Source: Calothrix sp. C42_A2020_038 (GTDB lineage: Bacteria; Cyanobacteriota; Cyanobacteriia; Cyanobacteriales; Nostocaceae). From it: a stretch of 64,000 bases of DNA. Under the pieces are notes generated by a model. The model saw only the letters and a program-made list of their open reading frames with translations, was not told where the DNA came from and searched no databases. The stretch spans positions 1 to 64,000 of the forward strand of contig JACYLQ010000008.1 in NCBI GenBank assembly GCA_015272395.1, written 5' to 3'. Position 1 is the first letter of the stretch. Every line of letters begins with the position of its first letter. The position numbers and the translations under genes were made by a program. Shown one piece after another: positions 1 through 64,000 of this stretch.

Positions 1-182
1 CGCTCACTTTATCTAGAGTAGCGAGTCTATTTCTATTCGTCAAGGGGTTTTGCAATTTTTTTTTGGGAAGGCTGTAAATCCCTTAAAGTCAGTGCCTTTA
101 AGTTTTCTACAGGTTGTTTGTTTACAAACTTTTTTTAACTGATTCGGCGGAATTCCCCATCCCAAGTATGCAGCAGGGTGGT
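1..182. other. Edge region without a recognised gene
   Basis: AT-rich sequence at the window edge with a run of T near 57-64. I see no open frame with recognisable protein similarity and no RNA gene. It lies downstream of the minus-strand ABC ATPase gene, so it may hold that gene's 3' end or terminator, but no clear hairpin is visible. Confidence 0.4.
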
Positions 183-911
183 TCACTGTACCTTTCCGGC
201 GCCCAAATAAAGTTCGCCAACTTTAGGGTTATTGAGTAGCTCGAAGCCAGGTCCGGAAATGGCATCGCGTCCAGATTCAAGAACATAACCTCTATCTGCC
301 ATTTCCAAAGCTTTGCGAGCATTCTGCTCAACAAGTACAATTGCCGTACCACTTTGGTTAATCTGCTTGATTTGCTCAAAGACCTGTGTCACTAAAATGG
401 GTGACAACGCCGCAGAAGGTTCATCTAAAAGTAACAAGCTTGGTTCAAGCATCAAAGCTTTGCCCATCGCTAGCATTTGTCGCTCACCACCAGATAAAGT
501 ACCAGCACGTTGGCTACGGCGAGTATGCAATTTGGGAAACATACCATATATTTTGTCTTTTAGCGGTTGCAGCGATGCATCACGAACAAAGGCGCCCATT
601 TCTAAATTTTCTTCAACGCTTAAAGAAGGAAACACATTCGCAATTTGCGGTACGTAGCACATACCATGCTGAACAATTTGGTTTGATTTCAGTCCAACAA
701 TATTCTTACCTTTAAATACAATAGTACCAGTATGGGGAGTCAAAAGCCCAAATATAGTCTTTGCTAAAGTAGACTTGCCTGCACCGTTTGGACCAATGAC
801 AACAACCAACTCTCCAGGCGCCACTTGAAAATTTATACCTTGTAAAATATCTACGTCTTTAATATATCCAGCGTGTACATTCTGTACTTCTAATAAATAC
901 TCAATAGCCAT
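183..911 (-). CDS. Branched-chain/neutral amino-acid ABC transporter ATP-binding protein (LivF/NatE type)
   Basis: ATPase subunit of a LivF-type importer that powers amino-acid uptake at the cytoplasmic membrane. The 242-residue protein has Walker A GPNGAGKST (about 40-48), Q-loop VPQ (87-89), signature LSGGERQ (139-145) and Walker B LLLLDE (159-164), all intact. The frame stays open to an upstream ATG at 956. I chose the ATG at 911 because the family normally begins just before the LLEVQNVHAGY segment and the extra 15 residues look unlike it. No permease, LivG or binding-protein gene is adjacent, so the partner subunits lie elsewhere. NatE of the Anabaena N-I system is a likely relative, but the substrate cannot be read from the sequence. 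Confidence 0.85.
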   Translation of the reverse strand: MAIEYLLEVQNVHAGYIKDVDILQGINFQVAPGELVVVIGPNGAGKSTLAKTIFGLLTPHTGTIVFKGKNIVGLKSNQIVQHGMCYVPQIANVFPSLSVEENLEMGAFVRDASLQPLKDKIYGMFPKLHTRRSQRAGTLSGGERQMLAMGKALMLEPSLLLLDEPSAALSPILVTQVFEQIKQINQSGTAIVLVEQNARKALEMADRGYVLESGRDAISGPGFELLNNPKVGELYLGAGKVQ

Positions 912-1081
912 AAAGGGTAGGTATCCATTTTTCTCAAAGATATTAGTTATACTCATTAGTCATTGTTATTTGGTCAAGAGTAATGAGTTACTTATTAATA
1001 ACGACAAAATAACCATAACAGTCATTAGTCAATAGTTAAGAGCAAACAATCAGACAAATGACTAATGGCTGTTAGGAATAA

Positions 1082-1306
1082 TTATGGTGTTTTTTGTAGG
1101 TCAGGTCGCTCTTCAGGAACAATGGCGCCTTCAACCGGACAAACCTGCAAGCAGATGCCACAGTCGATACAAGTAGCAAAATCAATCCAGTACCAATCCG
1201 TACCTTTAATGTTCTTACCTGGTCCTTCATGAATACAAGCTACTGGACAAGCACCAACGCAGTCAGCAACACCTTCACAAACATTTGTAACAATCGTATG
1301 CGGCAT
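1082..1306 (-). CDS. Small dicluster Fe-S ferredoxin (bacterial 7Fe/8Fe type)
   Basis: A 74-residue soluble electron carrier. The second cluster motif is canonical, CIDCGICLQVCP (Cys 46, 49, 52, 56). The first half has Cys 10, 16, 20 and 24 in the arrangement C-x5-C-x3-CP-x2-C followed by HEGPG. This resembles the first half of Azotobacter-type seven-iron ferredoxins, but with two residues fewer after the first Cys, so one cluster may be [3Fe-4S] or a modified [4Fe-4S]. The purine-rich GAGAGAG before the ATG is a plausible ribosome binding site. It lies between the LivF-type gene and hisZ on the same strand, with 125-174 bp gaps, so co-transcription is uncertain. The redox partner is unknown. 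Confidence 0.88.
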   Translation of the reverse strand: MPHTIVTNVCEGVADCVGACPVACIHEGPGKNIKGTDWYWIDFATCIDCGICLQVCPVEGAIVPEERPDLQKTP

Positions 1307-1480
1307 AGTGTTCTCTCTCTAAATAAATCAGCCTATAAGGAACTTCCAAAAAATTAATTCTCCATATTGTGGGTATTTTTGGGTGTCTATTTAATTAAGA
1401 AGTCCCTAAACGCTTCAAGATAGCTTTTATAGACTAGCAAGATTACCTACAATCCTATCAAGAGCAATTAAAACAATAGT

Positions 1481-2686
1481 TCATAACGACTCGATTACAG
1501 GTGGAGAATTTGCTTGTATCCAAGCAATTTGCCCAATACCCTTAGAAAGCGCATAATTTCTAATTCCTTCAGCATCGCGTCCACCCAAGTCCATCTCAAC
1601 TCGGACTAAATGCGTGGATTTGCGAAGTTTAGCACTGTAAGCAAAAGCAGCATTATACGCTTGTGGGCTTGAAGCTACTACTAACCAGTTTGTCTCTGGT
1701 ATCGTCTGCGGCAACTGTTGCGACGCTAATAGTACTTGATATAAATTGTCCACTACGAAAACAAAACCGATACCAGGTATATCCTCACCTTGGGGATGAT
1801 AAAGCCCTAAAAGATTGTCATAGCGACCACCACGCCCAATCGGACTAGGTTGGCTACCTATATTACTAACCACCTCAAACACAATGCCTGTGTAGTAATC
1901 TAAAGTCTGAATCAAACTGAGATCAAGAATAATTGAGAAATTACCGCCTAATTCGAGTAACTCAACCAAAGATTTCAACTCATCTACCGCTTGCTGTTCT
2001 GAAGGTTTCAAAGCAAAATTTGCCAGTTTTGCAAAAATGACCTCTGGGCGCCCACGCAAATCGAACATACGGAGCGCACGTTCGTGCAACTCATCACTCA
2101 AAGGTAATTGATCAAGCGTAACTCGATCTAAGTGTGCAATGGCATTACGAACGCTATCAAGCAATTTAGGAGGAAACGCTTCAAGTAGTGAACGGGTGAT
2201 GCCTGCTTCGCCTAAAATTAAATGCCAGCAATTTAAACTTAACGCATTCAAACAATCTGCAACCAATAATAATATTTCCGCATTGGCCAATAACCCACTA
2301 CTGCCAAGCAATTCGACACCCGCTTGATAAAACTCTTGCTGTCGATTGTGCTTTGACTCTCGTCGCTGAAATACATTAGCATTATAGTACAAACGCTGCG
2401 GGTATGCTGCACCCGCCATACGTGTCACAGCAGTACGAGCAATCGAAGCAGTTAGCTCGGGACGCAACCCTAACTCTTCATCTTCTGAGTTCTGTAGTTT
2501 TAAGACTCCCGCGCGTCCGATAGCACCCCCAGCCATAAGCGTATCCATACGCTCAAGCGTAGAAGTGATAATTCGGTGATAACCCCAACGATGAAAAACA
2601 TGCTGTAAGCGATCTTCAATCCAGCGTTTCTGAGCGACATCAAGGGGGAGTAAATCTCTAGCTCCCGCTGCTGGTTGGTAAACCAT
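1481..2686 (-). CDS. hisZ: ATP phosphoribosyltransferase regulatory subunit HisZ
   Basis: HisZ is a catalytically inactive histidyl-tRNA-synthetase paralogue that activates the short form of HisG in the first step of histidine biosynthesis. The 401-residue protein has the class II synthetase fold: GARDLLP at the N-terminus, an ELGLRPELTASIAR motif-2-like segment (about 71-84), and a DYYTGIVFEV segment in the C-terminal half. It lacks the anticodon-binding domain that a true HisRS carries, and its length fits HisZ. The upstream J-domain gene ends 3 bp before this start, so the two genes are almost certainly one transcript. Confidence 0.9.
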   Translation of the reverse strand: MVYQPAAGARDLLPLDVAQKRWIEDRLQHVFHRWGYHRIITSTLERMDTLMAGGAIGRAGVLKLQNSEDEELGLRPELTASIARTAVTRMAGAAYPQRLYYNANVFQRRESKHNRQQEFYQAGVELLGSSGLLANAEILLLVADCLNALSLNCWHLILGEAGITRSLLEAFPPKLLDSVRNAIAHLDRVTLDQLPLSDELHERALRMFDLRGRPEVIFAKLANFALKPSEQQAVDELKSLVELLELGGNFSIILDLSLIQTLDYYTGIVFEVVSNIGSQPSPIGRGGRYDNLLGLYHPQGEDIPGIGFVFVVDNLYQVLLASQQLPQTIPETNWLVVASSPQAYNAAFAYSAKLRKSTHLVRVEMDLGGRDAEGIRNYALSKGIGQIAWIQANSPPVIESL

Positions 2687-2689
2687 AAA

Positions 2690-3643
2690 TTATTTTTTCT
2701 TCCCACCAAACAAACCACCAAACAAACCGCCCCCGGACTTTTCTGGTTGCTTATTTGTCTGAGTCGGCGAAGTTGATTTAATCGCTGTCCCAGATTTCTG
2801 CCCCAAAAGTTGTTCGAGCTTGCGTTTACCCTCAGATGCCATTTGGTCATTTGGGTCTAACTGCAAGGCGCGGTCAAAATGGACTTTTGCCATCGTGGTT
2901 TGATTTTGCTTCAAATAGACCACTCCGATCAAGCTATGACAACGACTATTATTCGGAGCGAGTTTAATCGCATCTTGAAGTTCAACCCTTGCTTGTGCGA
3001 ATTGATTCTTTGTCATCAACTCTTGGGCGCGACGCAGATAATTGGCAATGCCCGCATCTTCCTTTGTTACATTTGTTTGTGAATGTTGTGCCTGCGTATT
3101 TTCACTTTTAATAGCTGTATTATTATTTGATGTCGGTGGAGGTGGCATCACTTTCTCAAATTTTTTGCCAGCAGTTCGCATCAAATACACTAAATTTAAT
3201 TCGCTCACATAAGCAATAATCTGTATAGCTTTAGATAATGAATCGTATTGAGTCTCAGCAATCTTCATGATTGCACTTCTATATAGCTGCTCAAGGTTTG
3301 GCGAACCCGCTAACTGACGTGCAGCATCAGTACTTAAATCAATTGAAGCAGATTCTTGTACCAAGCGTTTACCCATCTGTGATAGTACAATCATGTACTC
3401 AGTTCGAGTTCGCTCTTGTGATAGCTTTTCGTAAGCAGGATTTACTAGCTTTGACAATAACTCACTTGCTAGCTGTTTTTCTTCAGCACTTGCAGATACA
3501 CAACTATCTGGGTGCAAACGTCGTGCAATTTTCAAATACCGTTTCCGAATCTCTTTGACATCCGCATCAAGAGGAACGCATAAAACAGCGTGATAGTCTA
3601 TGGAATCAAATTTAAATAAACCGCGTTCAATTTTTACAGACAT
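2690..3643 (-). CDS. J-domain protein with C-terminal TPR repeats
   Basis: A 317-residue cytosolic co-chaperone-like protein. An N-terminal J domain carries the HPD tripeptide (44-46) needed to stimulate Hsp70/DnaK ATPase. A linker rich in Asn, Thr and Gln (about 165-195) follows, then about two TPR units (about 197-275), and a tail ending in GGGLFGGLFGGKKK. There is no zinc-finger or Gly/Phe region, so it is not DnaJ itself. It is translationally close-coupled to hisZ (3 bp gap). That arrangement gives no clear functional link to histidine synthesis. The client protein is unknown. Confidence 0.85.
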   Translation of the reverse strand: MSVKIERGLFKFDSIDYHAVLCVPLDADVKEIRKRYLKIARRLHPDSCVSASAEEKQLASELLSKLVNPAYEKLSQERTRTEYMIVLSQMGKRLVQESASIDLSTDAARQLAGSPNLEQLYRSAIMKIAETQYDSLSKAIQIIAYVSELNLVYLMRTAGKKFEKVMPPPPTSNNNTAIKSENTQAQHSQTNVTKEDAGIANYLRRAQELMTKNQFAQARVELQDAIKLAPNNSRCHSLIGVVYLKQNQTTMAKVHFDRALQLDPNDQMASEGKRKLEQLLGQKSGTAIKSTSPTQTNKQPEKSGGGLFGGLFGGKKK

Positions 3644-3723
3644 ATAGCATCATAAGAAAAAAGTTTCCATTAATCTTTCTAGTGTACTTCTCTTCTCTCA
3701 AATGGCTATAAATTTGACACATC

Positions 3724-4545
3724 TCAATGCGTCTGCGTCCATGCAGTCAAAGGAGGAACTTGCATCAATTCCTGACTAACGGCATCATGAATGTAACTAT
3801 TAGTGGCAAGAATCCTTCCAGACTCAATTTTTAATGGTGAACCGTCGTAAGCTGTAACCTTTCCCCCGGCTTCACGCAAGATAGCTATACCTGCTGCCAT
3901 ATCCCAAGCAGAAATACCACGTTCCCAGTAACCATCAACACGTCCACATGCTACGTATGCTAAATCAATTGCAGCGGCGCCGCCACGTCTGACACCTTGA
4001 GTTAGGTGAGTAAAATGACAAAATTCTGCATAGTTATTATCAATAGTTTCACGACGGTCATAAGCAAAACCTGTTACTAGTAAACTTTTGTTTAATTCGG
4101 AAGTCTCAGAAACTCGAATTGGAATACGATTGCGCGTTGCTCCTAAACCTGTAGCTGCACGAAAAAGTTCATTGCGTGATGGGTCATAAATAACGCCAAC
4201 TTCAGGTACTCCATCAACCAAAAGCCCAATCGAAACAGCAAAAACTGGATACTGGTGAGCAAAATTGGTCGTGCCATCTAGTGGATCAATTGCCCAAAGG
4301 TATTTATTTTGTTGATTACCTAACTGACCAGACTCTTCTGAGAGAATTGCGTGTTCACTCAAGTGGCGCCGAAAGTGAGCAAGAATCACATCTTCGGATG
4401 CCTTATCAGCAACGGTAACTAAATCACCAGGACGACCTTTTTCAATAATTGCACCTTCAAGCTTACCCAAATAACCCTGCAAAACGGCACCTGCTGCTAA
4501 CGCAGCTTCAGTGGCAATATCAAGAAATATTTGTAAATCATTCAT
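3724..4545 (-). CDS. Inositol monophosphatase family protein (SuhB-like)
   Basis: A Mg2+-dependent phosphomonoesterase of the IMPase/FBPase superfamily, 273 residues, the normal size. The metal site is complete: ESEE-type acidic pair at Glu70-Glu71, the signature DPLDGTTN (87-94), and WDMAAG (214-219) with the distal Asp215. Family members hydrolyse inositol-1-phosphate, histidinol phosphate or related sugar phosphates, and cyanobacteria often encode several. Location near hisZ invites the idea of a histidinol-phosphatase role, but the sequence does not decide this. The gene stands alone, with about 80 bp to the upstream J-domain gene on the same strand and a heptamer-rich spacer downstream. 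Confidence 0.88.
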   Translation of the reverse strand: MNDLQIFLDIATEAALAAGAVLQGYLGKLEGAIIEKGRPGDLVTVADKASEDVILAHFRRHLSEHAILSEESGQLGNQQNKYLWAIDPLDGTTNFAHQYPVFAVSIGLLVDGVPEVGVIYDPSRNELFRAATGLGATRNRIPIRVSETSELNKSLLVTGFAYDRRETIDNNYAEFCHFTHLTQGVRRGGAAAIDLAYVACGRVDGYWERGISAWDMAAGIAILREAGGKVTAYDGSPLKIESGRILATNSYIHDAVSQELMQVPPLTAWTQTH

Positions 4546-4614
4546 AAGTTAGGGGTTAATAGTTATTAGTTAAGAGTTAAGAGTTAGGAATTGTATGTTC
4601 CTAGTCTCTAGCCC

Positions 4615-5142
4615 CTATCTATTAATACGTCGAAATTCAGCAGGAGAAACACGCAAAGGCGTTTCTGGGTTCCAAATACCTAATCCCATAAGTCGTGCCC
4701 ATTGTTGGGCGCGTTCGAGTTGGAAGTCATACTTATGATTAGGGGAACGCGGAACGTATAAAGCATGGCCATCCTTTATCATCTGTTCGTTCAATAAGAT
4801 TTTATCTTTCCACACATAGGCAAGAGTACGACCAATTTTGTCTCTAACCTCAATGTCAAATTCCAAATTCACAGGTTGTTGAGCAATTAAGGCTTCAAGA
4901 TTCTCTTTGGAATTATCTCCCCAAGGACGCTGACGCAAGTCAGGTGCATCAATGCCGATCAAGCGAACTTGGGAAATCAAGTTAGGTTGTTCTCCCATGC
5001 CCAAAACTTCCAAACTTTGTCCACTGACCACTCTTACAACTTTAACCTGTATTGGTATTTCCACCTTTTTCTGCGGTTGACATCCTACAACCGAGACTAA
5101 AAGGCACAAACATAATAAGATTAATGTCTTTTTCGTCGTCAT
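4615..5142 (-). CDS. SNase-like thermonuclease family lipoprotein
   Basis: A 175-residue staphylococcal-nuclease fold protein. A hydrophobic signal ends in a lipobox-like VVGC with Cys21, so it is probably a lipoprotein exposed to the periplasm. Key positions of the family can be aligned. RLIGIDAPD (60-68) corresponds to the RLLLVDTPE segment of SNase, and DKIGRTLAYVW (101-111) supplies the second catalytic Arg (Arg105). The residue matching SNase Glu43 is Asp68, a conservative change, so nuclease activity is probable but not certain. The start lies 3 bp after the stop of the upstream [2Fe-2S] ferredoxin gene, so they share a transcript. Confidence 0.85.
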   Translation of the reverse strand: MTTKKTLILLCLCLLVSVVGCQPQKKVEIPIQVKVVRVVSGQSLEVLGMGEQPNLISQVRLIGIDAPDLRQRPWGDNSKENLEALIAQQPVNLEFDIEVRDKIGRTLAYVWKDKILLNEQMIKDGHALYVPRSPNHKYDFQLERAQQWARLMGLGIWNPETPLRVSPAEFRRINR

Positions 5143-5145
5143 TGA

Positions 5146-5514
5146 TTAATCTTCATCTAGAGGTAAACCCTTACGTACTCGACCTTTGGCAAAAAAACGT
5201 CCAAATTGAAGTTCATACACTTCGTCTTCATCTTGGGTTTCTACTTCTAAGTCAGAACGCGCGTAGCTAACACATAACAAAGCATAACCCTTATTTTGTA
5301 GCTCAGGTGACAAACCGACTGCTTCTGGCTGGTAAATCTCTCCCGATAACACACGCACTGCACAAGTTGTACAGGCGCCGTTACGACAGGAAAACGGTAG
5401 TTCTTTACCCTGTTGTTCGGCACTGTGAAGAATATAACGGTCACCAGGAACTTGAAGAGTATGAGTAACGCCTTTTTGGCGGTCTCGTACTGTAACAGTG
5501 TATTTTAGGGACAT
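5146..5514 (-). CDS. Plant-type [2Fe-2S] ferredoxin with C-terminal extension
   Basis: A 122-residue ferredoxin with ligands Cys43, 48, 51 and 81 in the pattern C-x4-C-x2-C-x29-C. The first motif reads CRNGACTTC rather than the photosynthetic CRAGACSTC. A tail of about 25 residues follows the domain (ELQFGRFFAKGRVRKGL...), which is longer than in PetF. Ferredoxins with such a tail, such as the FdC2 group of plants and cyanobacteria, are thought to have shifted redox potential and specialised partners. Assignment to FdC2 is my inference. It is upstream of, and 3 bp from, the SNase-like gene. The tRNA-Ser gene on the other strand starts about 100 bp from its start codon. Confidence 0.88.
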   Translation of the reverse strand: MSLKYTVTVRDRQKGVTHTLQVPGDRYILHSAEQQGKELPFSCRNGACTTCAVRVLSGEIYQPEAVGLSPELQNKGYALLCVSYARSDLEVETQDEDEVYELQFGRFFAKGRVRKGLPLDED

Positions 5515-5616
5515 TGTAATCTCTGGTTTTAGATTTTAATTTGGATTTTTCTATTTCAGTCCAAATATTATTGCAGTTTTTCAAATTCAATTGTATAGTG
5601 ATAACTTGTGACATCT

Positions 5617-5703
5617 GGAGAGATGGCCGAGTGGTTGAAGGCGCAGCACTGGAAATGCTGTTTGGGGGAAACTTCAACGAGGGTTCGAATCCCTCTCTCT
5701 CCG
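5617..5703 (+). tRNA. tRNA-Ser (anticodon GGA)
   Basis: A class II cloverleaf. The acceptor stem GGAGAGA (5617-5623) pairs exactly with TCTCTCC (5696-5702), with discriminator G at 5703. The anticodon arm CAGCA-CTGGAAA-TGCTG places GGA at the anticodon. A long variable arm, typical of serine tRNAs, is followed by a T arm GAGGG-TTCGAAT-CCCTC. CCA is not encoded. It reads UCC and UCU codons. Confidence 0.97.
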
Positions 5704-5809
5704 CTTTTGTGCCTGAAATTGAGTAAGTAAGCTTTTCCTCTGCCCTTTTTGACTTTCTTGTGTTAATTAAGAAAAGGGTATAAGATTATGCACCCAAATC
5801 ATAAGGGTT

Positions 5810-7303
5810 ATGACTCGATTTAAACAAACTCGACAATCGAAAGATGATCATCTTTTGGATAAAGTAAAATTAGATTTTCTCGATAACCTGGGAGAAGCAG
5901 GTGTTTTTAACCTGCAAACTAGATATCTAGGTAATTACCTGGAAAACTATGAAGAATTTATAGATAGATTGATTCTTAAATTTCAGTCTATTAATGATTT
6001 TGCTTCAGAAATAGCAGCTATAAATGCTATTCGCGAAACATCAGATGCTGATTTGATCTTAATACTTCAAAATCAAAAAAAAGATTGGGTCGTTAAGCTA
6101 CAAAGCGACAAGTGTGAGCAGATAAAATCAACTGACTATCAAGAAATTATTAGCAACAAAATTTTGCCTTCAATTGATTATGAATATGTTTTTAATCCGT
6201 TACACTCCGGTATATGTAAAACATATGAGTTTCATGAAGATCAAACAGATTCTAAAGCATTTATAATATTACCTTTAAAAAAAGCTCCACAAGCTGAGGT
6301 AATGGTAATTTGCGGATTGTCATTAAATTCAGATTTATTTACAGAAGTATATGGCAAAATAGTATCTAGTTTTTATCAGGCAAGTTTATTATTTGATAAA
6401 ATCGAACTAATTGAAGCTGCAATACTGGATAATCTTAAGTTTAATTTCGGATTTATATCTTCATCGCTGTATCAAAGACGGTTCAACTTATTTTGTCAGC
6501 GGCTCAAACAAATGGTCGTTTATTTTGAGCCAGTTTTACACATAGAGCCAGAAGATTTATTTATTAGTGGTTGGGAAGCACTCGCGCGCAATCCGGAAAA
6601 CCATATGGCGCCTTCAGATTTATTCACAACAGTAGAGCTATGGGGTTCTAGTTTTAGTGTTGAGCTTGACCAGCATTTTTTAAAGGTTGCAACAGAACGT
6701 TATCGTCATGCCCGAAAATTAACACAGAGACGAGCGAGTGACGTTGTTCCTTTATCAGTTAATGTCTACCCAGAATCTTTGATGCGAGCAGAATATTTTG
6801 AGACAGTAAAAAAAATTATTCAAGACAAAATCATTTCGCCAAGAAACTTAATTTTAGAAATTTCTGAAAAAACAGATTTACCACATTTTAGTAATGGAGT
6901 GCGGTTGATAAACCCACTTAATAATTTTAAAAAACAATTATTAGAATATGTAAGTAAGCTCAAAGTTCGCTTTGCAATCGATGATTTTGGTGTTGGTTAT
7001 GCTTCTGTTTCTCGTTTAGCAGGCTTAAACCCATCCCATGTCAAAATAGATCGTGAACTTCTTTATAATCACTCAAGCGATATTATTATTCGATTTGTCC
7101 ACGACTTAGTTGGAGCCAATAATCTCAATCCAGCTAAAGTTATTGTCGAAGGAATTGATGAAACTGCACCAATTAGCTTACGTTCTTTGAGAGAAGTAGG
7201 TGTTAGTTATATTCAAGGGCACTTAGTAGGAAAACCTAACCCTGAAGTTTATCGTCTGAGCCAGGAAAAATATAATGAGTTAAAAAAAAGACTCTTAAAT
7301 TAA
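5810..7303 (+). CDS. EAL-domain protein, probable cyclic-di-GMP phosphodiesterase
   Basis: A 497-residue cytosolic protein. Residues about 1-215 form an uncharacterised N-terminal region that could be a GAF-like sensor. Residues about 230-495 are an EAL domain. The catalytic signature is intact: EALAR (256-260), Asn in SVNVYP, LEISE, DDFGVGY (391-397), HVKID and EGID, and the late Gln in IQGHLVGKP. Hydrolysis of c-di-GMP to pGpG is therefore expected. There is no GGDEF domain. The start is an ATG shortly after AAGGG. The gene stands alone between tRNA-Ser and a repeat-filled spacer. In cyanobacteria such enzymes modulate motility, sessility or cell differentiation, but the signal here is unknown. 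Confidence 0.87.
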   Translation: MTRFKQTRQSKDDHLLDKVKLDFLDNLGEAGVFNLQTRYLGNYLENYEEFIDRLILKFQSINDFASEIAAINAIRETSDADLILILQNQKKDWVVKLQSDKCEQIKSTDYQEIISNKILPSIDYEYVFNPLHSGICKTYEFHEDQTDSKAFIILPLKKAPQAEVMVICGLSLNSDLFTEVYGKIVSSFYQASLLFDKIELIEAAILDNLKFNFGFISSSLYQRRFNLFCQRLKQMVVYFEPVLHIEPEDLFISGWEALARNPENHMAPSDLFTTVELWGSSFSVELDQHFLKVATERYRHARKLTQRRASDVVPLSVNVYPESLMRAEYFETVKKIIQDKIISPRNLILEISEKTDLPHFSNGVRLINPLNNFKKQLLEYVSKLKVRFAIDDFGVGYASVSRLAGLNPSHVKIDRELLYNHSSDIIIRFVHDLVGANNLNPAKVIVEGIDETAPISLRSLREVGVSYIQGHLVGKPNPEVYRLSQEKYNELKKRLLN

Positions 7304-7805
7304 GAGGTTATTTGAAAACTTGACAGATTTTAGAAATAAAATAGGGTAGATATACAACAAACATTTTTTCAAACAAACTTGGTATTTATTAACACCTGAC
7401 TTTTCACGACATGTTTAAAACCTCTCCCCCCGTCTCTCCTACGAGGATACAGAAGAGCAAATAAGGGTTGACACCCCTCATTTCATACGAATTGGTTGTA
7501 GTAGAGGCGCGATTGAACCCTTGTCTCTACATGGTCTGGAATGGCGTAAAATCCTGATACTAAGGGGTGTTACTCCCGAATAACCAGCAGTATCCTACGA
7601 GGAGAGGGGAGCGAACCTAGGGTGTTTACTTTGTGAGAAACGAGGGGTTAGGTTTTACATTGGTTTTTCCACATAACGTGAAAAGTCAAGATGGAATATT
7701 AACTATTGAACTTGTAGAAAAAAATCAGCTAAATCGAGGCGCCCTTGAGCTTTCAGCAGCTATGGGTATTACCCTTACTTCACATCATAAGGAGAATTTA
7801 TTAAA
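7304..7805. other. Repeat-rich spacer upstream of the M4 protease
   Basis: Half-kilobase spacer dominated by a palindromic element (separate entry, 7397-7688). A weak frame starting at a GTG (7633) runs through the element into the protease start. Its first part is repeat sequence, so I do not call it a gene. The last stretch, 7689-7805, carries the ribosome binding site AAGGAG about 12 bp before the protease ATG. Confidence 0.5.
7397..7688. repeat. MITE-like element with TGACTTTTCACG terminal inverted repeats
   Basis: The 12-bp sequence TGACTTTTCACG at 7397-7408 recurs exactly inverted at 7677-7688. Inside are further inverted pieces (TCTCCTACGAGGATA near 7433 and TATCCTACGAGGAGA near 7591). 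The right end, with its GGGGTTAGGTTTTAC and CCACATAACGTG stretches, is found again in the opposite orientation at 28115-28155. It has no coding capacity, which fits a non-autonomous element. Confidence 0.6.
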
Positions 7806-8900
7806 ATGGCTCAAAATTCCAAAAAAGTGTTAGGTTTTGGTTGGCTTGGGTGCCCAAAACATAAAAAAAATTATCAGCGTTGTTCAATTTACTGTGTTGT
7901 TCCACCACATATGCTAGAAAATCTAGTAGTTCATGGTAGTGAGCAACAACGTGAATGGGCTTTCCAGACGTTGAATTTATCATCTGAATTCCGTGGACGG
8001 CGCCGAGTCATTGGTAATGTAAACTTTGCAGTATCACCTGGGGTAAAGCGCCGCACTATATTTGATGCCGCTACAACTCAACAACTACCAGGTAAGATAG
8101 TACGTGGAGAAGGAGACCCACCAAGCAGCGATGAGGCAGTAAACGAGGCATATGATTCTGCTGGCTCAACCTTTGATTTTTACTACGAGGTGTTTGAGCG
8201 TAATTCTATCGACGACAAAGGTTTACGTCTCGATTCAACTGTACATTATGGTGTTAGGTACGATAACGCTTTTTGGAACGGCGACCAAATGGTTTATGGT
8301 GATGGTGATGGTGAACTATTTCAGCGTTTTACCAAATCTATAGATGTAATAGCGCATGAGTTGACGCATGGTGTAACCCAGTATGAAGCAAGTCTTAACT
8401 ATTTTGGAGAGTCGGGAGCATTAAATGAATCCATGTCTGATGTTTTCGGCGCCTTGGTTAAGCAGTGGGTGAACAAACAAACCTCAGACCAGGCTGATTG
8501 GATTATTGGTGAGGGTTTATTTACAGAAAAAGTAAATGGTGTTGGCATCCGTTCAATGAAAGAACCTGGAACCGCGTATAACGACCCTATTCTTGGCAAA
8601 GACCCGCAACCAGCACACTATAAAGACCTTTATTCAGGAACAAAAGACAATGGAGGGGTACATATTAATTCTGGAATACCTAATAAAGCTTTTTATTTAA
8701 CTGCAATAACAATTGGTGGCTATGCTTGGGAAAAAGCTGGAAAAATCTGGTATGTAGCTCTGCGTGACCGTCTGCGTTCTGGGTCAAATTTTAAACGCGC
8801 GGCTGTGATTTTTTCACAAGTTGCTGGCGAACTCTATGGACAAGGTAGCGATGAACAGAAAGCTGTCCAAAAAGCATGGGAACAAGTAGGAGTGCCTTGA
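7806..8900 (+). CDS. M4 family metalloprotease, protealysin type
   Basis: A thermolysin-family zinc endopeptidase of 364 residues. The zinc site is complete: HELTH (184-188) and the third ligand Glu208 in GALNESMSD. There is no secretory signal peptide. The N-terminus is instead the short protealysin-type precursor region with a VPPHMLENLV segment (about 32-41), preceded by a Cys/Lys-rich stretch. Protealysin-like enzymes are made with this short propeptide and often act without a classical export signal. The start ATG follows AAGGAG at good spacing. The next gene downstream on the same strand encodes an emfourin-like inhibitor, so the two probably form an enzyme-inhibitor pair. Confidence 0.92.
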   Translation: MAQNSKKVLGFGWLGCPKHKKNYQRCSIYCVVPPHMLENLVVHGSEQQREWAFQTLNLSSEFRGRRRVIGNVNFAVSPGVKRRTIFDAATTQQLPGKIVRGEGDPPSSDEAVNEAYDSAGSTFDFYYEVFERNSIDDKGLRLDSTVHYGVRYDNAFWNGDQMVYGDGDGELFQRFTKSIDVIAHELTHGVTQYEASLNYFGESGALNESMSDVFGALVKQWVNKQTSDQADWIIGEGLFTEKVNGVGIRSMKEPGTAYNDPILGKDPQPAHYKDLYSGTKDNGGVHINSGIPNKAFYLTAITIGGYAWEKAGKIWYVALRDRLRSGSNFKRAAVIFSQVAGELYGQGSDEQKAVQKAWEQVGVP

Positions 8901-9019
8901 AGTTAATTTGAATCGCTTATTCGCGATTGATAAATTTTATTATTGTATTTGCTTTGTTTTATTTAGCTGGGAGATAATACAATCATCTTCCAGTTTTTCA
9001 TAAAATAGCGTAGTATAAC

Positions 9020-9328
9020 ATGCGAGTTTATTTAGAGCGTACTGGTGGCTTCGCTGGTATGTCAAAAACAACTAAAGTTGACACGACAGCAATTCCTCAA
9101 GAAACAGCAAAGCAACTCCCACAACTCTTGAAAGAGTCAGATTTTTATAACTTGCCTGATTATATCGATTCATCTTCCCCTAAACCTGACAGTTTTTACT
9201 ATCGTTTGACGGTAGAAGATAATGGACAAACACACACGGTCAGTGTTGGCGAGTCTGCCATTCCAAATAATTTAAGACCTTTAATTGAATGGATCAATAG
9301 CGCCGCAGTCAGTCAAAACCTGAGTTAA
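9020..9328 (+). CDS. Emfourin-like inhibitor of protealysin-type M4 proteases
   Basis: A 102-residue protein that I identify as emfourin-like from its pattern: VYLERTGGFAGM at the start, an LPQLLKESDFYNLP segment, a YYRLTVEDNGQTHTVSV strand pair, and P-NNLRPLIEWI near the end. Emfourin (M4in) is a protein inhibitor encoded next to protealysin in Serratia and in many genomes with protealysin-like proteases. The position here, 119 bp downstream of an M4 protease on the same strand, is exactly that arrangement. The start is the ATG at 9020. A hypothetical-protein call would be the fallback. Binding to the neighbouring protease is inferred, not shown. Confidence 0.78.
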   Translation: MRVYLERTGGFAGMSKTTKVDTTAIPQETAKQLPQLLKESDFYNLPDYIDSSSPKPDSFYYRLTVEDNGQTHTVSVGESAIPNNLRPLIEWINSAAVSQNLS

Positions 9329-9403
9329 TAGTTAATAAAAATAGTTAATCGCTTAGTACGTTTTTTCTACAAGTTAGCATTAACTATTTTAATTTAGAGT
9401 GAA

Positions 9404-10330
9404 TTATAATAAGTCCCAGCATTTCGTTTTGTAACCATACTGGAAGATTTCTGGGTGCAATATTTCTGCCAAAATTTCTAAAGATTCCACTAATCTTGGT
9501 CCTGGACGGTTGAAATAGGCATTTCCATCCGTGATGTAGACCCGTCCAGTTTGAGCAGCGTGTAGGTTCTGCCATTCTGGAAGACTGGTTAATAACTGCG
9601 CTTCAGCACGTGTCCGATTTAAGTCGAATCCACAAGGCATAAAGATAACAATATCAGGATTGCTTGTCATCAAGCTTTCCCACTTCAGTTTACTAGAATT
9701 TTTACCTGTTATGCTAAACAGAGGTTTTCCACCTGCTAGTTCAACTAACTCAGGAATCCAATTTGCAGCTACCATCAAAGGTTCAGTCCATTCAATACAT
9801 ACCACCTTTGGCAGAACTTCAGTTGATGCAAGCCCTTTGGTTCGTTGCTCAACTATTTTGACGCGCGCTTCTAAGTTCTCGATGACTTTTACCGAATCAA
9901 CATCAAACACATGTCCGATGTTCTCGATATCCGACCAAACATCCTTGAGAAAATTAGGCTGTAGCGAGATGATTTTTGGTGGATTTTGTGTTATGTTTTC
10001 AACTGCTTTTTCGACATCGCTCAAACTCACAGCACAGACATCACACTGATCCTGAGTGATGATGTGAGTAGGCTGCAATTTTTCTAAAATATCAGTTTTA
10101 ACTTGATAAATACTGAGAGCCTCTTGTAGTAAATAGTTAACTTTATCGTGGATTTGACTGCTTGGAGCGTTAACATCTAGTCGTGCTTGTGTGCAAACAG
10201 GGAGGTTTTGTATTTCTGGAGGATAGTCACACTCATGGGATCTCCCGACTATGCTGTCTGTAAGTCCAAGTCTTGCTAGTATTTATGTACCACTAGGTAT
10301 CAGCGAGACTATTCTAACGCCATCCTTCAT
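9404..10330 (-). pseudogene. Cobalamin/haem-type ABC substrate-binding protein (BtuF-like) with in-frame stop
   Basis: Reading from an ATG at 10330 gives MKDGVRIVSLIPSGT, then a TAA at codon 16 (10285-10283), then ILARLGLTDSIVGRSHECDY and onward in the same frame without a break to the stop at 9404. Relatives read PSATEI at this place, so the TAA is most simply a GAA-to-TAA change. The rest, about 290 residues, is a normal BtuF-like protein with a QPTHIITQDQCDVCAVS segment and a GKPLFSITGKNSSKL core. No convincing start codon follows the stop until a TTG at 10078, deep in the domain. No signal peptide is obvious and no cognate permease is nearby. A sequencing error or stop readthrough are the alternatives. 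Confidence 0.75.
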
Positions 10331-10745
10331 TGCAATACCTCCACAACAGCTATCATTAATTTAATTGTCGCAAAATTTTAAAGCTTGTATATCTTTCTTG
10401 AGGCATGTTGCACCCTCAGAACCAAATACTCGGTTGCTAGTGCATTAGCGAGAGAAATATTCGCTATCAAAACAGCGTGGGAGCGTGAGAACCTCAATTT
10501 ATGACATTAACTACTACTGTTCTGTGTGATAAGTTTTGATAGGTTGCGACTGGCAAGATTCCCGACTTCTTAGAGAAGTCGGGAATCTGAACATATCAAA
10601 ATTCATTTTTATACAGTATAGTTTTTATTACAAGTATTTATACTGTAATCGTTTATTTTCAACACCAGTAGCGTCAATGTTTTATATAAAAAATTTAAAT
10701 ACACCTACTGTATAACTTTGTGCTAATGCTCTATTGGGGAAAAGC
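10331..10745. other. Divergent intergenic region
   Basis: A 415-bp spacer between the broken BtuF-like gene and the hybrid kinase. It carries one copy of the CCCGACTTCT hairpin family (10557-10587) and is otherwise AT-rich. I looked for a cobalamin riboswitch upstream of the BtuF-like gene and saw none of its conserved boxes. Promoters for both genes must lie here, but I cannot place them. Confidence 0.45.
10557..10587. repeat. REP-like hairpin, CCCGACTTCT family (copy 1)
   Basis: A perfect 14-bp stem, GATTCCCGACTTCT against AGAAGTCGGGAATC, with a 3-nt loop. The same hairpin recurs at 37556-37584, 43921-43951 and 59676-59705. This copy lies between two divergent genes, so it is not placed as a simple terminator. 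Confidence 0.85.
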
Positions 10746-12737
10746 ATGGTGTGCGAACCAATCAAAATTTTGCTGTTTGCTGAGGTCAAAGGCGAATTAA
10801 AAGATTACCAAGCAAATTTGAATCACTTTGAAGAAATCCTCGAACAAGCTAGCAGAAATCAATTTATAAGTATAGTCGAACGAAACAGTGATTTCGAGAA
10901 AATCTTATTAGCTCTGCAAACTCAGCCGCAAAGTATTGACGTGGTTCTATTAAACTTACCACTAAACAATGTTTATGAGTTGGAGTTATTAAATCAAATA
11001 CATGCGCTGAAAGCAAATATTCCAATTATTATAGTTAGCAATCAAAATAATTATGATTTATTTGAGGTGGCAGTTGCAGCAGGGGCAGATGATTATTTGA
11101 TCAAGAGTGAAATGAATTTACAGCTATTAAGACATAGTTTGTTACGCATGGTTAAGCAGCATAACCAGACATCACGGCAATATTTGCAGCGAGAAGCGCA
11201 ATTTAGAGTTATTTTTGAACGTTCTTCGATTGGAATTGCATTAATAGATACAAAAGGGGGAATAATTGATGTTAATCCTGCCCTTAGTCAAATATTGGGT
11301 TATGAGCGTGAAGAACTATGCTCTAAAAAATTAATAGATTTAATCTGCGAGGATCAAATTACAATCGAAATTAAATTGAAATATAAGTTAGTAACAAAAA
11401 CTCAAGAGCGCTTTGAGTTAGAGCGGCAGTTTTTGCACAAAGATGGGCAGTTAATTTGGGCACATATCAGTGTTTCCTTAGTAACTGATACAACTAAAGA
11501 GCCAACTTTTTTTCTCGCGATGATTGAAGATATTACGGAGCGTAAGCAAACAGAATTAAAGCTAAAAGAGACTAAAGAGGCGGCAGAAGCTGCTAGTCGT
11601 GCAAAAAGTGCTTTTTTAGCGACGATGAGTCATGAATTGCGAACACCTTTAAATGCAATTATGGGATTATCGCAATTACTGCAACAAGAAGTGGTTGGTA
11701 GTTTGAATGAAAAACAACATGAGTATGTTAACTGTATATATACTAGTGGTGAACATTTATTAGCTCTGATTAATGATATATTAGATTTGTCAAAAATTGA
11801 GGCAGGTAGAGAAGAATTATCATTGATTTCTTTATCTACACTAGATATTGTTAGAAATGTAATTTCCACAGTTCAAGAAAGCGCTCGTGCGAAGAATTTA
11901 CAACTTACCCATAGCATTGATGACAATGTAGAAACTTTGATTGCAGATGAACGGCGCCTCAAACAAATGTTACTAAATTTACTCACAAATGCAATTAAGT
12001 TTACTCAAGTTGGCACAGTGTCGCTAGAAGTAAAACAGGTAGAGCAAGGAATTGCATTTATTGTTACAGATACTGGTATTGGTATAGAGACAAGTAACTT
12101 TAAATCATTATTTGAACCATTTAGACAACTTGATAATCGGCTGAATCGTCAGTATGAAGGTACTGGCTTAGGTTTAGCTTTAACACTAAAGCTGGCGCGT
12201 TTGCACGGTGGTGATTTAACTGTAGAATCAACTCTAGGCGTGGGAAGTCGATTCAGTTTATTACTACCAGCACAACCTCAACAAAGTAGCGAGACTAGCG
12301 ATACAAATTTGCCAATTATCTCAGAACAAGATTCAAATACTACTTTTGTTGATCCAAGCACATCGTCTGCACTTTCTAAACGCATTCTGCTAGTGGAAGA
12401 TGATGAACATACAGCCATACTGATGCAAGATTATTTACAAACAATAGGTTATGAAGTTGAACTGATAATAACAGGAGAAAAATTTCTGGCACGAGTTCAT
12501 ACTTTTAAACCCGATTTGATCTTACTCGACGTGCATTTGCCAGGAGATATTAATGGATTAGATTTACTTATCAATTTGAAACAGCAAGAAGATTTACAGG
12601 AAATTCCTATAGTCATGATGACCCCAATGGGGATGGGTGATCGCGAAAGGTTTGTGCAATCAGGAGCTGTAGACTGTTTGAACAAACCCATTGGCATTTT
12701 TCAACTAGAGTCTGTTTTGGTCAAGTATTTGAGTTAA
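10746..12737 (+). CDS. Hybrid histidine kinase: pseudo-receiver, PAS, HisKA, HATPase, receiver
   Basis: A 663-residue cytosolic sensor kinase. In order it has an N-terminal receiver-like domain (about 5-125), a PAS domain (about 150-275), a HisKA domain with phospho-acceptor His296 in SHELRTPLNA, an ATPase domain with N-box Asn415, DTGIGI and GTGLGLAL, and a C-terminal receiver with phospho-acceptor Asp595 in LLDVHLP and the conserved Lys in NKP. The first receiver lacks the acidic pair and reads LLNLPL where the phosphorylated Asp should be, so it is probably a signalling or dimerisation module that cannot be phosphorylated. I chose the ATG at 10746, which follows GGGGAAAA, over a TTG 12 bp upstream. 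It converges with the next gene, with a 4-bp overlap of their ends. The output partner is unknown. Confidence 0.9.
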   Translation: MVCEPIKILLFAEVKGELKDYQANLNHFEEILEQASRNQFISIVERNSDFEKILLALQTQPQSIDVVLLNLPLNNVYELELLNQIHALKANIPIIIVSNQNNYDLFEVAVAAGADDYLIKSEMNLQLLRHSLLRMVKQHNQTSRQYLQREAQFRVIFERSSIGIALIDTKGGIIDVNPALSQILGYEREELCSKKLIDLICEDQITIEIKLKYKLVTKTQERFELERQFLHKDGQLIWAHISVSLVTDTTKEPTFFLAMIEDITERKQTELKLKETKEAAEAASRAKSAFLATMSHELRTPLNAIMGLSQLLQQEVVGSLNEKQHEYVNCIYTSGEHLLALINDILDLSKIEAGREELSLISLSTLDIVRNVISTVQESARAKNLQLTHSIDDNVETLIADERRLKQMLLNLLTNAIKFTQVGTVSLEVKQVEQGIAFIVTDTGIGIETSNFKSLFEPFRQLDNRLNRQYEGTGLGLALTLKLARLHGGDLTVESTLGVGSRFSLLLPAQPQQSSETSDTNLPIISEQDSNTTFVDPSTSSALSKRILLVEDDEHTAILMQDYLQTIGYEVELIITGEKFLARVHTFKPDLILLDVHLPGDINGLDLLINLKQQEDLQEIPIVMMTPMGMGDRERFVQSGAVDCLNKPIGIFQLESVLVKYLS

Positions 12738-15301
12738 TTATTAACTCTTAACTCGTTCAACTCTTGCCAAGCTTTGATAATGTTTCCTCGCATTAATGCT
12801 GCGATCCCTGATAATGCTTTAAATTCCCGTTGATTAGGACTCATCTCTAAAGCTGGTTTTAATGCTATTTCGGCATTTACTGGTTGCCAATTATATAAAT
12901 GGACAAATGCCAGGTATGCCCATGCAAAAGGATTTTGTGCATCTAGCTGAGTAACTTTCTCTAAAGATGAGATGGCATCTTTTACCCGTCTTTGTAAGAC
13001 ATCTGTCAGTGCTATCGAATATGCTAAGTCAGAATTATTACCTATATACTTTAAACGATACTGGGCGGCGAGCCGTGCTTGTGATAGATAATCTTGAGTT
13101 GGGTCGTATTGATTAATACGTGCAACTTCATCAAAGATTTCTTCAATGGCTTTAGTACCTTTGGGCAGATTAGATGACATTGTACGTAATTGTGTTACTA
13201 AATCCAATTCCGGCGCCTTTATACTTTGAGCTTGAGGGTCGATATTTATTGTGATGTCGGATACATGAATTGGATAGGTTTCTCCTGAAACTCTGTTTAA
13301 GTAATTTGCTTCTAAAGTGTAATTACCAGGTGTAATTTGAGCGGGTGGTAGCATTGCTGTACGTTCAATGACTTGGAAAGTACCTTCAGTTTTGAGTATT
13401 GTATGTAAATTTCCCATACCTATGGCATGGTCGTGTAAGAAATTACTGTTTTGATTAAAATTATTTTGTTGATGCCAAGTGAGTAAAACTAAACCGTTTT
13501 TTAATTCGTCCCAGGAACCAGACCATTTATAAGTTACTGGTACAGGAAAACCTGGAGGGACTGTTTTGGGAACATTAACTTGTTTAAGAGTAACGGGGAC
13601 AGGAGCTATATTTTTTTCTTGATATACATCTACTGATGAATACTCCAATGGACGAGAGATAATTTCGATCGGTGGTGTTTTTTTGTGATATAGCCTTAAG
13701 AAACTACCATCGTTCAGGCGCCAGTTGGAATGCATGTCAAAATTTGATGATGTTTCAACTGTTTGAACAATATCTTTTTGTGATGATGGAACAGAACCTT
13801 GTTCCCCAGTTTTAGTAACAAACCACGAAAGTGTACGAGCATCTTTTTCAATGTGTTTTTTCCTTGTCCCAACTTGCCGTCCGTAAACTTGAAATTTTGC
13901 TAAAGCACCGTAATAATTGAGATTGTGTTGATTAATTTGGGATGTCGAGGGTAAGACACCTAGAGTTGAACGTAAGTAAGGTTCTGTACGAATTATTTCT
14001 GCTATTACCTCTCTGTGTGGTAAAGAAGCTTGCAAGCCAGGACGATATCTACCATTTGGACTCAGCACTTGTGTAATCCAATCACTCGCAAAATTACCAA
14101 TTGGAAAAAGGTTACATAACGCAAGCAAAAGGGCTAAACCACAAGTACCCCAGCGAATACGCTGCCCTAAAATACCTTTGCCTCGTGTCAGTCCATACGC
14201 TAACAAGACGCTCAATGTTGGCAAATACGGAATTGCATAACGGTCATCTTTATTAACATTTAAGGTTGTAAGCAAATAAGCACCTATTAAAAAAATAGCT
14301 AGCCATCGAAGCGAATAGCCTTCCTTTTTTATCTCCGCTTTGCTTACCTCTCCTCCAAACTTTCCCCAGTAAATTAGCAAGCTCAATATCGGTATCAGTA
14401 GTAAAGGTAATGATACTTGATACGGTAATTGTTGCCAGTAAAAAATCCATGCTTCAAGTGTATCTAACGGGGGATCACCTTCAGCTATCGCTGAGTCAAT
14501 AGTCGCTCGCTTGGCTGATGTCAAAATAATTAACCAATTCGTTTGATACCAACCACCAAATATCAAGCTAGATATCCAGATTCCACCAAACAATTCGACT
14601 AACTTACCCCAATGACGAGCGCGTAAGGCGCCTATCCCTACCCAAATGATTGGAACCAAAAGGAAAAATAATGCAGTTTGTTTAACGAGTAATGCTAGTC
14701 CCAGTGATATTCCAAATAGGGTGACTAAGCACAAGCGTAAAATCCGCGATGAAATAGTTAATTTAGTGGGTTTTGATTCTTGGTGAACAACCAAAATCGT
14801 CAAGAAAAAGAAACAAAGTGTAACAATTGCAGCAAGAGGATAATCGAGAAGAAATTGAAGCCGAAGCTGATAAAGTCCGGGTAAGAACTGACATAAAGCA
14901 GCAGCCCAAAGTCCAACAGTGGCATTAAATAAGACTTTACCTAAACCATATACTGAAAAAAGTAGAATGCCGCTGAAGAGTAGCATTACTAACATGGCTT
15001 GGTCTTGTCCCGTGCCAAATACACTTTGAATCAAGCCTGCAATAATATAGATTAGCGGTGGAATTTTAGAAGACAATAGCCAGAAACTTTGCCACCATTC
15101 CTTACTATCGAACTGAATGTTTTGTAATGCCCGCCAATAGTTTAATGTCCCCGTCAAATAATCAGCTTGATCCCATCCTGGGATTGAATTATCCAACGAC
15201 AACCATATCCGGTCACATATGGCGCCTAAACCCCAAATGACCAGTAGTATCAAAACATTAGGGAAAATATTTTTAAAATTAAAAGAAAAGTGTTTAACCA
15301 C
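12734..15301 (-). CDS. Membrane glycosyltransferase, GT39/ArnT-like, with C-terminal TPRs
   Basis: An 855-residue integral membrane protein. The first about 420 residues hold roughly 10-12 hydrophobic helices. Acidic residues in early loops (WDQADYLTG near 44-52 and FLLDYPLAA near 150) fit the catalytic loops of GT-C enzymes that use polyprenyl-phosphate sugar donors. A long exported region with beta-rich sequence follows (about 425-690), then TPR-like helices (about 735-855, for example NPFAWAYLAFVHLYNWQPVN). Family members glycosylate proteins or lipids on the outer face of the membrane. The acceptor is unknown. It is a single gene, converging on the hybrid kinase gene (4-bp overlap). The start ATG is the first in the frame. 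Confidence 0.8.
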   Translation of the reverse strand: MVKHFSFNFKNIFPNVLILLVIWGLGAICDRIWLSLDNSIPGWDQADYLTGTLNYWRALQNIQFDSKEWWQSFWLLSSKIPPLIYIIAGLIQSVFGTGQDQAMLVMLLFSGILLFSVYGLGKVLFNATVGLWAAALCQFLPGLYQLRLQFLLDYPLAAIVTLCFFFLTILVVHQESKPTKLTISSRILRLCLVTLFGISLGLALLVKQTALFFLLVPIIWVGIGALRARHWGKLVELFGGIWISSLIFGGWYQTNWLIILTSAKRATIDSAIAEGDPPLDTLEAWIFYWQQLPYQVSLPLLLIPILSLLIYWGKFGGEVSKAEIKKEGYSLRWLAIFLIGAYLLTTLNVNKDDRYAIPYLPTLSVLLAYGLTRGKGILGQRIRWGTCGLALLLALCNLFPIGNFASDWITQVLSPNGRYRPGLQASLPHREVIAEIIRTEPYLRSTLGVLPSTSQINQHNLNYYGALAKFQVYGRQVGTRKKHIEKDARTLSWFVTKTGEQGSVPSSQKDIVQTVETSSNFDMHSNWRLNDGSFLRLYHKKTPPIEIISRPLEYSSVDVYQEKNIAPVPVTLKQVNVPKTVPPGFPVPVTYKWSGSWDELKNGLVLLTWHQQNNFNQNSNFLHDHAIGMGNLHTILKTEGTFQVIERTAMLPPAQITPGNYTLEANYLNRVSGETYPIHVSDITINIDPQAQSIKAPELDLVTQLRTMSSNLPKGTKAIEEIFDEVARINQYDPTQDYLSQARLAAQYRLKYIGNNSDLAYSIALTDVLQRRVKDAISSLEKVTQLDAQNPFAWAYLAFVHLYNWQPVNAEIALKPALEMSPNQREFKALSGIAALMRGNIIKAWQELNELRVNN

Positions 15302-15387
15302 TTAACACACCTTTTCTAGCTTTTAGTGCTGAGTTAGTCGTGCTGAGTATTGAGTATATTTATAACTTATAACTCATAATTCATAAC

Positions 15388-15828
15388 TCATAAATTAAAG
15401 ACTTTTCTCATTTTCACATGACGAATACCTGCTTCTTCAAATACATCCCCTTCTTGTTCAAATCCTAATTGTTCATGCAAACTTTTAATATATTCTTGAG
15501 CATGAATTATCACTTCTGGTATATTTTTACTCCTAATTATTTCTAGAGCTTGTAACATTAGTTGCTTTCCAATTCCGTAGCCTCTTGCTGGTTTTAACAC
15601 TGCTAACCGTTCAATTTTGGCAATATTTATATCAATATACCTAATCCTAGCAGTACCAATAAAGTTTCCATTTAATGACGCAATTAATTGGTCAGAAGTT
15701 TCGTCCTTACCGTCAAAATCTAAATCAGCTTCAACACCTTGTTCTTTTTGAAACACCACTTTTCTAATTTCTTGAATTGCTTGAAATTCTTCTGAGGAGT
15801 CAGCCAGTTTCACAACAATATTAGTCAT
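15388..15828 (-). CDS. GNAT family N-acetyltransferase (ElaA/YjcF-like)
   Basis: A 146-residue acetyltransferase that moves an acetyl group from acetyl-CoA to an unknown amine. Seen in the sequence: IRKVVFQKEQGVEADLDFDGKDE near the N-terminus, typical of the ElaA/YjcF branch, and the acetyl-CoA loop ARGYGIGKQLM, followed by EQLGFEQEGDVFEEAGI in the C-terminal half. The frame stays open upstream to 16011, but those 61 extra codons fall in a palindromic repeat (15898-16013) and do not resemble the family. I therefore use the ATG at 15828 (MTNIVVKLADS). Confidence 0.87.
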   Translation of the reverse strand: MTNIVVKLADSSEEFQAIQEIRKVVFQKEQGVEADLDFDGKDETSDQLIASLNGNFIGTARIRYIDINIAKIERLAVLKPARGYGIGKQLMLQALEIIRSKNIPEVIIHAQEYIKSLHEQLGFEQEGDVFEEAGIRHVKMRKVFNL

Positions 15829-15897
15829 GGCTATATACTGTTTTCGCGCTTGTATTATTACATTACAACAAAGGTGGGTATTACCCACCCTACTGAT

Positions 15898-16013
15898 TCG
15901 TGTCATCAGTTTTGGGGGTATAAATAATTTCTTGTGGATCAGGCATCGCAAGCCTCGCAAAATGCACTCAAAGGGTACGCCCGTTCCACAACACCGCAAA
16001 ACTGATGACACGA
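15898..16013. repeat. MITE-like element, copy A, 17-bp perfect terminal inverted repeats
   Basis: TCGTGTCATCAGTTTTG (15898-15914) is matched exactly inverted by CAAAACTGATGACACGA (15997-16013). The interior has TATAAATAA, CTTGTGG and AGGCAT ... TTCCACAACACC, which are shared with the element at 29201-29327. It has no coding capacity. A separate palindrome, GGTGGGTATTACCCACC (about 15872-15888), abuts it. Confidence 0.8.
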
Positions 16014-16067
16014 CTACAATCCGAAATCTAAAATCGATTCATTGTCGCAGACAAATTCAAAATTTTA

Positions 16068-19046
16068 CTACTCTGCTCCTTCGATGGGTGCAAAACCTTG
16101 ACGTTGGATATTTTCTGTCACCGTTTTAGGTTCTAGAAACTGTAGTAAATAATCAGGACCGCCAGCTTTAGAGCCAACCCCTGATAATTTAAATCCGCCG
16201 AAGGGTTGTCTTGCTACAATAGCTCCAGTAATTGTACGGTTAATATACAAATTTCCAACTTCAAATTCTGTTTGTGCTTGATTAATATGCGAAGGTGTAC
16301 GCGAATATAGTCCACCTGTCAAAGCATAATTTGTACCATTTGCGATTTGCAAAGCATCTTGGAAATCTTTAGCTTTAATAACTGCCACCACTGGTCCAAA
16401 AATTTCCTGCTGGGCAATTACACCATCAGGAGGAACATCTCTAAAGATCACTGGACCAACGTAATAACCGTTATCCGGCGCCGTCATTTCTAATGCCAAA
16501 ATCGATTCGGCTTTACCTTTTTCAATATATTCACGGATACGCGCTTGGGCATTGGCATCAATTACTGGTCCAACTTGGGTACTTGGTAGCTCTGCGGCGC
16601 CAATATTCAAGGATTTAGTAGCTTCGACAAATCGCTGCACAAAAGTTTCGTATACAGCTTCTAACACAATAATTCGCGAACAAGCCGAGCATTTCTGTCC
16701 ACTGTACCCAAATGCTGACTGTACGGCACCAACTACTGCTTGGTCTAAATCAGCACTTTCATCAACGATGATAGCGTTTTTACCTCCCATCTCGGCAATA
16801 ACACGCTTCATGTGTTTCTGCCCAACTTTTAAAGTTGCAGCGTCCGAGTAAATTCGGCATCCCACTTCTTGCGAACCAGTAAAAGCAATAATGTGCGTAT
16901 TAGCATGATTGACTAAATAGGCACCGACCTTAGAACCTTTACCTGGCAAGTACTGAAATACACCTTTAGGAATTCCAGCTTCAACGAGAATTTCTGCAAA
17001 TTTTGCAGCAATGACAGAAGAAGTTTCCGCAGGTTTGAGTATCGTTGAATTTCCAGCAATTAGTGCTGCGACAGTCATTCCTGCGGCAATAGCGAGAGGG
17101 AAATTCCACGGTGAAATAACTACGGCAACACCACGTGGCTGATAGATATAACGATTTGTCTCCCCAGCAATGTCATAGTTAACACCTTTATCTAAGCGCT
17201 CCATTTCCAGATCATAGTAACGACAAAAGTCAATAGCTTCTGAAACCTCGGCATCTGCTTCTCGAACAGGTTTACCAACTTCTAAAACTATCCATGCTGA
17301 AAGTTCTGGGCGCCGATTTTCCATCAAGTCTGCTGCTTTGCGCAACACTTTGGCTCGCTCACTTACAGGTGTCTTCCGCCACATTTTAAATGCATTGGAC
17401 GCAGCCTTCATCGCAGCTTCAGCTTGTTCAACGCTGGCAAGTCCAATTTTGCCAACAACTTCGCTTTTATTCGACGGGTTCACCGAGTTAACAAAATCTT
17501 CGGTTTGCACGTACTCACCATTAATTAAAGGTAAATAAGTTTTTCCAAGTTGGTTTTTAACCTGGTTCAAACCATCTTGCGCCAGTTTTCGCGTACTTGC
17601 CAAAGCATAGTCTGTATCTGCGGCGCCAACAAATCCGTTATCAAGGTTATTTAGAGTATTTACAGCGTCTCGGTTTGGAATGGGTGGTGCCAATAACTCC
17701 TCTACCGGACGATTTTCCATATTTTGCCGTAGGAACGAACTATTCGCGGTATTCTCTAACAACCGTCGAATTAAATATGCCATTCCTGGTAGTAACTCTC
17801 CATAAGGGCAGTAAACTCTGACTCTGTAACCTTTATCAACTAGTGATTTTGCGAGTTTATCTCCCATTCCATAAAGAACCTGCATTTCAAAGCAGCGTTT
17901 CTTCACACCCAAGCTTTCGGCAACTGCAATTGCCCGCGCTTGTGATCTGATATTGTGGCTACCGATAGCAGCATATATGTATTGATGGTTTTCTAGCAAC
18001 AACTGGGTTATCATTTCAAAATTAGCATCTGTTGCGGCTTTGTCGTTATAAACTGGTTGCTGCCAATGCTTTTGGATCGACTTTATTGTTTCTTGATCCC
18101 AATAGGCGCCTTTGACTAGGCGAATTGTAACAGGGTACCCACGTTGTTTTGCCCAGTCAATTAAATCGCGGGCATCTTGTTCACTGTCACGTAGGTAGGC
18201 TTGTACAGTCATCCCGATATCAGTACGAGAGCGAAATTCCTCTTCCATCAAAATCTTTTTGAGGATAGTCAAGGTAATATCCTTGTAAGCGTACTGTTCC
18301 ATATCAAAGTGAACAGCGGCGCCAAACTCAGAAGCTCTACGTAATAAAGTTCGGACGCGCGAACTAACTTTTTCCTCACTACCGGTAGCGTCTAATGGGT
18401 CAAACTGCGAGTAAAACGCTGTTAACTTCACCGATACCTGTACTTTTGGTATTGGTTGCCCATCAGCTTCATCAATTAATGGTACTGTATTCCAAGTCTT
18501 AGATGCTTCAGTTAACTGCTGCATCAAATCTATATAGCGTTCAAGATACGATTGAGCTTCAGTTTCAGTAATCACAGCTTCACCAAGTAAATCTACGGTG
18601 AAAGCCATTTTTTCTTTACGCAAACGTTCAATCGTCTTCAATACCTGTTTAATATTTTCACCAGCAATATACTTATGTGCCAACGTCTCCGTAGCAGTTG
18701 TGACTGTAGTCGCTGCTAATTGCCCTGGCGCCGAATTCGGATTCGCAAAGTTTAACATTCCTTTGAGGGCAGCAGGTAGTTCAACCGTTTCATCACCCAG
18801 ATATTCCTGTAAATGCACCGCAATCTCTGATTTATCATGCAAGGCGGGTAAAGTATCAATAAAACGAAATAGCTGCACCCGTAAACCTGGATTACTCATT
18901 GCCCAAGCAAGCAATTTATCATCCCAGCGCATTTGGTCGCGCAAATTGGCGAAAAACGAACGATTTTCTTGGGTAGCTGCGAGAAGCTGTCTAGCAATTT
19001 CTTGGGTTTTAGCTTCGTAATTACTTATTTGTGCTTGTAAGACCAC
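16068..19046 (-). CDS. putA: Bifunctional proline dehydrogenase / L-glutamate gamma-semialdehyde dehydrogenase
   Basis: A 992-residue enzyme that oxidises proline to glutamate. The N-terminal part (about 100-450) is the FAD-linked proline dehydrogenase barrel: KLTAFYSQFDP, FDMEQYAYKD, IRLVKGAYWDQE, and RRLLENTANSSF. The C-terminal part (about 510-985) is an aldehyde dehydrogenase with SPWNFPLAIA, GGKNAIIVDE, the catalytic Cys in SGQKCSACSR, and QEIFGPVVAV. The order and length match the cyanobacterial PutA/PruA-type protein, and there is no N-terminal DNA-binding domain, so it should not autoregulate as the enterobacterial PutA does. It is a single gene with a repeat-rich spacer on each side. 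Confidence 0.93.
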   Translation of the reverse strand: MVLQAQISNYEAKTQEIARQLLAATQENRSFFANLRDQMRWDDKLLAWAMSNPGLRVQLFRFIDTLPALHDKSEIAVHLQEYLGDETVELPAALKGMLNFANPNSAPGQLAATTVTTATETLAHKYIAGENIKQVLKTIERLRKEKMAFTVDLLGEAVITETEAQSYLERYIDLMQQLTEASKTWNTVPLIDEADGQPIPKVQVSVKLTAFYSQFDPLDATGSEEKVSSRVRTLLRRASEFGAAVHFDMEQYAYKDITLTILKKILMEEEFRSRTDIGMTVQAYLRDSEQDARDLIDWAKQRGYPVTIRLVKGAYWDQETIKSIQKHWQQPVYNDKAATDANFEMITQLLLENHQYIYAAIGSHNIRSQARAIAVAESLGVKKRCFEMQVLYGMGDKLAKSLVDKGYRVRVYCPYGELLPGMAYLIRRLLENTANSSFLRQNMENRPVEELLAPPIPNRDAVNTLNNLDNGFVGAADTDYALASTRKLAQDGLNQVKNQLGKTYLPLINGEYVQTEDFVNSVNPSNKSEVVGKIGLASVEQAEAAMKAASNAFKMWRKTPVSERAKVLRKAADLMENRRPELSAWIVLEVGKPVREADAEVSEAIDFCRYYDLEMERLDKGVNYDIAGETNRYIYQPRGVAVVISPWNFPLAIAAGMTVAALIAGNSTILKPAETSSVIAAKFAEILVEAGIPKGVFQYLPGKGSKVGAYLVNHANTHIIAFTGSQEVGCRIYSDAATLKVGQKHMKRVIAEMGGKNAIIVDESADLDQAVVGAVQSAFGYSGQKCSACSRIIVLEAVYETFVQRFVEATKSLNIGAAELPSTQVGPVIDANAQARIREYIEKGKAESILALEMTAPDNGYYVGPVIFRDVPPDGVIAQQEIFGPVVAVIKAKDFQDALQIANGTNYALTGGLYSRTPSHINQAQTEFEVGNLYINRTITGAIVARQPFGGFKLSGVGSKAGGPDYLLQFLEPKTVTENIQRQGFAPIEGAE

Positions 19047-19317
19047 TCTTTACCGACTCCTTGTTCAAGCTAAGACTTGTTAAAGCTTGCCCTTCTATTC
19101 TGGCTTCTCCACAGGTTTCATACCACACCTGTTCAGGAAATTTCACGCTTATTATGGAGGCAGTACGTATACAGACCCGATATTTTGCGTCTCTACAAAC
19201 GAATATTTTTTATTTTTTTAATTTTTTGTTCAAATGTGATTTTAAATACGTTCTCATATTTTCATTTAATTAAAGTTACTTAAAATAAGAAAGTAAGCAA
19301 GTATATAAATATTGCCG

Positions 19318-21342
19318 ATGTCTCAACTCTTAGGTGTGCGTTACCAAATTATCCGAGTTTTGAGTGCAAATGAAATCGGTGAAAGCTATCTTGTAACCGA
19401 TATTGAAAGTGCTAACCAGTTATATTATATTTTTCAAAAATACTTTCTTCGCAGTCAGCATGAGCAAGAAATTAATCGTGCGATAAATTTATTTCAAAAC
19501 GAAGCTCAAACTTTGCAAAATATAGCTCAAAAGCATGAGAGAATTCAAAAAATATTTGCTTACTGGCAAGAAGAACAAGAATTGTGTTTGCTAAAAGAAT
19601 TTGTACAAGGTTATTCCCTTGGGCAGGAAATTGAAGCAAAAATAAAACAAAGCCAATATTTTACAGAAGAGGAAGTAGTAAGCTTTTTACTAAGTGTTTT
19701 AAAGCTTCTAGTCTATGTACATAGTCAGGGAGTGATTCACCTGAATATTAAACCAAATAACATCATTCGACGCAGTTCAGATGACTCATTAGTTTTGGTT
19801 GATTTTGGTGGTATTTCAGAAGCGATCAATAACTATATCGACATTTCCGAGTATACACCGATGGAACAATTTCATGGCAACCCACAATTCAATAGCGATA
19901 TTTATGCACTAGGTGTGATTGCGATTTCTGCTTTGACAGGTTTACCCCCGCGCGAAATTACTGGAATAAACAGTCCCAGAAATTTTTTGACTGGTGAAAT
20001 ATGCTGGCGCCATCGCAGCCAAAAAGTTAGCGGTAGACTCGCGGGCGTGATCAATAAAATGGTGAAATTAGATTATCGTTATCGCTATCAATCGGCTCTT
20101 GATGCTTTAATCGAGATTAGACCACTACAGGACAAATATTTTAGTATCAGGCAAGAACGCAAAGCGCGAATTAATCTAATATTGTTAGCAGCTTTTGTAA
20201 GCTTTGTGGTTACAGGAATAATTGCCTGGATTTTAGTTAAACCGAAAGATATTAATCAAGCTCAATTGTTTTATCAAAAAGGTGTAGATAAATATGAGCA
20301 AGAAAATTACAAAGCTGCAATTACAAACTTTAATAAAGCAATTGATATTAATCCAGATTATGCTCAAGCTTATAATAGACGTGGAGATGCGTATTACCGT
20401 TTAGGAGAATATCAAAAGTCACAAGCAGATTCAAGCATGGCAATTCGACTTAACCCTGAAGATGCAAATTCTTACTACGACCGTGGTTTTAGCCTTTATT
20501 CATTAGGCAATTATAACGGTGCAATTGCTGACTATAATCAAGCGATTAAACTTGAGCCAAAAAATGCCAACGCTTACTACGCGCGTGGACTAGCTCGTAA
20601 TAAAATTAATGAAAAGCAGGCAGCATTCGAGGATTTCAGTCAAGCGATTGCGCTGAATCCAGAATTTGCTTTAGCTTATATTGAGCGTGGGAAACTACTT
20701 CGCAGACAAGATAAGAAACTCAATGCAGCTAAAGACTTTAATGCAGCAGTTACACTTCAGGCAGAAAACGCAGAACTATATTATGAGAGAGGATTAAACT
20801 ACCGCCAGCTTAATCAAAAACAATTAGCCAAGAAAGATTTTACCAAGGCCATCGAACTTAACTCTAAATACATCAAAGCATATCTTGCTAGGGGTGATGT
20901 ATATAGTGATTTAGGTAACCCAGAAAAAGCTTACGCTGACTACAATCAAGCTTTACTGCTTAATGATAAGTTAAGTGATACTTACATTCATTTGGGTAAC
21001 TATCGTTTGAAAAATAATGATATTGCAGGTGCAATTACTGATTTTAACAAAGCGATTGCTTTAGAACCGAACAATGCGTTAGCCTACAACTACCGGGGTA
21101 CCGCAAACATTGAACGTGGTTTTTCAAAAGAATCTATTAAAGATTACACAAAAGCTCTTGAACTCAATCCTAATTATGGTGATGCTTACTACAATCGAGG
21201 ATTAGCGTATACATATTTAGGCAAAATATCTCAAGCTATCAGTGACTTTGAAAAAGCTGCACAGTCTTTTTTAGATCAAGATGAGCAAAATAACTATAAC
21301 GATGCCAAGTCAAAACTTAAAGCACTCCGCGCAAGATCATAA
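19318..21342 (+). CDS. Membrane-anchored Ser/Thr pseudokinase with C-terminal TPR array
   Basis: A 674-residue protein. Residues about 1-265 follow the cyanobacterial Ser/Thr kinase fold, but key residues are changed. The catalytic loop reads IHLNIKPNN (140-148) where active kinases have HRDIKP-N, so catalytic Asp is Asn143. The glycine-rich loop is VLSANEIGESYLV, with most glycines gone. DFGG (162-165) remains. One transmembrane helix (about 285-307) follows, then about ten TPR units to the C-terminus, each with the Y-x-x-R-G pattern. It is probably a scaffold rather than an enzyme. I start at the ATG at 19318, two codons inside the longest frame. No partner gene is adjacent. Confidence 0.85.
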   Translation: MSQLLGVRYQIIRVLSANEIGESYLVTDIESANQLYYIFQKYFLRSQHEQEINRAINLFQNEAQTLQNIAQKHERIQKIFAYWQEEQELCLLKEFVQGYSLGQEIEAKIKQSQYFTEEEVVSFLLSVLKLLVYVHSQGVIHLNIKPNNIIRRSSDDSLVLVDFGGISEAINNYIDISEYTPMEQFHGNPQFNSDIYALGVIAISALTGLPPREITGINSPRNFLTGEICWRHRSQKVSGRLAGVINKMVKLDYRYRYQSALDALIEIRPLQDKYFSIRQERKARINLILLAAFVSFVVTGIIAWILVKPKDINQAQLFYQKGVDKYEQENYKAAITNFNKAIDINPDYAQAYNRRGDAYYRLGEYQKSQADSSMAIRLNPEDANSYYDRGFSLYSLGNYNGAIADYNQAIKLEPKNANAYYARGLARNKINEKQAAFEDFSQAIALNPEFALAYIERGKLLRRQDKKLNAAKDFNAAVTLQAENAELYYERGLNYRQLNQKQLAKKDFTKAIELNSKYIKAYLARGDVYSDLGNPEKAYADYNQALLLNDKLSDTYIHLGNYRLKNNDIAGAITDFNKAIALEPNNALAYNYRGTANIERGFSKESIKDYTKALELNPNYGDAYYNRGLAYTYLGKISQAISDFEKAAQSFLDQDEQNNYNDAKSKLKALRARS

Positions 21343-21445
21343 TTATTTATAGGAGATTATTTAAACTACCAACACAGGCTATATAAATGCAGCTTTTGCT
21401 AACAAATTAATTGGTCGCGCAATGTGGCAGGCGCCTGAAAAACTT

Positions 21446-21670
21446 CTAGTGGCATTCCTTAATTATTACTAAACAGCGGAAACCAACAATAAAAACTCGT
21501 TCGCGTTTTTGCGGTACGCCATAATCAGCCGCATTGAGCAACCTAAAAGTAACGCGATAATTTAAATCATCACTGGCGCCACTATTGTGATGAGGCTCCA
21601 ACCGTGCCAAATGGTCAACCCAAGATTCATCGAATTTAATGTTATGAACCAATGCTAAGGTTATTAGTTT
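21446..21670 (-). pseudogene. Remnant of a C5 cytosine DNA methyltransferase
   Basis: The minus strand encodes NYRVTFRLLNAADYGVPQKR followed by ERVFIVGFR (similarity about 21476-21600). This is the motif VIII region (QxRxR) of C5 DNA methyltransferases. Upstream, HNIKFDESWVDHL and LEPHH... extend in frame to about 21670, where a CCCCTCTCC hairpin repeat begins. Downstream of VGFR the similarity ends at once and a stop follows. The catalytic PCQ motif, the ENV motif and the target-recognition region are all missing, so this is a dead fragment of perhaps one fifth of a gene. Its original target sequence cannot be told. Confidence 0.8.
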
Positions 21671-21672
21671 TG

Positions 21673-21697
21673 CCCCTCTCCTCTTGTAGGAGAGGGG
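21673..21697. repeat. Short hairpin repeat CCCCTCTCC...GGAGAGGGG
   Basis: Palindromic spacer repeat, stem CCCCTCTCCT with a 5-nt loop. Variants of this C-rich repeat are scattered in other spacers of the window. It borders the methyltransferase remnant and may mark the breakpoint. Confidence 0.6.
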
Positions 21698-21730
21698 TAG
21701 ATAGCTGCAAAAAATAATATGGTAACTTTA

Positions 21731-22261
21731 CTACTTGGGTTGCTGTATCGACAAAGTGTAGTTAACCTTAACATTAGGGTTAAAAGTTCCAACCCAAACC
21801 TTATAACTTCCTGCTTTCAAATTATTTACAACAACACTAGCATCTTTACTTCTACCAGTATCATCACCACAGTAAACATTTCCATTTGGCGCCTGAATCA
21901 CAATAGTCGTATCAAAACCACCACTATTTACGGCAATTCGTAAATTAGAAAATTCTTGTTGTAGAACCAATATATGATCAGGTGTCGGGTCAGCAAACCC
22001 GATACAAGCTTTGTTGTGAACATCACGATTACTAATTGCAGATAGCGAGTAAGAACCACCTGTATAACCCGATATTGAAGCTGCACTACTATCAAAACCT
22101 GGTGCCAAACTAATAGTACCAAAATTAGCCGTATCTGCTATTACTGGTATCGCTGTGATTAACGTAAGTATACCTACAAACCATCCGTTTAAGCAAGGCT
22201 TCCATACTTCTGGATATTTGCTTTGCAAGGCTGACAATAGTCGATATTGACATTTATTCAT
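21731..22261 (-). CDS. Secreted beta-sandwich hypothetical protein (PPC-like)
   Basis: A 176-residue protein with a hydrophobic stretch (about 25-43, WFVGILTLITAIPVIA) ending in an Ala-x-Ala-like site, consistent with export. The mature part is rich in Ser, Gly and Thr. It contains PNGNVYCGDD and KAGSYKVWVGTF, which resemble the bacterial pre-peptidase C-terminal (PPC) beta-sandwich family, and two Cys (CIGF and YCGDD) that could pair. No catalytic motif is visible. The start at 22261 leaves about 24 residues before the hydrophobic core, long for a signal peptide. I cannot assign a function. The neighbours are a methyltransferase remnant and a DUF3352 gene, so context does not help. Confidence 0.7.
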   Translation of the reverse strand: MNKCQYRLLSALQSKYPEVWKPCLNGWFVGILTLITAIPVIADTANFGTISLAPGFDSSAASISGYTGGSYSLSAISNRDVHNKACIGFADPTPDHILVLQQEFSNLRIAVNSGGFDTTIVIQAPNGNVYCGDDTGRSKDASVVVNNLKAGSYKVWVGTFNPNVKVNYTLSIQQPK

Positions 22262-22429
22262 AGCAGCCCTTTTAAACTATATAAGTAAATTTATATACAT
22301 ATCATAACTAAAATCAACATTAAAGAATTTAGGGCTTGTGACAGATACAAATCTGACACAAAGAAGCGAAAAGTGAGGAGTCAGGAGTCACATTTCTAAC
22401 TCCTAACTCCGCGTCTCCTAACTATCTAT

Positions 22430-24082
22430 CTACTCTTCAAGCTGAAAAAACACATCACCTTTTAGTAAGTTACTTTCACTGCCATAATTAGTGATAGTAA
22501 GGGAACGTAAATTACTAAAGAAAGATTTAGCAACAACTTTAAGTAGTTTTAGTATGGGCAACTGACGTTCTAATATTTTCTGACTTGCAGCCCAATTTAT
22601 ATACAGGTAACCAGAATTGGGTTGAGGTAGTACCGCAATTTTTTGGAAATTAGGGTTTTCTAGTAGCGTATTACCCTTCGTTGTGAGAATTTCGTGCATT
22701 ATTTCCAAGGATGAGGTGAATATTTCGTAATTATCAAGGGTAGTATGTAATCCGTAAGCTTTAGCTTCAATATTAAAGGATGGCTTGTCTTTCCCACTTG
22801 ATTTGTACTCAGCTGCTTTTAGTTGTGTCCAAGCAGTGATAGGGTGAGATTCAAGCGTGAAAGAAGTTACGTTTAAGCCATTTTTAGCAACAATTGCATC
22901 TAGCTTGGCAATATCCTCTTGAGTTTGTGGCGCTGTCTCTGTGACAAAAATCCAATCAGGATTTAATTTTTGAGGGTTTGATATCAATCCAATAGCATAT
23001 TCACCCTCTACCCAATCAAATATATCTTTCGATAAGTTTACGTCCCAGTGTTTTTGAGGTTCTGCGTCTTTTTGTACAAAATCAGTAATATTAATTCCAC
23101 CTTGAGTTGAAAGCACACTTTTTAACTGCTGCCAATACATCGACAAGTTGGTATTTTCTAAATTACTCAAGTTTTTACTTCCAACTACAATACCAGCGTT
23201 TGCTGGGAGATAACGTAGCGCACTTACAGGCTTTGATAAAGATTCCAAGGGTGCCTTAGTTTCTTCAGTTGATAACGCGACAATTTCGGCTAATAAACCT
23301 TTGGAAACAGGCGCCAGTGTTATGAGTTGAGTCGTAAAGGTTTGTATAGGTAGCTTCAGTTGAAGCCATTCTGCCACAATTGGAAGATTAAGAAACACCA
23401 CAGCAAGCGAGTTTTTTGATGTTTGTTTAACATCTTGATTCAGATTTTGATATTGACTAACAGAATATAAATTTAAATCGGGTGCTTGAACGTTATTTAT
23501 CGCTTCGCGTAGCACTTTCGGGTCGTTTGCGAACAAAACATACTTATCCCCTACAACTGCACCAGCTAGTGTCCCCTTGTCTCTTGGTGTCTCAGAGATA
23601 ATTTTGATACCTGCATATTCTTCAACATTTAAGTCGGCGCCTGCCAAAACCCGCTTGGAGAAAAATAGCTGCACAAACTCACGGCTTTTTTCTGGTGACT
23701 TAGTTGAAATTGCCAGTAAATACCCTGGCAATTTACCATTATCTGGGTCATGGTCGAAATCTAAGTTTGTGACAGCGAGTGTCAGTTCATTTCCTAGCCA
23801 AGCTTGAAGGTCTTTGCGATAATCTATGCCTAAATTTCTCAAAAAATCTGTTCTCAGAAATGAATATTCATCTTTATTTTGTAACAAATTTAACCGCTCT
23901 GCATCAAGTATGGATACCATTGCTGGCGCCTGCTTCGATACAAATATCGCAGCACCAGGTGTAATGTTTTCACTTCCCTTACCCAATGGATTTGATGCCC
24001 ATGCTTCTGCACAGTTTGCAAAACAAATCAGCAGCATAACTAAGCTGGCTGTGAAAAGACGAACGAATGAACTTGTCGTCAT
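22430..24082 (-). CDS. DUF3352 family exported protein
   Basis: A 550-residue protein with an N-terminal signal (LVMLLICFANCAEAWA). The body matches the cyanobacterial DUF3352 pattern: FVSKQAPAMVSI near the start, FLRNLGIDYRKDLQAWLGNE, a YAGIKIISE segment, and a C-terminal YLYINWAASQKIL. Family members are secreted or periplasmic proteins of unknown function. Length is typical. It is a single minus-strand gene divergent from the rhodanese gene that begins about 110 bp away, so the two may share a promoter region. No enzymatic motif is seen. Confidence 0.8.
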   Translation of the reverse strand: MTTSSFVRLFTASLVMLLICFANCAEAWASNPLGKGSENITPGAAIFVSKQAPAMVSILDAERLNLLQNKDEYSFLRTDFLRNLGIDYRKDLQAWLGNELTLAVTNLDFDHDPDNGKLPGYLLAISTKSPEKSREFVQLFFSKRVLAGADLNVEEYAGIKIISETPRDKGTLAGAVVGDKYVLFANDPKVLREAINNVQAPDLNLYSVSQYQNLNQDVKQTSKNSLAVVFLNLPIVAEWLQLKLPIQTFTTQLITLAPVSKGLLAEIVALSTEETKAPLESLSKPVSALRYLPANAGIVVGSKNLSNLENTNLSMYWQQLKSVLSTQGGINITDFVQKDAEPQKHWDVNLSKDIFDWVEGEYAIGLISNPQKLNPDWIFVTETAPQTQEDIAKLDAIVAKNGLNVTSFTLESHPITAWTQLKAAEYKSSGKDKPSFNIEAKAYGLHTTLDNYEIFTSSLEIMHEILTTKGNTLLENPNFQKIAVLPQPNSGYLYINWAASQKILERQLPILKLLKVVAKSFFSNLRSLTITNYGSESNLLKGDVFFQLEE

Positions 24083-24190
24083 ACCTTTTTAGACTTACTG
24101 GCAACAATTTTAAGGGTAAAGGGGAAAGGGAAAACGGGAAAGGGTTTGAAGCTGTTAAGATTGTAAATATAATTGTTAATAAAAAGTTAA

Positions 24191-24544
24191 ATGACGCAAT
24201 ATTCACATCTACCCTTTTCTCAAGTGAGCGTTGAACAACTACAGCAACGCTTATCATCAGGTGACTCAATACAACTTATTGATGTTCGCGAGCCACAAGA
24301 AGTTGAGATTGCCAGTATCGATGGTTTCGTCAACCTGCCTTTGAGTGATTTTGCTGCTTGGGGGAACCAAATTCATACTTATTTCGACAGTAACGTTGAA
24401 ACTCTTGTACTATGTCATCATGGTATTCGTTCGGCTCAAATGTGTCAGTGGCTTACAGAGCAAGGCTTCACAAATGTAAAAAATATTACAGGTGGAATCG
24501 CAGCTTATTCAACCCGCGTTGATTCTTCTATACCTCAGTACTAA
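24191..24544 (+). CDS. Single-domain rhodanese-like protein
   Basis: A 117-residue protein made of one rhodanese domain. LIDVREPQEVEIASIDG (about 34-50) and the active-site loop CHHGIRSAQM, with the catalytic Cys at about 75, are intact, so persulfide sulfur transfer is possible. It has no signal peptide, so it should be cytosolic. The loop sequence CHHGIRS is common in cyanobacterial and plant single-domain rhodaneses. It is a single gene, divergent from DUF3352. The physiological sulfur donor and acceptor are unknown. Confidence 0.88.
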   Translation: MTQYSHLPFSQVSVEQLQQRLSSGDSIQLIDVREPQEVEIASIDGFVNLPLSDFAAWGNQIHTYFDSNVETLVLCHHGIRSAQMCQWLTEQGFTNVKNITGGIAAYSTRVDSSIPQY

Positions 24545-25017
24545 AAAGTCGATTTAGAGTGAAACTTTTCTTTTGTAAACCATAAGCTGATATACCAAGC
24601 ATTTTTACTGAGGCAACAACTATAAGCCGACGAGTATTTTAGTATTTAACAATACAGCGTTTTGTAGCTAATTATGAAAACATAGATATTATCATACAGA
24701 ATAAATATGTGTAAATTTACGTATATTATCTGTATAAAAGAAAAAGACCTTTCTTTGAGTAGATGGTCAACTGTGCGTATAACTATGTAGATTATACTCA
24801 GGAGTTAGAGCCAAATACAGGATGATCAATGCCAACTTATTTTATACCCACAAAGTGAAGTTACTAGGTGTGAGTGTAACTTTATCTAGATTTTTCTTAA
24901 AAAGAGTAGATTAATTTGCTATCTTTCTTAAATAAATATTAATGTTTTTGATTTCACCTTTCTAATCATAACAGTTTTTTATCATTTATTAAGATTTGCC
25001 TTCAGTAAACACATCTT
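24545..25017. other. Intergenic region upstream of hrcA
   Basis: 473 bp, very AT-rich. I see no gene and no RNA. I looked for the CIRCE operator (TTAGCACTC-N9-GAGTGCTAA) near hrcA and did not find it, so autoregulation through CIRCE is not supported here. Confidence 0.5.
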
Positions 25018-26097
25018 ATGCAAGTCCAATTAACAAACCGACAACAGCATATACTTTGGGCAACGGTGCGACATTATATTGCCACAGCCGAGCCTGTTGG
25101 TTCAAAGGCCCTGCTAGAAGAGTTTAATCTTGGTGTTAGCTCTGCTACAATCCGCAATGTGATGGGGGTATTGGAAAAAGCTGGTTTGCTTTACCAACCG
25201 CACATCTCAGCGGGTAGGGTTCCTTCAGATTCCGGGTATCGAATTTATGTTGACAAATTAATTTCGCCAAGTGAAGTAATAACGTTACAAGTTGAGCAGG
25301 CACTATCTACGCGTTTGAAGTGGGAAGATTGGAGTTTAGAAGCGCTGTTACATGGTGCAGCACAAATCCTGGCGACTTTAAGCGGTTGCATAACATTAAT
25401 TACGATGCCGCAGAATAGTAGTGCTGTGTTGCGTCATTTGCAATTGGTGCAAATTGAAGCAGGAAAGGTAATGTTAATAGTTGTAACGGAAGGATATGAA
25501 ACACACTCAACTTTACTCGACATTCCACCTGCACCTGATGGAAGCAAGCGCGATGCAGAAGTCATTGACCGCGAGTTACAAATAGTTTCTAATTTTTTAA
25601 ATAGTCATTTGCGAGGAAAAAGCTTATTGGAACTAGCAAACCTCGACTGGACAGAATTAGACCGTGAATTCCATTACTACGGAGAATTTTTGAAAATTTC
25701 GCTTTCGGAGTTGAGTCATCGTAAAGTTACACATGAACGCGCGCAAATAATGGTGCGTGGGGTTTCTGAAGTTTTGCGTCAACCTGAGTTTTCGCAATTG
25801 CAGCAAGTGCAAACGATTATTCAACTTTTAGAAGAAGAACAAGAGCAACTGTGGCGATTGATTTTTGACGAACCTGATGTTATTGAAGAATCAGGAAAAC
25901 CAAAAGTCACAGTTCGTATCGGCGCCGAAAATCCTTTAGAACCAATACGTAGCTGTACGCTAATATCTTCAACTTATCGACGTGGTTCAGTACCTGTAGG
26001 TAGTGTAGGAGTACTTGGACCAACAAGACTTGATTATGAAAATGCTATTGCAGTTGTAGCTGCTGCCTCAGAATACCTGAGTGAGGCTATCAGTTAA
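25018..26097 (+). CDS. hrcA: Heat-inducible transcription repressor HrcA
   Basis: A 359-residue repressor that binds CIRCE operators upstream of chaperonin genes and is released on heat shock. The N-terminus is the winged-helix domain ([25 protein letters not shown]..., about 1-70, with [18 protein letters not shown] and [10 protein letters not shown]). The remainder matches the dimerisation and regulatory domain, including a [17 protein letters not shown] segment near the C-terminus that is diagnostic of HrcA. There is no grpE or dnaK gene beside it, which is usual in cyanobacteria. The first ATG gives the normal length. Confidence 0.93.
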
Positions 26098-26126
26098 TAG
26101 AATTATATTGATACATTATAAACATC

Positions 26127-26154
26127 GTAGAGGCGTTACATGTAACGCCTCTAC
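26127..26154. repeat. Perfect palindrome GTAGAGGCGTTACA / TGTAACGCCTCTAC
   Basis: A 28-bp perfect inverted repeat just after hrcA. A related piece, GACGCGATTAATCGCGTC, lies at 42855-42872 in a similar GTA...CTAC setting, and a half-copy GTAGAGGCGCGATT lies near 7502. It could end the hrcA transcript, but no T-run follows, so I treat it as a dispersed palindromic repeat. Confidence 0.7.
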
Positions 26155-26221
26155 AATATTGTGATTCAAATATAACTTCAGGTAGATAAGAAGAGCTGAT
26201 CTACAAGTAATATCTATAAAT

Positions 26222-26905
26222 ATGCTGAGAAAAACGATATTTTGGTTAATTTGGCTTGGATTTAGCACTTATGCCTTTGTATTTGCACCACCAAACCAAC
26301 CTGATACATTCGAGTTGATAAAAAACCTATCGATAGGTCAATGGCAAGGAATCAACCCATTAGTAGTTGCATTGTTTAACATCATGGGTGTATTGCCGAT
26401 GATTTATAGTTGCCTAGTATTTATTGATGGTAGAGTGCAAAAAATCCCAGCTTGGCCATTCGCGTTAGGTTCATTTGGTGTAGGCGCCTTTGCTTTGTTA
26501 CCTTATATTGCCCTGCGCGAATCAAATCCGCACTTTTTAGGTCAAAAAAATACTTTCATCAAGATATTAGATTCCCGAGTTACAGGCATTTTGCTATCCG
26601 TTGGCGCAATTATTCTCATAGTCTATGGAATAGCTCAAGGGAATTGGAGCGATTTTGTCCAGCAGTGGCAAACTAGCCGTTTCATCCACGTTATGAGTTT
26701 GGATTTCTGCTTACTGTGTTTATTATTTGCCACTCTGGTAGGTGATGACATGGCACGTCGGGGAATGAATAACCAAGGCTTATTTTGGTGGTTAGTAACA
26801 TTTGTACCATTATTTGGCGCCTTAATATACTTGTGCCTGAGAAAACCTTTACCCGAAGTCAGCAGTCAAAGCAACCAAAGTCAGCAAAAGCCAGTTGCAA
26901 CTTAG
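26222..26905 (+). CDS. Multi-pass membrane protein, DUF2834-like
   Basis: A 227-residue membrane protein with about six hydrophobic segments: residues about 4-22, 45-68, 78-98, 120-138, 155-172 and 188-206. The tail is hydrophilic and rich in Gln and Ser. The segment ARRGMNNQGLFWWLVTFVPLFGALIYL resembles the short DUF2834 domain, here at the C-terminal end of a longer protein. Proteins of this layout are conserved in cyanobacteria and plants without known function. The first ATG is used. The gene follows hrcA by 124 bp across a palindromic repeat, so it is probably separate from it. Confidence 0.7.
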   Translation: MLRKTIFWLIWLGFSTYAFVFAPPNQPDTFELIKNLSIGQWQGINPLVVALFNIMGVLPMIYSCLVFIDGRVQKIPAWPFALGSFGVGAFALLPYIALRESNPHFLGQKNTFIKILDSRVTGILLSVGAIILIVYGIAQGNWSDFVQQWQTSRFIHVMSLDFCLLCLLFATLVGDDMARRGMNNQGLFWWLVTFVPLFGALIYLCLRKPLPEVSSQSNQSQQKPVAT

Positions 26906-26945
26906 TAGTTCAATCGTTATTTATACCACTTCTAAGACTTCTTGC

Positions 26946-27752
26946 TTATTTTATGTTGACATCCACAGCTTGCTGTATACGCATTCGATGAACTGTAGCT
27001 AATTGCCACCAGGGAACACTAGGATACTCATGGTGTTCCTCATGATATCCAAAATGGTAACAAGTTATAAATGATAACCATACAGGGCGAGGTATTGTCT
27101 GTGTATGATGTGGTTCTGTGTATCCACTTCTAGGTTCCCGATGTGGTTCAAAAGTACCAAAATAAAATAATTGTAATGAGCTTAATAGTGAAGGAACTAC
27201 CCAAAAACAAATCAGGTTACCTTCTGGTATATGAAGAATAAACTTACCGAAATTATGAATAATTAATATAGCGATTATTTGCTTCCAACTCCAGTATCCC
27301 CGCATGAAATGTAAATACCAAGCAATTATATTTTTATTTTTACCATTGTGAAAATCAGGGTCATTTTGAGTTGCTGGGTTTTGGTGATGTTGCCAGTGTT
27401 TTTTCAGGAGTTTTTGATACGATAAACAACCAAAAAGGAACAAACATGTAGAACCAATAAAATGATTGAATTTTAAATAAGCAGGACTAACTGCTCCATG
27501 CATTGCATCGTGTGCTGTAATAAATAGTCCAGTATAAAAAAATGTTTGCCAAGCGATAGCACCTACTAAAAAAATTATATTAATTCTTTGGGTATCTATA
27601 ATCATGAAAGACATCAAACTAGTTGACCATATAGAAACAATAGCAATAGCAGTAATTATTCCCTGATACGGTGATACATTATTTACTTCAAAAGATATTT
27701 GAACTGGATAGATAAATGCTTTTTTGGTTTGCATTAAATTATTAATAGCCAT
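26946..27752 (-). CDS. crtW: Beta-carotene ketolase CrtW
   Basis: A 268-residue membrane di-iron oxygenase that adds a keto group at C4 of the beta-ionone ring, giving echinenone or canthaxanthin. The histidine boxes of the family are complete: HDAMH (81-85), HWQHH (119-123) and HEEHH (237-241), with further conserved segments GTFEPHREP and RPVWLSFITCYHFGYHEEHH. CrtW of Nostoc has the same layout and length. No other carotenoid gene is adjacent. The protein converges on the DUF2834-like gene with about 40 bp between stops. A generic fatty acid desaturase call would miss the CrtW-specific context. Confidence 0.88.
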   Translation of the reverse strand: MAINNLMQTKKAFIYPVQISFEVNNVSPYQGIITAIAIVSIWSTSLMSFMIIDTQRINIIFLVGAIAWQTFFYTGLFITAHDAMHGAVSPAYLKFNHFIGSTCLFLFGCLSYQKLLKKHWQHHQNPATQNDPDFHNGKNKNIIAWYLHFMRGYWSWKQIIAILIIHNFGKFILHIPEGNLICFWVVPSLLSSLQLFYFGTFEPHREPRSGYTEPHHTQTIPRPVWLSFITCYHFGYHEEHHEYPSVPWWQLATVHRMRIQQAVDVNIK

Positions 27753-28281
27753 AAATATAAGAGCTAAAATATTACCACATTATGAAGGAAAAGTAAGGTA
27801 TATTACCTAACTCATTCCCAAAAATAAATTGAAGCACCAAATCACTTTAAGCTTGAATTTAAATACTGATTGACATAATATTTATATTTATCCTAAACTT
27901 TTATAGAAAATTATCTATCTACCTATAGTTTAAATATTTAAATTAATAAATTTTAAATTCTCCCACTATTGGATATGAGTTTGTCATTCTCAATGCTGAT
28001 TTATGAGAATAGACTGAGTTATTTTGAAGCTGGGAGGTGCCTAATTAAAAATCGTGGTAAAGACGACGAGGATAGAAAAAACGTCGTGAGCAACTGGGTA
28101 TTGAGAAGCCATACTGACTTTTCACGTTATGTGGAAAACGCGACGTAAAACCTAACCCCCCAACCCCCTTCCTTACAAGGGAAGGGGGAGAACAATTGCT
28201 CCCATCTCCGATGTTGAGAGGGGTCGGGGGAGAGGTTTTAAAGATGCAAATGAATTGTCGGAGAAGTCATAACGCTGACTT
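27753..28281. other. Repeat-bearing intergenic region upstream of crtW
   Basis: 529 bp. The first 300 bp are AT-rich and probably hold the crtW promoter. From 28115 a piece of the TGACTTTTCACG element begins, followed by C-rich repeats (CCCCCTTCC...GGAAGGGGG near 28164-28187) and GAGAGGGG near 28217. No gene is seen. Confidence 0.5.
28115..28230. repeat. Partial second copy of the TGACTTTTCACG element
   Basis: TGACTTTTCACGTTATGTGG (28115-28134) and GTAAAACCTAACCCC (from about 28144) repeat, inverted, the right end of the element at 7397-7688. A clear matching second end is not visible, so this copy is truncated or joined to a different C-rich repeat. Confidence 0.6.
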
Positions 28282-29007
28282 TTACTGCCATTGCAGTATT
28301 TTTTCTTTGATAATTACTTTATTACCTTCTACAATTTGTAACTTATCACGAGTTAAAAGAAAACGAGTATTACCTTTGACTGCAAGGTATTTCTGCTTTT
28401 CAGTGGCGCCACTTGGTTTGAGTTGTAAAGGGAGAATAACTCTTTCGTTACCCATTCTTGTAACTCCGACATAGCTTCCTGGCTGATCACTGCCGCAAAT
28501 ATATATAATAAAATTTCTAGTCACAGCTTCAATCAGAATATTTTCTCCTTGCGGACAAGTGCTAGTCAAGGGTTGCCCGTTGGCCGAAACCGCATTGATA
28601 ACTCTTTCTCTATTAATAATTCTTCCAGACTTATTAATCAATAACTCATAAGGTGATGCCACATGAGTAATCTCTCTACTTTTTGCTAAATAGGTTTCAC
28701 CATTTCTTTGTGTGATTGGTAAAGTAATTTTGACATTATCGCTTTTTGTGACGCGGACATAATATCCTAAAGAGTTGTGACTGTCTCCTAAACAGATGTA
28801 AGCTTTATACTTGAACGTTTCAAAGCTGCGCTTAGGGATTGAGTTTTCAATCGGACAAATTTCTTTTAAGTCAATAGTTTGTAAAGTAGATTTATTGAGT
28901 TCTATAGCTAAAACTTGGTTATCAGTAAAAAATTTTAAAGTTATTATACCAGCCCAAATTAACTTAAACTTGGGAAAGTAAGCAAAGTTGATACCTAATA
29001 TATTCAT
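28282..29007 (-). CDS. Exported hypothetical protein with a duplicated ~85-residue module
   Basis: A 241-residue protein with a hydrophobic N-terminus (about 10-35) that may act as a signal anchor. The rest is two copies of one module, residues about 51-136 and 151-237. Each begins CP, then has YICxGD or YICGSD, YYVRVTK or SYVGVTR, an ILP or TLP step, a YLA segment and a final strand around VI-x-x-E or VI-x-x-K. Two Cys per module are kept. I recognise no named family. The two-fold repeat suggests a beta-rich extracellular domain. It stands alone on the minus strand. Confidence 0.65.
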   Translation of the reverse strand: MNILGINFAYFPKFKLIWAGIITLKFFTDNQVLAIELNKSTLQTIDLKEICPIENSIPKRSFETFKYKAYICLGDSHNSLGYYVRVTKSDNVKITLPITQRNGETYLAKSREITHVASPYELLINKSGRIINRERVINAVSANGQPLTSTCPQGENILIEAVTRNFIIYICGSDQPGSYVGVTRMGNERVILPLQLKPSGATEKQKYLAVKGNTRFLLTRDKLQIVEGNKVIIKEKILQWQ

Positions 29008-29200
29008 TTACAATATTTATTCAGTAAGTTTACTGTATGCCCTCAATAAAGAGCAAATAAATTGATTATTTTATAAGTGTTTTTACGGTTATAATTCTTG
29101 AAATAGTATCATACCAAAAAGCATCTAGGTCAATAAAATTGCTTAGACATTCATATATTCTTTAAAAAAAGGAAAATATTTATAATATTTTAGTTAAGTT

Positions 29201-29327
29201 ACTGGTCTATATCAAAAGTTATGAGTGGTATAAATAACATCTTGTGGTTCAGGCATTATTACCTGCAAAATGCATTCAAAGGGGACACCTGTCCCACAAC
29301 ACCCCAAAATTAATGACATAGACCAGT
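29201..29327. repeat. MITE-like element, copy B
   Basis: 127 bp bounded by ACTGGTCTATATCA (29201-29214) and TGACATAGACCAGT (29314-29327), inverted with one mismatch. The interior shares ATAACATCTTGTGG, CAGGCAT, AAATGCA-TCAAAGGG and CCACAACACC-CAAAA with copy A at 15898-16013. It has no open frame. No target-site duplication is obvious. It lies in a 352-bp spacer that holds no other feature I can see. Confidence 0.8.
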
Positions 29328-29359
29328 AGTGCTTGATTTAAAAATTTTTGGGTTGAGTT

Positions 29360-29542
29360 TTATGTGAAAGTTTCAAGCTTGGCGCCGCAGTTTGAGCAGA
29401 ATTTGGAGTGAACTGGGTTTTTGTTTCCACATTGGTTACAGAAAATATGTGCGGGGGTGGCAGGTGTAGCAGTAGGAACTGTAGTTATTCTATCTATCGC
29501 TCTCAATAGCTGTGAATTAGTCCATAATTGAACGCACCCCAA
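29360..29542 (-). CDS. Short zinc-ribbon protein or remnant
   Basis: A 60-residue frame ending with a clear double zinc knuckle, CNQCGNKNPVHSKFCSNCGA (four Cys in two CxxC pairs), after a Pro/Thr/Ala-rich linker (VPTATPATPAH). The linker and ribbon look like the C-terminal end of a longer protein, such as those in which a ribbon follows an SPFH domain. The N-terminus begins inside an inverted repeat (29532-29575), and there is no convincing ribosome binding site. I consider a truncated gene more likely than a complete small protein. Confidence 0.4.
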   Translation of the reverse strand: MGCVQLWTNSQLLRAIDRITTVPTATPATPAHIFCNQCGNKNPVHSKFCSNCGAKLETFT

Positions 29543-29575
29543 ATAATTGCAAGCAATATAGTTGGGGTGCGTTCA
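29532..29575. terminator. Inverted repeat at the 3' end of the acyltransferase gene
   Basis: AACGCACCCCAA (29532-29543) pairs with TTGGGGTGCGTT (about 29562-29573) across a loop of about 18 nt. It overlaps the stop of the minus-strand acyltransferase gene, so it could end that transcript. The long loop and lack of a T-run make this uncertain. Confidence 0.4.
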
Positions 29576-30967
29576 AATTAAGCCTTCCAAACAAAGCTGC
29601 AAATCCTTTGTTAAATCAGCGACAGCAAGCCTGGCGCCTTGACGACTAGCTTTATATGCTGGATATCTATCGGAAACAGATAATGGTTTACCAATAGTAA
29701 TATTAGCTCTTTGTTTACCTAAATTCGGGCGCTTTTGAGTATCACCTCCAATAATTCTCGTTACCATTTCCCATAAAATTAACAGGGTTTCAGCGAAGCG
29801 TTCGGGTGTGGGATTGTCTCGCACGTAACTGCCTGTAACAGCAACAAAACTCTCAACCAAACGCATGTGCCACATTCGCATATTGGCTTCTTCAGCAGCA
29901 CGATTACCTAAACCTTTTTCGACGATAGATAATGCGTTCATATCCTTAAAATCTTCTCTAAAAATACAGTTCCAACCAGCTTGCTCAACTCTTCGGCATC
30001 TATCGCTCAAACTACCTTTGGGCTGTAATTTAAAAAAATCTTCTGCTACTTGTAATATTACATCTAATAACGCACGTAACCGGACTGCTATAGCTTCATT
30101 TTTATCGTTTGGTAGTTCGTCATCACCGCTTGTTGGTAATTTACAATGGTAAAACTTAGTGTAAAAGTTTTCCATGATTGTTAATAAATGTTCTGCCAAA
30201 CGCAGCAGTCGAAAATAAAGATGCGAAAAGATTCCTTCACTATTTTCTGTTGGTACATATACATTTGGAGGAGGCACAGGAGGTAAATTGCTTTTCGCTT
30301 CGAGGTCGGTAAGCAAATCATTAATAGCATCCCACGGTGATGTTACATAACTATATTTAATTCCAACTGGTAAAATAATCACTTGCTCGCTGCGTCCTGC
30401 TTTTTGCAAATCTTCAGCGCACCAAAATGCCATCTGCGAAATACCCGGTTCAAGTGGACTAACTATTTCGGAAAGACCATTAGTCGCACCTTCCGGCGCC
30501 GCTGCCATTGGGAAAGCACCATTTGCGAATAAATCCCGCGCGCTTTTTAGTCCCGTCCAATCTGCCTTACCGCGTTGTATGGGAGTTCCTCCTAAATGCT
30601 GTAATATCCAACCAATGTGGGCGCCTGCCCAAAGCGGAATGCCTCGGTCATAGATAAAATGAGTGTGAACTGGGGCTGTGAAATTAATTCCTTTTCGACG
30701 TGCAACTTTTGGTACGATTCGAGAAAACAAGTATCCCAATGCAATCGGGTCATCAGTTTTAGGGTGGCGAAATGCTAACATAAATCGGATTTTACCCGCT
30801 TGGAACTGGCGGTACAAATCTACTAAGAGTTCAACATTTTCTGCTTCAACCTTGGTAAGTGAAGTTTGCGCCCGCATCCAAGCTGGCAACAGTAAGTGTG
30901 TCAGACGCAGAAAGTATTGGTTGTACTTTGGTTGGATAAATTCCAGAGGTGGTTGTGCTTGGTACAT
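29573..30967 (-). CDS. PlsC-like lysophospholipid acyltransferase family protein
   Basis: A 464-residue protein of the glycerolipid acyltransferase superfamily. The acyl-transfer motif appears as FRHPKTDDP (the HxxxxD box), later LGGTPIQRG, and APEGATNG takes the place of the usual FPEGT acceptor-binding box. Plain PlsC proteins have about 240 residues; the extra C-terminal half (about 240-464) is helical and has no family I can name. Transfer of an acyl chain to a lysolipid at the membrane is the likely role, with the true substrate unknown. It is divergent from proS, with about 100 bp and a heptamer repeat between their starts. Confidence 0.75.
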   Translation of the reverse strand: MYQAQPPLEFIQPKYNQYFLRLTHLLLPAWMRAQTSLTKVEAENVELLVDLYRQFQAGKIRFMLAFRHPKTDDPIALGYLFSRIVPKVARRKGINFTAPVHTHFIYDRGIPLWAGAHIGWILQHLGGTPIQRGKADWTGLKSARDLFANGAFPMAAAPEGATNGLSEIVSPLEPGISQMAFWCAEDLQKAGRSEQVIILPVGIKYSYVTSPWDAINDLLTDLEAKSNLPPVPPPNVYVPTENSEGIFSHLYFRLLRLAEHLLTIMENFYTKFYHCKLPTSGDDELPNDKNEAIAVRLRALLDVILQVAEDFFKLQPKGSLSDRCRRVEQAGWNCIFREDFKDMNALSIVEKGLGNRAAEEANMRMWHMRLVESFVAVTGSYVRDNPTPERFAETLLILWEMVTRIIGGDTQKRPNLGKQRANITIGKPLSVSDRYPAYKASRQGARLAVADLTKDLQLCLEGLI

Positions 30968-30991
30968 AACAGAAGCTAGGGGCTAAAGGAA

Positions 30992-31025
30992 TAATCTAAA
31001 ATCTAAAATCTAAAAATCTAAAATT
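30992..31025. repeat. Heptamer tandem repeat (AATCTAAA)n
   Basis: Short direct repeats of AATCTAAA between two divergent genes. The same unit appears before the cobA start at about 60630-60650. These resemble the short tandem repeats of filamentous cyanobacteria. Confidence 0.7.
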
Positions 31026-31070
31026 GTTCTAACCCAGAACGAAATCAACTATAGCTAAAAGGGGACAACG

Positions 31071-32897
31071 ATGCGACTGTCACAAATGTTATTCGTCACA
31101 CTGAGAGATGACCCAGCTGATGCTGAGATTCCCAGTCACAAATTGTTACTTCGCGCAGGTTATATTCGTCGCATCGGTGCTGGTATTTATACTTATCTAC
31201 CATTGATGTGGCGGGTACTGCAAAAAGTATCTCAGATTGTGCGCGAAGAAATGAATGCTACTGGCGCCCAAGAATGTCTTTTGCCACAATTACAACCTGC
31301 GGAATTGTGGAAAGAGTCGGGACGTTGGGATACATACACTAAAGCTGAAGGTATCATGTTTGCGCTTACTGATCGACGTGAACAGCAGGTAGCTTTGGGT
31401 CCAACTCACGAAGAAGTAATTACCTATGTAGCGCGCGATATGATTCGTTCGTACCGTCAGTTACCTCAGCACCTTTATCAAATACAAACCAAGTTCCGTG
31501 ATGAAATTCGTCCTCGGTTCGGGTTAATGCGCGGACGAGAGTTTATTATGAAGGATGGGTACTCATTCCACGCTGACGAGGAAAGCTTGAAGAAAACCTA
31601 TCAAGATATGTATCAAGCCTACAGCAATATACTGCGCCGTGCAGGTTTAGCATTTCGTCCAGTCGAAGCAGACTCTGGCGCCATTGGTGGAAGTGGTTCA
31701 ACCGAATTTATGGTACTTGCCGAAGCCGGAGAAGACGAAGTTCTTTACACTGAAGATGGGCAATATGCTGCAAACGTTGAAAAAGCAGTTTCTTTACCTG
31801 TTGATGCAAAACCTTCTCCTTTTACAAATTACGAAAAACTTGAAACACCAGGAACTGAAACAATAGAAAAAATGTGTGCGTTCCTCAAATGTTCACCTAC
31901 CAACGTTGTTAAAAACGTTTTGTACCAAGCCACTTACGACAACGGCATGACCGTACTGGTATTAGTAAGTATCCGTGGCGACCAAGAAGTTAACGAAGTC
32001 AAGTTAACAAACGAACTCACAAAATTAGCCTCTAACTATGGCGCCAGCACAATCTTAAAGCTAGCCGTACCTGACGCAGAAGCGCAATCAAAATGGGCAG
32101 CAAAACCTTTACCGTTAGGTTATATTGCGCCTGATATTGCTGATGACTATATCTCTTCTCCCTTTACAAAGGGGGGAACCGAAGGGGGGACTGCGCCGAA
32201 GTTTTTACGCTTAGTTGATAAAACCGCTGTTGACTTAAAAAACTTTGCCACAGGTGCTGATACTGCTGGATACCACGTTGTTGGTGCCAATTGGAATCAG
32301 CAAATTAAATTACCAGATTTCACCGTAGATGTACGTAAAGCTCGACCCGGAGACAGGGCAGTACATAACCCACAACAAATCATTCAAAGCGCGCGGGGTA
32401 TCGAAGTTGGTCACATATTCCAACTAGGAACTAAATACTCACAAGCAATGGGCGCCACATACACTAACGAACAAGGAGAAGAAAAACCCCTTGTTATGGG
32501 TTGTTATGGTGTAGGAGTTTCCCGACTTGCACAAGCAGCAGTCGAACAATCTTATGATAAGGATGGAATAATTTTCCCCGTAGCAATAGCACCTTACCAC
32601 GCAATTATTTGTATACCCAACATCAGTGATACTAAACAAGTAGAAGTTGCAGAACAACTTTACACAGAACTTAACTCTTCTGGTGTAGAAACATTGCTCG
32701 ATGATAGGAATGAACGCGCGGGTGTTAAATTCAAAGATGCCGATTTAATTGGCATACCTTTTAGAATTGTCACAGGTAAAGCTTTAGCTAACGGCAAAGT
32801 TGAAGTCGTCCAGCGCAAAACTAAAGAATCACAAGAAATTGCAGTTGAAGATGTTGTATCAACCTTAAAACAATGGATTGAACAAGCAATTAAATAA
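31071..32897 (+). CDS. proS: Prolyl-tRNA synthetase (ProS, bacterial type with insertion domain)
   Basis: A 608-residue class II synthetase that charges tRNA-Pro. It has motif 1/2 segments ([36 protein letters not shown]), the editing insertion domain of bacterial ProRS (about 225-400), motif 3 in [17 protein letters not shown] and a C-terminal anticodon-binding domain. Within the insertion domain, about residues 362-378 read [16 protein letters not shown], encoded by repeat-like DNA (CTTTACAAAGGGGGG then GAAGGGGGGA at 32161-32191). This appears to be an in-frame repeat insertion. The TAA stop lies inside a partial MITE-like repeat. A single gene with good ribosome binding site AAAGGGG. Confidence 0.95.
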
Positions 32898-32930
32898 CAT
32901 CTTGTGGAACAGGCATTCCTGCCTGTTCAA
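32894..32930. repeat. Partial MITE-like repeat at the proS stop codon
   Basis: ATAACATCTTGTGG (32894-32907) matches the interior of the element at 29201-29327, followed by the palindrome AACAGGCATTCCTGCCTGTT. It supplies the proS stop codon and could act as a terminator hairpin. Confidence 0.55.
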
Positions 32931-32980
32931 TTTACACAATTTTAAAATTATAAGCGCCTACCCCCAAAAGTAAAACATAA

Positions 32981-33223
32981 ATGAAAGCTGTAATTCAATA
33001 CTTTTATAGTTTATTTGACCGGAAATTTGCGTTAACTGGATTCAAAGTGGCTGTAGTTGTTGGTACGATTTTATTTGCAATTAATCATGGTTGGGCATTA
33101 TTAAATGATCAAATGAACAGAGGACGTTGGATTTCTGCTGGTCTAACTTATATTGTTCCTTATCTGGTCAATGTTCACGGTCAATACATCAGTCGTTTGA
33201 CCTCTCGTAACCGTTATAACTAA
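32981..33223 (+). CDS. nrtS: NrtS-like small membrane nitrate/nitrite transporter
   Basis: An 80-residue membrane protein with two hydrophobic helices (about 18-38 and 50-66). The pattern FKVAVVVGTILFAINHGWAL, then RGRWISAGLTYIVPYLVN and GQYISR, is the one I associate with NrtS, a small nitrate transporter described in cyanobacteria. No nitrate or nitrite reductase gene is nearby, and I see no NtcA site GTA-N8-TAC upstream. The last 35 bp overlap the end of the convergent DUF6816-like gene. It lies about 80 bp after proS. The nrtS name rests on pattern memory and should be confirmed by a search. Confidence 0.7.
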   Translation: MKAVIQYFYSLFDRKFALTGFKVAVVVGTILFAINHGWALLNDQMNRGRWISAGLTYIVPYLVNVHGQYISRLTSRNRYN

Positions 33224-33983
33224 AATCTAATTTATAACGATACAGCGCGATTGGACTAGTTCCAGCTTTAAAGTAGTTGGGATCTTGAGGAGAAAGATAG
33301 ACTGCGGTAACTTGGTCAGCAACTACAGCAGGGTCTGAAGTCGGTTGTTGTTGGTAGGCAGTGGTAGATTCAACTATATTAAAATACGGATTTTTGGCCC
33401 CTTTAAATAATTGCTGAAATACTTCGGTTGTGATGTACTTTTTTTCAGGTGTCGTTTCAGTTACCCGCGCGGTGACTATTGAAATTAACTGTAAGTTATT
33501 CTTAAGTGTGGTTATTTGACGGTTTGGTGATTCTGGGTCAACTTTGACTGATGTTACTGCATCGTCTCCTAAATATGCGCGCGCTAAACTTAAACCGTTG
33601 TATGCTCTATCTGCAACAATAGCTTTATGCTTATTTATAGTACGGGGAATGAGCTTAGGCCCAGAAACATAAACTTTCTCTGGTACAAACTTAACTTTAA
33701 AGCTAATTGGTTGATTTAAATACCGTCGATTACCTTCAAACCCAGGTGTAATTATATCTGGCGCCAGGGGTGCTACCAAATCAATAAGAGTACTTTTTAC
33801 ATTCCATTCACCCTGCATCCAAATAGGGTAAGTCAAATCTCCTTTTGCAGGTTGCACTGAGGTTAATCTTTCCCATTGTGGAAAATTTGCTAATCGTTGC
33901 GCTAACTCTCCTGCTTTTGCCTCACCATTCCACACCAATAACCCAATAATTAGGCAAAAGCTCAAGAACAATAACCTTTTCAT
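33189..33983 (-). CDS. DUF6816-like exported protein
   Basis: A 264-residue protein beginning MKRLLFLSFCLIIGLLVWNG with a cleavable signal ending near EAKA, so it is probably exported to the lumen or periplasm. The mature part has WMQGEWNVKSTLIDLVAPLAP, PGFEGNRRYLN and VFQQLFKG, a pattern I associate with cyanobacterial and plant proteins of DUF6816. Function is unknown. An ATG 60 bp further upstream exists in the frame but would put 20 residues before the signal, so I use 33983. Its 3' end overlaps nrtS by 35 bp in a tail-to-tail arrangement. Confidence 0.72.
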   Translation of the reverse strand: MKRLLFLSFCLIIGLLVWNGEAKAGELAQRLANFPQWERLTSVQPAKGDLTYPIWMQGEWNVKSTLIDLVAPLAPDIITPGFEGNRRYLNQPISFKVKFVPEKVYVSGPKLIPRTINKHKAIVADRAYNGLSLARAYLGDDAVTSVKVDPESPNRQITTLKNNLQLISIVTARVTETTPEKKYITTEVFQQLFKGAKNPYFNIVESTTAYQQQPTSDPAVVADQVTAVYLSPQDPNYFKAGTSPIALYRYKLDFSYNGYERSND

Positions 33984-34429
33984 CGCGACTTCAGATTTAC
34001 TACCAGAGAATAAATATACAACAGTACATTGGGCATGACGCACAACTTATTCTTCTTTTGTTTACTTTACCTCCTTTGTGCTTTATTTTCTTGGACTTGA
34101 TGTTGACGAGCCAATTAAAAGTGCTATATTTAACAATAAGTTAAGATTAGATTATGAAATGTATATCAAAGCTATGTTGCTTTTGTCATAACTCAACACG
34201 ATTATAATGTTGGGTTATGCTGTTCTATACCTAAATTTACGTATTACTTACTGTTTAATAAATTAATTATTAAATTATGCTAAGACGATTCAAGTTTGTA
34301 TCCCCCAGTAGTTTTATAATCTACCAAGTAAATAAATAGATTAAACTGTTTCAAGGAATGAAATTTTAACAATATTAACAATATTTTTTAGTTGGTTGAA
34401 ATAGTAATTAGGGTATAAGGGGTAGATTT
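33984..34429. other. Divergent intergenic region before the ABC transporter
   Basis: About 445 bp between the divergent DUF6816-like gene and the ABC ATPase gene. It is AT-rich. I searched by eye for an NtcA box GTA-N8-TAC, because the downstream transporter is of nitrate/taurine type, and found none. No gene or RNA is seen. Confidence 0.45.
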
Positions 34430-35743
34430 ATGGCTGTAAAAGTGGGAAGTAAAACATTAATTCAGTTAGAATCAATTAAAAAATCTTATCAACAGCCGAA
34501 TGGTCAAGAAATAACGATTTTAGAAAATATTTCTCTAGAACTAAAAGCCGGGGAAATAGTTGCTTTACTTGGACCTTCAGGTTCCGGGAAATCAACATTA
34601 ATGCGAATTGTCGCTGGATTGATAGCACCGACTCAAGGAAAAGTTTTGTACCATAATCGCCCATTAGTAGGCTTAAACCCAGGAGTTGCGATTGTTTTTC
34701 AAAGTTTTGCTTTATACCCTTGGTTAACAGTATTAGAAAATGTAGAGTTAGGTTTAAAAGCTAAGGGTGTAATCGCAGAAGAACGTCGTTACAAAGCTTT
34801 ACAAATGATTGACGTTATCGGTTTGGATGGGTTTGAAAATGCTTACCCTAAAGAACTTTCAGGTGGAATGCGTCAACGTGTTGGTTTTGCTAGAGCATTA
34901 GCAGTAGAACCAGAGTTACTATGCATGGATGAACCATTTTCTGCTTTAGATGTATTGACAGCAGAAAACTTGCGATTTGAATTACTTGATTTATGGTTAG
35001 AAAAACGCATTCCTACAAAATCAGTCTTAATCGTTACTCACGGGATTGAAGAAGCGGTGATTCTAGCTGATAGAATTATTGTACTAGGCAGAAATCCAGG
35101 ACGCATCCGCGCTGACTTAAGTGTTAATTTACCTCATTATCGTGATCGAAAAAGCCCTAGTTTTCAAGCTTTGGTTGACCAAGTTTATAAAATCATTACC
35201 AACCCAGAACTAGAAAACGTCGAAGCAGCAGCGGCGCCTAATCAACAAACCCAAACTCGGAAATACCCCTCTTTACCAGCTGTCCGAATTGGTTCAATAG
35301 CAGGTCTTTTAGAGTTATTAGAAGACCGACAAGGAGATTTATATCGTCTGGGTCAAGAATTGCAGCTAGAAGTCGATGAGATTTTACCAATTGTAGAAGC
35401 GGCGCAGTTGATGAAATTAGTTTATCTCCGTGAAGGGGATATTAGTTTAACTGAAGTCGGTCAACAATTTGTTGTTAGTGGCATCGACGAACGCAAAGCA
35501 ATTATTCGTGACCAGCTTTTGAGTAATTTATTTTTAATACAGCAAATCACAAACTTACTACAAGCAAAGCGTAATCAACGTATTCCTGAAGAGTTGATAT
35601 TGGATGTTTTGGAAGCTCATTTCAGTCCAGAGGAAGCAGAAAGACAGTTGAAAACTGCTATTGACTGGGGACGTTACGCAGAAATTTATACTTACGATGA
35701 ACCAGCAGGTGAAATTTTCTTAGAAACGAATCTTAAATCGTAA
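34430..35743 (+). CDS. NitT/TauT-type ABC transporter ATPase with C-terminal AAA-associated domain
   Basis: A 437-residue ATPase subunit. Residues about 8-260 are the ABC domain: Walker A GPSGSGKST, Q-loop VFQSFALYPW, signature LSGGMRQRV and Walker B LLCMDEPFSALD, closest to SsuB/TauB/NrtD-type ATPases. Residues about 285-430 form an extra helical domain of the AAA-associated C-terminal type (RIGSIAGLLELLEDRQGDLYRLGQEL...), which is thought to be regulatory. The permease gene follows by about 70 bp. There is no periplasmic binding-protein gene in the cluster, so the substrate, perhaps an anion, cannot be named. Confidence 0.88.
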   Translation: MAVKVGSKTLIQLESIKKSYQQPNGQEITILENISLELKAGEIVALLGPSGSGKSTLMRIVAGLIAPTQGKVLYHNRPLVGLNPGVAIVFQSFALYPWLTVLENVELGLKAKGVIAEERRYKALQMIDVIGLDGFENAYPKELSGGMRQRVGFARALAVEPELLCMDEPFSALDVLTAENLRFELLDLWLEKRIPTKSVLIVTHGIEEAVILADRIIVLGRNPGRIRADLSVNLPHYRDRKSPSFQALVDQVYKIITNPELENVEAAAAPNQQTQTRKYPSLPAVRIGSIAGLLELLEDRQGDLYRLGQELQLEVDEILPIVEAAQLMKLVYLREGDISLTEVGQQFVVSGIDERKAIIRDQLLSNLFLIQQITNLLQAKRNQRIPEELILDVLEAHFSPEEAERQLKTAIDWGRYAEIYTYDEPAGEIFLETNLKS

Positions 35744-35812
35744 TCAATTCACTTCGTTTGCAGATTGTTGCTAGCGTTATCACTCTTAACTCCTAAATTT
35801 TGATTTTGACCT

Positions 35813-37543
35813 ATGACTAGACCTTTAACTCCTGAAAATCAAGCTCTGGGGAGGTTGAATTGGACTTGGCAGGATTTATTATTAATTTTTGCAATCATAA
35901 CTTTAATTTTCGCGATTGTCCGTACAGCTACCAATTTTACTGGCGCCTATAATCCGACGTTTCAAGTTGATACAAGTTTGAGTGTTTTACCAAGCTATAC
36001 ACTGCAAACTTTGATTAGGATGGGGGTTGCTTACTCCTGTTCACTGATATTCACTTTAGTTTATGCATATAGCGCTTACCGTTACAAATCGGTTGCTAAA
36101 ATTTTGATACCGCTTTTGGATATCTTGCAATCAATACCTGTATTATCAATTGCACCGGGAGTAGTATTAGCTTTGATTGCTTTGTTTCCAGGTCAACGAA
36201 TTGGTATAGAAATAGCAGCTATTTTGATGATTTTTACTGGTATGACTTGGAACATGGTTTTCAGTTTTTACCAATCTCTGCGTGGTATTCCCAGCGAGTT
36301 GAAAGAAGCTGCAAAGATTTATGGTTTAAGTGATTGGCAACGTTTTTGGACTCTTGAATTACCAAGTGGCGCCATTGGTTTAGTTTGGAACAGCGTGATG
36401 TCAGTTGCTGGTGGCTGGTTCTTTCTAATTGCAATTGAATCTTTAACATTGGGTGACAAAAATTTTCGTCTTCCAGGTTTAGGTTCATATTTAGGTGCAG
36501 CAGCAGACAAAGGTGATTTTATCGCATTGATTTGGGGATTAGTAGTTCTAATTGGAGTCATAATAGCTACAGATTACTTTGTCTGGCGCCCATTAATTAC
36601 TTGGGCAGAAAAATTTAAATACGAAAGTATTGAGTCAGAGAATGTCCCGACTTCCGCAGTGTTAGACTTTATCAGAAGGTCGCCAACTATAAGAGTGATG
36701 ACCGAACGAATCTGGCAACCTTTAACATCTGCTTTATCACGTCCTACCCGTAACCAAGCACCTAAAGTAGTTGCTCCCAATTCTAATTCTCCTCTTGGCC
36801 AGTGGATTAATTGGTTATTTGTCAGTGGACTGGGTTTTATTGTGCTATGGGGAACATGGGAAGCTGTGATGATGTTACGATTGCTAAGTTTTTCTGACTG
36901 GCAATCTGTAATCATTGGTGCGATTTGGACATCAATTCGAGTCTTTATTGCTTTAATCTTATCTTTGTTGTGGACTATACCAGTAGGAGTAATAATTGGT
37001 CGTAATCCCAAGTTGGCACAATTGCTACAACCGATAGTACAGATAGCAGCTTCGGTACCAGCAACAGCTTTGTTTCCTGTGTTACTTTTGTTTCTGATTC
37101 GGATTGGTGGTGGGTTAACGATTGGCTCAGTAGCCTTAATGATGTTAGGAACAATGTGGTATATATTATTCAACGTCATTGCTGGCGCCCAAGCAATTCC
37201 TTCAGAACTATTTGAAGCTGCGACTGTTTACAAACTGAAGCCTATTCAAAGGTGGCGAACCGTAATACTACCAGGTATTTTTCCTTATCTAGTAACAGGC
37301 ATTATTACAGCAGTTGGTGGCGCCTGGAATGCCAGTATTGTCAGTGAATATATTCAATTTCAAGGGCAAACTATCACAACCCCTGGTTTAGGTTCAATTA
37401 TTTCTCAAGCTTCTGCAACAGGTAAATACCCTCTGTTACTAGCAGCTACTGTCGTAATGTCAATTTTAGTTGTTTTGACCAACAGATTAGTTTGGCGCCC
37501 ATTGTACCATCTCGCACAAGAAAAATATCAGTTACTTGTTTAA
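35813..37543 (+). CDS. ABC transporter permease, two fused NitT/TauT-type membrane domains
   Basis: A 576-residue membrane protein containing two tandem binding-protein-dependent permease domains. Each has its cytoplasmic EAA loop: IPSELKEAAKIYGLSDWQRF (about 163-182) and IPSELFEAATVYKLKPIQRW (about 463-482). Two separate permeases, usually a homodimer, are thus joined in one chain with about 12 helices. It pairs with the ATPase encoded immediately upstream. A fused permease with an ATPase that carries the AAA-associated domain and no binding protein is a recurring arrangement in bacteria. The transported substrate is unknown. Confidence 0.88.
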   Translation: MTRPLTPENQALGRLNWTWQDLLLIFAIITLIFAIVRTATNFTGAYNPTFQVDTSLSVLPSYTLQTLIRMGVAYSCSLIFTLVYAYSAYRYKSVAKILIPLLDILQSIPVLSIAPGVVLALIALFPGQRIGIEIAAILMIFTGMTWNMVFSFYQSLRGIPSELKEAAKIYGLSDWQRFWTLELPSGAIGLVWNSVMSVAGGWFFLIAIESLTLGDKNFRLPGLGSYLGAAADKGDFIALIWGLVVLIGVIIATDYFVWRPLITWAEKFKYESIESENVPTSAVLDFIRRSPTIRVMTERIWQPLTSALSRPTRNQAPKVVAPNSNSPLGQWINWLFVSGLGFIVLWGTWEAVMMLRLLSFSDWQSVIIGAIWTSIRVFIALILSLLWTIPVGVIIGRNPKLAQLLQPIVQIAASVPATALFPVLLLFLIRIGGGLTIGSVALMMLGTMWYILFNVIAGAQAIPSELFEAATVYKLKPIQRWRTVILPGIFPYLVTGIITAVGGAWNASIVSEYIQFQGQTITTPGLGSIISQASATGKYPLLLAATVVMSILVVLTNRLVWRPLYHLAQEKYQLLV

Positions 37544-37555
37544 ATAAATACAAAG

Positions 37556-37584
37556 ATTCCCGACTTCCTCAAGAAGTCGGGAAT
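37556..37584. terminator. REP-like hairpin, CCCGACTTCT family (copy 2), probable bidirectional terminator
   Basis: ATTCCCGACTTC ... GAAGTCGGGAAT hairpin placed 12 bp after the permease stop and 4 bp before the convergent ctaE stop. The tail-to-tail position makes a shared terminator likely, although no T-run is present on either side. Confidence 0.65.
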
Positions 37585-37588
37585 ATGA

Positions 37589-38206
37589 TTACAGTATGTA
37601 CAGCAAACCAAACAATATAATCCAAATTACATCCACGAAGTGCCAATATAACTCAGCAGCTTCGATACCGAAATGATGTTCATTGCTGTAATGACCTGGT
37701 TTGCGAGAACGCCAGAGTACCGCAAGAATTGCCAGTACTCCAATCGTAACGTGTAATCCATGAAACCCTGTTAATACGTAAAATGCGCTAGCAAACAAGT
37801 TAGTTGTTAATCCAAATTCGAGATGGGTATATTCATATACTTGACCCACCAAGAAAATGATTCCCATAAGTGCGGTGATACCAAACCACATTTGCATTCC
37901 GCGCACGTCATTCTTTTTAATCGCAGAATCAGCATTATGGATAACGAAGCTACTAGCTATCAGGTTAACGGTGTTAACACCAGGTAGCAATAACTCAAGT
38001 TCAGGGGTTCCTTCAGGTGGGAATACTGGTAAGACAGACCTAAAGGCAAGATAGGCGCCGAACAAACCCATAAAAATCATACCTTCAGCGATTAGGAAGA
38101 AAACAAGTCCAAACATCCGATGGTCTGGGTGTTCTTCGTGATGTGCTTCTGCTGTATGGTGATGATTTAATTCTGTTAGCTTTGAGTCAATTGTTTGACT
38201 TTGCAT
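37589..38206 (-). CDS. ctaE: Cytochrome c oxidase subunit III
   Basis: A 205-residue subunit of the aa3-type terminal oxidase with about five membrane helices. Recognisable segments are HRMFGLVFFLIAEGMIFMGL, FVIHNADSAIKKNDVRGMQM, VLTGFHGLHVTIGV and the C-terminal AELYWHFVDVIWIILFGLLY. The last is a standard subunit III signature. It is the third gene of ctaC-ctaD-ctaE, transcribed together. The gap of about 150 bp to ctaD holds AGTTA-type heptamer repeats. It is part of the respiratory chain in cytoplasmic or thylakoid membranes. Confidence 0.93.
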   Translation of the reverse strand: MQSQTIDSKLTELNHHHTAEAHHEEHPDHRMFGLVFFLIAEGMIFMGLFGAYLAFRSVLPVFPPEGTPELELLLPGVNTVNLIASSFVIHNADSAIKKNDVRGMQMWFGITALMGIIFLVGQVYEYTHLEFGLTTNLFASAFYVLTGFHGLHVTIGVLAILAVLWRSRKPGHYSNEHHFGIEAAELYWHFVDVIWIILFGLLYIL

Positions 38207-38239
38207 GAAGATTAATTATTTAAAGGACAATAAAGAGTT

Positions 38240-38345
38240 GGAAGTTATAAGTTAGGAGTTATGAGTTTAATAAAATCGGAAGTTACAAGTTAAAAACTTA
38301 TTTCTTTCTTAACTTCTAACTACTAACTGCTAACTCATAACTCAT
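38240..38345. repeat. AGTTA-type heptamer repeat cluster
   Basis: Imperfect tandem units such as AAGTTAG, GAGTTAT and AACTTCTAACT on both strands, able to fold back on themselves. It lies in the ctaD-ctaE gap. Similar clusters occur near 4551-4590, 15350-15395 and 42715-42790. Confidence 0.6.
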
Positions 38346-38353
38346 AACTTGAT

Positions 38354-40096
38354 TTAGCGTTCGTCAGTTTGTGCTGCTATCGATGGATATGGTTCATCAG
38401 GATTCGCACGTAGTACTGAGTTGGGACCTGCGGATGTAGCTGGGTCTTCAGTTGCTAAAGGGACACCATATTGAGCGTTTTCTAAACCGTAGTCGTAGGG
38501 TCCTGTCGCTAATACAGGGATTCCTTCAAAATTTTCAATAGCAGGTGGTGAGGTTGTCATCCACTCTAGGGTGAGACTCCTCCAAGGGTTATTAACTGCT
38601 TTTTCGCCATACAACCAACTCCAAACCATATTGAAGATGAATGGTAGAGTTGAAATCGCAAGTAGGTAAGAACCGTAGGTACAAATTTCGTTTATGGACG
38701 CAAATTGGGGGTCATACTGTGCAATACGACGGTTCATACCCATCAAACCCAGTTTGTGCATGGGTAAGAATGTCATGTTCAAGCCAATAATTGTTAGGAC
38801 AAAGTGAACTTTACCCCAAAATTCGTTGAACATCCGTCCGGTCATTTTCGGAAACCAATGGTAAATTCCAGCGAAAATACCAAGAACGCTACCACCAAAT
38901 AAGACGTAGTGAAGGTGTGCGACTACAAAATACGTATCGTGTACGTGAATATCAAATGGTACTGCTGCAAGCATGACACCACTAATACCACCAATCACGA
39001 ACGTACCAACAAAACCCATTGCGAAAAGCATGGGAGTGTTGAGACGAATCTTACCACCCCACATTGTTGCCAACCAGCTAAATATTTTGATACCAGTAGG
39101 TACAGCAATAATCATGGTGGTAATCATGAAAAACATCCGTAACCAGCCTGGGATACCACTGGTAAACATGTGGTGTGCCCAAACTATTAGTCCAAGGAAG
39201 CTAATAGCTAAACTGGAATAGGCAATAGCTTTGTAACCAAAAATTGGCTTACGTGCGTGGGTAGGGATGATTTCGGAGATGGCGCCAAAGAAAGGCAAAA
39301 TCATGATGTATACGGCTGGGTGCGAGTAGAACCAAAACATGTGTTGGTAAACTACTGGGTCGCCACCACCGGTTGGGTTAAAAAATGTTGTTCCGGCGAA
39401 GAGATCAAACGACAGCAAAATTAAACCTGCTGCTAATACTGGGGTGGAAAGTAGTACAAGTGCCGAAGTTGCTAGCATTGCCCAGCAAAATAATGGCATT
39501 TGGTGAAAACCCATTTCAGGAATACGCATTTTGAGCAGCGTCACTATAAAATTAATCGCTCCCAAAATTGACGATGTTCCCAATAGCAGCAAACTCATAA
39601 TCCATATTCCTTCACCCAATTGTCCTGTAACTAGTGACAGTGGAGGATATGAAGTCCAGCCTGCATCGGGTGCATCCCCTAGAGCTAAACTACTAATTAG
39701 TAACAAACCACCTACCGGAATCATCCAGAAGGCAACAGCATTGAGACGAGGAAATGCCATATCTTTTGCCCCAATCATCAGGGGTATTAGATAATTAGCA
39801 AAACCGGCGCCTACTGGCACAATCCACAAAAAAATCATGACAGTGGCGTGCAGTGTAAACAAGCTGTTGTAAACTTCCGGGGTCACGAAATCAACTTCAG
39901 GTGTCCGTAACTCAGTACGAACTAAATCGGCCATGACTCCACCGATACAGTAAAAAATAAAGCTGGTAACAATGTATTGAATACCAATAACTTTGTGGTC
40001 GGTGTTAAAGGTAAAAAATTCCCACCATTTTCTTACACCAGCTTCTTCAATTCTGGCTGGGATATTGGCAGTTTCCTGGATTTGAGCTTGTGTCAT
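38354..40096 (-). CDS. ctaD: Cytochrome c oxidase subunit I
   Basis: The 580-residue catalytic subunit, with 12 membrane helices. The haem and copper ligands are all present: His in FTLHATVMIF, the cross-linked pair region WFYSHPAVYIMILPFFG, the tandem His in WAHHMFTSG and the closing HDTYFVVAHLHYVLFGG. It reduces oxygen to water and pumps protons. The C-terminal tail after LYGEKAVNNPWRS is hydrophilic and variable. ctaC lies about 70 bp upstream on the same strand. The first ATG gives the family's normal length. Confidence 0.97.
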   Translation of the reverse strand: MTQAQIQETANIPARIEEAGVRKWWEFFTFNTDHKVIGIQYIVTSFIFYCIGGVMADLVRTELRTPEVDFVTPEVYNSLFTLHATVMIFLWIVPVGAGFANYLIPLMIGAKDMAFPRLNAVAFWMIPVGGLLLISSLALGDAPDAGWTSYPPLSLVTGQLGEGIWIMSLLLLGTSSILGAINFIVTLLKMRIPEMGFHQMPLFCWAMLATSALVLLSTPVLAAGLILLSFDLFAGTTFFNPTGGGDPVVYQHMFWFYSHPAVYIMILPFFGAISEIIPTHARKPIFGYKAIAYSSLAISFLGLIVWAHHMFTSGIPGWLRMFFMITTMIIAVPTGIKIFSWLATMWGGKIRLNTPMLFAMGFVGTFVIGGISGVMLAAVPFDIHVHDTYFVVAHLHYVLFGGSVLGIFAGIYHWFPKMTGRMFNEFWGKVHFVLTIIGLNMTFLPMHKLGLMGMNRRIAQYDPQFASINEICTYGSYLLAISTLPFIFNMVWSWLYGEKAVNNPWRSLTLEWMTTSPPAIENFEGIPVLATGPYDYGLENAQYGVPLATEDPATSAGPNSVLRANPDEPYPSIAAQTDER

Positions 40097-40169
40097 AAGA
40101 AAAAATTATGTTTGGCAAGCAGCCAGCGTTTGACTTACAGGATTAAGCATGACGCTGCTACAAGCATTA

Positions 40170-41258
40170 CTAATGATGATGAATTTGATGTATTACTTCG
40201 TCTGTATGAATTCCCATTTGTCGGGCGTAAGGCTCTAAAAACTCTGACACTGACTTATCATTAGGATTCATTGCAACTGCTTGATTCAGAGTTTCTCGGC
40301 TAGCAACTAACTGTTCTTGTATCCACTGATCGTAATCTTGTTGAGACTGGACTACAACCTGCGTTCTCATTGCGCCGTGGTAAGGTCCGCACAACTCAGC
40401 ACAAACCACTGCATAATCGCCTTCTTTTTGGGGGGTAAAGCGGATTTCTGTTTGTCGTCCAGGAATTACATCTTGCTTGAGGCGGAATTCTGGCACCCAA
40501 AAAGCATGAATAACGTCGTTGGCGCTCATATTCAAGCGTACTTCACGCCCAATCGGAACATGCAGTTCACCTGAAGAGACACCTACTTCTGGGTAAGTAA
40601 AAATAAATGCGTATTGTAACCCTGTTACGTTGATTACTAAATCTGGCGCTTTCCCTTGCTGATCGGGAGTGGCGCCTAAAGTTGGAGAACTGATTCCCAA
40701 ACCGGGAGCATCATTTTTCTGCGGAATTTGGTCAGCATTGCGAACCTCAGCTGTCGCTGGGTCTTGCATTGCTTCATCCGAATTAGCCTGATTGCGGTTA
40801 GGCTGGTCAGTGGGTGGAGTGTCATTCAACGTTGCCGCTATTGCCGCTCCTGGCATTTTCATTGCTTCCGGACTGATTGGCGCCGCATGTGCTGCATGGG
40901 GATCAAAACCGCCCATGTCGTTATACACTTCAAAGCTGTAAACTGATATACCAATAACAATAATTGCGGGAATCGCAGTCCAGAGGATTTCCAACGGAAC
41001 GTTGCCGTGTACTGGGGCACCGTCTGTATCGTCTCCAGCTTTACGACGATATCTAAACGCGCTGTAAATTAAAATACCTTCAACAATTAAAAAGATACCT
41101 ACAGAGACGGTCATCATTGTGTTAAATAAGCCGTCTATCAAAAAAGCTTCACTGCTGGCAGCTGTCGGCAACAAGCCATGATTTTGACCGTACCAAAGGC
41201 TGACAAGGGTCAGCAGGATGCCAATAAGTAAAGTCCAGATTGAACTTGGAATTTTCAC
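40170..41258 (-). CDS. ctaC: Cytochrome c oxidase subunit II with CuA site and long periplasmic linker
   Basis: A 362-residue subunit that takes electrons from cytochrome c or plastocyanin. Two membrane helices (about 7-25 and 45-67, with a further one at 92-110) anchor it. The CuA ligands are complete: His251, Cys286, Cys290, His294 and Met297 in CAELCGPYHGAM. Between helix and cupredoxin domain, residues about 119-204 are a Pro/Ala/Asn/Asp-rich low-complexity linker of about 85 residues, longer than in most subunit II proteins. It is the first gene of the operon ctaC-ctaD-ctaE and divergent from ctaA. Confidence 0.93.
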   Translation of the reverse strand: MKIPSSIWTLLIGILLTLVSLWYGQNHGLLPTAASSEAFLIDGLFNTMMTVSVGIFLIVEGILIYSAFRYRRKAGDDTDGAPVHGNVPLEILWTAIPAIIVIGISVYSFEVYNDMGGFDPHAAHAAPISPEAMKMPGAAIAATLNDTPPTDQPNRNQANSDEAMQDPATAEVRNADQIPQKNDAPGLGISSPTLGATPDQQGKAPDLVINVTGLQYAFIFTYPEVGVSSGELHVPIGREVRLNMSANDVIHAFWVPEFRLKQDVIPGRQTEIRFTPQKEGDYAVVCAELCGPYHGAMRTQVVVQSQQDYDQWIQEQLVASRETLNQAVAMNPNDKSVSEFLEPYARQMGIHTDEVIHQIHHH

Positions 41259-41725
41259 GGTGGATTTACGCTCTCCGACTTACTAATTCTTGGAACTAAC
41301 TGCTCACTCTCTTACTACGGTAATCCAGCGTATACGACATGGAGTAGTAGAAGGTGAAATAATTATTAATTTTTTAGAGTTAAGTTTAATTGTCAAATGT
41401 ATGAAAATTCTTAACCACAGAGGATGGTAGACGCATATCTGAACAAAAAAATGCAGGAATTACAATAATGACTGCTTACATGCTGTTTACAACTTAAAAA
41501 ATCCCTAAAGCTTTTAACAAGTCTAGTTTGGCTATCCTTAAACTGGTTAGTAGTAAAGCATCGAATATCTCCAACTATGAATCTATAAGCTAGGGTGGAG
41601 AAGAGCAAGGCACATTCTTGGGAATTATCTTTCTTAAGCCTTTTTTAATCAAAGTGTGCTTTTGTTACTGAATAAAATACGTTCCGTCAGTATAGTTAAT
41701 TTCTAGCGGGCAAAAGGTATCATTC
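41259..41725. promoter_or_regulatory. Divergent ctaC / ctaA intergenic region
   Basis: 467 bp between the two divergent oxidase-related transcripts. Promoters for both must lie here. I cannot assign -10/-35 boxes with confidence and see no gene, RNA or repeat. The ctaA ribosome binding site AAAGG lies about 9 bp before its ATG. Confidence 0.5.
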
Positions 41726-42706
41726 ATGAGCGAGTTTGTCCTTGAACAACAGAACATAGCAACAGAAGCTCAAGCAGAAGAACGAATTCGTCGCTTGGTC
41801 TGGAAGATTTCTGTAGCTACATTGATTTTAATCGCGATTGGTAGCGCTACCCGTGTGATGAATGCTGGACTCGCTTGTCCTGACTGGCCCCTGTGCTATG
41901 GAGAATTGGTTCCAGCAAAACAAATGAACCTTCAAGTCTTCTTGGAGTGGTTTCACAGGTTAGATGCTGCATTGATTGGCTTTTCATCGCTCATACTCGT
42001 AGTATTAAGCTGGTGGAAAAGACAGCAATTACCAACTTGGCTTCCTTGGGCAATTACATTTGCTCTATTCCTGATTGTTTTCCAAGGTGTATTGGGCGGT
42101 CTAACAGTTACTCAATTGTTACGATTTGATATTGTAACGGCACACCTGGGAACGGCATTATTATTTTTCATAACTTTGCTAGTTATTGGTGCGGCTTTAA
42201 CACCTTATCAAGGAACTGGAACTGTAAACAATTTACCTTGGGTAGGTTTAACTGCTGCAATCTTAGTGTATGTCCAAAGTTTACTGGGTGCTGTAGTTGG
42301 GTCACGCTGGGCGCTTCACCAATGTTTTGCAGGATACCAACTCTGTGGTGTGATGTATAGTCACATTTTTGGCTTAATACCACCAACAGTTGCAATTGTA
42401 TCCTTAGTAGTAATGTCATGGCGAACTCCTGCATTACACCCAGCCTTAAGAAAACTCGCTAATATGGCAGGTGGGTTGCTTGTTCTCCAGATTTTGTTAG
42501 GAATAGCAACATTTCGACTTCATCTTCAGGTTGAGCCACTCACTGTATCACACTCCTGTGTCGGCGCCACACTACTAGGAACTTTAGTTGTGTTTACAGT
42601 TTTAGGTATTCGTGACGCGCGCACTAATTCCCAAACTGAACTCCCATTCGCAGGTAACAGTGCTGTTAACCGAACAGGTTCACAACCAGCAGAATCAAAT
42701 TCATAA
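41726..42706 (+). CDS. ctaA: Haem A synthase (COX15/CtaA family)
   Basis: A 326-residue membrane enzyme with about eight helices that oxidises haem O to haem A for the oxidase. Conserved His-bearing segments of the two four-helix bundles are visible: LACPDWPLCYGE, FLEWFHRLDA, TAHLGTALLF, ALHQCFAGYQLCG, YSHIFGL and TVSHSCVGATLLG. The tail (TNSQTELPFAGNS...) is hydrophilic. It lies upstream of ctaB with a 224-bp gap of repeats, and divergent from ctaC, giving the usual cyanobacterial cox locus. Confidence 0.92.
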   Translation: MSEFVLEQQNIATEAQAEERIRRLVWKISVATLILIAIGSATRVMNAGLACPDWPLCYGELVPAKQMNLQVFLEWFHRLDAALIGFSSLILVVLSWWKRQQLPTWLPWAITFALFLIVFQGVLGGLTVTQLLRFDIVTAHLGTALLFFITLLVIGAALTPYQGTGTVNNLPWVGLTAAILVYVQSLLGAVVGSRWALHQCFAGYQLCGVMYSHIFGLIPPTVAIVSLVVMSWRTPALHPALRKLANMAGGLLVLQILLGIATFRLHLQVEPLTVSHSCVGATLLGTLVVFTVLGIRDARTNSQTELPFAGNSAVNRTGSQPAESNS

Positions 42707-42854
42707 AAAGAGATAGGAAGTAGGAAGAGTTCGGAGTTATTGAGGTATGAGTTATGAGTTGTGAGTTCAAAGCTAAGAAAAAGCTAAAAATTTAATCAAG
42801 TGTGAGTTTTTTTTAATCTTAACTTCCAACTTTGCGCCTCCACGCCTCCGTACA

Positions 42855-42872
42855 GACGCGATTAATCGCGTC
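42855..42872. repeat. Palindrome GACGCGATTAATCGCGTC
   Basis: A perfect 18-bp palindrome in the ctaA-ctaB gap, set in a GTACA...CCCTAC context similar to the 28-bp palindrome after hrcA (26127-26154). Probably another copy of a dispersed palindromic repeat. Confidence 0.6.
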
Positions 42873-42930
42873 CCTACTCCTCACTCTCCATCCTTCCCAG
42901 TTGTTTGATAAATAAGGAACTAGTGCCAAA

Positions 42931-43887
42931 ATGATTGAGACTAATGTCTCGAGACACCACCAAACTTTTCTACAAGTGGTTCAGAGCTACTTGGAGCTCA
43001 CTAAACCCCGTATTATCCCATTACTACTAATTACAACCGCTGGTAGCATGTGGATTGCTGCCAAAGGACAAGTAGACCCATTACTTTTGTTGGTAACTCT
43101 AACTGGTGGTACTTTGGCGGCTGCTAGTGCCCAAACAATCAATTGCGTCTATGACCGGGATATTGATTATGATATGGAGCGGACGCGCCACCGCCCTTTG
43201 CCTTCAGGTAAAGTCCAATCGCGCGATGCTTTAATTTTTGCAATTGTACTCGCCGTTCTTTCGTTCACACTTTTATCTGTCTTTGCCAACGTTCTAGCCG
43301 CCCTTCTCGCGATGTCGGGCATTGTATTTTATGTGTTAATTTATACACATCTTCTCAAACGACACAGTACCCAAAATATTGTTATTGGCGGCGCCGCTGG
43401 TGCAATTCCGGCTCTAGTTGGCTGGGCAGCAGTTACAGGAACTCTTAGCTGGGCAGCATGGTTAATTTTTACTATCGTCTTCGTTTGGACACCTCCCCAT
43501 TTCTGGGCACTGGCGTTAATGATTCGAGATGATTACGCAAAAGTAGGTATACCAATGCTACCAGTGGTTGCAGGCGCCAAAGCAACCGTGCAACAAATTT
43601 GGTGGTACACCATAATTACAATAGCTGCAAGCTTTATGCTGATTTATCCCCTGCATCAGACAGGCATTATTTATGCTGTAGTCGCGGTTTGGTTAGGTGG
43701 TATATTTGTACGTAAAGCCTGGAAATTGCGACAAAATCCAGAAGACAAATCAGCAGCTAAAGGTTTGTTCCTATATTCGATTTCTTACATGATGCTACTT
43801 TGTCTAGGTATGGTGGTTGATAGTCTCCCCATCACTCATCATGCTATTGATTTTGCAGTTACTAGATTACATCTACTTGTGGGATAA
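42931..43887 (+). CDS. ctaB: Protoheme IX farnesyltransferase (haem O synthase)
   Basis: A 318-residue UbiA-family prenyltransferase that adds a farnesyl chain to protohaem, giving haem O, the substrate of CtaA. It has about eight or nine membrane helices and both Asp-rich motifs: [20 protein letters not shown] (first, about 72-91) and the second around [36 protein letters not shown] at the N-terminus is also typical. The ATG follows ATAAGGAA. A REP-like hairpin follows the stop by about 35 bp. Confidence 0.95.
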
Positions 43888-43920
43888 AATTTCCTCTCTC
43901 CAAATCAAATATTTATTTAA

Positions 43921-43951
43921 GAATCCCGACTTCTTGAAGAAGTCGGGATTC
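43921..43951. terminator. REP-like hairpin, CCCGACTTCT family (copy 3), probable ctaB terminator
   Basis: GAATCCCGACTTCTT pairs perfectly with AAGAAGTCGGGATTC (15-bp stem, 1-nt centre). It lies just after ctaB and is followed by a T-rich stretch, so it can serve as a terminator as well as being a repeat copy. Confidence 0.7.
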
Positions 43952-44053
43952 TTGTTTACTTAATTCTTAATATTTTTTCATATACTTTTGCCTATTTGCG
44001 AAATAATTTTGGGAAACATAACTTTGTTCACCGAAAATTTTGATCAAGTAATA

Positions 44054-45685
44054 GTGTCCAATTCTATCCACAAATATGTTGCTTACTCTTTAATATTCAT
44101 TCTCTCTAGTTGTCAGCATAGTTGTCAGCCAAAAAAGATTGAGCATCCAAAAAAATTAGAGCCTCTACCTCAAGACCCTTTCATTCAAGTTTATTTTAAT
44201 CATTCAGAAACTTCAGAGTATCAAGAAGCCTATAGAGATAAAAAGCGCTTGGGGGATGATTTAGAAAAACAAATTGTTGATACAGTCAAGAGTGCAAAGT
44301 CATCTGTAGATATTGCGGTTCAAGAGTTGCGCTTACCCGGAGTTGCACAAGCCATAGTTTCCCAACATCAAGCTGGAGTTAAGGTGAGATTGATTATAGA
44401 AAATACATATAATCGTCCTTGGAGTAGTTTATCACCACAAGAAGTTAAAAAACTTCAACCAAGGGAGCGTCAAAAATATAAAGAATATCGTAGTTTTGTG
44501 GATTTAAATCAAGATGGTAAGCTAGATACTAGCGAAATAAACCAACGCGATGCTTTAGTGATTCTCGATAATGTAATCACAAGACTCGATGACACATCTG
44601 ATGGCAGTCGGGGTAGTGGTTTAATGCACCATAAATTTATAGTCGTCGATAACCGCTTTGTAATTGTCACATCAGCTAACTTTACCCTCTCAGATGTTCA
44701 CGGTGATTATAGCAAACCTGAAACTTTGGGTAATGCTAACAACTTGGTAAAAATTGACAGTCCCGAAATTGCTGCGGTATTTACTGAAGAATTTAATTTG
44801 ATGTGGGGAACCGGAACCAAAACTAAAGGTAATCAAAAATTTGGACTGAAAAAACCAGTACGGGCGCCAAAGAAAATAAAATTAGGTGATAGTACAGTTA
44901 CTATAAACTTCTCACCAATTTCTCCAACTCAACCCTGGATAAATAGTAGTAATGGGTTAATTAGTACTATTTTATTAGCAGCAACACAATCTGTTGATAT
45001 GGCGTTGTTTGTTTTTTCCGAACAGCGACTCGCTAATATTCTAGAAGAGCGTCATCAACAAAATGTTAAAATCCGTGCGTTACTCGAAAAAAGCTTTGCA
45101 TATCGTTCCTACAGCGAAGGTTTAGATATGATGGGTTTTGCCCTTAGCGATAAATGCAAGTACGAAATTGATAACAAACCCTGGCGCCATCCCCTTACGA
45201 CTGTTGCCATACCTTCTTTACAACAGGGTGACTTACTACATCATAAATTCGGTGTAATTGATAATCAAACAGTGATTACAGGTTCACACAACTGGTCAGC
45301 AGCAGCTAACAGTGGTAATGATGAAACGCTTTTAATTATTGAAAATCCTATCATCGCTGCTCATTACACGCGCGAGTTTGAAAGGCTATATAAAAAATCA
45401 CAACCTGGATTACCAGAAAAAATTCAGCAAAAAATCAAATCTCAACAAAAAGAATGTTCAAAAATAGACTCACCATCAACAATTGAAAATAAATCTGTAC
45501 AAATTAACTTAAATACTGCAACTCTTAGCGAACTTGAAGCACTTCCCGGCATTGGTAAAAAAACAGCACAGCAAATCATAATTACTCGTCAACAGAAACC
45601 TTTTACATCATTGAAAGATTTAAAACAAGTAAAAGGTTTAAGTTATAGTAAGCTACAAAAATTACAAGGTTATGTCAGTTTTTAA
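44054..45685 (+). CDS. Phospholipase-D-like lipoprotein with EF-hand loop and ComEA-type helix-hairpin-helix
   Basis: Two HKD half-sites are present: LMHHKFIVVDN with SANFT, and LLHHKFGVIDN with SHNWSAAANSGND. A PLD-superfamily phosphodiesterase or nuclease active site is therefore likely. Between the start of the first half and its HKD, a calcium EF-hand loop DLNQDGKLDTSE is encoded at 44501-44536. The C-terminus (from about 45490) is a helix-hairpin-helix DNA-binding repeat, INLNTATLSELEALPGIGKK. With a GTG start at 44054 the N-terminus has a signal ending in ILSSC, a lipobox. A TTG at 43988 would add 22 residues; I judge the GTG better but not certain. Together these suggest a surface DNA- or lipid-acting enzyme. 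Confidence 0.82.
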   Translation: MSNSIHKYVAYSLIFILSSCQHSCQPKKIEHPKKLEPLPQDPFIQVYFNHSETSEYQEAYRDKKRLGDDLEKQIVDTVKSAKSSVDIAVQELRLPGVAQAIVSQHQAGVKVRLIIENTYNRPWSSLSPQEVKKLQPRERQKYKEYRSFVDLNQDGKLDTSEINQRDALVILDNVITRLDDTSDGSRGSGLMHHKFIVVDNRFVIVTSANFTLSDVHGDYSKPETLGNANNLVKIDSPEIAAVFTEEFNLMWGTGTKTKGNQKFGLKKPVRAPKKIKLGDSTVTINFSPISPTQPWINSSNGLISTILLAATQSVDMALFVFSEQRLANILEERHQQNVKIRALLEKSFAYRSYSEGLDMMGFALSDKCKYEIDNKPWRHPLTTVAIPSLQQGDLLHHKFGVIDNQTVITGSHNWSAAANSGNDETLLIIENPIIAAHYTREFERLYKKSQPGLPEKIQQKIKSQQKECSKIDSPSTIENKSVQINLNTATLSELEALPGIGKKTAQQIIITRQQKPFTSLKDLKQVKGLSYSKLQKLQGYVSF

Positions 45686-45718
45686 TTTTTATCTTATGGT
45701 ATGAGTTTAAAAAGTATC

Positions 45719-45838
45719 AAATAACCTAACCCCTAATCCCTGAAGAGGAACAAGAAAATAAAGGTTTCAAAGCCTCTCCCCGACACGGATAGAGGTTTAC
45801 CAGAGGTATATAATATATATTTTTAAACTTTTCAAATA
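45719..45838. repeat. Dispersed CCTAACCCCTA...GAGGTTTACCAGAGG repeat (copy 1)
   Basis: Shares ACCTAACCCCTA, AAAGGTTTCAAA-type, GAGGTTTACCAGAGG and CTTTTCAAA segments, in the same order, with 60420-60556. A partial inverted copy lies near 55800-55857. No coding capacity. Confidence 0.65.
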
Positions 45839-45982
45839 TCGTCTAAGAGATGAAAGCTTCTAAATTTAAGTCAAATTTTAATAAATGCTAAGTATATACT
45901 CACTTTAGCTGCAATAATCATAGTATGAAACAAAAAGCATAACTACGCTAACGATATTTTATTGTTTGAGTGAATTACCAGA

Positions 45983-46657
45983 GTGTACACTGTCCCTAAA
46001 TTATTTAAAAACCTGGATATCCGACCACGAATACTGATTTCTCTTGTCGGCGCCGTTTTATTTGCGACACTACTGTTACCGTCTTGGTTACATTTATCTG
46101 CCCGTATTTTATGTGGCTGGAACATTGGTGTTGACTTTTTTTTAGCCTGGACTTTGTGGAATATGTTCAGAGCAACTCCAGAGAAAATGCGTCGCTACGC
46201 TTTAACTGAATATCAAGGTCGTTTAGCACTTTTGCTATTAGTCACTGCTGGCGCAAGTGTAAGTATTTTTGCAATTGGATTTTTGCTTTCTGATACAAAA
46301 AAACTTTCAATCACACTAGTAGTATTACATGTTGGACTTTCAGCTTTAACCATTGTTAGTTCTTGGTTACTTGTGCATACGGTGTTTGCATTAGAATATG
46401 CGTACAATTATTATCATTACTCGAGTATTAACAGTAAACGAGAAGAACCATGCTTAGATTTTCCTTGTGAAGATGAACCTGACTACTGGGACTTTTTATA
46501 CTTCTCTTTTGTTATTGGTATGACTAGCCAGGTTTCTGATGTTCAAATCACATCACGCTTGATGAGGCGCCTAGCATTGTTACACGGGATAATCTCTTTT
46601 TTCTTCAATACTTCAATTTTAGCAATGAGTATCAATATTATTGCAGAACTTTTTTAG
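45983..46657 (+). CDS. DUF1345 family membrane protein
   Basis: A 224-residue protein with about five membrane helices. The pattern RPRILISLVGAVLFATLL, ILCGWNIGVDFFLAWTLW, ALEYAYNYYHY and DEPDYWDFLYFSFVIGMTSQ followed by VSDVQITSRLMRRLALLHG is the DUF1345 signature. Function is unknown. The start is a GTG at 45983; I see no better ATG before the conserved region. A palindromic repeat begins immediately after the stop codon, so the 3' boundary is sharp. Confidence 0.85.
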   Translation: MYTVPKLFKNLDIRPRILISLVGAVLFATLLLPSWLHLSARILCGWNIGVDFFLAWTLWNMFRATPEKMRRYALTEYQGRLALLLLVTAGASVSIFAIGFLLSDTKKLSITLVVLHVGLSALTIVSSWLLVHTVFALEYAYNYYHYSSINSKREEPCLDFPCEDEPDYWDFLYFSFVIGMTSQVSDVQITSRLMRRLALLHGIISFFFNTSILAMSINIIAELF

Positions 46658-46704
46658 GTGAACTACCCACACTTCCGCTTACGCGGTAAGTGTTGGTAGT
46701 TCAC
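46658..46704. repeat. Palindromic element GTGAACTACC ... GGTAGTTCAC
   Basis: Arms GTGAACTACCCACACTTCC (46658-46676) and GGTAAGTGTTGGTAGTTCAC (46685-46704) pair with two mismatches. It starts directly at the stop of the DUF1345 gene and ends about 10 bp before the first recognisable codon of the truncated GNAT gene. It has the look of a small mobile hairpin or the end of an IS200/IS605-type element, which is inferred only. Confidence 0.65.
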
Positions 46705-46714
46705 AATTTTATTT

Positions 46715-46966
46715 ATCGATGAAACCGAGTATTGGGAGAAAGGTATTGGTAGCAAACTTATATCAGCGGTTGTCAACTATCTGTTTGAAGAGCTTGGCGC
46801 CCAGAAAATTGTTATCGACCCAGAAACTTGGAACACGCGCGCTATCCACTGCTACGAAAAATGTGGGTTTGTCAAAGTCAAATTGCTGCCCAAGCACGAG
46901 TTGCACGAAGGAGAGTATCGAGATAGTTGGTTAATGGCTATAGACAAGAATAAATCAGTACACTAG
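46715..46966 (+). pseudogene. C-terminal fragment of a GNAT acetyltransferase (AAC(6')-like)
   Basis: The plus strand reads IDETEYWEKGIGSKLISAVV, then NYLFEELGAQKIVIDPETWN and TRAIHCYEKCGFVKVKLLPK, ending at a TAG. This is the C-terminal half of an aminoglycoside 6'-acetyltransferase-like GNAT protein, with the acetyl-CoA loop EKGIGSKL intact. The N-terminal half (about 80-90 residues) is missing and a palindromic element takes its place, so the gene looks truncated by insertion or deletion. There is no in-frame start codon with a ribosome binding site. Confidence 0.75.
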
Positions 46967-46999
46967 TAGTTAACTGCGCGCCATTATCATACTTTATCA

Positions 47000-48187
47000 A
47001 TGTCTCAACAATCTGCACGAATTTGTATTCTAGGTGGAGGTTTTGGCGGTCTTTATACCGCTTTACGTCTCAGTCAGCTACCTTGGGAACAGAAACCAGA
47101 AATTGTTTTAGTTGACCAAAGTGACCGTTTTCTCTTTTCTCCTTTGTTGTATGAACTTTTGACTGGGGAGCTACAAACTTGGGAAATCGCTCCACCCTTT
47201 ACCGAACTACTGCAAAATACAGGTGTACGTTTCTGTCAAGCAGCAGTAGCTGGAATTGATGTTGACTCCATGAGTGTTCACTTACAAAATGGTCCCGAAA
47301 TTAACTGCGACCGTTTAGTTTTGGCGTTAGGTGGTGAAACTCCGCTTGATATGGTTCCAGGAGCAACATCTTACGCATACCCATTCCGTTCAATTACAGA
47401 TGCATACCGTCTCGAAGAACGTTTACGAATTTTAGAAGAATCTGAAAAGGACAAAATTCGTATCGCCATAGTCGGCGCCGGTTACAGTGGTGTGGAATTG
47501 GCATGTAAGTTATCTGACCGACTAGGTGAACGGGGTAGGTTCCGATTAGTTGAACTTAGTGACCAAATTTTACGCACTTCTCCCGAATTTAATCGTGAAG
47601 CTGCGCGAAAAGCTTTAGAAAAATATGGAGTTTTTCTCGACCTGGAAACTAAAGTAGAATCAATTAGCCAAGATAGTATTACCCTTGAATATAAAAACCA
47701 AGTTGATACTATCCCAGTTGATTTGGTGATTTGGACAGTAGGAACACGAGTATCTCCTGTAGTTCGTAGTCTTCCCTTAAAGCAAAATCAGCGCGGTCAA
47801 ATTACTGTCGAACCAACTCTACAGGTGGCTGACTATCCTGTTATTTTTGCATTAGGTGATTTAGCAGATTGTCGTGATGCTGAAGGACAACAAGTACCTG
47901 GTACTGCTCAATCAGCCTTGCAACAAGCTGACTACACGGCGTGGAATATTTGGGCAAGTTTAACAAACCGTCCATTGTTACCTTTCCGCTATCAGTATTT
48001 AGGCGAAATGATGACATTGGGTATTGATAATGCAACCCTAACAGCATTAGGACTTAAGCTCGATGGACCGCTTGCTACTATTGCTCGCCGTACAGCTTAC
48101 TTATATAGAATGCCAACATTAGACCACCAGTTAAAAGTTGGTTTTAATTGGCTTGCACGCCCAATTATTGAAGCGCTGTCAAGTTAA
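47000..48187 (+). CDS. ndbB: Type II NAD(P)H dehydrogenase, NdbB-like
   Basis: A 395-residue flavoprotein that passes electrons from NAD(P)H to membrane quinone without pumping protons. It has an FAD-binding dinucleotide fold at the N-terminus (GGGFGGLY), a second NAD(P)-binding fold around IAIVGAGYSGVELA (about 155-168), and FALGDLADC in the C-terminal FAD-contact segment. Among cyanobacterial NDH-2 proteins the sequence fits the NdbB branch, whose Synechocystis member reduces demethylphylloquinone in vitamin K1 synthesis. Branch assignment is by pattern and should be checked. The ATG start gives normal length. Confidence 0.82.
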   Translation: MSQQSARICILGGGFGGLYTALRLSQLPWEQKPEIVLVDQSDRFLFSPLLYELLTGELQTWEIAPPFTELLQNTGVRFCQAAVAGIDVDSMSVHLQNGPEINCDRLVLALGGETPLDMVPGATSYAYPFRSITDAYRLEERLRILEESEKDKIRIAIVGAGYSGVELACKLSDRLGERGRFRLVELSDQILRTSPEFNREAARKALEKYGVFLDLETKVESISQDSITLEYKNQVDTIPVDLVIWTVGTRVSPVVRSLPLKQNQRGQITVEPTLQVADYPVIFALGDLADCRDAEGQQVPGTAQSALQQADYTAWNIWASLTNRPLLPFRYQYLGEMMTLGIDNATLTALGLKLDGPLATIARRTAYLYRMPTLDHQLKVGFNWLARPIIEALSS

Positions 48188-48396
48188 TAGTTGTTGTGTT
48201 TGATCACCGTTCAAACCCTAACCCCCCGCGCGGGGGGTATAAGAGAAACTTAAATACAACTTTAAACTACCTTTATAATCTTTCGGTTTTTTTATTCAAA
48301 AACGTGTAAATACTTACCGATTAGTTTATTTCTTGGGAAACCCAGAATATAATAATCGGTATTTACTCTGACGATAAGAAAAAGTTTATTATATAT

Positions 48397-49074
48397 ATGT
48401 CGAAACCGAAAGTTTTATTTCTCGATGCAGTTGGTACCTTGTTCTCTGTCAAAGGCAGTGTTGGTGAGGTATATAGCCAAATTGCAAGAGAGTTTGGAGT
48501 TGATATATTACCTGAAGCTCTAAATCAAGCCTTTTACGAAAGTTTTAAAGCTGCACCCTCTCCTAAATTCCCGGATGCAGAAGTTCAAGATATACCTCAG
48601 CGTGAGTTTGAATGGTGGTATGCCATCGCGCGTAAAACCTTTGAAAGTGCAGGCGCCTTACAAAAATTTGCTGACTTTGAAACATTTTTTAGCGAACTTT
48701 ATATTCATTTCGGCACTGCTGAACCTTGGTTTGTTTACCCCGATGTTATTCCGGCTTTAACTAATTGGCGCAAAAAAGGAATAGAATTAGGTATAATATC
48801 TAACTTCGATTCACGAATATTTTCAGTACTTCAAGCTTTAGAATTGCGAGATTATTTTGACTCAATTACTATTTCTACCCAAGTCGGCGCCGCTAAACCT
48901 GAGCCAAAAATCTTTGGTATCGCATTAGCAAAGCACAACTGTCCTGCGGAAGAAGCTTGGCATGTTGGTGACAGTAAAAGTGAAGACTACCACGGTGCAA
49001 AAGCAGTAGGAATACGAGGAGTTTTAATTACACGGGTAGGGACACAGCAAAAAGTCCTTGTTGGCGCCAGTTGA
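48397..49074 (+). CDS. HAD-IA family hydrolase (REG-2/HDHD3-like)
   Basis: A 225-residue haloacid-dehalogenase-fold hydrolase. Motif I reads FLDAVGTLF (8-16), so the second Asp of the usual DxD is Val, as in the REG-2/HDHD3 group. Motif II is ISNFDSR, motif III AAKPEPKIF with its Lys, and motif IV WHVGDSKSEDYHGAKAVG. Loss of the acid/base Asp may change the reaction from standard phosphatase activity. The substrate is unknown. A helical cap domain (about 25-95) is present. It is a single gene 210 bp after ndbB with a CCCCGCG-rich spacer between. Confidence 0.85.
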   Translation: MSKPKVLFLDAVGTLFSVKGSVGEVYSQIAREFGVDILPEALNQAFYESFKAAPSPKFPDAEVQDIPQREFEWWYAIARKTFESAGALQKFADFETFFSELYIHFGTAEPWFVYPDVIPALTNWRKKGIELGIISNFDSRIFSVLQALELRDYFDSITISTQVGAAKPEPKIFGIALAKHNCPAEEAWHVGDSKSEDYHGAKAVGIRGVLITRVGTQQKVLVGAS

Positions 49075-49147
49075 GGTTGATATAAAGTTATAAAGTAATT
49101 CAACCCGGTTTTTTATATTGATTTTGCCTAGTGATTCATATCATTAA

Positions 49148-49286
49148 TTTTGGGTGAGCTAGTTTGCAACGGATGTAGCGGATGTAACGGTACCTGTTAT
49201 TTGTTACAAACAAGGTTTAGCTACTTAAAACTACTTATCTGTTACATCAGTTCATCATCCGTTGCCAATCTTTCTACCACCCAAAA
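49148..49286. repeat. Palindromic MITE-like element with nested inverted repeats
   Basis: Outer repeats TTTTGGGTG (49148-49156) and CACCCAAAA (49278-49286), and inner repeats GCAACGGATG (49166-49175) and CATCCGTTGC (49256-49265), are nested about the same centre. TGATTCATATCATTAATTTTGGG just before and in its left end resembles the ends of the MITE-like elements at 29201-29327 and 62899-62947. It has no coding capacity. Confidence 0.7.
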
Positions 49287-49309
49287 CAAATAACACAAAG
49301 CATTAGTCT

Positions 49310-49489
49310 TTACCTGCGTAAAGAAATACCTGGTGCATATGCTTCTATAACCTTACCTGTACGAGTACAGCTAATCATCAGGTAATCACAAGCAGGACAC
49401 TGCGTCCTAGTTATCTGACTAACAGAAATATAATGCCTTTCCCCTTCGTTACCGCAGTTAGGGCAGCGAACTTTTTGTACAATTTGCAT
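49310..49489 (-). CDS. Small zinc-ribbon protein, conserved in cyanobacteria
   Basis: A 59-residue protein starting MQIVQKVRCPNCGNEGERHY and ending EAYAPGISLRR. Two CxxC pairs (CPNC at 9-12 and CPAC at 31-34) form a zinc ribbon, and YLMISCTRTGKVIEAYAPG follows. I recall such short proteins as widely conserved in cyanobacteria, sometimes mislabelled as PriA-related. An AGAGG ribosome binding site lies about 7 bp before the ATG. It lies between a palindromic element and a long empty spacer. Function is unknown; nucleic-acid binding is an inference from the ribbon. Confidence 0.75.
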   Translation of the reverse strand: MQIVQKVRCPNCGNEGERHYISVSQITRTQCPACDYLMISCTRTGKVIEAYAPGISLRR

Positions 49490-50508
49490 TTTAAAACCTC
49501 TTTCAATAATCGCTTCCGGTTTGACAAGATAAAAAAGTTTTTAAACAACTAAGTACAGGTAATTACGTAAGTAAAACCTAAGTTTGAATTGATTAAGTTT
49601 TAAGCATCTAAGTGGAATCTAAAAATTAATTTGAAATTGTCAATTAATAGGTACATGCTGTAAGTAGTGTAAACTTTTTGTAAACACAAAACCCCTTACC
49701 CAGTCTATCCAAAAGATAAAGTCAAGCATTGGGTTCCACTTTCAACTGAACTCTGATTCCACTTTTAACCCAAAGCTTCGCAACCACTGACATTCCATTT
49801 TTGCTGATACTGAAATTCTCCTTAAGTAAATCATATATCTTTTTATTATGCTCAATATTAATTTAATTGGCTATATAACTTCAGACATATTAATTCATTA
49901 TTTATACTGGCTTTATATTTAGTTATGAGGTGATCCCCAATCATTAAGCCTTGAGAATAAGCTATTTACTCTGAATTCTTGTTTTAGTAAGATACTAGAA
50001 CCCTTATTAGTTTAGTTACAAATCAGACTGATATTTTGTATCAAAATTTACTTTTTTAAGAGTTTATGGGTTTGCTTGTTGCTATCGTGTCTCGTTATTG
50101 GATACAAAATAGGTTATAGCTCGAATTGCACGCAAAAACCTACTTACTTGAAAAAAATAGTTTTATTGTGATATTAAGTACAGAAATTTAGAAAAGGCTT
50201 TGCTTATCTATCTTGGCTAGATTTAATTTATGAACAAAACCATTTGCCAAAAAATTAACAATTAATTAATAATTAGATGAATTGAAGTCGGAATTTAATA
50301 CTTGTAAAAAAAATTAATCAAAAATTCCAATGTTAGACATTAACAGTCTTTGACAGATTTGCTAATGTAGTGGTTGGTAATGGGTAATGGGTAATCGGTA
50401 ATGGGTAATCGGTGTTGGAATTTTCCAGCGTTCAATTACCCATCATTTCTTAATTGGCATGTTTTTGATTAAGGTGTGTTAACACTGGTGAATATCAAAA
50501 ATAGTTAA
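49490..50508. other. One-kilobase AT-rich region without a gene
   Basis: No open frame with recognisable similarity on either strand and no RNA gene that I can fold. A short tandem heptamer (50375-50413) lies near its end. It is the longest empty stretch of the window. A small RNA or the uvrC 3' end could lie here, but I cannot support either. Confidence 0.5.
50375..50413. repeat. Tandem heptamer (GGGTAAT/CGGTAAT) repeat
   Basis: About five consecutive 7-bp units, GGTAATG-GGTAATG-GGTAATC-GGTAATG-GGTAATC, just downstream of uvrC. Typical of the short tandemly repeated repetitive sequences of heterocystous cyanobacteria. Confidence 0.85.
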
Positions 50509-52428
50509 TTAGTTTGAAGGATGAAAATAATCATAGATTTCTTGAGCTAAACGCGGGCCAATACCTGTAACTTCAGCAATCTGTGCTGGTGTAGCTTGAC
50601 GAATATAATCAACAGAACGGAAATGAGCTAAGAGTTGTTTCTGACGGTGATGTCCCAAACCAGGTATTTCATCCAAGCGTGAGCGCTTCAGTTTATCGCT
50701 CCGTTGTTGACGATGAAAGCTCACAGCAAAACGGTGTGCTTCATCACGTAAACGTCGTAAAAGTTGGACTCCTGGCTGTTCAGAGTCTGTTTCTAGAGGT
50801 AGACTGGCGCCAGGTAGAAAAATTTCTTCGCGCTTTTTGGCTAAACTAACAACACGCACGTCATCAATTAAATTTGTTTGTTGTAAAACAGCAACAACCG
50901 CAGAAAGTTGCCCTTTACCACCATCAATCATCACAAGGTCAGGAAAATCAGGGTTTCCTTGACGTTGTAATTCGGGGTCTTCAACAAATTTACGAAACCG
51001 TCGTTGTATAACTTCCGCAAGCGAAGCAAAGTCATCTGAGTGACCAGAGGTAACTGTGGGGTTTTTAATTTTGTAATGACGGTAGTGCTGTTTTGCAGGT
51101 AAACCGTCGATAAACACGACTTGCGAAGCAACCGCGTTAGAACCTTGAATATGAGAAATGTCGTAACCTTCAATACGGTGAGGTAAGTCAGGTAAGTCAA
51201 GAATTGTAGCTAAATCTTGCATTGCTTCGGAGTTACGGTCACCTAATTTTTGCATTCGCTGTAACTCATATTGAGCGTTGCGTTCTACCATCTCAAGTAA
51301 TTCGGCTTTGATCTGTCGTTGTGGCGCCACAATATTAACTTTACGACCTTTACGTTGACTTAAAGCGGCAGCCAAAATATCGCTATCAGGTAACTCGCAT
51401 TGTACCAGTATTTCTGAAGGAATTTCGACATCATCAGCAGTTTGGTAATGTTCCTCTAATACTCGCTGTAAGATAGCTCCTGATAAACCTCTATCGTTTT
51501 CCTCCGTAGATCGAGGAGATGAAAGGGGGGGTACTTCTGCGATAAATGCTAGGCGCCCAACCAACTGACCCGCGCGAATTTGAAATAATTGGATACAAGC
51601 ATGATTTTCATCTTTGGCTAAAGCAATTGCATCGCGCGAGACGGTATCATCAGGAAGCGATACTTTTTGATCTGCCGTCAGCGATTTTAAGCCGTTTATC
51701 TGGTCGCGATAGCGTGCAGCAGATTCAAAGTTCAATGCTTCTGCTTGTTTACACATTGCCTCATTTAGAATATTTATCAATTCTTGCCCGCGTCCTTGGA
51801 AGACCATCGCCACTTTTTGCACAGTTTTACGATACTCCTCCGGAGTCTCAAGTTTTTGGCATACTCCCGGACACCGACCTAAATCGTAATTTAAACAAGG
51901 ACGGTCTTTGAACAAAGGTTGTGGACGTTGACGCAGCGGAAAAATACGTTTACAGATACGTAAAATTTCTCTTAACAATCGTGAATCAGTATAAGGCCCA
52001 TAAAATTTATCTTTTCCTTTACCAACTTGCCGTTTGCGCGTTATGAAAATACGTGGATAATCCTCAGACCAAGTAATACAAACATACGGATACTTTTTAT
52101 CGTCTTTGAGTAGAACGTTAAAATAAGGCTGATGCTGCTTAATCAGATTTGCTTCGAGTGCAAGTGCTTCAGCTTCCGTATCGGTGACAATAAACTCAAT
52201 ATCAGTTACTTGCTTGACCATTGTCGCGATGCGTTCGGTGAGACGCTGCGACTCACGAAAATAAGAACGAACTCTCGAACGTAACTTGCGAGACTTACCT
52301 ATATATATAATGCGGTCACTACTATCACGCATGAAATATACTCCAGGTTCTGGAGGTATTTCTGCAAGCCGATTTTCTAGGCGTTCGGTATCTTTTGCGA
52401 GTGGTAAGACTTTTGCAGATACTGTCAC
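50509..52428 (-). CDS. uvrC: UvrABC system protein C (excinuclease subunit)
   Basis: A 639-residue subunit that makes both incisions in nucleotide excision repair. In order: a GIY-YIG nuclease domain (PGVYFMRD ... [18 protein letters not shown], about 25-105), the Cys-rich region [13 protein letters not shown], the UVR helical domain (about 205-245), the RNase H-like endonuclease domain with [17 protein letters not shown] and [14 protein letters not shown], and C-terminal helix-hairpin-helix repeats ([15 protein letters not shown] and [13 protein letters not shown]). A stretch around residues 297-320, [20 protein letters not shown], is encoded by repeat-like, C-rich DNA and may be an in-frame insertion. 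The first ATG suits the family length. Confidence 0.95.
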
Positions 52429-52717
52429 AGTTACATACTTTAATTATATAAATACAACTATACTCAATTTTAATTTTTTGATTAATTTTGAGTAGGGCGA
52501 TAGTACCCAATCATAGGTGAGGTTCGTGCCATAATTAAATTTTACTGTTAATGGAGTATTAATAATTCTTTTAGCAGGCGCCTTGAGTTCCACTTGTGGA
52601 TACAGCCTCAAGGCAACCGTAGCTAAAAGTTTCTATCTTGACTGAAGCTGAATTGGTTGTAAAATCGCTATACTCCAAAGTGATACCCTATTGTACTGAT
52701 TTTCCGGGGCTGGATAT

Positions 52718-53359
52718 ATGGCATCTTATGCAACTTCCTCTGCTAAGGCAGAAATGAGCGAATTACGCCGATTAAAAGGCTTATTGCCACCAGAATTACA
52801 AAGCTGGGTCACGGTCGAAGGAACGACAGAAGTCAATCCACCCCTGGTTCGATGTGAAGAAATTGGTAAAGACCAGGTGGAAATTCAAATCGACTTGGTG
52901 AAATGGGATTCTCTTGCCATCGACCAGCGCAATTTATTATTCTGGCACGAAGTCGCTCGCATTCAAAACGATACTATTCCTAAAGACGGATGGGAAATGG
53001 CAGCACTTGCTATTGGTTTAGGTGGTGCTGTTGGTGAATTATGGGTACAAGATGGATTGTTACTCATTCTTGCTTTAGCATTATGCGGTGTTTCCGGTTG
53101 GCGCCTTTATCAAAAAAATAGTGGTGAAAAAGTCGCACGTGAACTAATTGAAGCTGATGAAAAAGCAATTTCACTTGCCCAGCGTTTTGGGTACACTCTC
53201 CCTAATGCTTATAAAAGTCTAGGTAGCGCTTTAAAAACTTTGATTGATACTACTGCTAGCAAGCGTGAACGCTCTAAATACGAAGCACGTCTATCAGCAC
53301 TTAAACGTAGTGCTAACAAAGTTAGAGGCAAATCGAGAAATGTCGATGATGACATGTAG
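52718..53359 (+). CDS. DUF3318 family protein
   Basis: A 213-residue protein of the cyanobacterial DUF3318 family: SELRRLKGLLPPELQSWV at the N-terminus, RNLLFWHEVARIQNDTIPKD, a hydrophobic pair of helices (about 92-128) and a basic, Lys/Arg-rich C-terminus. The HE in FWHEVARI resembles a metal-site fragment, but a full HExxH is not present. Function is unknown; it is probably membrane-associated. The ATG follows GGGGC at weak spacing. It is a single gene, divergent from uvrC. Confidence 0.85.
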   Translation: MASYATSSAKAEMSELRRLKGLLPPELQSWVTVEGTTEVNPPLVRCEEIGKDQVEIQIDLVKWDSLAIDQRNLLFWHEVARIQNDTIPKDGWEMAALAIGLGGAVGELWVQDGLLLILALALCGVSGWRLYQKNSGEKVARELIEADEKAISLAQRFGYTLPNAYKSLGSALKTLIDTTASKRERSKYEARLSALKRSANKVRGKSRNVDDDM

Positions 53360-53714
53360 TACATACAATCGGTCATTCTGAGCAAAGCGAAGAATCTCAA
53401 AGGTTTTGAGACCCGACGAGATGCTTCACTGCGTTCAGCATGACACCTTGAAATTTATGATGGTTGGACACATCAATCAAACTAAATTTACATAATATAT
53501 TGTAGTTTTAAAAATACGATAAAGCAGTAGAGACTTTGAGATAAAATCTCTACAATGTGAAAATTCGCTCAACTCGATAACTAAAATTAAATTCATGTAA
53601 TTTGCTGGCAAGGCGTTAAGTGTCAAACAAATTGAGTAAAAACGGCTGATTTTGCCTTGTTTCAAGAAATGAATTCTTATTTTATATCGACGTGAGGTTA
53701 GTTCAAGGTCTCAA
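53360..53714. other. Spacer with a dispersed palindromic repeat
   Basis: 355 bp between two convergent genes. It begins with the GGTCATTCTGAGC repeat (53371-53447). The rest is AT-rich with a weak GTAGAGACTTTGAG...ATCTCTAC palindrome near 53526-53553. No gene seen. Confidence 0.5.
53371..53447. repeat. GGTCATTCTGAGC ... GTTCAGCATGACACC repeat
   Basis: Imperfect inverted repeat with arms GTCATTCTGAGC and GTTCAGCATGAC and the interior AAGCGAAGAATCTC ... GAGATGCTTCACTGC. This element is common between genes in many bacteria. Present once here. Confidence 0.7.
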
Positions 53715-54509
53715 TTATAACTGGTTTAACATTTTATGAGTTTGGGGAATCACTCGCACTTGCTTGACTATTCGCTTCATTATCCCTTGCCAGACCAAAA
53801 CTTGGTCTGGAGAAGGTGCTGTTATATATTTATCTGTATGTACTGGGGATGCTAATGGCGTAACAGGCTGTAAAAATATCGGGATCAATGGATTTGTGTC
53901 TGCAACTAGTTGTGCTGCTTGTTGCAACTCTGCAACATCTGTCTGATCTGAGACGATAATCTTGACAAATACTTCTACTTGTGAGTCATTACAAAGCTTT
54001 AGAAAGCTCGCGTGTTCAGGAAAGCGTTTTTCGCCACTAACGCTTTCCAATTTAAAATCCATACCCACTGAATCTAAATACGGCAGCACCATTGCGAGTT
54101 GTTCAGTTCGATGCCCACCAGTCTCCAAATATATAGGTAATCGCGTTGCACTACGAACAAGAGGTAAAAACTCAACAAGGAAAGAAGCGTGAAGAAGTGG
54201 CTCGCCTCCTGTTAAGCTAATGCTATCGTGTAGGTTAGGTATATTTTGTCGCTTGATCCATTCGAGTAACATGAATAATGTTATAGGGTTTGAATGAACT
54301 TCAAAATCGCGCGAACCGGGAGAACGCTCGATTCTACATGTATCTGGTGTATTCCAAGTGTTAGCGCTGTCGCAGAAGTGACAGCGTAAGTCACAAAGCG
54401 CAAACCGGATGAAAATCTGACGAGTTCCAACGTTAAATCCTTCACCTTGAATGGCTGAAAATACCTCAACCAAGCGTGCAGTAGCTATAGCGGTAGTTTT
54501 TGCGGTCAT
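53715..54509 (-). CDS. queE: 7-carboxy-7-deazaguanine synthase
   Basis: A 264-residue radical SAM enzyme in the queuosine/7-deazaguanine pathway that contracts 6-carboxytetrahydropterin to CDG. The cluster motif is CDLRCHFCD (C-x3-C-x2-C), preceded by VFSAIQGEGFNVGTRQIFIRF and followed by LTGGEPLLH, all typical of QueE. The pattern of Cys spacing and the N-terminal GEG segment separate it from other radical SAM proteins. The frame is open to an ATG at 54533; I prefer the ATG at 54509 (MTAKTTAIATARLVEVF). No other que gene is nearby. Confidence 0.92.
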   Translation of the reverse strand: MTAKTTAIATARLVEVFSAIQGEGFNVGTRQIFIRFALCDLRCHFCDSANTWNTPDTCRIERSPGSRDFEVHSNPITLFMLLEWIKRQNIPNLHDSISLTGGEPLLHASFLVEFLPLVRSATRLPIYLETGGHRTEQLAMVLPYLDSVGMDFKLESVSGEKRFPEHASFLKLCNDSQVEVFVKIIVSDQTDVAELQQAAQLVADTNPLIPIFLQPVTPLASPVHTDKYITAPSPDQVLVWQGIMKRIVKQVRVIPQTHKMLNQL

Positions 54510-54726
54510 ATTATATATAAAATCCGACTGCAATCAATTAGTACGGTTGTTTTTTGATATTATTACTTCTTTTCTATTTTGAACTTACCCAAAACAGGAG
54601 GTTTTTTAGTGGAAAACTGTGATTATCCCTGATTACTGATAGTTAAAAACTAAGCTAGGGTATTTCTTAGGAAACAGTTATGTTTGGCAAAATACATACT
54701 AAAATCAGCGTTTATTGCAAGGTTTC

Positions 54727-55725
54727 ATGACTAGCCAACCCATAGAGGCAGATTTCTCTGTCAAATTTCATACGGACACGGCAATAGTGCAGGTTCCCAC
54801 GAGGTTGAGCATAATTGAGGCTGTAGCCTTTAAGCAAACCTGCCAAGACCTAACCCAAAAAAATCATGTATTAAAACAGATTATTATTGCTTTTGACAAT
54901 ACTATTTTTATTGATAGCAGTGGGTTAGGAGCTTTAGTCAGTAATTTCAAAATTGCTCAACAGCAAGGAATTGAGATGATTTTGCAAAATGTCACACCAC
55001 AGGTGATGGCAGTGTTAAGTTTGACAGGGTTAGACAAGGTTTTTCCAATCGAATCATTTAGCGAATCAGCATCTCTACCTGAAGTATCTGGAGAAAACCT
55101 ACCCACAACTCACCCTTCAGTCAAGTCTTGGATGAAGCGCTTCATTGATATAGTGGGAGCGCTAGTCGGTTTAGTAATTACCGCAATTTTGGCAATTCCA
55201 ATCGTAATTGCAATCCAAATTGATGACCCAGGCCCAATCTTTTTCGCTCAAACGCGCTGCGGTTGGATGGGTAAACATTTTCGGATGTGGAAATTTCGCT
55301 CGATGTGCGTTGATGCAGAAGCAAAGAAAGCAGAACTATTAAAGCAAAACCAAGTTCAGGGTGCATTTTTTAAAATTGACAACGACCCACGAGTCACAAG
55401 AATTGGACGCTTTCTACGACGAACTTCCCTCGACGAGCTTCCACAGTTTTGGAACGTACTTAAAGGCGAAATGAGTTTAGTTGGTACTAGACCTCCAACA
55501 CCTGATGAAGTTGCACGCTACGAAGTGCCGGAATGGCAACGTTTAGACGTAAAACCAGGTATGACTGGAGAATGGCAGGTAAATGGTCGCTCAAGCATAC
55601 GCAGCTTCGAGGATGTAATTCGCCTTGATTTACAATATCAAAAAAATTGGACTTTACTATACGATCTCAAGCTAATTTTTAAGACGATTACGATTTTATT
55701 CAATAAAAATAGTGGTGCAGTCTAA
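54727..55725 (+). CDS. STAS domain fused to a bacterial sugar transferase
   Basis: A 332-residue fusion. Residues about 5-105 form a STAS (anti-sigma factor antagonist) domain, including IDSSGLGALV with the phosphorylatable Ser in DSSG (63-66). A short linker follows, then a membrane helix (about 135-160, IVGALVGLVITAILAIPIVI) and a bacterial sugar transferase domain: FFAQTRCGWMGKHFRMWKF, RRTSLDELPQFWNVLKGEMS and LVGTRPPTPDEVARY. The transferase part puts the first sugar phosphate on undecaprenyl phosphate for exopolysaccharide. I start at the ATG at 54727, four codons inside a TTG start. A glycosyltransferase follows downstream, and a strong terminator follows the gene. Confidence 0.88.
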   Translation: MTSQPIEADFSVKFHTDTAIVQVPTRLSIIEAVAFKQTCQDLTQKNHVLKQIIIAFDNTIFIDSSGLGALVSNFKIAQQQGIEMILQNVTPQVMAVLSLTGLDKVFPIESFSESASLPEVSGENLPTTHPSVKSWMKRFIDIVGALVGLVITAILAIPIVIAIQIDDPGPIFFAQTRCGWMGKHFRMWKFRSMCVDAEAKKAELLKQNQVQGAFFKIDNDPRVTRIGRFLRRTSLDELPQFWNVLKGEMSLVGTRPPTPDEVARYEVPEWQRLDVKPGMTGEWQVNGRSSIRSFEDVIRLDLQYQKNWTLLYDLKLIFKTITILFNKNSGAV

Positions 55726-55747
55726 AACGCGAAGAGTTTAGCATTCA

Positions 55748-55778
55748 AACCCGGTTTCGTATGGAAACCGGGTTTTTT
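55748..55778 (+). terminator. Rho-independent terminator after the STAS-sugar transferase gene
   Basis: AACCCGGTTTC (55748-55758), a 5-nt loop and GAAACCGGGTT, then a T-run. Stem of 11 GC-rich pairs. It lies 23 bp after the stop, so the sugar transferase and the downstream glycosyltransferase are probably separate transcripts. Confidence 0.85.
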
Positions 55779-56305
55779 ATGACTCAACCTCACACTCACA
55801 AGGGAAAGGGTTAGGGGTTAGGTTTGAGCATTAACATTGATACTTTTCAAACAACCTCTAAATTCCTTACGGAGAAACCTTAAATTAATTTCAGGATAAT
55901 AAAGCTGATACAGGCTGCTATTGTCTCGGATAATACTGGTAATTTAAATTTGATTTACAATTTGTAATTAACAATTTGGATAGATAATAATACAATCATG
56001 TACAAAAAATACTGATAAAAAGCCTACTAGATCAGATGAGATAATTTTTTTGGTGTAACAAAAGCGAATTTTCACTGATATAAACGAACTTTTATTAAGA
56101 TCAAGTTGATAGGCTCTTGGTAAAAAAAGTATCACATCCAATGTCAAGAACTGAATCCAAGTTTACTTAATCTTCAACGAAAAATAACGGACGTTAATAA
56201 ACTCTAAAGAGAAAATTATTAGTAGCAGCGTCTTTTCGACAAGGTTAGCCAAAGCAAAATCTTGTTTTTAAACCATAAACCAGGGCTGTTTAATTTAGTA
56301 TTTTT
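55779..56305. other. Intergenic region upstream of the glycosyltransferase gene
   Basis: About 527 bp, AT-rich. A C-rich/inverted copy of the CCTAACCCC repeat lies at about 55800-55857 (AGGGTTAGGGGTTAGG). The rest shows nothing I recognise; the promoter of the glycosyltransferase gene must lie in it. Confidence 0.45.
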
Positions 56306-57670
56306 ATGCGGATTTTAATTTACTCTTACAACTACCATCCCGAACCAATCGGTATAGCTCCGTTGATGACAGAATTAGCGGAGGGATTAGTCAAACGTGG
56401 ACATGAGGTGCGCGTTGTTACTGCAATGCCTAATTACCCTCAGCGTCAAATTTATGAAGAGTACAAAGGTAAATTTTTTGTTACAGAAGAAAAGAATGGT
56501 GTACACATTCAGCGCAGTTTTGTCTGGATACGTCCTCAACCAAACTTGCTCGACCGCATTTTACTTGATGCCAGTTTTGCAGTCACTAGCTTTGTTCCAG
56601 CATTATCAGGCTGGCGCCCAGACGTGATACTAACAACCTCACCATCACTTCCTTGCTGCGTCCCTGCTGCGATGCTAGGATGGTGGAATCGTTGTCCGGT
56701 TGTTTTGAACCTTCAAGATATTTTGCCAGATGCAGCAATTCATGTAGGTTTACTAAAAAATAAATATTTAATCAAAGTTTTTCAAGCGCTGGAAAAATTT
56801 GCTTACCACACAGCTACAAAAATTAGTGTTATTGCTGATGGGTTCATTGATAATTTATTGCAAAAGGGCGTTGAAACCAGTAAGATGATTAAAATTCCAA
56901 ACTGGGTTGATATTAATTTTATTCGCCCCTTGTCCAAAGAAAATAATGAATTTCGTTCAATGCATAACCTAAATGGTAAGTTTGTTGTCCTATACTCAGG
57001 CAACATAGCTTTGACTCAAGGTTTGGAAACAGTTGTTAAGGCAGCAAGTAAATTACGCCATATCCCTGATATTGTATTCGTTATTGTTGGTGAAAACAAA
57101 GGCTTACAGCGCTTGCAGCAAGAGTGTAATCATTATGGCGCCGACAATGTAATGCTACTGCCATTTCAAAAACGTGAAAAGTTACCATCAATGCTTGCTG
57201 CTGCGGATATTGGCTTAGTAGTACAGAAGAAAAATGTAATTTCTTTCAATATGCCCTCCAAAATTCAGGTTTTGCTTGCTAGTGGACGGGCAATTATTGC
57301 GTCAGTACCTGATACAGGAACAGCGGCAAAGGCAATTACTCAAAGTGGTGGCGGTATTGTTGTTCCTCCTGAAGACCCCCTAGCTTTGGCTGAAGCTATT
57401 TTAGACTTGTACCAAGCACCTGAATTAGTCAACTCACTTGGTTACAATAGCCGCAAATATGCAGTTGAGAACTATTCGTTTGATAATGCTTTAAATCAAT
57501 ACGAAAACTTATTTTACTCAATCACAGAACCGATTCCAACCCCAGTTGTTCAACCTATTATTCAACCTGTTGTTGTTCAACCAGCATACGAACCCATTTT
57601 CTACACTGTTAACGATACTAATGCAACTATAAAATCAAAAACAGTTTCTAAATCAGCAGGCATTGAGTAA
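56306..57670 (+). CDS. Glycosyltransferase family 4, WcaI-like
   Basis: A 454-residue GT-B enzyme. The N-terminal half has YSYNYHPEPIGIAPLMTELA and MPNYPQRQIY, characteristic of WcaI-type colanic-acid glycosyltransferases. The C-terminal half has VLYSGNIALTQGLETVV, a nucleotide-sugar site around LASGRAIIASVPDTGTAAKAI and GGGIVVPPEDPLALAEAI. Residues about 410-454 form a Pro/Val/Gln-rich tail (TPVVQPIIQPVVVQPAYEP) not usual in the family. It is likely cytosolic and peripheral, acting in exopolysaccharide synthesis with the upstream sugar transferase. Donor and acceptor sugars are unknown. Confidence 0.87.
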   Translation: MRILIYSYNYHPEPIGIAPLMTELAEGLVKRGHEVRVVTAMPNYPQRQIYEEYKGKFFVTEEKNGVHIQRSFVWIRPQPNLLDRILLDASFAVTSFVPALSGWRPDVILTTSPSLPCCVPAAMLGWWNRCPVVLNLQDILPDAAIHVGLLKNKYLIKVFQALEKFAYHTATKISVIADGFIDNLLQKGVETSKMIKIPNWVDINFIRPLSKENNEFRSMHNLNGKFVVLYSGNIALTQGLETVVKAASKLRHIPDIVFVIVGENKGLQRLQQECNHYGADNVMLLPFQKREKLPSMLAAADIGLVVQKKNVISFNMPSKIQVLLASGRAIIASVPDTGTAAKAITQSGGGIVVPPEDPLALAEAILDLYQAPELVNSLGYNSRKYAVENYSFDNALNQYENLFYSITEPIPTPVVQPIIQPVVVQPAYEPIFYTVNDTNATIKSKTVSKSAGIE

Positions 57671-57695
57671 GCTGGCGCCATTTTCTTTCCTCAGA

Positions 57696-57893
57696 TTATT
57701 CAACTTTAATTACTCGGAACCCCATAACACACTGATACTGTTCGGGCTGTTTATCGGTAAGTTTACCGATAGCCCGACCGCAGTATAGTTGTCCACCATG
57801 CCAACGTGGTTGACCACTTGCATCTGCAAGCATACACGACTGGCACACCTGCCCAGGTGTAAAAATTTGATTTTCGGTTAAAATTGCTAACAT
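57696..57893 (-). CDS. Small Cys-rich protein of unknown function
   Basis: A 65-residue protein with four Cys in the order CQSC (17-20), C38 and C55, plus HGGQLYCGRAIGKL and PEQYQCVMGFRVI. The spacing suits a metal-binding or redox site. It resembles small conserved cyanobacterial proteins I have seen without function. It is convergent with the glycosyltransferase gene. Its start ATG is preceded by GGGG. A chance frame is less likely because of the conserved-looking Cys and Gly. Confidence 0.6.
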   Translation of the reverse strand: MLAILTENQIFTPGQVCQSCMLADASGQPRWHGGQLYCGRAIGKLTDKQPEQYQCVMGFRVIKVE

Positions 57894-58379
57894 CTTGCCC
57901 CTCTATACAAACTATCTGAAATACGCATTTACTGTACTTTATTACAGTTTTAATACAGTTTTGTTACAGATTCACTACATGAGTAAAAATTTGTTACTTG
58001 AATTTACTTAATAAAATAATTGGTTTAGAAATCTAATTGTTGGAAAAATATTAGTATTAATTGTAACATGTTGATGAAATTTAATCCAGTATAGTTCATA
58101 CTATCTGATATTGAATTATGTTAATAATCTCAGTTTTTGGTTAAAACGAATACAGAAATTAATTTAGATAAATCAAGACTTTACAATATGACTTAGCACT
58201 TAGGTGGTAAAAGAGCGTTATCATTGTTAACGCAATTGTATGGGCTAGATTTGATTGTTGTAATTAGATCTGTTGGTTTATCCAAATAGTAATACATGTT
58301 TTACGTATTGCTAGATGTTTTTGATTGACAGATGTTACAGCCAACTGCAATACAATAGCGACATACTCAACTTAACGCT
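57894..58379. other. Intergenic region upstream of glyA
   Basis: 486 bp, AT-rich, between divergent genes. TTGACA at 58325-58330 and TACAAT at 58351-58356 look like promoter boxes, but their 20-bp spacing is wider than the usual 17, so this is only a candidate glyA promoter. I see no glycine riboswitch and no gene. Confidence 0.4.
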
Positions 58380-59663
58380 ATGACTAAGACAAATTTTGAC
58401 TTTCTTACCACTTCCGACCCTGCTGTTGCAGAGTTAATTAACAGCGAACTTCAACGTCAACGTGATCACTTAGAGTTAATTGCGAGTGAAAACTTTACTT
58501 CTGCTGCGGTACTTGCTGCTCAAGGTTCGGTACTTACAAACAAATATGCCGAAGGTTTACCTGGCAAACGTTACTACGGGGGCTGTGAGTATATCGATAA
58601 AATTGAGCAGCTAGCGATCGACCGCGTTAAAGAATTATTTGGCGCCGCTCATGCGAACGTTCAGCCTCACTCTGGTGCCCAAGCAAACTTTGCTGTGTTT
58701 TTGACTTTGCTTGAACCTGGTGACAAAATCATGGGGATGGACTTATCCCACGGTGGACATTTAACTCATGGTTCACCAGTAAATGTATCGGGTAAATGGT
58801 TCCAAGTTTCGCACTACGGTGTAGACCAACAAACCGAACAACTTAACTTTGATTCGATCCGTGAGCAGGCGCTTAGGGAGCGTCCTAAGCTCATAATTTG
58901 TGGTTATTCAGCATATCCACGTACTATTGACTTTGAAAAATTCCAGAGCATTGCAGATGAAGTTGGCGCCTACTTGCTAGCAGATATTGCTCATATTGCT
59001 GGATTAGTAGCCACAGGAAACCATCCCAACCCTATCCCTTACTGTGATGTTGTAACAACAACAACTCATAAAACTTTACGCGGTCCTCGTGGTGGTCTAA
59101 TTATGACCCGCGATGCCGAACTGGGTAAAAAATTAGATAAATCAGTTTTTCCTGGTACTCAAGGTGGTCCTTTAGAACACGTGATCGCAGGTAAAGCTGT
59201 TGCGTTTGGTGAAGCTCTTAAACCTGAGTTTAAAGCTTATTCAACTCAAGTCATCGAAAACGCCCGCGCGATGGCTAACCAATTACAAGAACGAGGTCTA
59301 AAGATTGTTTCAAATGGAACAGATAATCATTTGATGCTCGTAGATTTACGCAGTATAGGCATGACAGGCAAACAAGCCGACCAACTTGTAAGCACTGTAA
59401 ATATTACTGCGAACAAAAATACTGTTCCATTTGACCCAGAGTCACCGTTTGTAACTAGCGGCTTGCGCTTAGGTTCGCCAGCCATGACCACACGTGGGAT
59501 GGGAACATCTGAATTTGTTGAAATTGCTAACATTATTGCCGACCGTTTAGAAAATCCTGATTCAGATGTGGTTGCTGAGGATTGTCGGCGCCGTGTTGCT
59601 TCGTTGTGTGAAAGATTCCCCCTCTATCCACATATTCAAATTCCTGTACCAGCTTTAGTGTAG
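58380..59663 (+). CDS. glyA: Serine hydroxymethyltransferase
   Basis: A 427-residue PLP enzyme that interconverts serine and glycine with tetrahydrofolate, supplying one-carbon units and taking part in photorespiratory recycling. The PLP-binding Lys is Lys231 in [14 protein letters not shown]. Other conserved segments are [20 protein letters not shown] near residue 38, LPGKRYYGG and [15 protein letters not shown]. Length and ends fit the bacterial enzyme. It is a single gene, followed by a REP-like hairpin. Confidence 0.97.
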
Positions 59664-59675
59664 GCTAAAACCTAA

Positions 59676-59705
59676 GATTCCCGACTTTTTAAAAAGTCGG
59701 GGATC
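59676..59705. terminator. REP-like hairpin, CCCGACTTTTT variant (copy 4), probable glyA terminator
   Basis: GATTCCCGACTTTTT pairs with AAAAAGTCGGGGATC, with one mismatch. It lies 12 bp after the glyA stop, which fits a terminator. It is the most divergent of the four copies. Confidence 0.65.
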
Positions 59706-59921
59706 ACCAACCCTATCCATCAGGATGTATGCCGCAATACTTTGGAAAATTGCCTACCACTGACCAAGCTTGGACAAATAACAAATATTAGTGCAGTACG
59801 AGCTTTTAAGCAAAGTAATAAAACTACTACTTTTGAGTGCGGACAATCAAAGTTTTCAATTACACCTCGTCGTCCTTGAGCAGTAACCCCTTTCAACCAT
59901 ACTGGGTTTCTCACCAAACAG
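59706..59921. other. Spacer with weak frames only
   Basis: About 216 bp after the glyA hairpin. A 65-codon minus-strand frame (59720-59917) and shorter plus-strand frames exist, but none shows a motif, signal or convincing ribosome binding site. I do not call a gene. Confidence 0.4.
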
Positions 59922-60185
59922 CTATATTTTGACCGAAGGTATTATGGATTTACACTCGCCAACAATAAGAGTAGGTAAGCTGTCATGGTGTTCAGTATGA
60001 CACAAATAAGCGTAAACTTCACTCCCCAATTTTAAAACTTGATTTGCACGACACCAGCAATATTCAACCGTCTGATTTTGATTATCTTGTGAATACGCCA
60101 CAAAATAACTTTTGTCAGTATGATTTCTAACAAAAACCTTGCAGCGTTTGTACTGTAAAGAAAAATTCGTTTGTTTTGCTAACAT
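59922..60185 (-). CDS. Small hypothetical protein
   Basis: An 87-residue frame beginning MLAKQTNFSLQYKRCKVFVR, with WCRANQVLKLGSEVYAYLCH and a tail VGECKSIIPSVKI. It has five Cys and two hydrophobic patches, but no named motif. There is no clear ribosome binding site. The composition looks protein-like and there is no overlap with another gene, so I keep it at low confidence. It could be a decayed gene. Confidence 0.4.
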   Translation of the reverse strand: MLAKQTNFSLQYKRCKVFVRNHTDKSYFVAYSQDNQNQTVEYCWCRANQVLKLGSEVYAYLCHTEHHDSLPTLIVGECKSIIPSVKI

Positions 60186-60650
60186 ACTTTTAGATATTGA
60201 TTCGCTACTGAATTTACTTTTGTTCCCAATTCAAGCGCGCTTGTCTGTCAGCAAAATCAAGTCTGATTATAAAGCTGAACATATTTCAAAGTTATAATTG
60301 AAGGCTTCAAGAAGTCGCATTCGTAAATATACGGTACTCAATTAGATATCCTGAGTTAGCATCGCAAATAGCATGTAGATGATGCTTAAAGATGATGTTT
60401 GAAAAGTATCATTATTGACTAAAAACCTAACCCCTATCCCCTTCCCAGACGCGGGAAGGGAAACAATAAAAGAAGGGTTCAAAAAAGTTTCTTTCCAAAG
60501 TGGAAAGAGGTTTACCAGAGGGGTTTTTATCTATTTTCTGTAACCTTTCAAACATATTCTTGGATAATACTTAAGTACTAGCATGAAATTAGATTCAAAA
60601 TTGCGACTTTATTGATTCTGTATAGGGTAATCCAAAATCTAAAATCTAAA
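60186..60650. other. Intergenic region upstream of cobA with dispersed repeat
   Basis: About 465 bp. The repeat at 60420-60556 is entered separately. A CAAGCGCGCTTG palindrome lies near 60231. TCTAAAATCTAAAA heptamers lie directly before the cobA ATG. No gene seen. Confidence 0.5.
60420..60556. repeat. Dispersed CCTAACCCCTA...GAGGTTTACCAGAGG repeat (copy 2)
   Basis: AACCTAACCCCTATCCCC, the hairpin CTTCCCAGACGCGGGAAG, AAAGTTTCTTTCC...GGAAAGAGGTTTACC and CTTTCAAACAT follow in the same order as in copy 1 (45719-45838). No coding capacity. Confidence 0.65.
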
Positions 60651-61382
60651 ATGGGTAAAGTTTATCTTGTCGGCGCCGGTCCGGGAGATGTGGCGTATCT
60701 AACGGTAAAAGCTTATAAGCTATTACAACAAACTAATGTACTAATTTATGATGCCTTGATTGATGCCGAGTTATTAAATTTGGTGCCATCAGATTGTTTG
60801 AAACTAGATGTTGGGAAGCGTGGGGGAAAGGTAAGTACACCTCAGACAGAAATCAACGAGTTGCTAGTAAAATATAGTCAGCAGGGTAATCTTGTATTGC
60901 GCCTGAAATCGGGAGATCCGTTTATATTTGGACGTTGTACTTCCGAAATCGAAGCGTTAAAGGCTGCCAACTGCGAATTTGAAGTTATACCAGGAATTTC
61001 ATCAGCATTAGCGGCGCCGTTACTAGCAGGTATTCCTCTAACAGATCCGGTGTTAAGTCGATGCTTTGCTGTGTTTACAGCGCATGAACCTGATGCACTC
61101 AACTGGGAAGCATTAGCGGCAATTGAAACACTAGTTGTTTTGATGGGTGGAAAAAATCTGCCTGAAGTCGTACATCAATTGATTAGACATGGAAAATCGC
61201 GTGCAACTCCCATTGCCGTGATACGTTATTGTGGTACGCCACAACAACAAATTTGGGTGGGAACACTCGAAACAATTCTCGATAAAACTGCTAATATTTC
61301 ACTCTCACCAGTAGTAATTACGATTGGTGAAGTAGTCGAGCTAAGAAAGTATCTTCAAGCTAAGAATATACATACCAGATGA
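60651..61382 (+). CDS. cobA: Uroporphyrinogen-III C-methyltransferase
   Basis: A 243-residue SAM-dependent methyltransferase that makes precorrin-2, the branch point towards sirohaem and cobalamin. It has the VYLVGAGPGDVAYLT N-terminal glycine loop, LRLKSGDPFIFGR (about 80-92), VIPGISSALAAPLLAGIPLT and VVLMGGKNL. It has no dehydrogenase or chelatase domain, so it is the single-domain type. An upstream in-frame ATG at 60612 would add 13 residues through repeat sequence; I prefer 60651. hemD follows 31 bp downstream, so the two probably share a transcript. Confidence 0.93.
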   Translation: MGKVYLVGAGPGDVAYLTVKAYKLLQQTNVLIYDALIDAELLNLVPSDCLKLDVGKRGGKVSTPQTEINELLVKYSQQGNLVLRLKSGDPFIFGRCTSEIEALKAANCEFEVIPGISSALAAPLLAGIPLTDPVLSRCFAVFTAHEPDALNWEALAAIETLVVLMGGKNLPEVVHQLIRHGKSRATPIAVIRYCGTPQQQIWVGTLETILDKTANISLSPVVITIGEVVELRKYLQAKNIHTR

Positions 61383-61413
61383 TTTTCTGATAGGTAAATA
61401 GCACTCCCAAATC

Positions 61414-62250
61414 ATGCCTACCAATATCTCTCCTCCTCCAGTGCAGCAACAAACCCTCCCTCTGGCTGGTAAAACTATTTTAGTAACACGTTCAGCAGGA
61501 CAATCAAGTCAATTTGCTCAAATGTTGATTGACTCCGGTGCAAATGTTATTGAAATGCCAGCACTTGAGATTTGTCATCCTTCTTCTTGGGAAGGATTAG
61601 ATAATGCAATCGCTAATATTTCTAGTTTTGACTGGTTAATCATAACTTCTACTAACGGAGTAGAATATTTTCTTGAGAGATTATTAGCTCAAGGTGCAGA
61701 TGCACGCTCTTTAAAAGGTTTAAAAATTGCTGTTGTTGGGGAAAAAACTGCTCAATGTCTTACACAGCATGGTTTACGTGCCGATTATATCCCTCCTAAT
61801 TTTGTCGCAGATTCTTTGATTGAAAATTTTCCGGAACAACTCACAGGCAAAAAAATTTTATTTCCGCGCGTCGAAAGCGGTGGACGTGAAATTTTGGTTA
61901 AAGAATTAAGTGCAAAGGGTGCAGAAGTCATTGAAGTTGCTGCCTATCAATCATGCTGTCCTAAAAATATCCCTCCTTCGGCAGAATTAGCACTGCAAAG
62001 TGGAACTGTAGATGTAATAACATTTGCGAGTTCAAAAACTGTACAATTTTTCTGTGAATTAGCAACGCAGGTATTTGCCGACAACTCAATCAAAAATTGT
62101 TTAGAGGGTGTATGTATTGCCTCGATTGGTCCGCAGACCTCAAAAACCTGTTATGAACTGCTTGGGCGCGTTGATGTGGAAGCTGTAGAATACACTTTAC
62201 CTGGATTAAAACAAGCATTGGTCGAATGGGGAAAACTCCTAACTAAATGA
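61414..62250 (+). CDS. hemD: Uroporphyrinogen-III synthase
   Basis: A 278-residue enzyme that cyclises hydroxymethylbilane with inversion of ring D, giving uroporphyrinogen III. The family is poorly conserved, but ILVTRSAGQSSQFAQMLIDSGANVIEMPALE, FDWLIITSTNGVEYFLERL and DVITFASSKTVQFFCEL are typical of both half-domains. It provides the substrate of the upstream cobA gene product. Its last four bases overlap the coaE start (ATGA), showing translational coupling. Slightly longer N-terminus (Pro/Gln-rich, about 15 residues) than some relatives. Confidence 0.92.
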   Translation: MPTNISPPPVQQQTLPLAGKTILVTRSAGQSSQFAQMLIDSGANVIEMPALEICHPSSWEGLDNAIANISSFDWLIITSTNGVEYFLERLLAQGADARSLKGLKIAVVGEKTAQCLTQHGLRADYIPPNFVADSLIENFPEQLTGKKILFPRVESGGREILVKELSAKGAEVIEVAAYQSCCPKNIPPSAELALQSGTVDVITFASSKTVQFFCELATQVFADNSIKNCLEGVCIASIGPQTSKTCYELLGRVDVEAVEYTLPGLKQALVEWGKLLTK

Positions 62251-62828
62251 AACGTATTATTGGATTAACTGGTGGTATCGCCACAGGCAAAAGCACTGTG
62301 GCGAATTATTTAGCAAATACTTATAAATTACCAATATTAGATGCAGATATTTACGCACGCGATGCTGTTGCAGTTGGTTCAAGAATATTAGATGAAATTG
62401 TACAGCGTTATGGTAAAGATATCCTATTATCAAATGCAGAATTAGACCGGGCAAAGTTAGGCGAAATTATTTTTCAAAATCAAGCTGAACGTGTTTGGTT
62501 GGAAAGCTTAATTCATCCCTACGTCAGAGAAAGATTTAATCAAGAAATATCTATATCATCTAGTAATATAATAGTACTAGAAATTCCTTTGTTGTTTGAA
62601 GTTGGAATGACAGATTTAACAACAGAAATTTGGGTAGTGAGTTGTTCGGAATCGCAGCAGTTAGAGCGATTAATGCAACGCAACAAATTAACTTTAGAGC
62701 AAGCGCAAGCCAGAATTAAAAGTCAAATGCCACTAGCTGAAAAAATAGTGCGCGCGGATGTAGTACTAGATAATTCGCTTTCATTAGAAACGCTTTTGAA
62801 ACAAGTGGATTTGGCAATTCAAATATAG
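62247..62828 (+). CDS. coaE: Dephospho-CoA kinase
   Basis: A 193-residue P-loop kinase that phosphorylates dephospho-CoA in the last step of coenzyme A synthesis. The P-loop is GLTGGIATGKST (6-17), followed by ILDADIYARD with the conserved Asp, IHPYVRERF and VVLEIPLLFEVG-like IVLEIPLLFEVGM. Length fits the family. ATGA overlap with hemD makes it the third gene of a cobA-hemD-coaE transcript. No other CoA pathway gene is near. Confidence 0.95.
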   Translation: MKRIIGLTGGIATGKSTVANYLANTYKLPILDADIYARDAVAVGSRILDEIVQRYGKDILLSNAELDRAKLGEIIFQNQAERVWLESLIHPYVRERFNQEISISSSNIIVLEIPLLFEVGMTDLTTEIWVVSCSESQQLERLMQRNKLTLEQAQARIKSQMPLAEKIVRADVVLDNSLSLETLLKQVDLAIQI

Positions 62829-63196
62829 ATCAAGTAAAGTTTAAGTAAATATTTATACAATTTTTCTTGATATCCTTGACAGGGTTTCTTTGCTCCTAGT
62901 GGTTCATGTCATTAATTTTGGGTTGCTGTGGAACAGGTGTTCCCGACTATGAATTTAGCAAGCAATAATACGTACTATACAATATATTATTTATACTACA
63001 AAAACTAAGAGCATGAATCAGTAGAAGGTTTGACTCGTTTCAAATAGTGAAACAGAATGCTATTGATGCGAAAAATGACCTATTTTGGATGCGAAGAATG
63101 TTATGAGTAGTTCAGACATTCTTAACGTCCGTGCAACAAAAACTCTACAACGGATATCTAAATTGAAAGTAATTCTAAAAATATCGCTTACAGCAA
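62829..63196. other. Intergenic region upstream of the HtrA-type protease
   Basis: 368 bp, AT-rich, with a partial MITE-like repeat at 62899-62947. No gene or RNA recognised. The promoter of the protease gene must lie here but cannot be placed. Confidence 0.45.
62899..62947. repeat. Partial MITE-like repeat (end of copy-B family)
   Basis: GTTCATGTCATTAATTTTGG then GTTGCTGTGGAACAGGTGTT matches, in inverted orientation, the right end of the element at 29201-29327. The other end is absent, so this copy is truncated. Confidence 0.6.
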
Positions 63197-64000
63197 ATGT
63201 TAAACAAAGAACCACGCGACCAATATAATAGTGAATCTAATTTAGAGATTGCAAACCCCCAAAACCGTAAGTCAAGACTTTGGGGGCGAGCAGTGTTTAA
63301 CTTATCACTGGTATTATTAGGATCTGGGATGACTCTTGCTGGCGGTTACATAGCTGGACAGCAGCAAAAGGACACATCTAATTTAGTTGTAGGTTCAGTT
63401 AATGCTGCTCCTGCACTTGGCGATAATAATTTTGTTATAAATGTCGTTAATCGGGTTGGACCAGCAGTTGTACGAATTGATTCTTCGCGTACTGTCAGAG
63501 CTTCATTGCCTGATGAATTGAGCGACCCGTTCTTCCGTCGCTTTTTTGGCGCCGAAGGTGCTATTCCACAACAAAAGCGGGTAGAGCGTGGTACTGGTTC
63601 AGGATTTATTCTGAGTAAAGATGGTCTGATTTTAACTAATGCCCACGTGATTGATGGTGCAGATACTGTAAAGGTAACGCTAAAAGACGGGCGTAGCTTC
63701 CAAGGTAAAGTTCTTGGTAAAGACGAGTTGACTGATGTTGCGGTTGTCAAGATTCAAGCAAATAATTTACCGACAGTAACGCTTGGAAATTCCGATCAAT
63801 TGCAACCGGGTGAATCTGCTATTGCAATTGGCAACCCACTCGGTTTAGACAATACCGTTACTACTGGTGTTATTAGTGCAACTGGGCGTAGTAGTAACCT
63901 TATCGGCGCCCAAGATAAGCGTGTTAGTTATATTCAAACTGACACTGCAATTAATCCAGGTAACTCTGGTGGTCCTTTGCTTAACTCTAGGGGTGAAGTT
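63197..64000 (+). CDS. HtrA/Deg-family trypsin-like serine protease (5' part, cut by window end)
   Basis: 268 codons of a periplasmic or membrane-bound serine protease. A hydrophobic segment (about 35-56, [21 protein letters not shown]) anchors or exports it. The catalytic triad is seen: His in LTNAHVIDG, Asp in [11 protein letters not shown] and Ser in NPGNSGGPL. Cyanobacteria usually carry HhoA, HhoB and HtrA of this type, and the C-terminal PDZ domain expected of them lies beyond the window. The start ATG at 63197 has a weak upstream purine-rich segment. Which paralogue it is cannot be told from this part. Confidence 0.92.

Follow-up and report, generated by a model that had tools for sequence, protein, structure and literature searches.

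GGCGCC as the alternate highly iterated palindrome of the Calothrix/Dulcicalothrix genus, and a candidate methyltransferase that may mark it

The role of the cyanobacterial octamer HIP1 (GCGATCGC) has been an open question for decades. The window (the whole 64,000-nt stretch analyzed here, from Calothrix sp. C42_A2020_038) poses that question in an altered form: the octamer is missing, and the hexamer GGCGCC recurs throughout. Does GGCGCC take the place of HIP1 and, if so, in what sense? In one strain the swap is already known. According to Elhai 2015 (PMC4390886), GGCGCC is an alternate highly iterated palindrome (HIP) that replaces HIP1 in Calothrix PCC 7103, a member of the same genus as the present source. 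The material described there was that one genome and 19 kb of strain D253, and alternate HIPs are described as confined to genomes low in HIP1. Added here is that the swap is shared by 7 of 7 genus genomes and that, as the alignments indicate, its sites are orthologous and held one by one.

GGCGCC and HIP1 in the window, the genome and the genus

A motif count of the window gave 83 GGCGCC, no GCGATCGC, 2 CGATCG and 1 GCGATCG. The preliminary description had put GGCGCC at about 83 copies (roughly one per 770 bp) where about three were expected, had reported HIP1 to be absent and had placed two pieces related to it; all of this was recovered. The mean spacing of GGCGCC is one per 777 bp (smallest gap, 119 bp; largest, 3513), and the 3.5 copies expected by base composition give it the highest ratio among the 64 palindromic hexamers of the window. 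The features are as follows.

1..64000, palindromic, both strands: 83 GGCGCC sites by motif count, alternate HIP
GGCGCC first bases, part 1: 198, 591, 817, 1124, 2047, 3976, 4365, 5374, 6607, 7738, 7999, 8448, 11953, 13212, 13717, 14627, 15221, 16477, 16596, 17309, 17622, 18105, 18318, 18727, 20006, 21430, 21575, 21888
GGCGCC first bases, part 2: 23310, 23636, 23925, 25921, 26483, 26816, 28405, 29381, 29633, 30495, 30620, 31263, 31677, 32040, 32451, 33760, 35233, 35942, 36368, 36585, 37184, 37319, 37494, 38054, 39281, 39806, 40671, 40879
GGCGCC first bases, part 3: 42563, 43390, 43573, 44863, 45183, 46049, 46566, 46796, 47474, 48652, 48886, 49063, 50806, 51323, 51552, 52577, 53100, 56613, 57137, 57674, 58641, 58965, 59587, 60672, 61013, 63548, 63905
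13666..13671: CGATCG, the first of the window's two copies of the HIP1-core hexamer
58614..58620: GCGATCG (CGATCG core at 58615), which shares 7 of 8 bases with HIP1, more than any other word of the window
29572..32954: stretch matched, whole or piecewise, in 6 of 6 other genus genomes; site comparison
33221..49084: second stretch, matched piecewise in 6 of 6 other genus genomes; site comparison

The genes of 33221..49084 were read from their ORFs as ABC transport and cytochrome-oxidase genes. For all gene-based statistics, crude ORF calls were used as genes, without a gene predictor.

Simulated Markov chains predicted 5.1 (order 1), 4.3 (order 2) and 12.0 (order 3) copies of GGCGCC in the window, and the maximum over 60 order-3 simulations was 22, versus 83 observed. 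Order-4 chains gave 44.4 (maximum 67); this expectation is high because such chains inherit sub-words of GGCGCC itself. When synonymous codons were shuffled, the observed/expected ratio (O/E) was 13.4 in 484 kb of coding sequence from the source genome, 12.4 in NIES-4105 and 13.1 in PCC 7103; that is, GGCGCC is enriched about 13-fold beyond codon usage. The whole genome (6.53 Mb) holds 7475 GGCGCC (1144 per Mb) and 2 copies of the reversed control CCGCGG, far from a background level, and GCGATCGC is scarce throughout (147 copies, or 22.5 per Mb; reversed control, 37). Given these genome-wide counts and the codon-shuffle ratios, the excess is neither local nor compositional.

The sites had also been said to lie almost entirely inside genes. 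Indeed, 74 of the 83 window sites fall within ORFs of at least 100 aa, but the bias is modest, with 65.5 expected from the coding fraction alone; the codon phases 0, 1 and 2 of these 74 are represented 43, 15 and 16 times. In 604 kb of the same genome, ORFs of that length contain 616 of the 691 sites, and the other 75 lie between them.

All 7 genomes searched in the genus Calothrix/Dulcicalothrix share the GGCGCC state and have lost HIP1: GGCGCC is present at 1144–1711 per Mb (1526 in PCC 7103) and HIP1 at 4–23 per Mb. Among the other genomes of the family, none of 210 exceeds 111 GGCGCC per Mb, and 206 of 210 have at least 200 HIP1 per Mb. The proposal of a lineage-specific HIP-like motif is borne out by this genus-wide excess and the near disappearance of HIP1. 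By the marks of a HIP given in Elhai 2015, GGCGCC is an over-represented, GC-rich palindrome at about 1000–2000 per Mb in genomes low in HIP1; it is not HIP1 proper, for which GCGATCGC itself would be abundant (0 in the window, 147 in 6.53 Mb). Exceptional HIPs are argued, in Elhai 2015 (PMC4390886), to be sporadic and without persistence in clades, an argument that genus-wide GGCGCC weakens.

Retention of sites between species

Sites were compared in 18–37 orthologous genes per pair of genomes, and retention was scored where the amino acids were identical. Against PCC 7103 (34 sites, 2 with changed amino acids set aside), GGCGCC was kept at 29 of 32 sites, where the conservation of identical codons at other positions would predict 5.2; against NIES-4105 (54 sites, with 2 gapped and 8 amino-acid-changed sites set aside), it was kept at 37 of 44, with 6.5 expected. 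The pooled retention was 159 of 177, but the same site of the source genome is there counted against several close relatives, and for that reason the single-pair figures carry the argument. Among 56 distinct sites with a comparable relative, 42 were kept in every one, 11 in some and 3 in none. In pooled comparisons, GGCGCC ranked first for excess retention among 1629, 1539 and 1855 hexamers.

Four-fold sites differed from PCC 7103 at 5 of 63 positions inside the motif versus 1090 of 2672 outside, and from NIES-4105 at 14 of 92 versus 2218 of 5071. At four-fold positions, GGCGCC sites have about 4 to 7 times fewer substitutions than other parts of these genes. The pooled four-fold identity was 0.87–1.00 across the six letters of the motif, variable immediately next to them (0.00–0.88, few counts each) and 0.52–0.55 farther out. 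On this profile, conservation is confined to the 6 bp of GGCGCC.

HIP1 itself was kept at 36 of 64 sites versus 5.5 expected in pooled pairs from five outgroups (a set that includes the HIP1-poor genome G184), ranking first of 4645 octamers; therefore, the two words behave alike in retention. Like GGCGCC, the HIP1 of most cyanobacteria is a palindrome present about once per kb, and in these outgroups it is retained in excess between species. It differs in its letters, its positions and the enzyme specificities attached to it: GATC and CGATCG for HIP1-linked enzymes, according to Elhai 2015 (PMC4390886), versus GRCGYC. At outgroup HIP1 positions, the genus has neither GGCGCC nor HIP1 in 263 of 263 comparisons, and at GGCGCC positions of the source genome, HIP1 of the outgroups overlaps in 0 of 109. 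Position-for-position replacement is ruled out by these counts. The statement that GGCGCC takes the place of HIP1 accordingly holds for the genome as a whole but not for individual positions.

A candidate methyltransferase

A methyltransferase had been suggested as the keeper of the motif, and similarity searches identified a candidate, a C5 methyltransferase of the GRCGYC-specific BsaHI/HindV type, in 7 of 7 genus genomes. In the source genome its gene lies at G000:C32:50744-51724 and is the only one of that type among 7 C5 methyltransferases. The protein contains the C5 methyltransferase motifs GPPCQ, ENV, QxRxR and GNAVP and the target-recognition stretch YYYRHPRSYERRAIFSIDEPSPTIRGVNRP; the matched copy in HK-06 has ANAVP in place of GNAVP. 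It matches PF00145 and TIGR00675 (the NCBIfam model is a general C5 model), and a search of solved structures returned only general C5 relatives, the best being M.HaeIII, with no gain in specificity. It is 56% identical to hindVM, which adjoins hindVRP on an E. coli plasmid. The orthologs in the six relatives, where scoring covered no more than 10 first-look candidates per genome and copy numbers are lower bounds, are 80–90% identical to it. The genus enzymes form one clade in the tree (support 0.998), and the address and neighbors of the gene are conserved in 6 of the 7 genomes.

The enzyme belongs to the same family as those of the BsaHI, HgiDI and HindV systems (GRCGYC). By this homology it is a candidate for the word-methylating enzyme that Elhai 2015 expects a genome with a HIP to encode. 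Of the residues given in the BsaHI paper (PMC2413257), its target-recognition stretch has R and, by our reading of the numbering, A/G. The methylated base of GrCGyC is listed as unknown in Elhai 2015 (PMC4390886); the 2008 BsaHI paper (PMC2413257) gives the central C as the base methylated by M.BsaHI, and the mark predicted here is on the inner cytosine, GG(m5C)GCC. The source genome resembles PCC 7103, as described in Elhai 2015, in word, density, HIP1 loss and kind of methyltransferase (GrCGyC). It differs in being without a second methyltransferase copy, which PCC 7103 has and which was suggested there to be critical.

BsaHI and HindV systems have an endonuclease, whereas no HindVP-type endonuclease (PF09519, the one endonuclease family searched) was found in the 7 genus genomes, in which GGCGCC is enriched and not avoided. 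Among the 210 other family genomes, PF09519 was matched in 43 (42 above the cut-off), and 55 have the methyltransferase, with the endonuclease alongside in 39. Those with both had a median of 0.71 GGCGCC per Mb versus 5.07 in those with neither (p = 1.7e-6, 210 genomes). By homology, the genus enzyme would be a solitary methyltransferase that was formerly half of a GRCGYC restriction-modification system. The methyltransferase alone as a sufficient cause of enrichment was ruled out by the 16 of 210 family genomes that have it without the endonuclease (median, 8.5 GGCGCC per Mb; maximum, 42.6).

Judging from these sequence comparisons, we consider it probable that GGCGCC is the genus's alternate HIP and that the solitary GRCGYC-type methyltransferase marks its sites, taking over the job of methylated HIP1. 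The HIP1 methylation code would have been lost first, and GG(m5C)GCC would then have assumed the job that methylated HIP1 has in other cyanobacteria, namely to place G-m5C on both strands roughly every kilobase, where mismatch repair or replication could plausibly read it as a strand or landmark signal. The sites would have arisen mostly via synonymous change and would then have been held by purifying selection, or by repair that recognizes the methylated word itself. In coding sequence of the source genome, GACGTC occurs 0 times versus 40.4 under the codon shuffle, and GACGCC/GGCGTC 11 times versus 77.9; these words are depleted across the genus, and GGCGCC is the only enriched member of GRCGYC. 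A plain GRCGYC mark leaves that depletion unexplained, so an extra rule is needed, such as the G-mC requirement of Elhai.

Foremost among the alternatives is a mutational ratchet, in which the G-mC-directed biased mismatch repair of the methyltransferase/mismatch-repair model, as proposed for HIPs in Elhai 2015 (PMC4390886), makes and fixes GGCGCC at sites without function. We regard it as rather unlikely. It fits the link to a methyltransferase related to M.BsaHI, for which the inner C is the methylated base, the near absence of GACGTC and depletion of GACGCC/GGCGTC, and a density near one per kb, and it requires no selection coefficient across thousands of sites. However, regional repair should shield the neighbors of a site, and the four-fold identity noted above drops outside the motif. 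Nor is a ratchet visibly running in the five-genome clade, where parsimony gave 12 losses, 2 gains and 10 ambiguous cases (small numbers), with 36 sites present in all; 8 of 11 single-base losses were inner C:G transitions. The preliminary description had named synonymous gain among close relatives as support, but the pattern is a different one: the sites are mostly old and retained, and with 12 losses versus 2 gains the excess is not visibly renewed in this clade.

Spacing also bears on the ratchet. The model of Elhai 2015 expects saturation over about 1 kb, whereas exclusion was found mainly within 50–200 bp. The test used distance bins and codon phases, with a null in which occupied sites were permuted among protein-permitted places. 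Within 50 bp, 20 second GGCGCC sites were observed versus 75.5 under the null (five samples), although low-complexity protein repeats could inflate this short-range expectation; partial depletion extended to 200 bp. No overall depletion was seen at 400–800 bp (489 versus 518) or 800–1600 bp (1007 versus 964); one of the five samples was low at 400–800 bp, at 0.84.

Over-correction by Vsr-like T:G repair was considered as a driver as well. It predicts that the deamination product GGTGCC/GGCACC falls below the other near-misses of GGCGCC. Relative to the codon-shuffle expectation, this product was depleted (observed/expected) in D. desertica (11/17), NIES-4105 (26/54), PCC 7716 (7/16) and FI2-JRJ7 (8/17). 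The values were 10/12 in HK-06, slightly low, but 59/54 in PCC 7103 and 126/108 in the source genome, and the absence of depletion in the latter two led to its rejection.

Uptake sequences serve as self-recognition words in Neisseriaceae and Pasteurellaceae. GGCGCC could be such a word, kept by biased incorporation of DNA that bears it, and its one-per-kb density and site-by-site conservation resemble those of uptake sequences. Because an uptake or recombination signal predicts neither the methyltransferase association nor the repetition in a distant genome (see below), we find this improbable. Slightly more improbable still is that the genus retains a GRCGYC-cutting activity with GGCGCC as the best-protected member. 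GACGTC and GACGCC/GGCGTC are depleted in the genus, as GGCGCC is in relatives with HindV systems; yet those relatives lose GGCGCC too, the HindVP-type endonuclease, the one family searched, is missing from the 7 genus genomes, and avoidance of three words cannot create a 13-fold excess of a fourth. A composition or codon-usage artefact is hardly conceivable: order-4 chains reproduce 44 of the 83 window sites, but they carry the excess itself, codon shuffles give O/E of 12–13, and relatives of similar G+C (G027, 0.388; G189, 0.375; G184, 0.372) have 0, 0 and 1 GGCGCC in 54–60 kb.

A second case in the class

In a scan of 388 genomes of the class, only the source genome and G435, a distant genome, combined a GGCGCC density above 1000 per Mb with a count over 3 times that of the reversed control. 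HIP1 is lost in G435, CGGCGCCG is abundant, and a HindV-type methyltransferase from another branch of the tree is present. G435 repeats the pairing of lost HIP1, a GGCGCC-core word and a HindV-type methyltransferase.

A broader and more tentative proposal, which we hold to be possible but somewhat short of even, is that cyanobacteria need a G-m5C palindrome about once per kb and that the word is interchangeable. Upon loss of HIP1, and with a solitary GRCGYC methyltransferase present, a GGCGCC-core word would be written into the genome at thousands of new positions, most of them synonymous, each site being selected, and at least two independent switches would have occurred (GGCGCC in the genus, CGGCGCCG in G435). 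If words are interchangeable in this manner, HIPs would be a selected, re-writable epigenetic code and not a mutational by-product; if the word follows the methyltransferase while density and retention stay, the methylated mark, not the word, would carry the function. Alternate HIPs are thus a natural experiment on HIP function, and the genus, with seven genomes at graded divergence (three with PCC strain numbers), could serve to separate selection, biased repair and methylation.

Several genomes of family f16 exceeded 1000 GGCGCC per Mb as well, but at only about 1.6–2.8 times the control, which is read as an effect of high G+C. Two other genomes, G561 and G448, have 399 and 220 GGCGCC per Mb, respectively, and retain HIP1 (about 520 per Mb in G561 and about 970 in G448).

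Abundance of GGCGCC and HIP1

The preliminary description had put about 83 GGCGCC sites and zero GCGATCGC (HIP1, the usual highly iterated palindrome, or HIP, of cyanobacteria) in the window, which spans the opening 64 kb of a contig of 200,872 bases, part of a 50-contig draft genome of 6.53 Mb; both counts were exact. Base composition predicted 3.5 GGCGCC in the window, and simulated Markov chains of orders 1, 2 and 3 gave 5.1, 4.3 and 12.0. The order-4 figure was high (44.4) because such a chain inherits the excess of the sub-words. Genome-wide, 7475 GGCGCC were counted (1144 per Mb), versus 2 of the reversed word CCGCGG; GCGATCGC and its reversed word numbered 147 and 37. Because CCGCGG is itself avoided (0 vs. 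29.9 expected in own coding sequence), synonymous-codon shuffling within genes was the stronger control. In 484 kb of own coding sequence, 616 GGCGCC were observed vs. 46.0 after shuffling; the figures were 207 vs. 16.8 in Calothrix NIES-4105 and 263 vs. 20.1 in PCC 7103. The excess is real, strong, and genome-wide.

The family was scanned in 217 genomes, this one included: seven from its own genus and 210 others. The six relatives were Dulcicalothrix desertica PCC 7102 (G060), Calothrix sp. PCC 7103 (G061), HK-06 (G062), NIES-4105 (G063), FI2-JRJ7 (G064) and PCC 7716 (G065). All seven genus genomes were rich in GGCGCC (1144, 1701, 1526, 1545, 1511, 1711 and 1644 per Mb; relatives' sizes were rounded), and all 210 others had at most 111 per Mb. 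GCGATCGC was the mirror image: the seven had 4–23 per Mb, and 206 of the others had 200 per Mb or more. The four exceptions, G182, G184, G191 and G194 (9, 104, 82 and 50 per Mb), showed no excess of GGCGCC; the best palindromic hexamers in a 60-kb sample of G184 reached at most about 2.5-fold over composition.

The interpretation in the preliminary description was right in outline, and it had already been published for one strain: passages of Elhai (2015, PMC4390886) describe GGCGCC in place of HIP1 in Calothrix PCC 7103, use the term “alternate HIPs”, and note GrCGyC methyltransferases. In those passages, exceptional HIPs are sporadic rather than found in clades, and persistence is accordingly credited to HIP1 alone. 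Searches of the open-licence literature turned up no later paper on the GGCGCC of Calothrix. The present analysis adds that the word persists across the clade and is conserved at orthologous sites, that the enzyme is solitary and inherited vertically, and that there is one probable instance of convergence.

Retention and placement of sites

Codon alignments were made of orthologous genes from the window and from additional stretches. Four-fold sites agreed between this genome and the relatives at only 0.57–0.62; synonymous positions are therefore far diverged. Where the spanned amino acids were identical, own GGCGCC sites were kept in PCC 7103 in 29 of 32 cases (5.2 expected) and in NIES-4105 in 37 of 44 (6.5 expected), with expectations based on the other occurrences of those codons in these genes. 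In the reverse direction, 29/41 (PCC 7103) and 37/60 (NIES-4105) were kept, in line with the lower GGCGCC density of this genome. Bootstrapping over genes for PCC 7103 gave separate intervals (observed, 0.75–1.00; expected, 0.14–0.20). GGCGCC ranked first for retention excess among 1629, 1539 and 1855 hexamers in three pooled comparison sets.

Conservation is restricted to the motif. Pooled over six relatives, four-fold identity was 0.87–1.00 at its six positions, scattered (0.00–0.88, few counts each) just outside, and 0.52–0.55 beyond. Four-fold differences from PCC 7103 numbered 5/63 within the motif vs. 1090/2672 outside (a rate 7.0 times slower), and from NIES-4105 14/92 vs. 2218/5071 (3.9 times slower). 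In five outgroup genomes (one of them, G184, with little HIP1), GCGATCGC ranked first among 4645 octamers, with 36/64 kept vs. 5.5 expected; the two words behave alike in retention. Selection for HIP1 has been treated in published work.

The statement that GGCGCC “takes the place of HIP1” held for genome-wide counts and failed for positions. All 263 comparisons of an outgroup HIP1 site with the genus found neither word there, and HIP1 overlapped own GGCGCC sites in 0 of 109 outgroup comparisons, findings that rule out same-place replacement. Outgroup hexamers at those sites were two bases off in 58/109. The rewritten code occupies new positions.

The HindV-type methyltransferase and a probable second case

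Seven C5 methyltransferases and one fragment were found in this genome. The features of the locus on its contig C32 are as follows:

G000:C32:50744-51724, HindV-type C5 methyltransferase (the family for GRCGYC), 327 aa, with orthologs 80–90% identical in 6/6 relatives
L235:9326-10498 (own C32), RuBisCO-like protein gene, directly upstream of the methyltransferase in 6/7 genus genomes

The other six own enzymes were 23–30% identical to this one. In 6/7 genus genomes the methyltransferase was flanked by the RuBisCO-like gene and a GHL10-domain gene (identities from Pfam on four of the neighbors; in FI2-JRJ7 the second neighbor was a 172-aa piece). The matched HK-06 copy lay at a different locus, adjoined a truncated second copy, and read ANAVP where others had GNAVP; pieces at two HK-06 contig ends possibly represent the chromosomal copy. 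A single clade (support 0.998) united the seven genus enzymes. On an E. coli plasmid, hindVM was 56% identical and adjoined hindVRP, whose protein matches PF09519 (HindVP-type endonuclease). GRCGYC methylation is given for H. influenzae Rd in a passage of PMC8565308. The genus enzymes had alanine or glycine at the residue indicated in part of the BsaHI paper (PMC2413257; position as read here).

No PF09519 endonuclease was found in the seven genus genomes; matches occurred in 43 of the 210 others (42 above cut-off). Median GGCGCC per Mb in the 210 was 0.71 with both enzymes (39 genomes), 8.5 with the methyltransferase alone (16), 1.2 with an endonuclease match alone (4), and 5.1 with neither (151); both vs. 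neither gave p = 1.7e-6, uncorrected for phylogeny. These medians support the predicted GRCGYC specificity of the methyltransferase. That the methyltransferase alone makes a HIP was ruled out by the 16 genomes with it alone, all of which retain HIP1 at densities from about 329 per Mb upward.

Second HindV-type copies, sharing about 60% identity with the core copy, were seen among the matches listed at L034, L019, L035, G061:C10, G062:C60, G063:C3 and G065:C2. Several are plasmid-borne (NIES-4105 AP018291 and AP018292; PCC 7716 AP025019); there was none among the C5 methyltransferases of this genome. The fragment (window 21473-21571, minus strand, between two ORFs) lies in a 93-aa frame and is 77% identical over 66 aa to a 403-aa enzyme at G000:C13.

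Among 388 genomes from the class, only this one and G435, from a different family, combined a GGCGCC density above 1000 per Mb with a count over 3 times that of the reversed control. HIP1 numbered 74 sites in the 3.8 Mb of G435; its genus-mates had 134 (G281), 3110 and 3424. CGGCGCCG occurred 475 times in 375 kb of G435 (1266 per Mb; G+C 0.545). In 100 kb of its coding sequence, CGGCGCCG numbered 119 vs. 16.9 after codon shuffling, and the plain hexamer 251 vs. 104.5. CGGCGCCG is likely the HIP of this distant cyanobacterium, which has lost HIP1 (stretches L120-L127 and L242-L254). One of its three C5 methyltransferases, L257, is of HindV type and 52.6% identical to the own enzyme; none of the eight in G281, G423 and G461 was of that type (at most 37% identical). 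L257 branched apart from the Calothrix enzymes. Within 1.5 kb of it lay ferritin-like and NUDIX genes, a 152-aa ORF that matched nothing and the first part of a gene with an HSDR_N domain; PF09519 was not among them. Finding this enzyme was one guess that came true; because a HindV-type enzyme also occurs in roughly one in four (55/210) of the other family genomes, it is by itself moderate evidence. G435 is a probable convergent case. L255 and L256 represent one enzyme common to the HIP1-bearing genus-mates of G435 and absent among the C5 methyltransferases of G435, G281 and this genome (at most 37% identical); we infer that it is the CGATCG enzyme. G281 (L128-L130), in which little HIP1 is left (134 in 3.7 Mb), had no GGCGCC-type word; in 60 kb, its top palindromes, TGGCCA and AGGCCT, were just 1.5–2-fold over codon shuffles.

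Candidate mechanism and other words

To the established enrichment, HIP1 loss, site-wise retention, and solitary enzyme, one step would be added: methylation of the inner cytosine, GG(m5C)GCC. In a five-genome clade of the genus, 8 of 11 single-base losses were transitions at the inner C:G, and GGTGCC/GGCACC, unlike other near-misses, was not depleted in this genome and PCC 7103; both lend indirect support to such methylation. The depletion of GGTGCC/GGCACC seen in four relatives (NIES-4105, D. desertica, PCC 7716 and FI2-JRJ7) tells against a general rule.

The data appear best fitted by purifying selection on the methylated mark or by a repair process recognizing the methylated word itself, between which sequence cannot separate. 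Elhai's proposal (in part of PMC4390886) is that a G-mC-directed mismatch-repair ratchet drives such words. The enzyme does not account for GGCGCC being the sole GRCGYC word kept; the G-mC rule would. The ratchet as such was not seen running now in the five-genome clade (12 losses, 2 gains, 10 ambiguous), nor was saturation at 1 kb: against a permutation null in five samples, site pairs at 400–1600 bp showed no overall depletion. Pairs at most 50 bp apart numbered 20 vs. 75.5 in the same null; the sites avoid each other, chiefly at short range.

CGCGCG was a second, weaker palindrome. Samples from each of the seven genus genomes had it about 3–8-fold above the codon-shuffle expectation (286 vs. 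40.8 in own samples) and GCGCGC about 2–4-fold above (own C22, C24 and C1; L072-L089; L158-L177). Neither was enriched in the five outgroups. Retention of CGCGCG from clade A to NIES-4105 was 35/39 vs. 19.0 (pooled) and weaker from this genome to the others (25/60 vs. 15.0). CCGCGG was near-absent (2 in 6.53 Mb), as were GACGTC (0–1) and CCCGGG (0) in coding samples of this genome and the genus, where GATC stood at 0.12–0.30 of the codon-shuffle expectation. These scarcities are signs of several restriction pressures, past or present.
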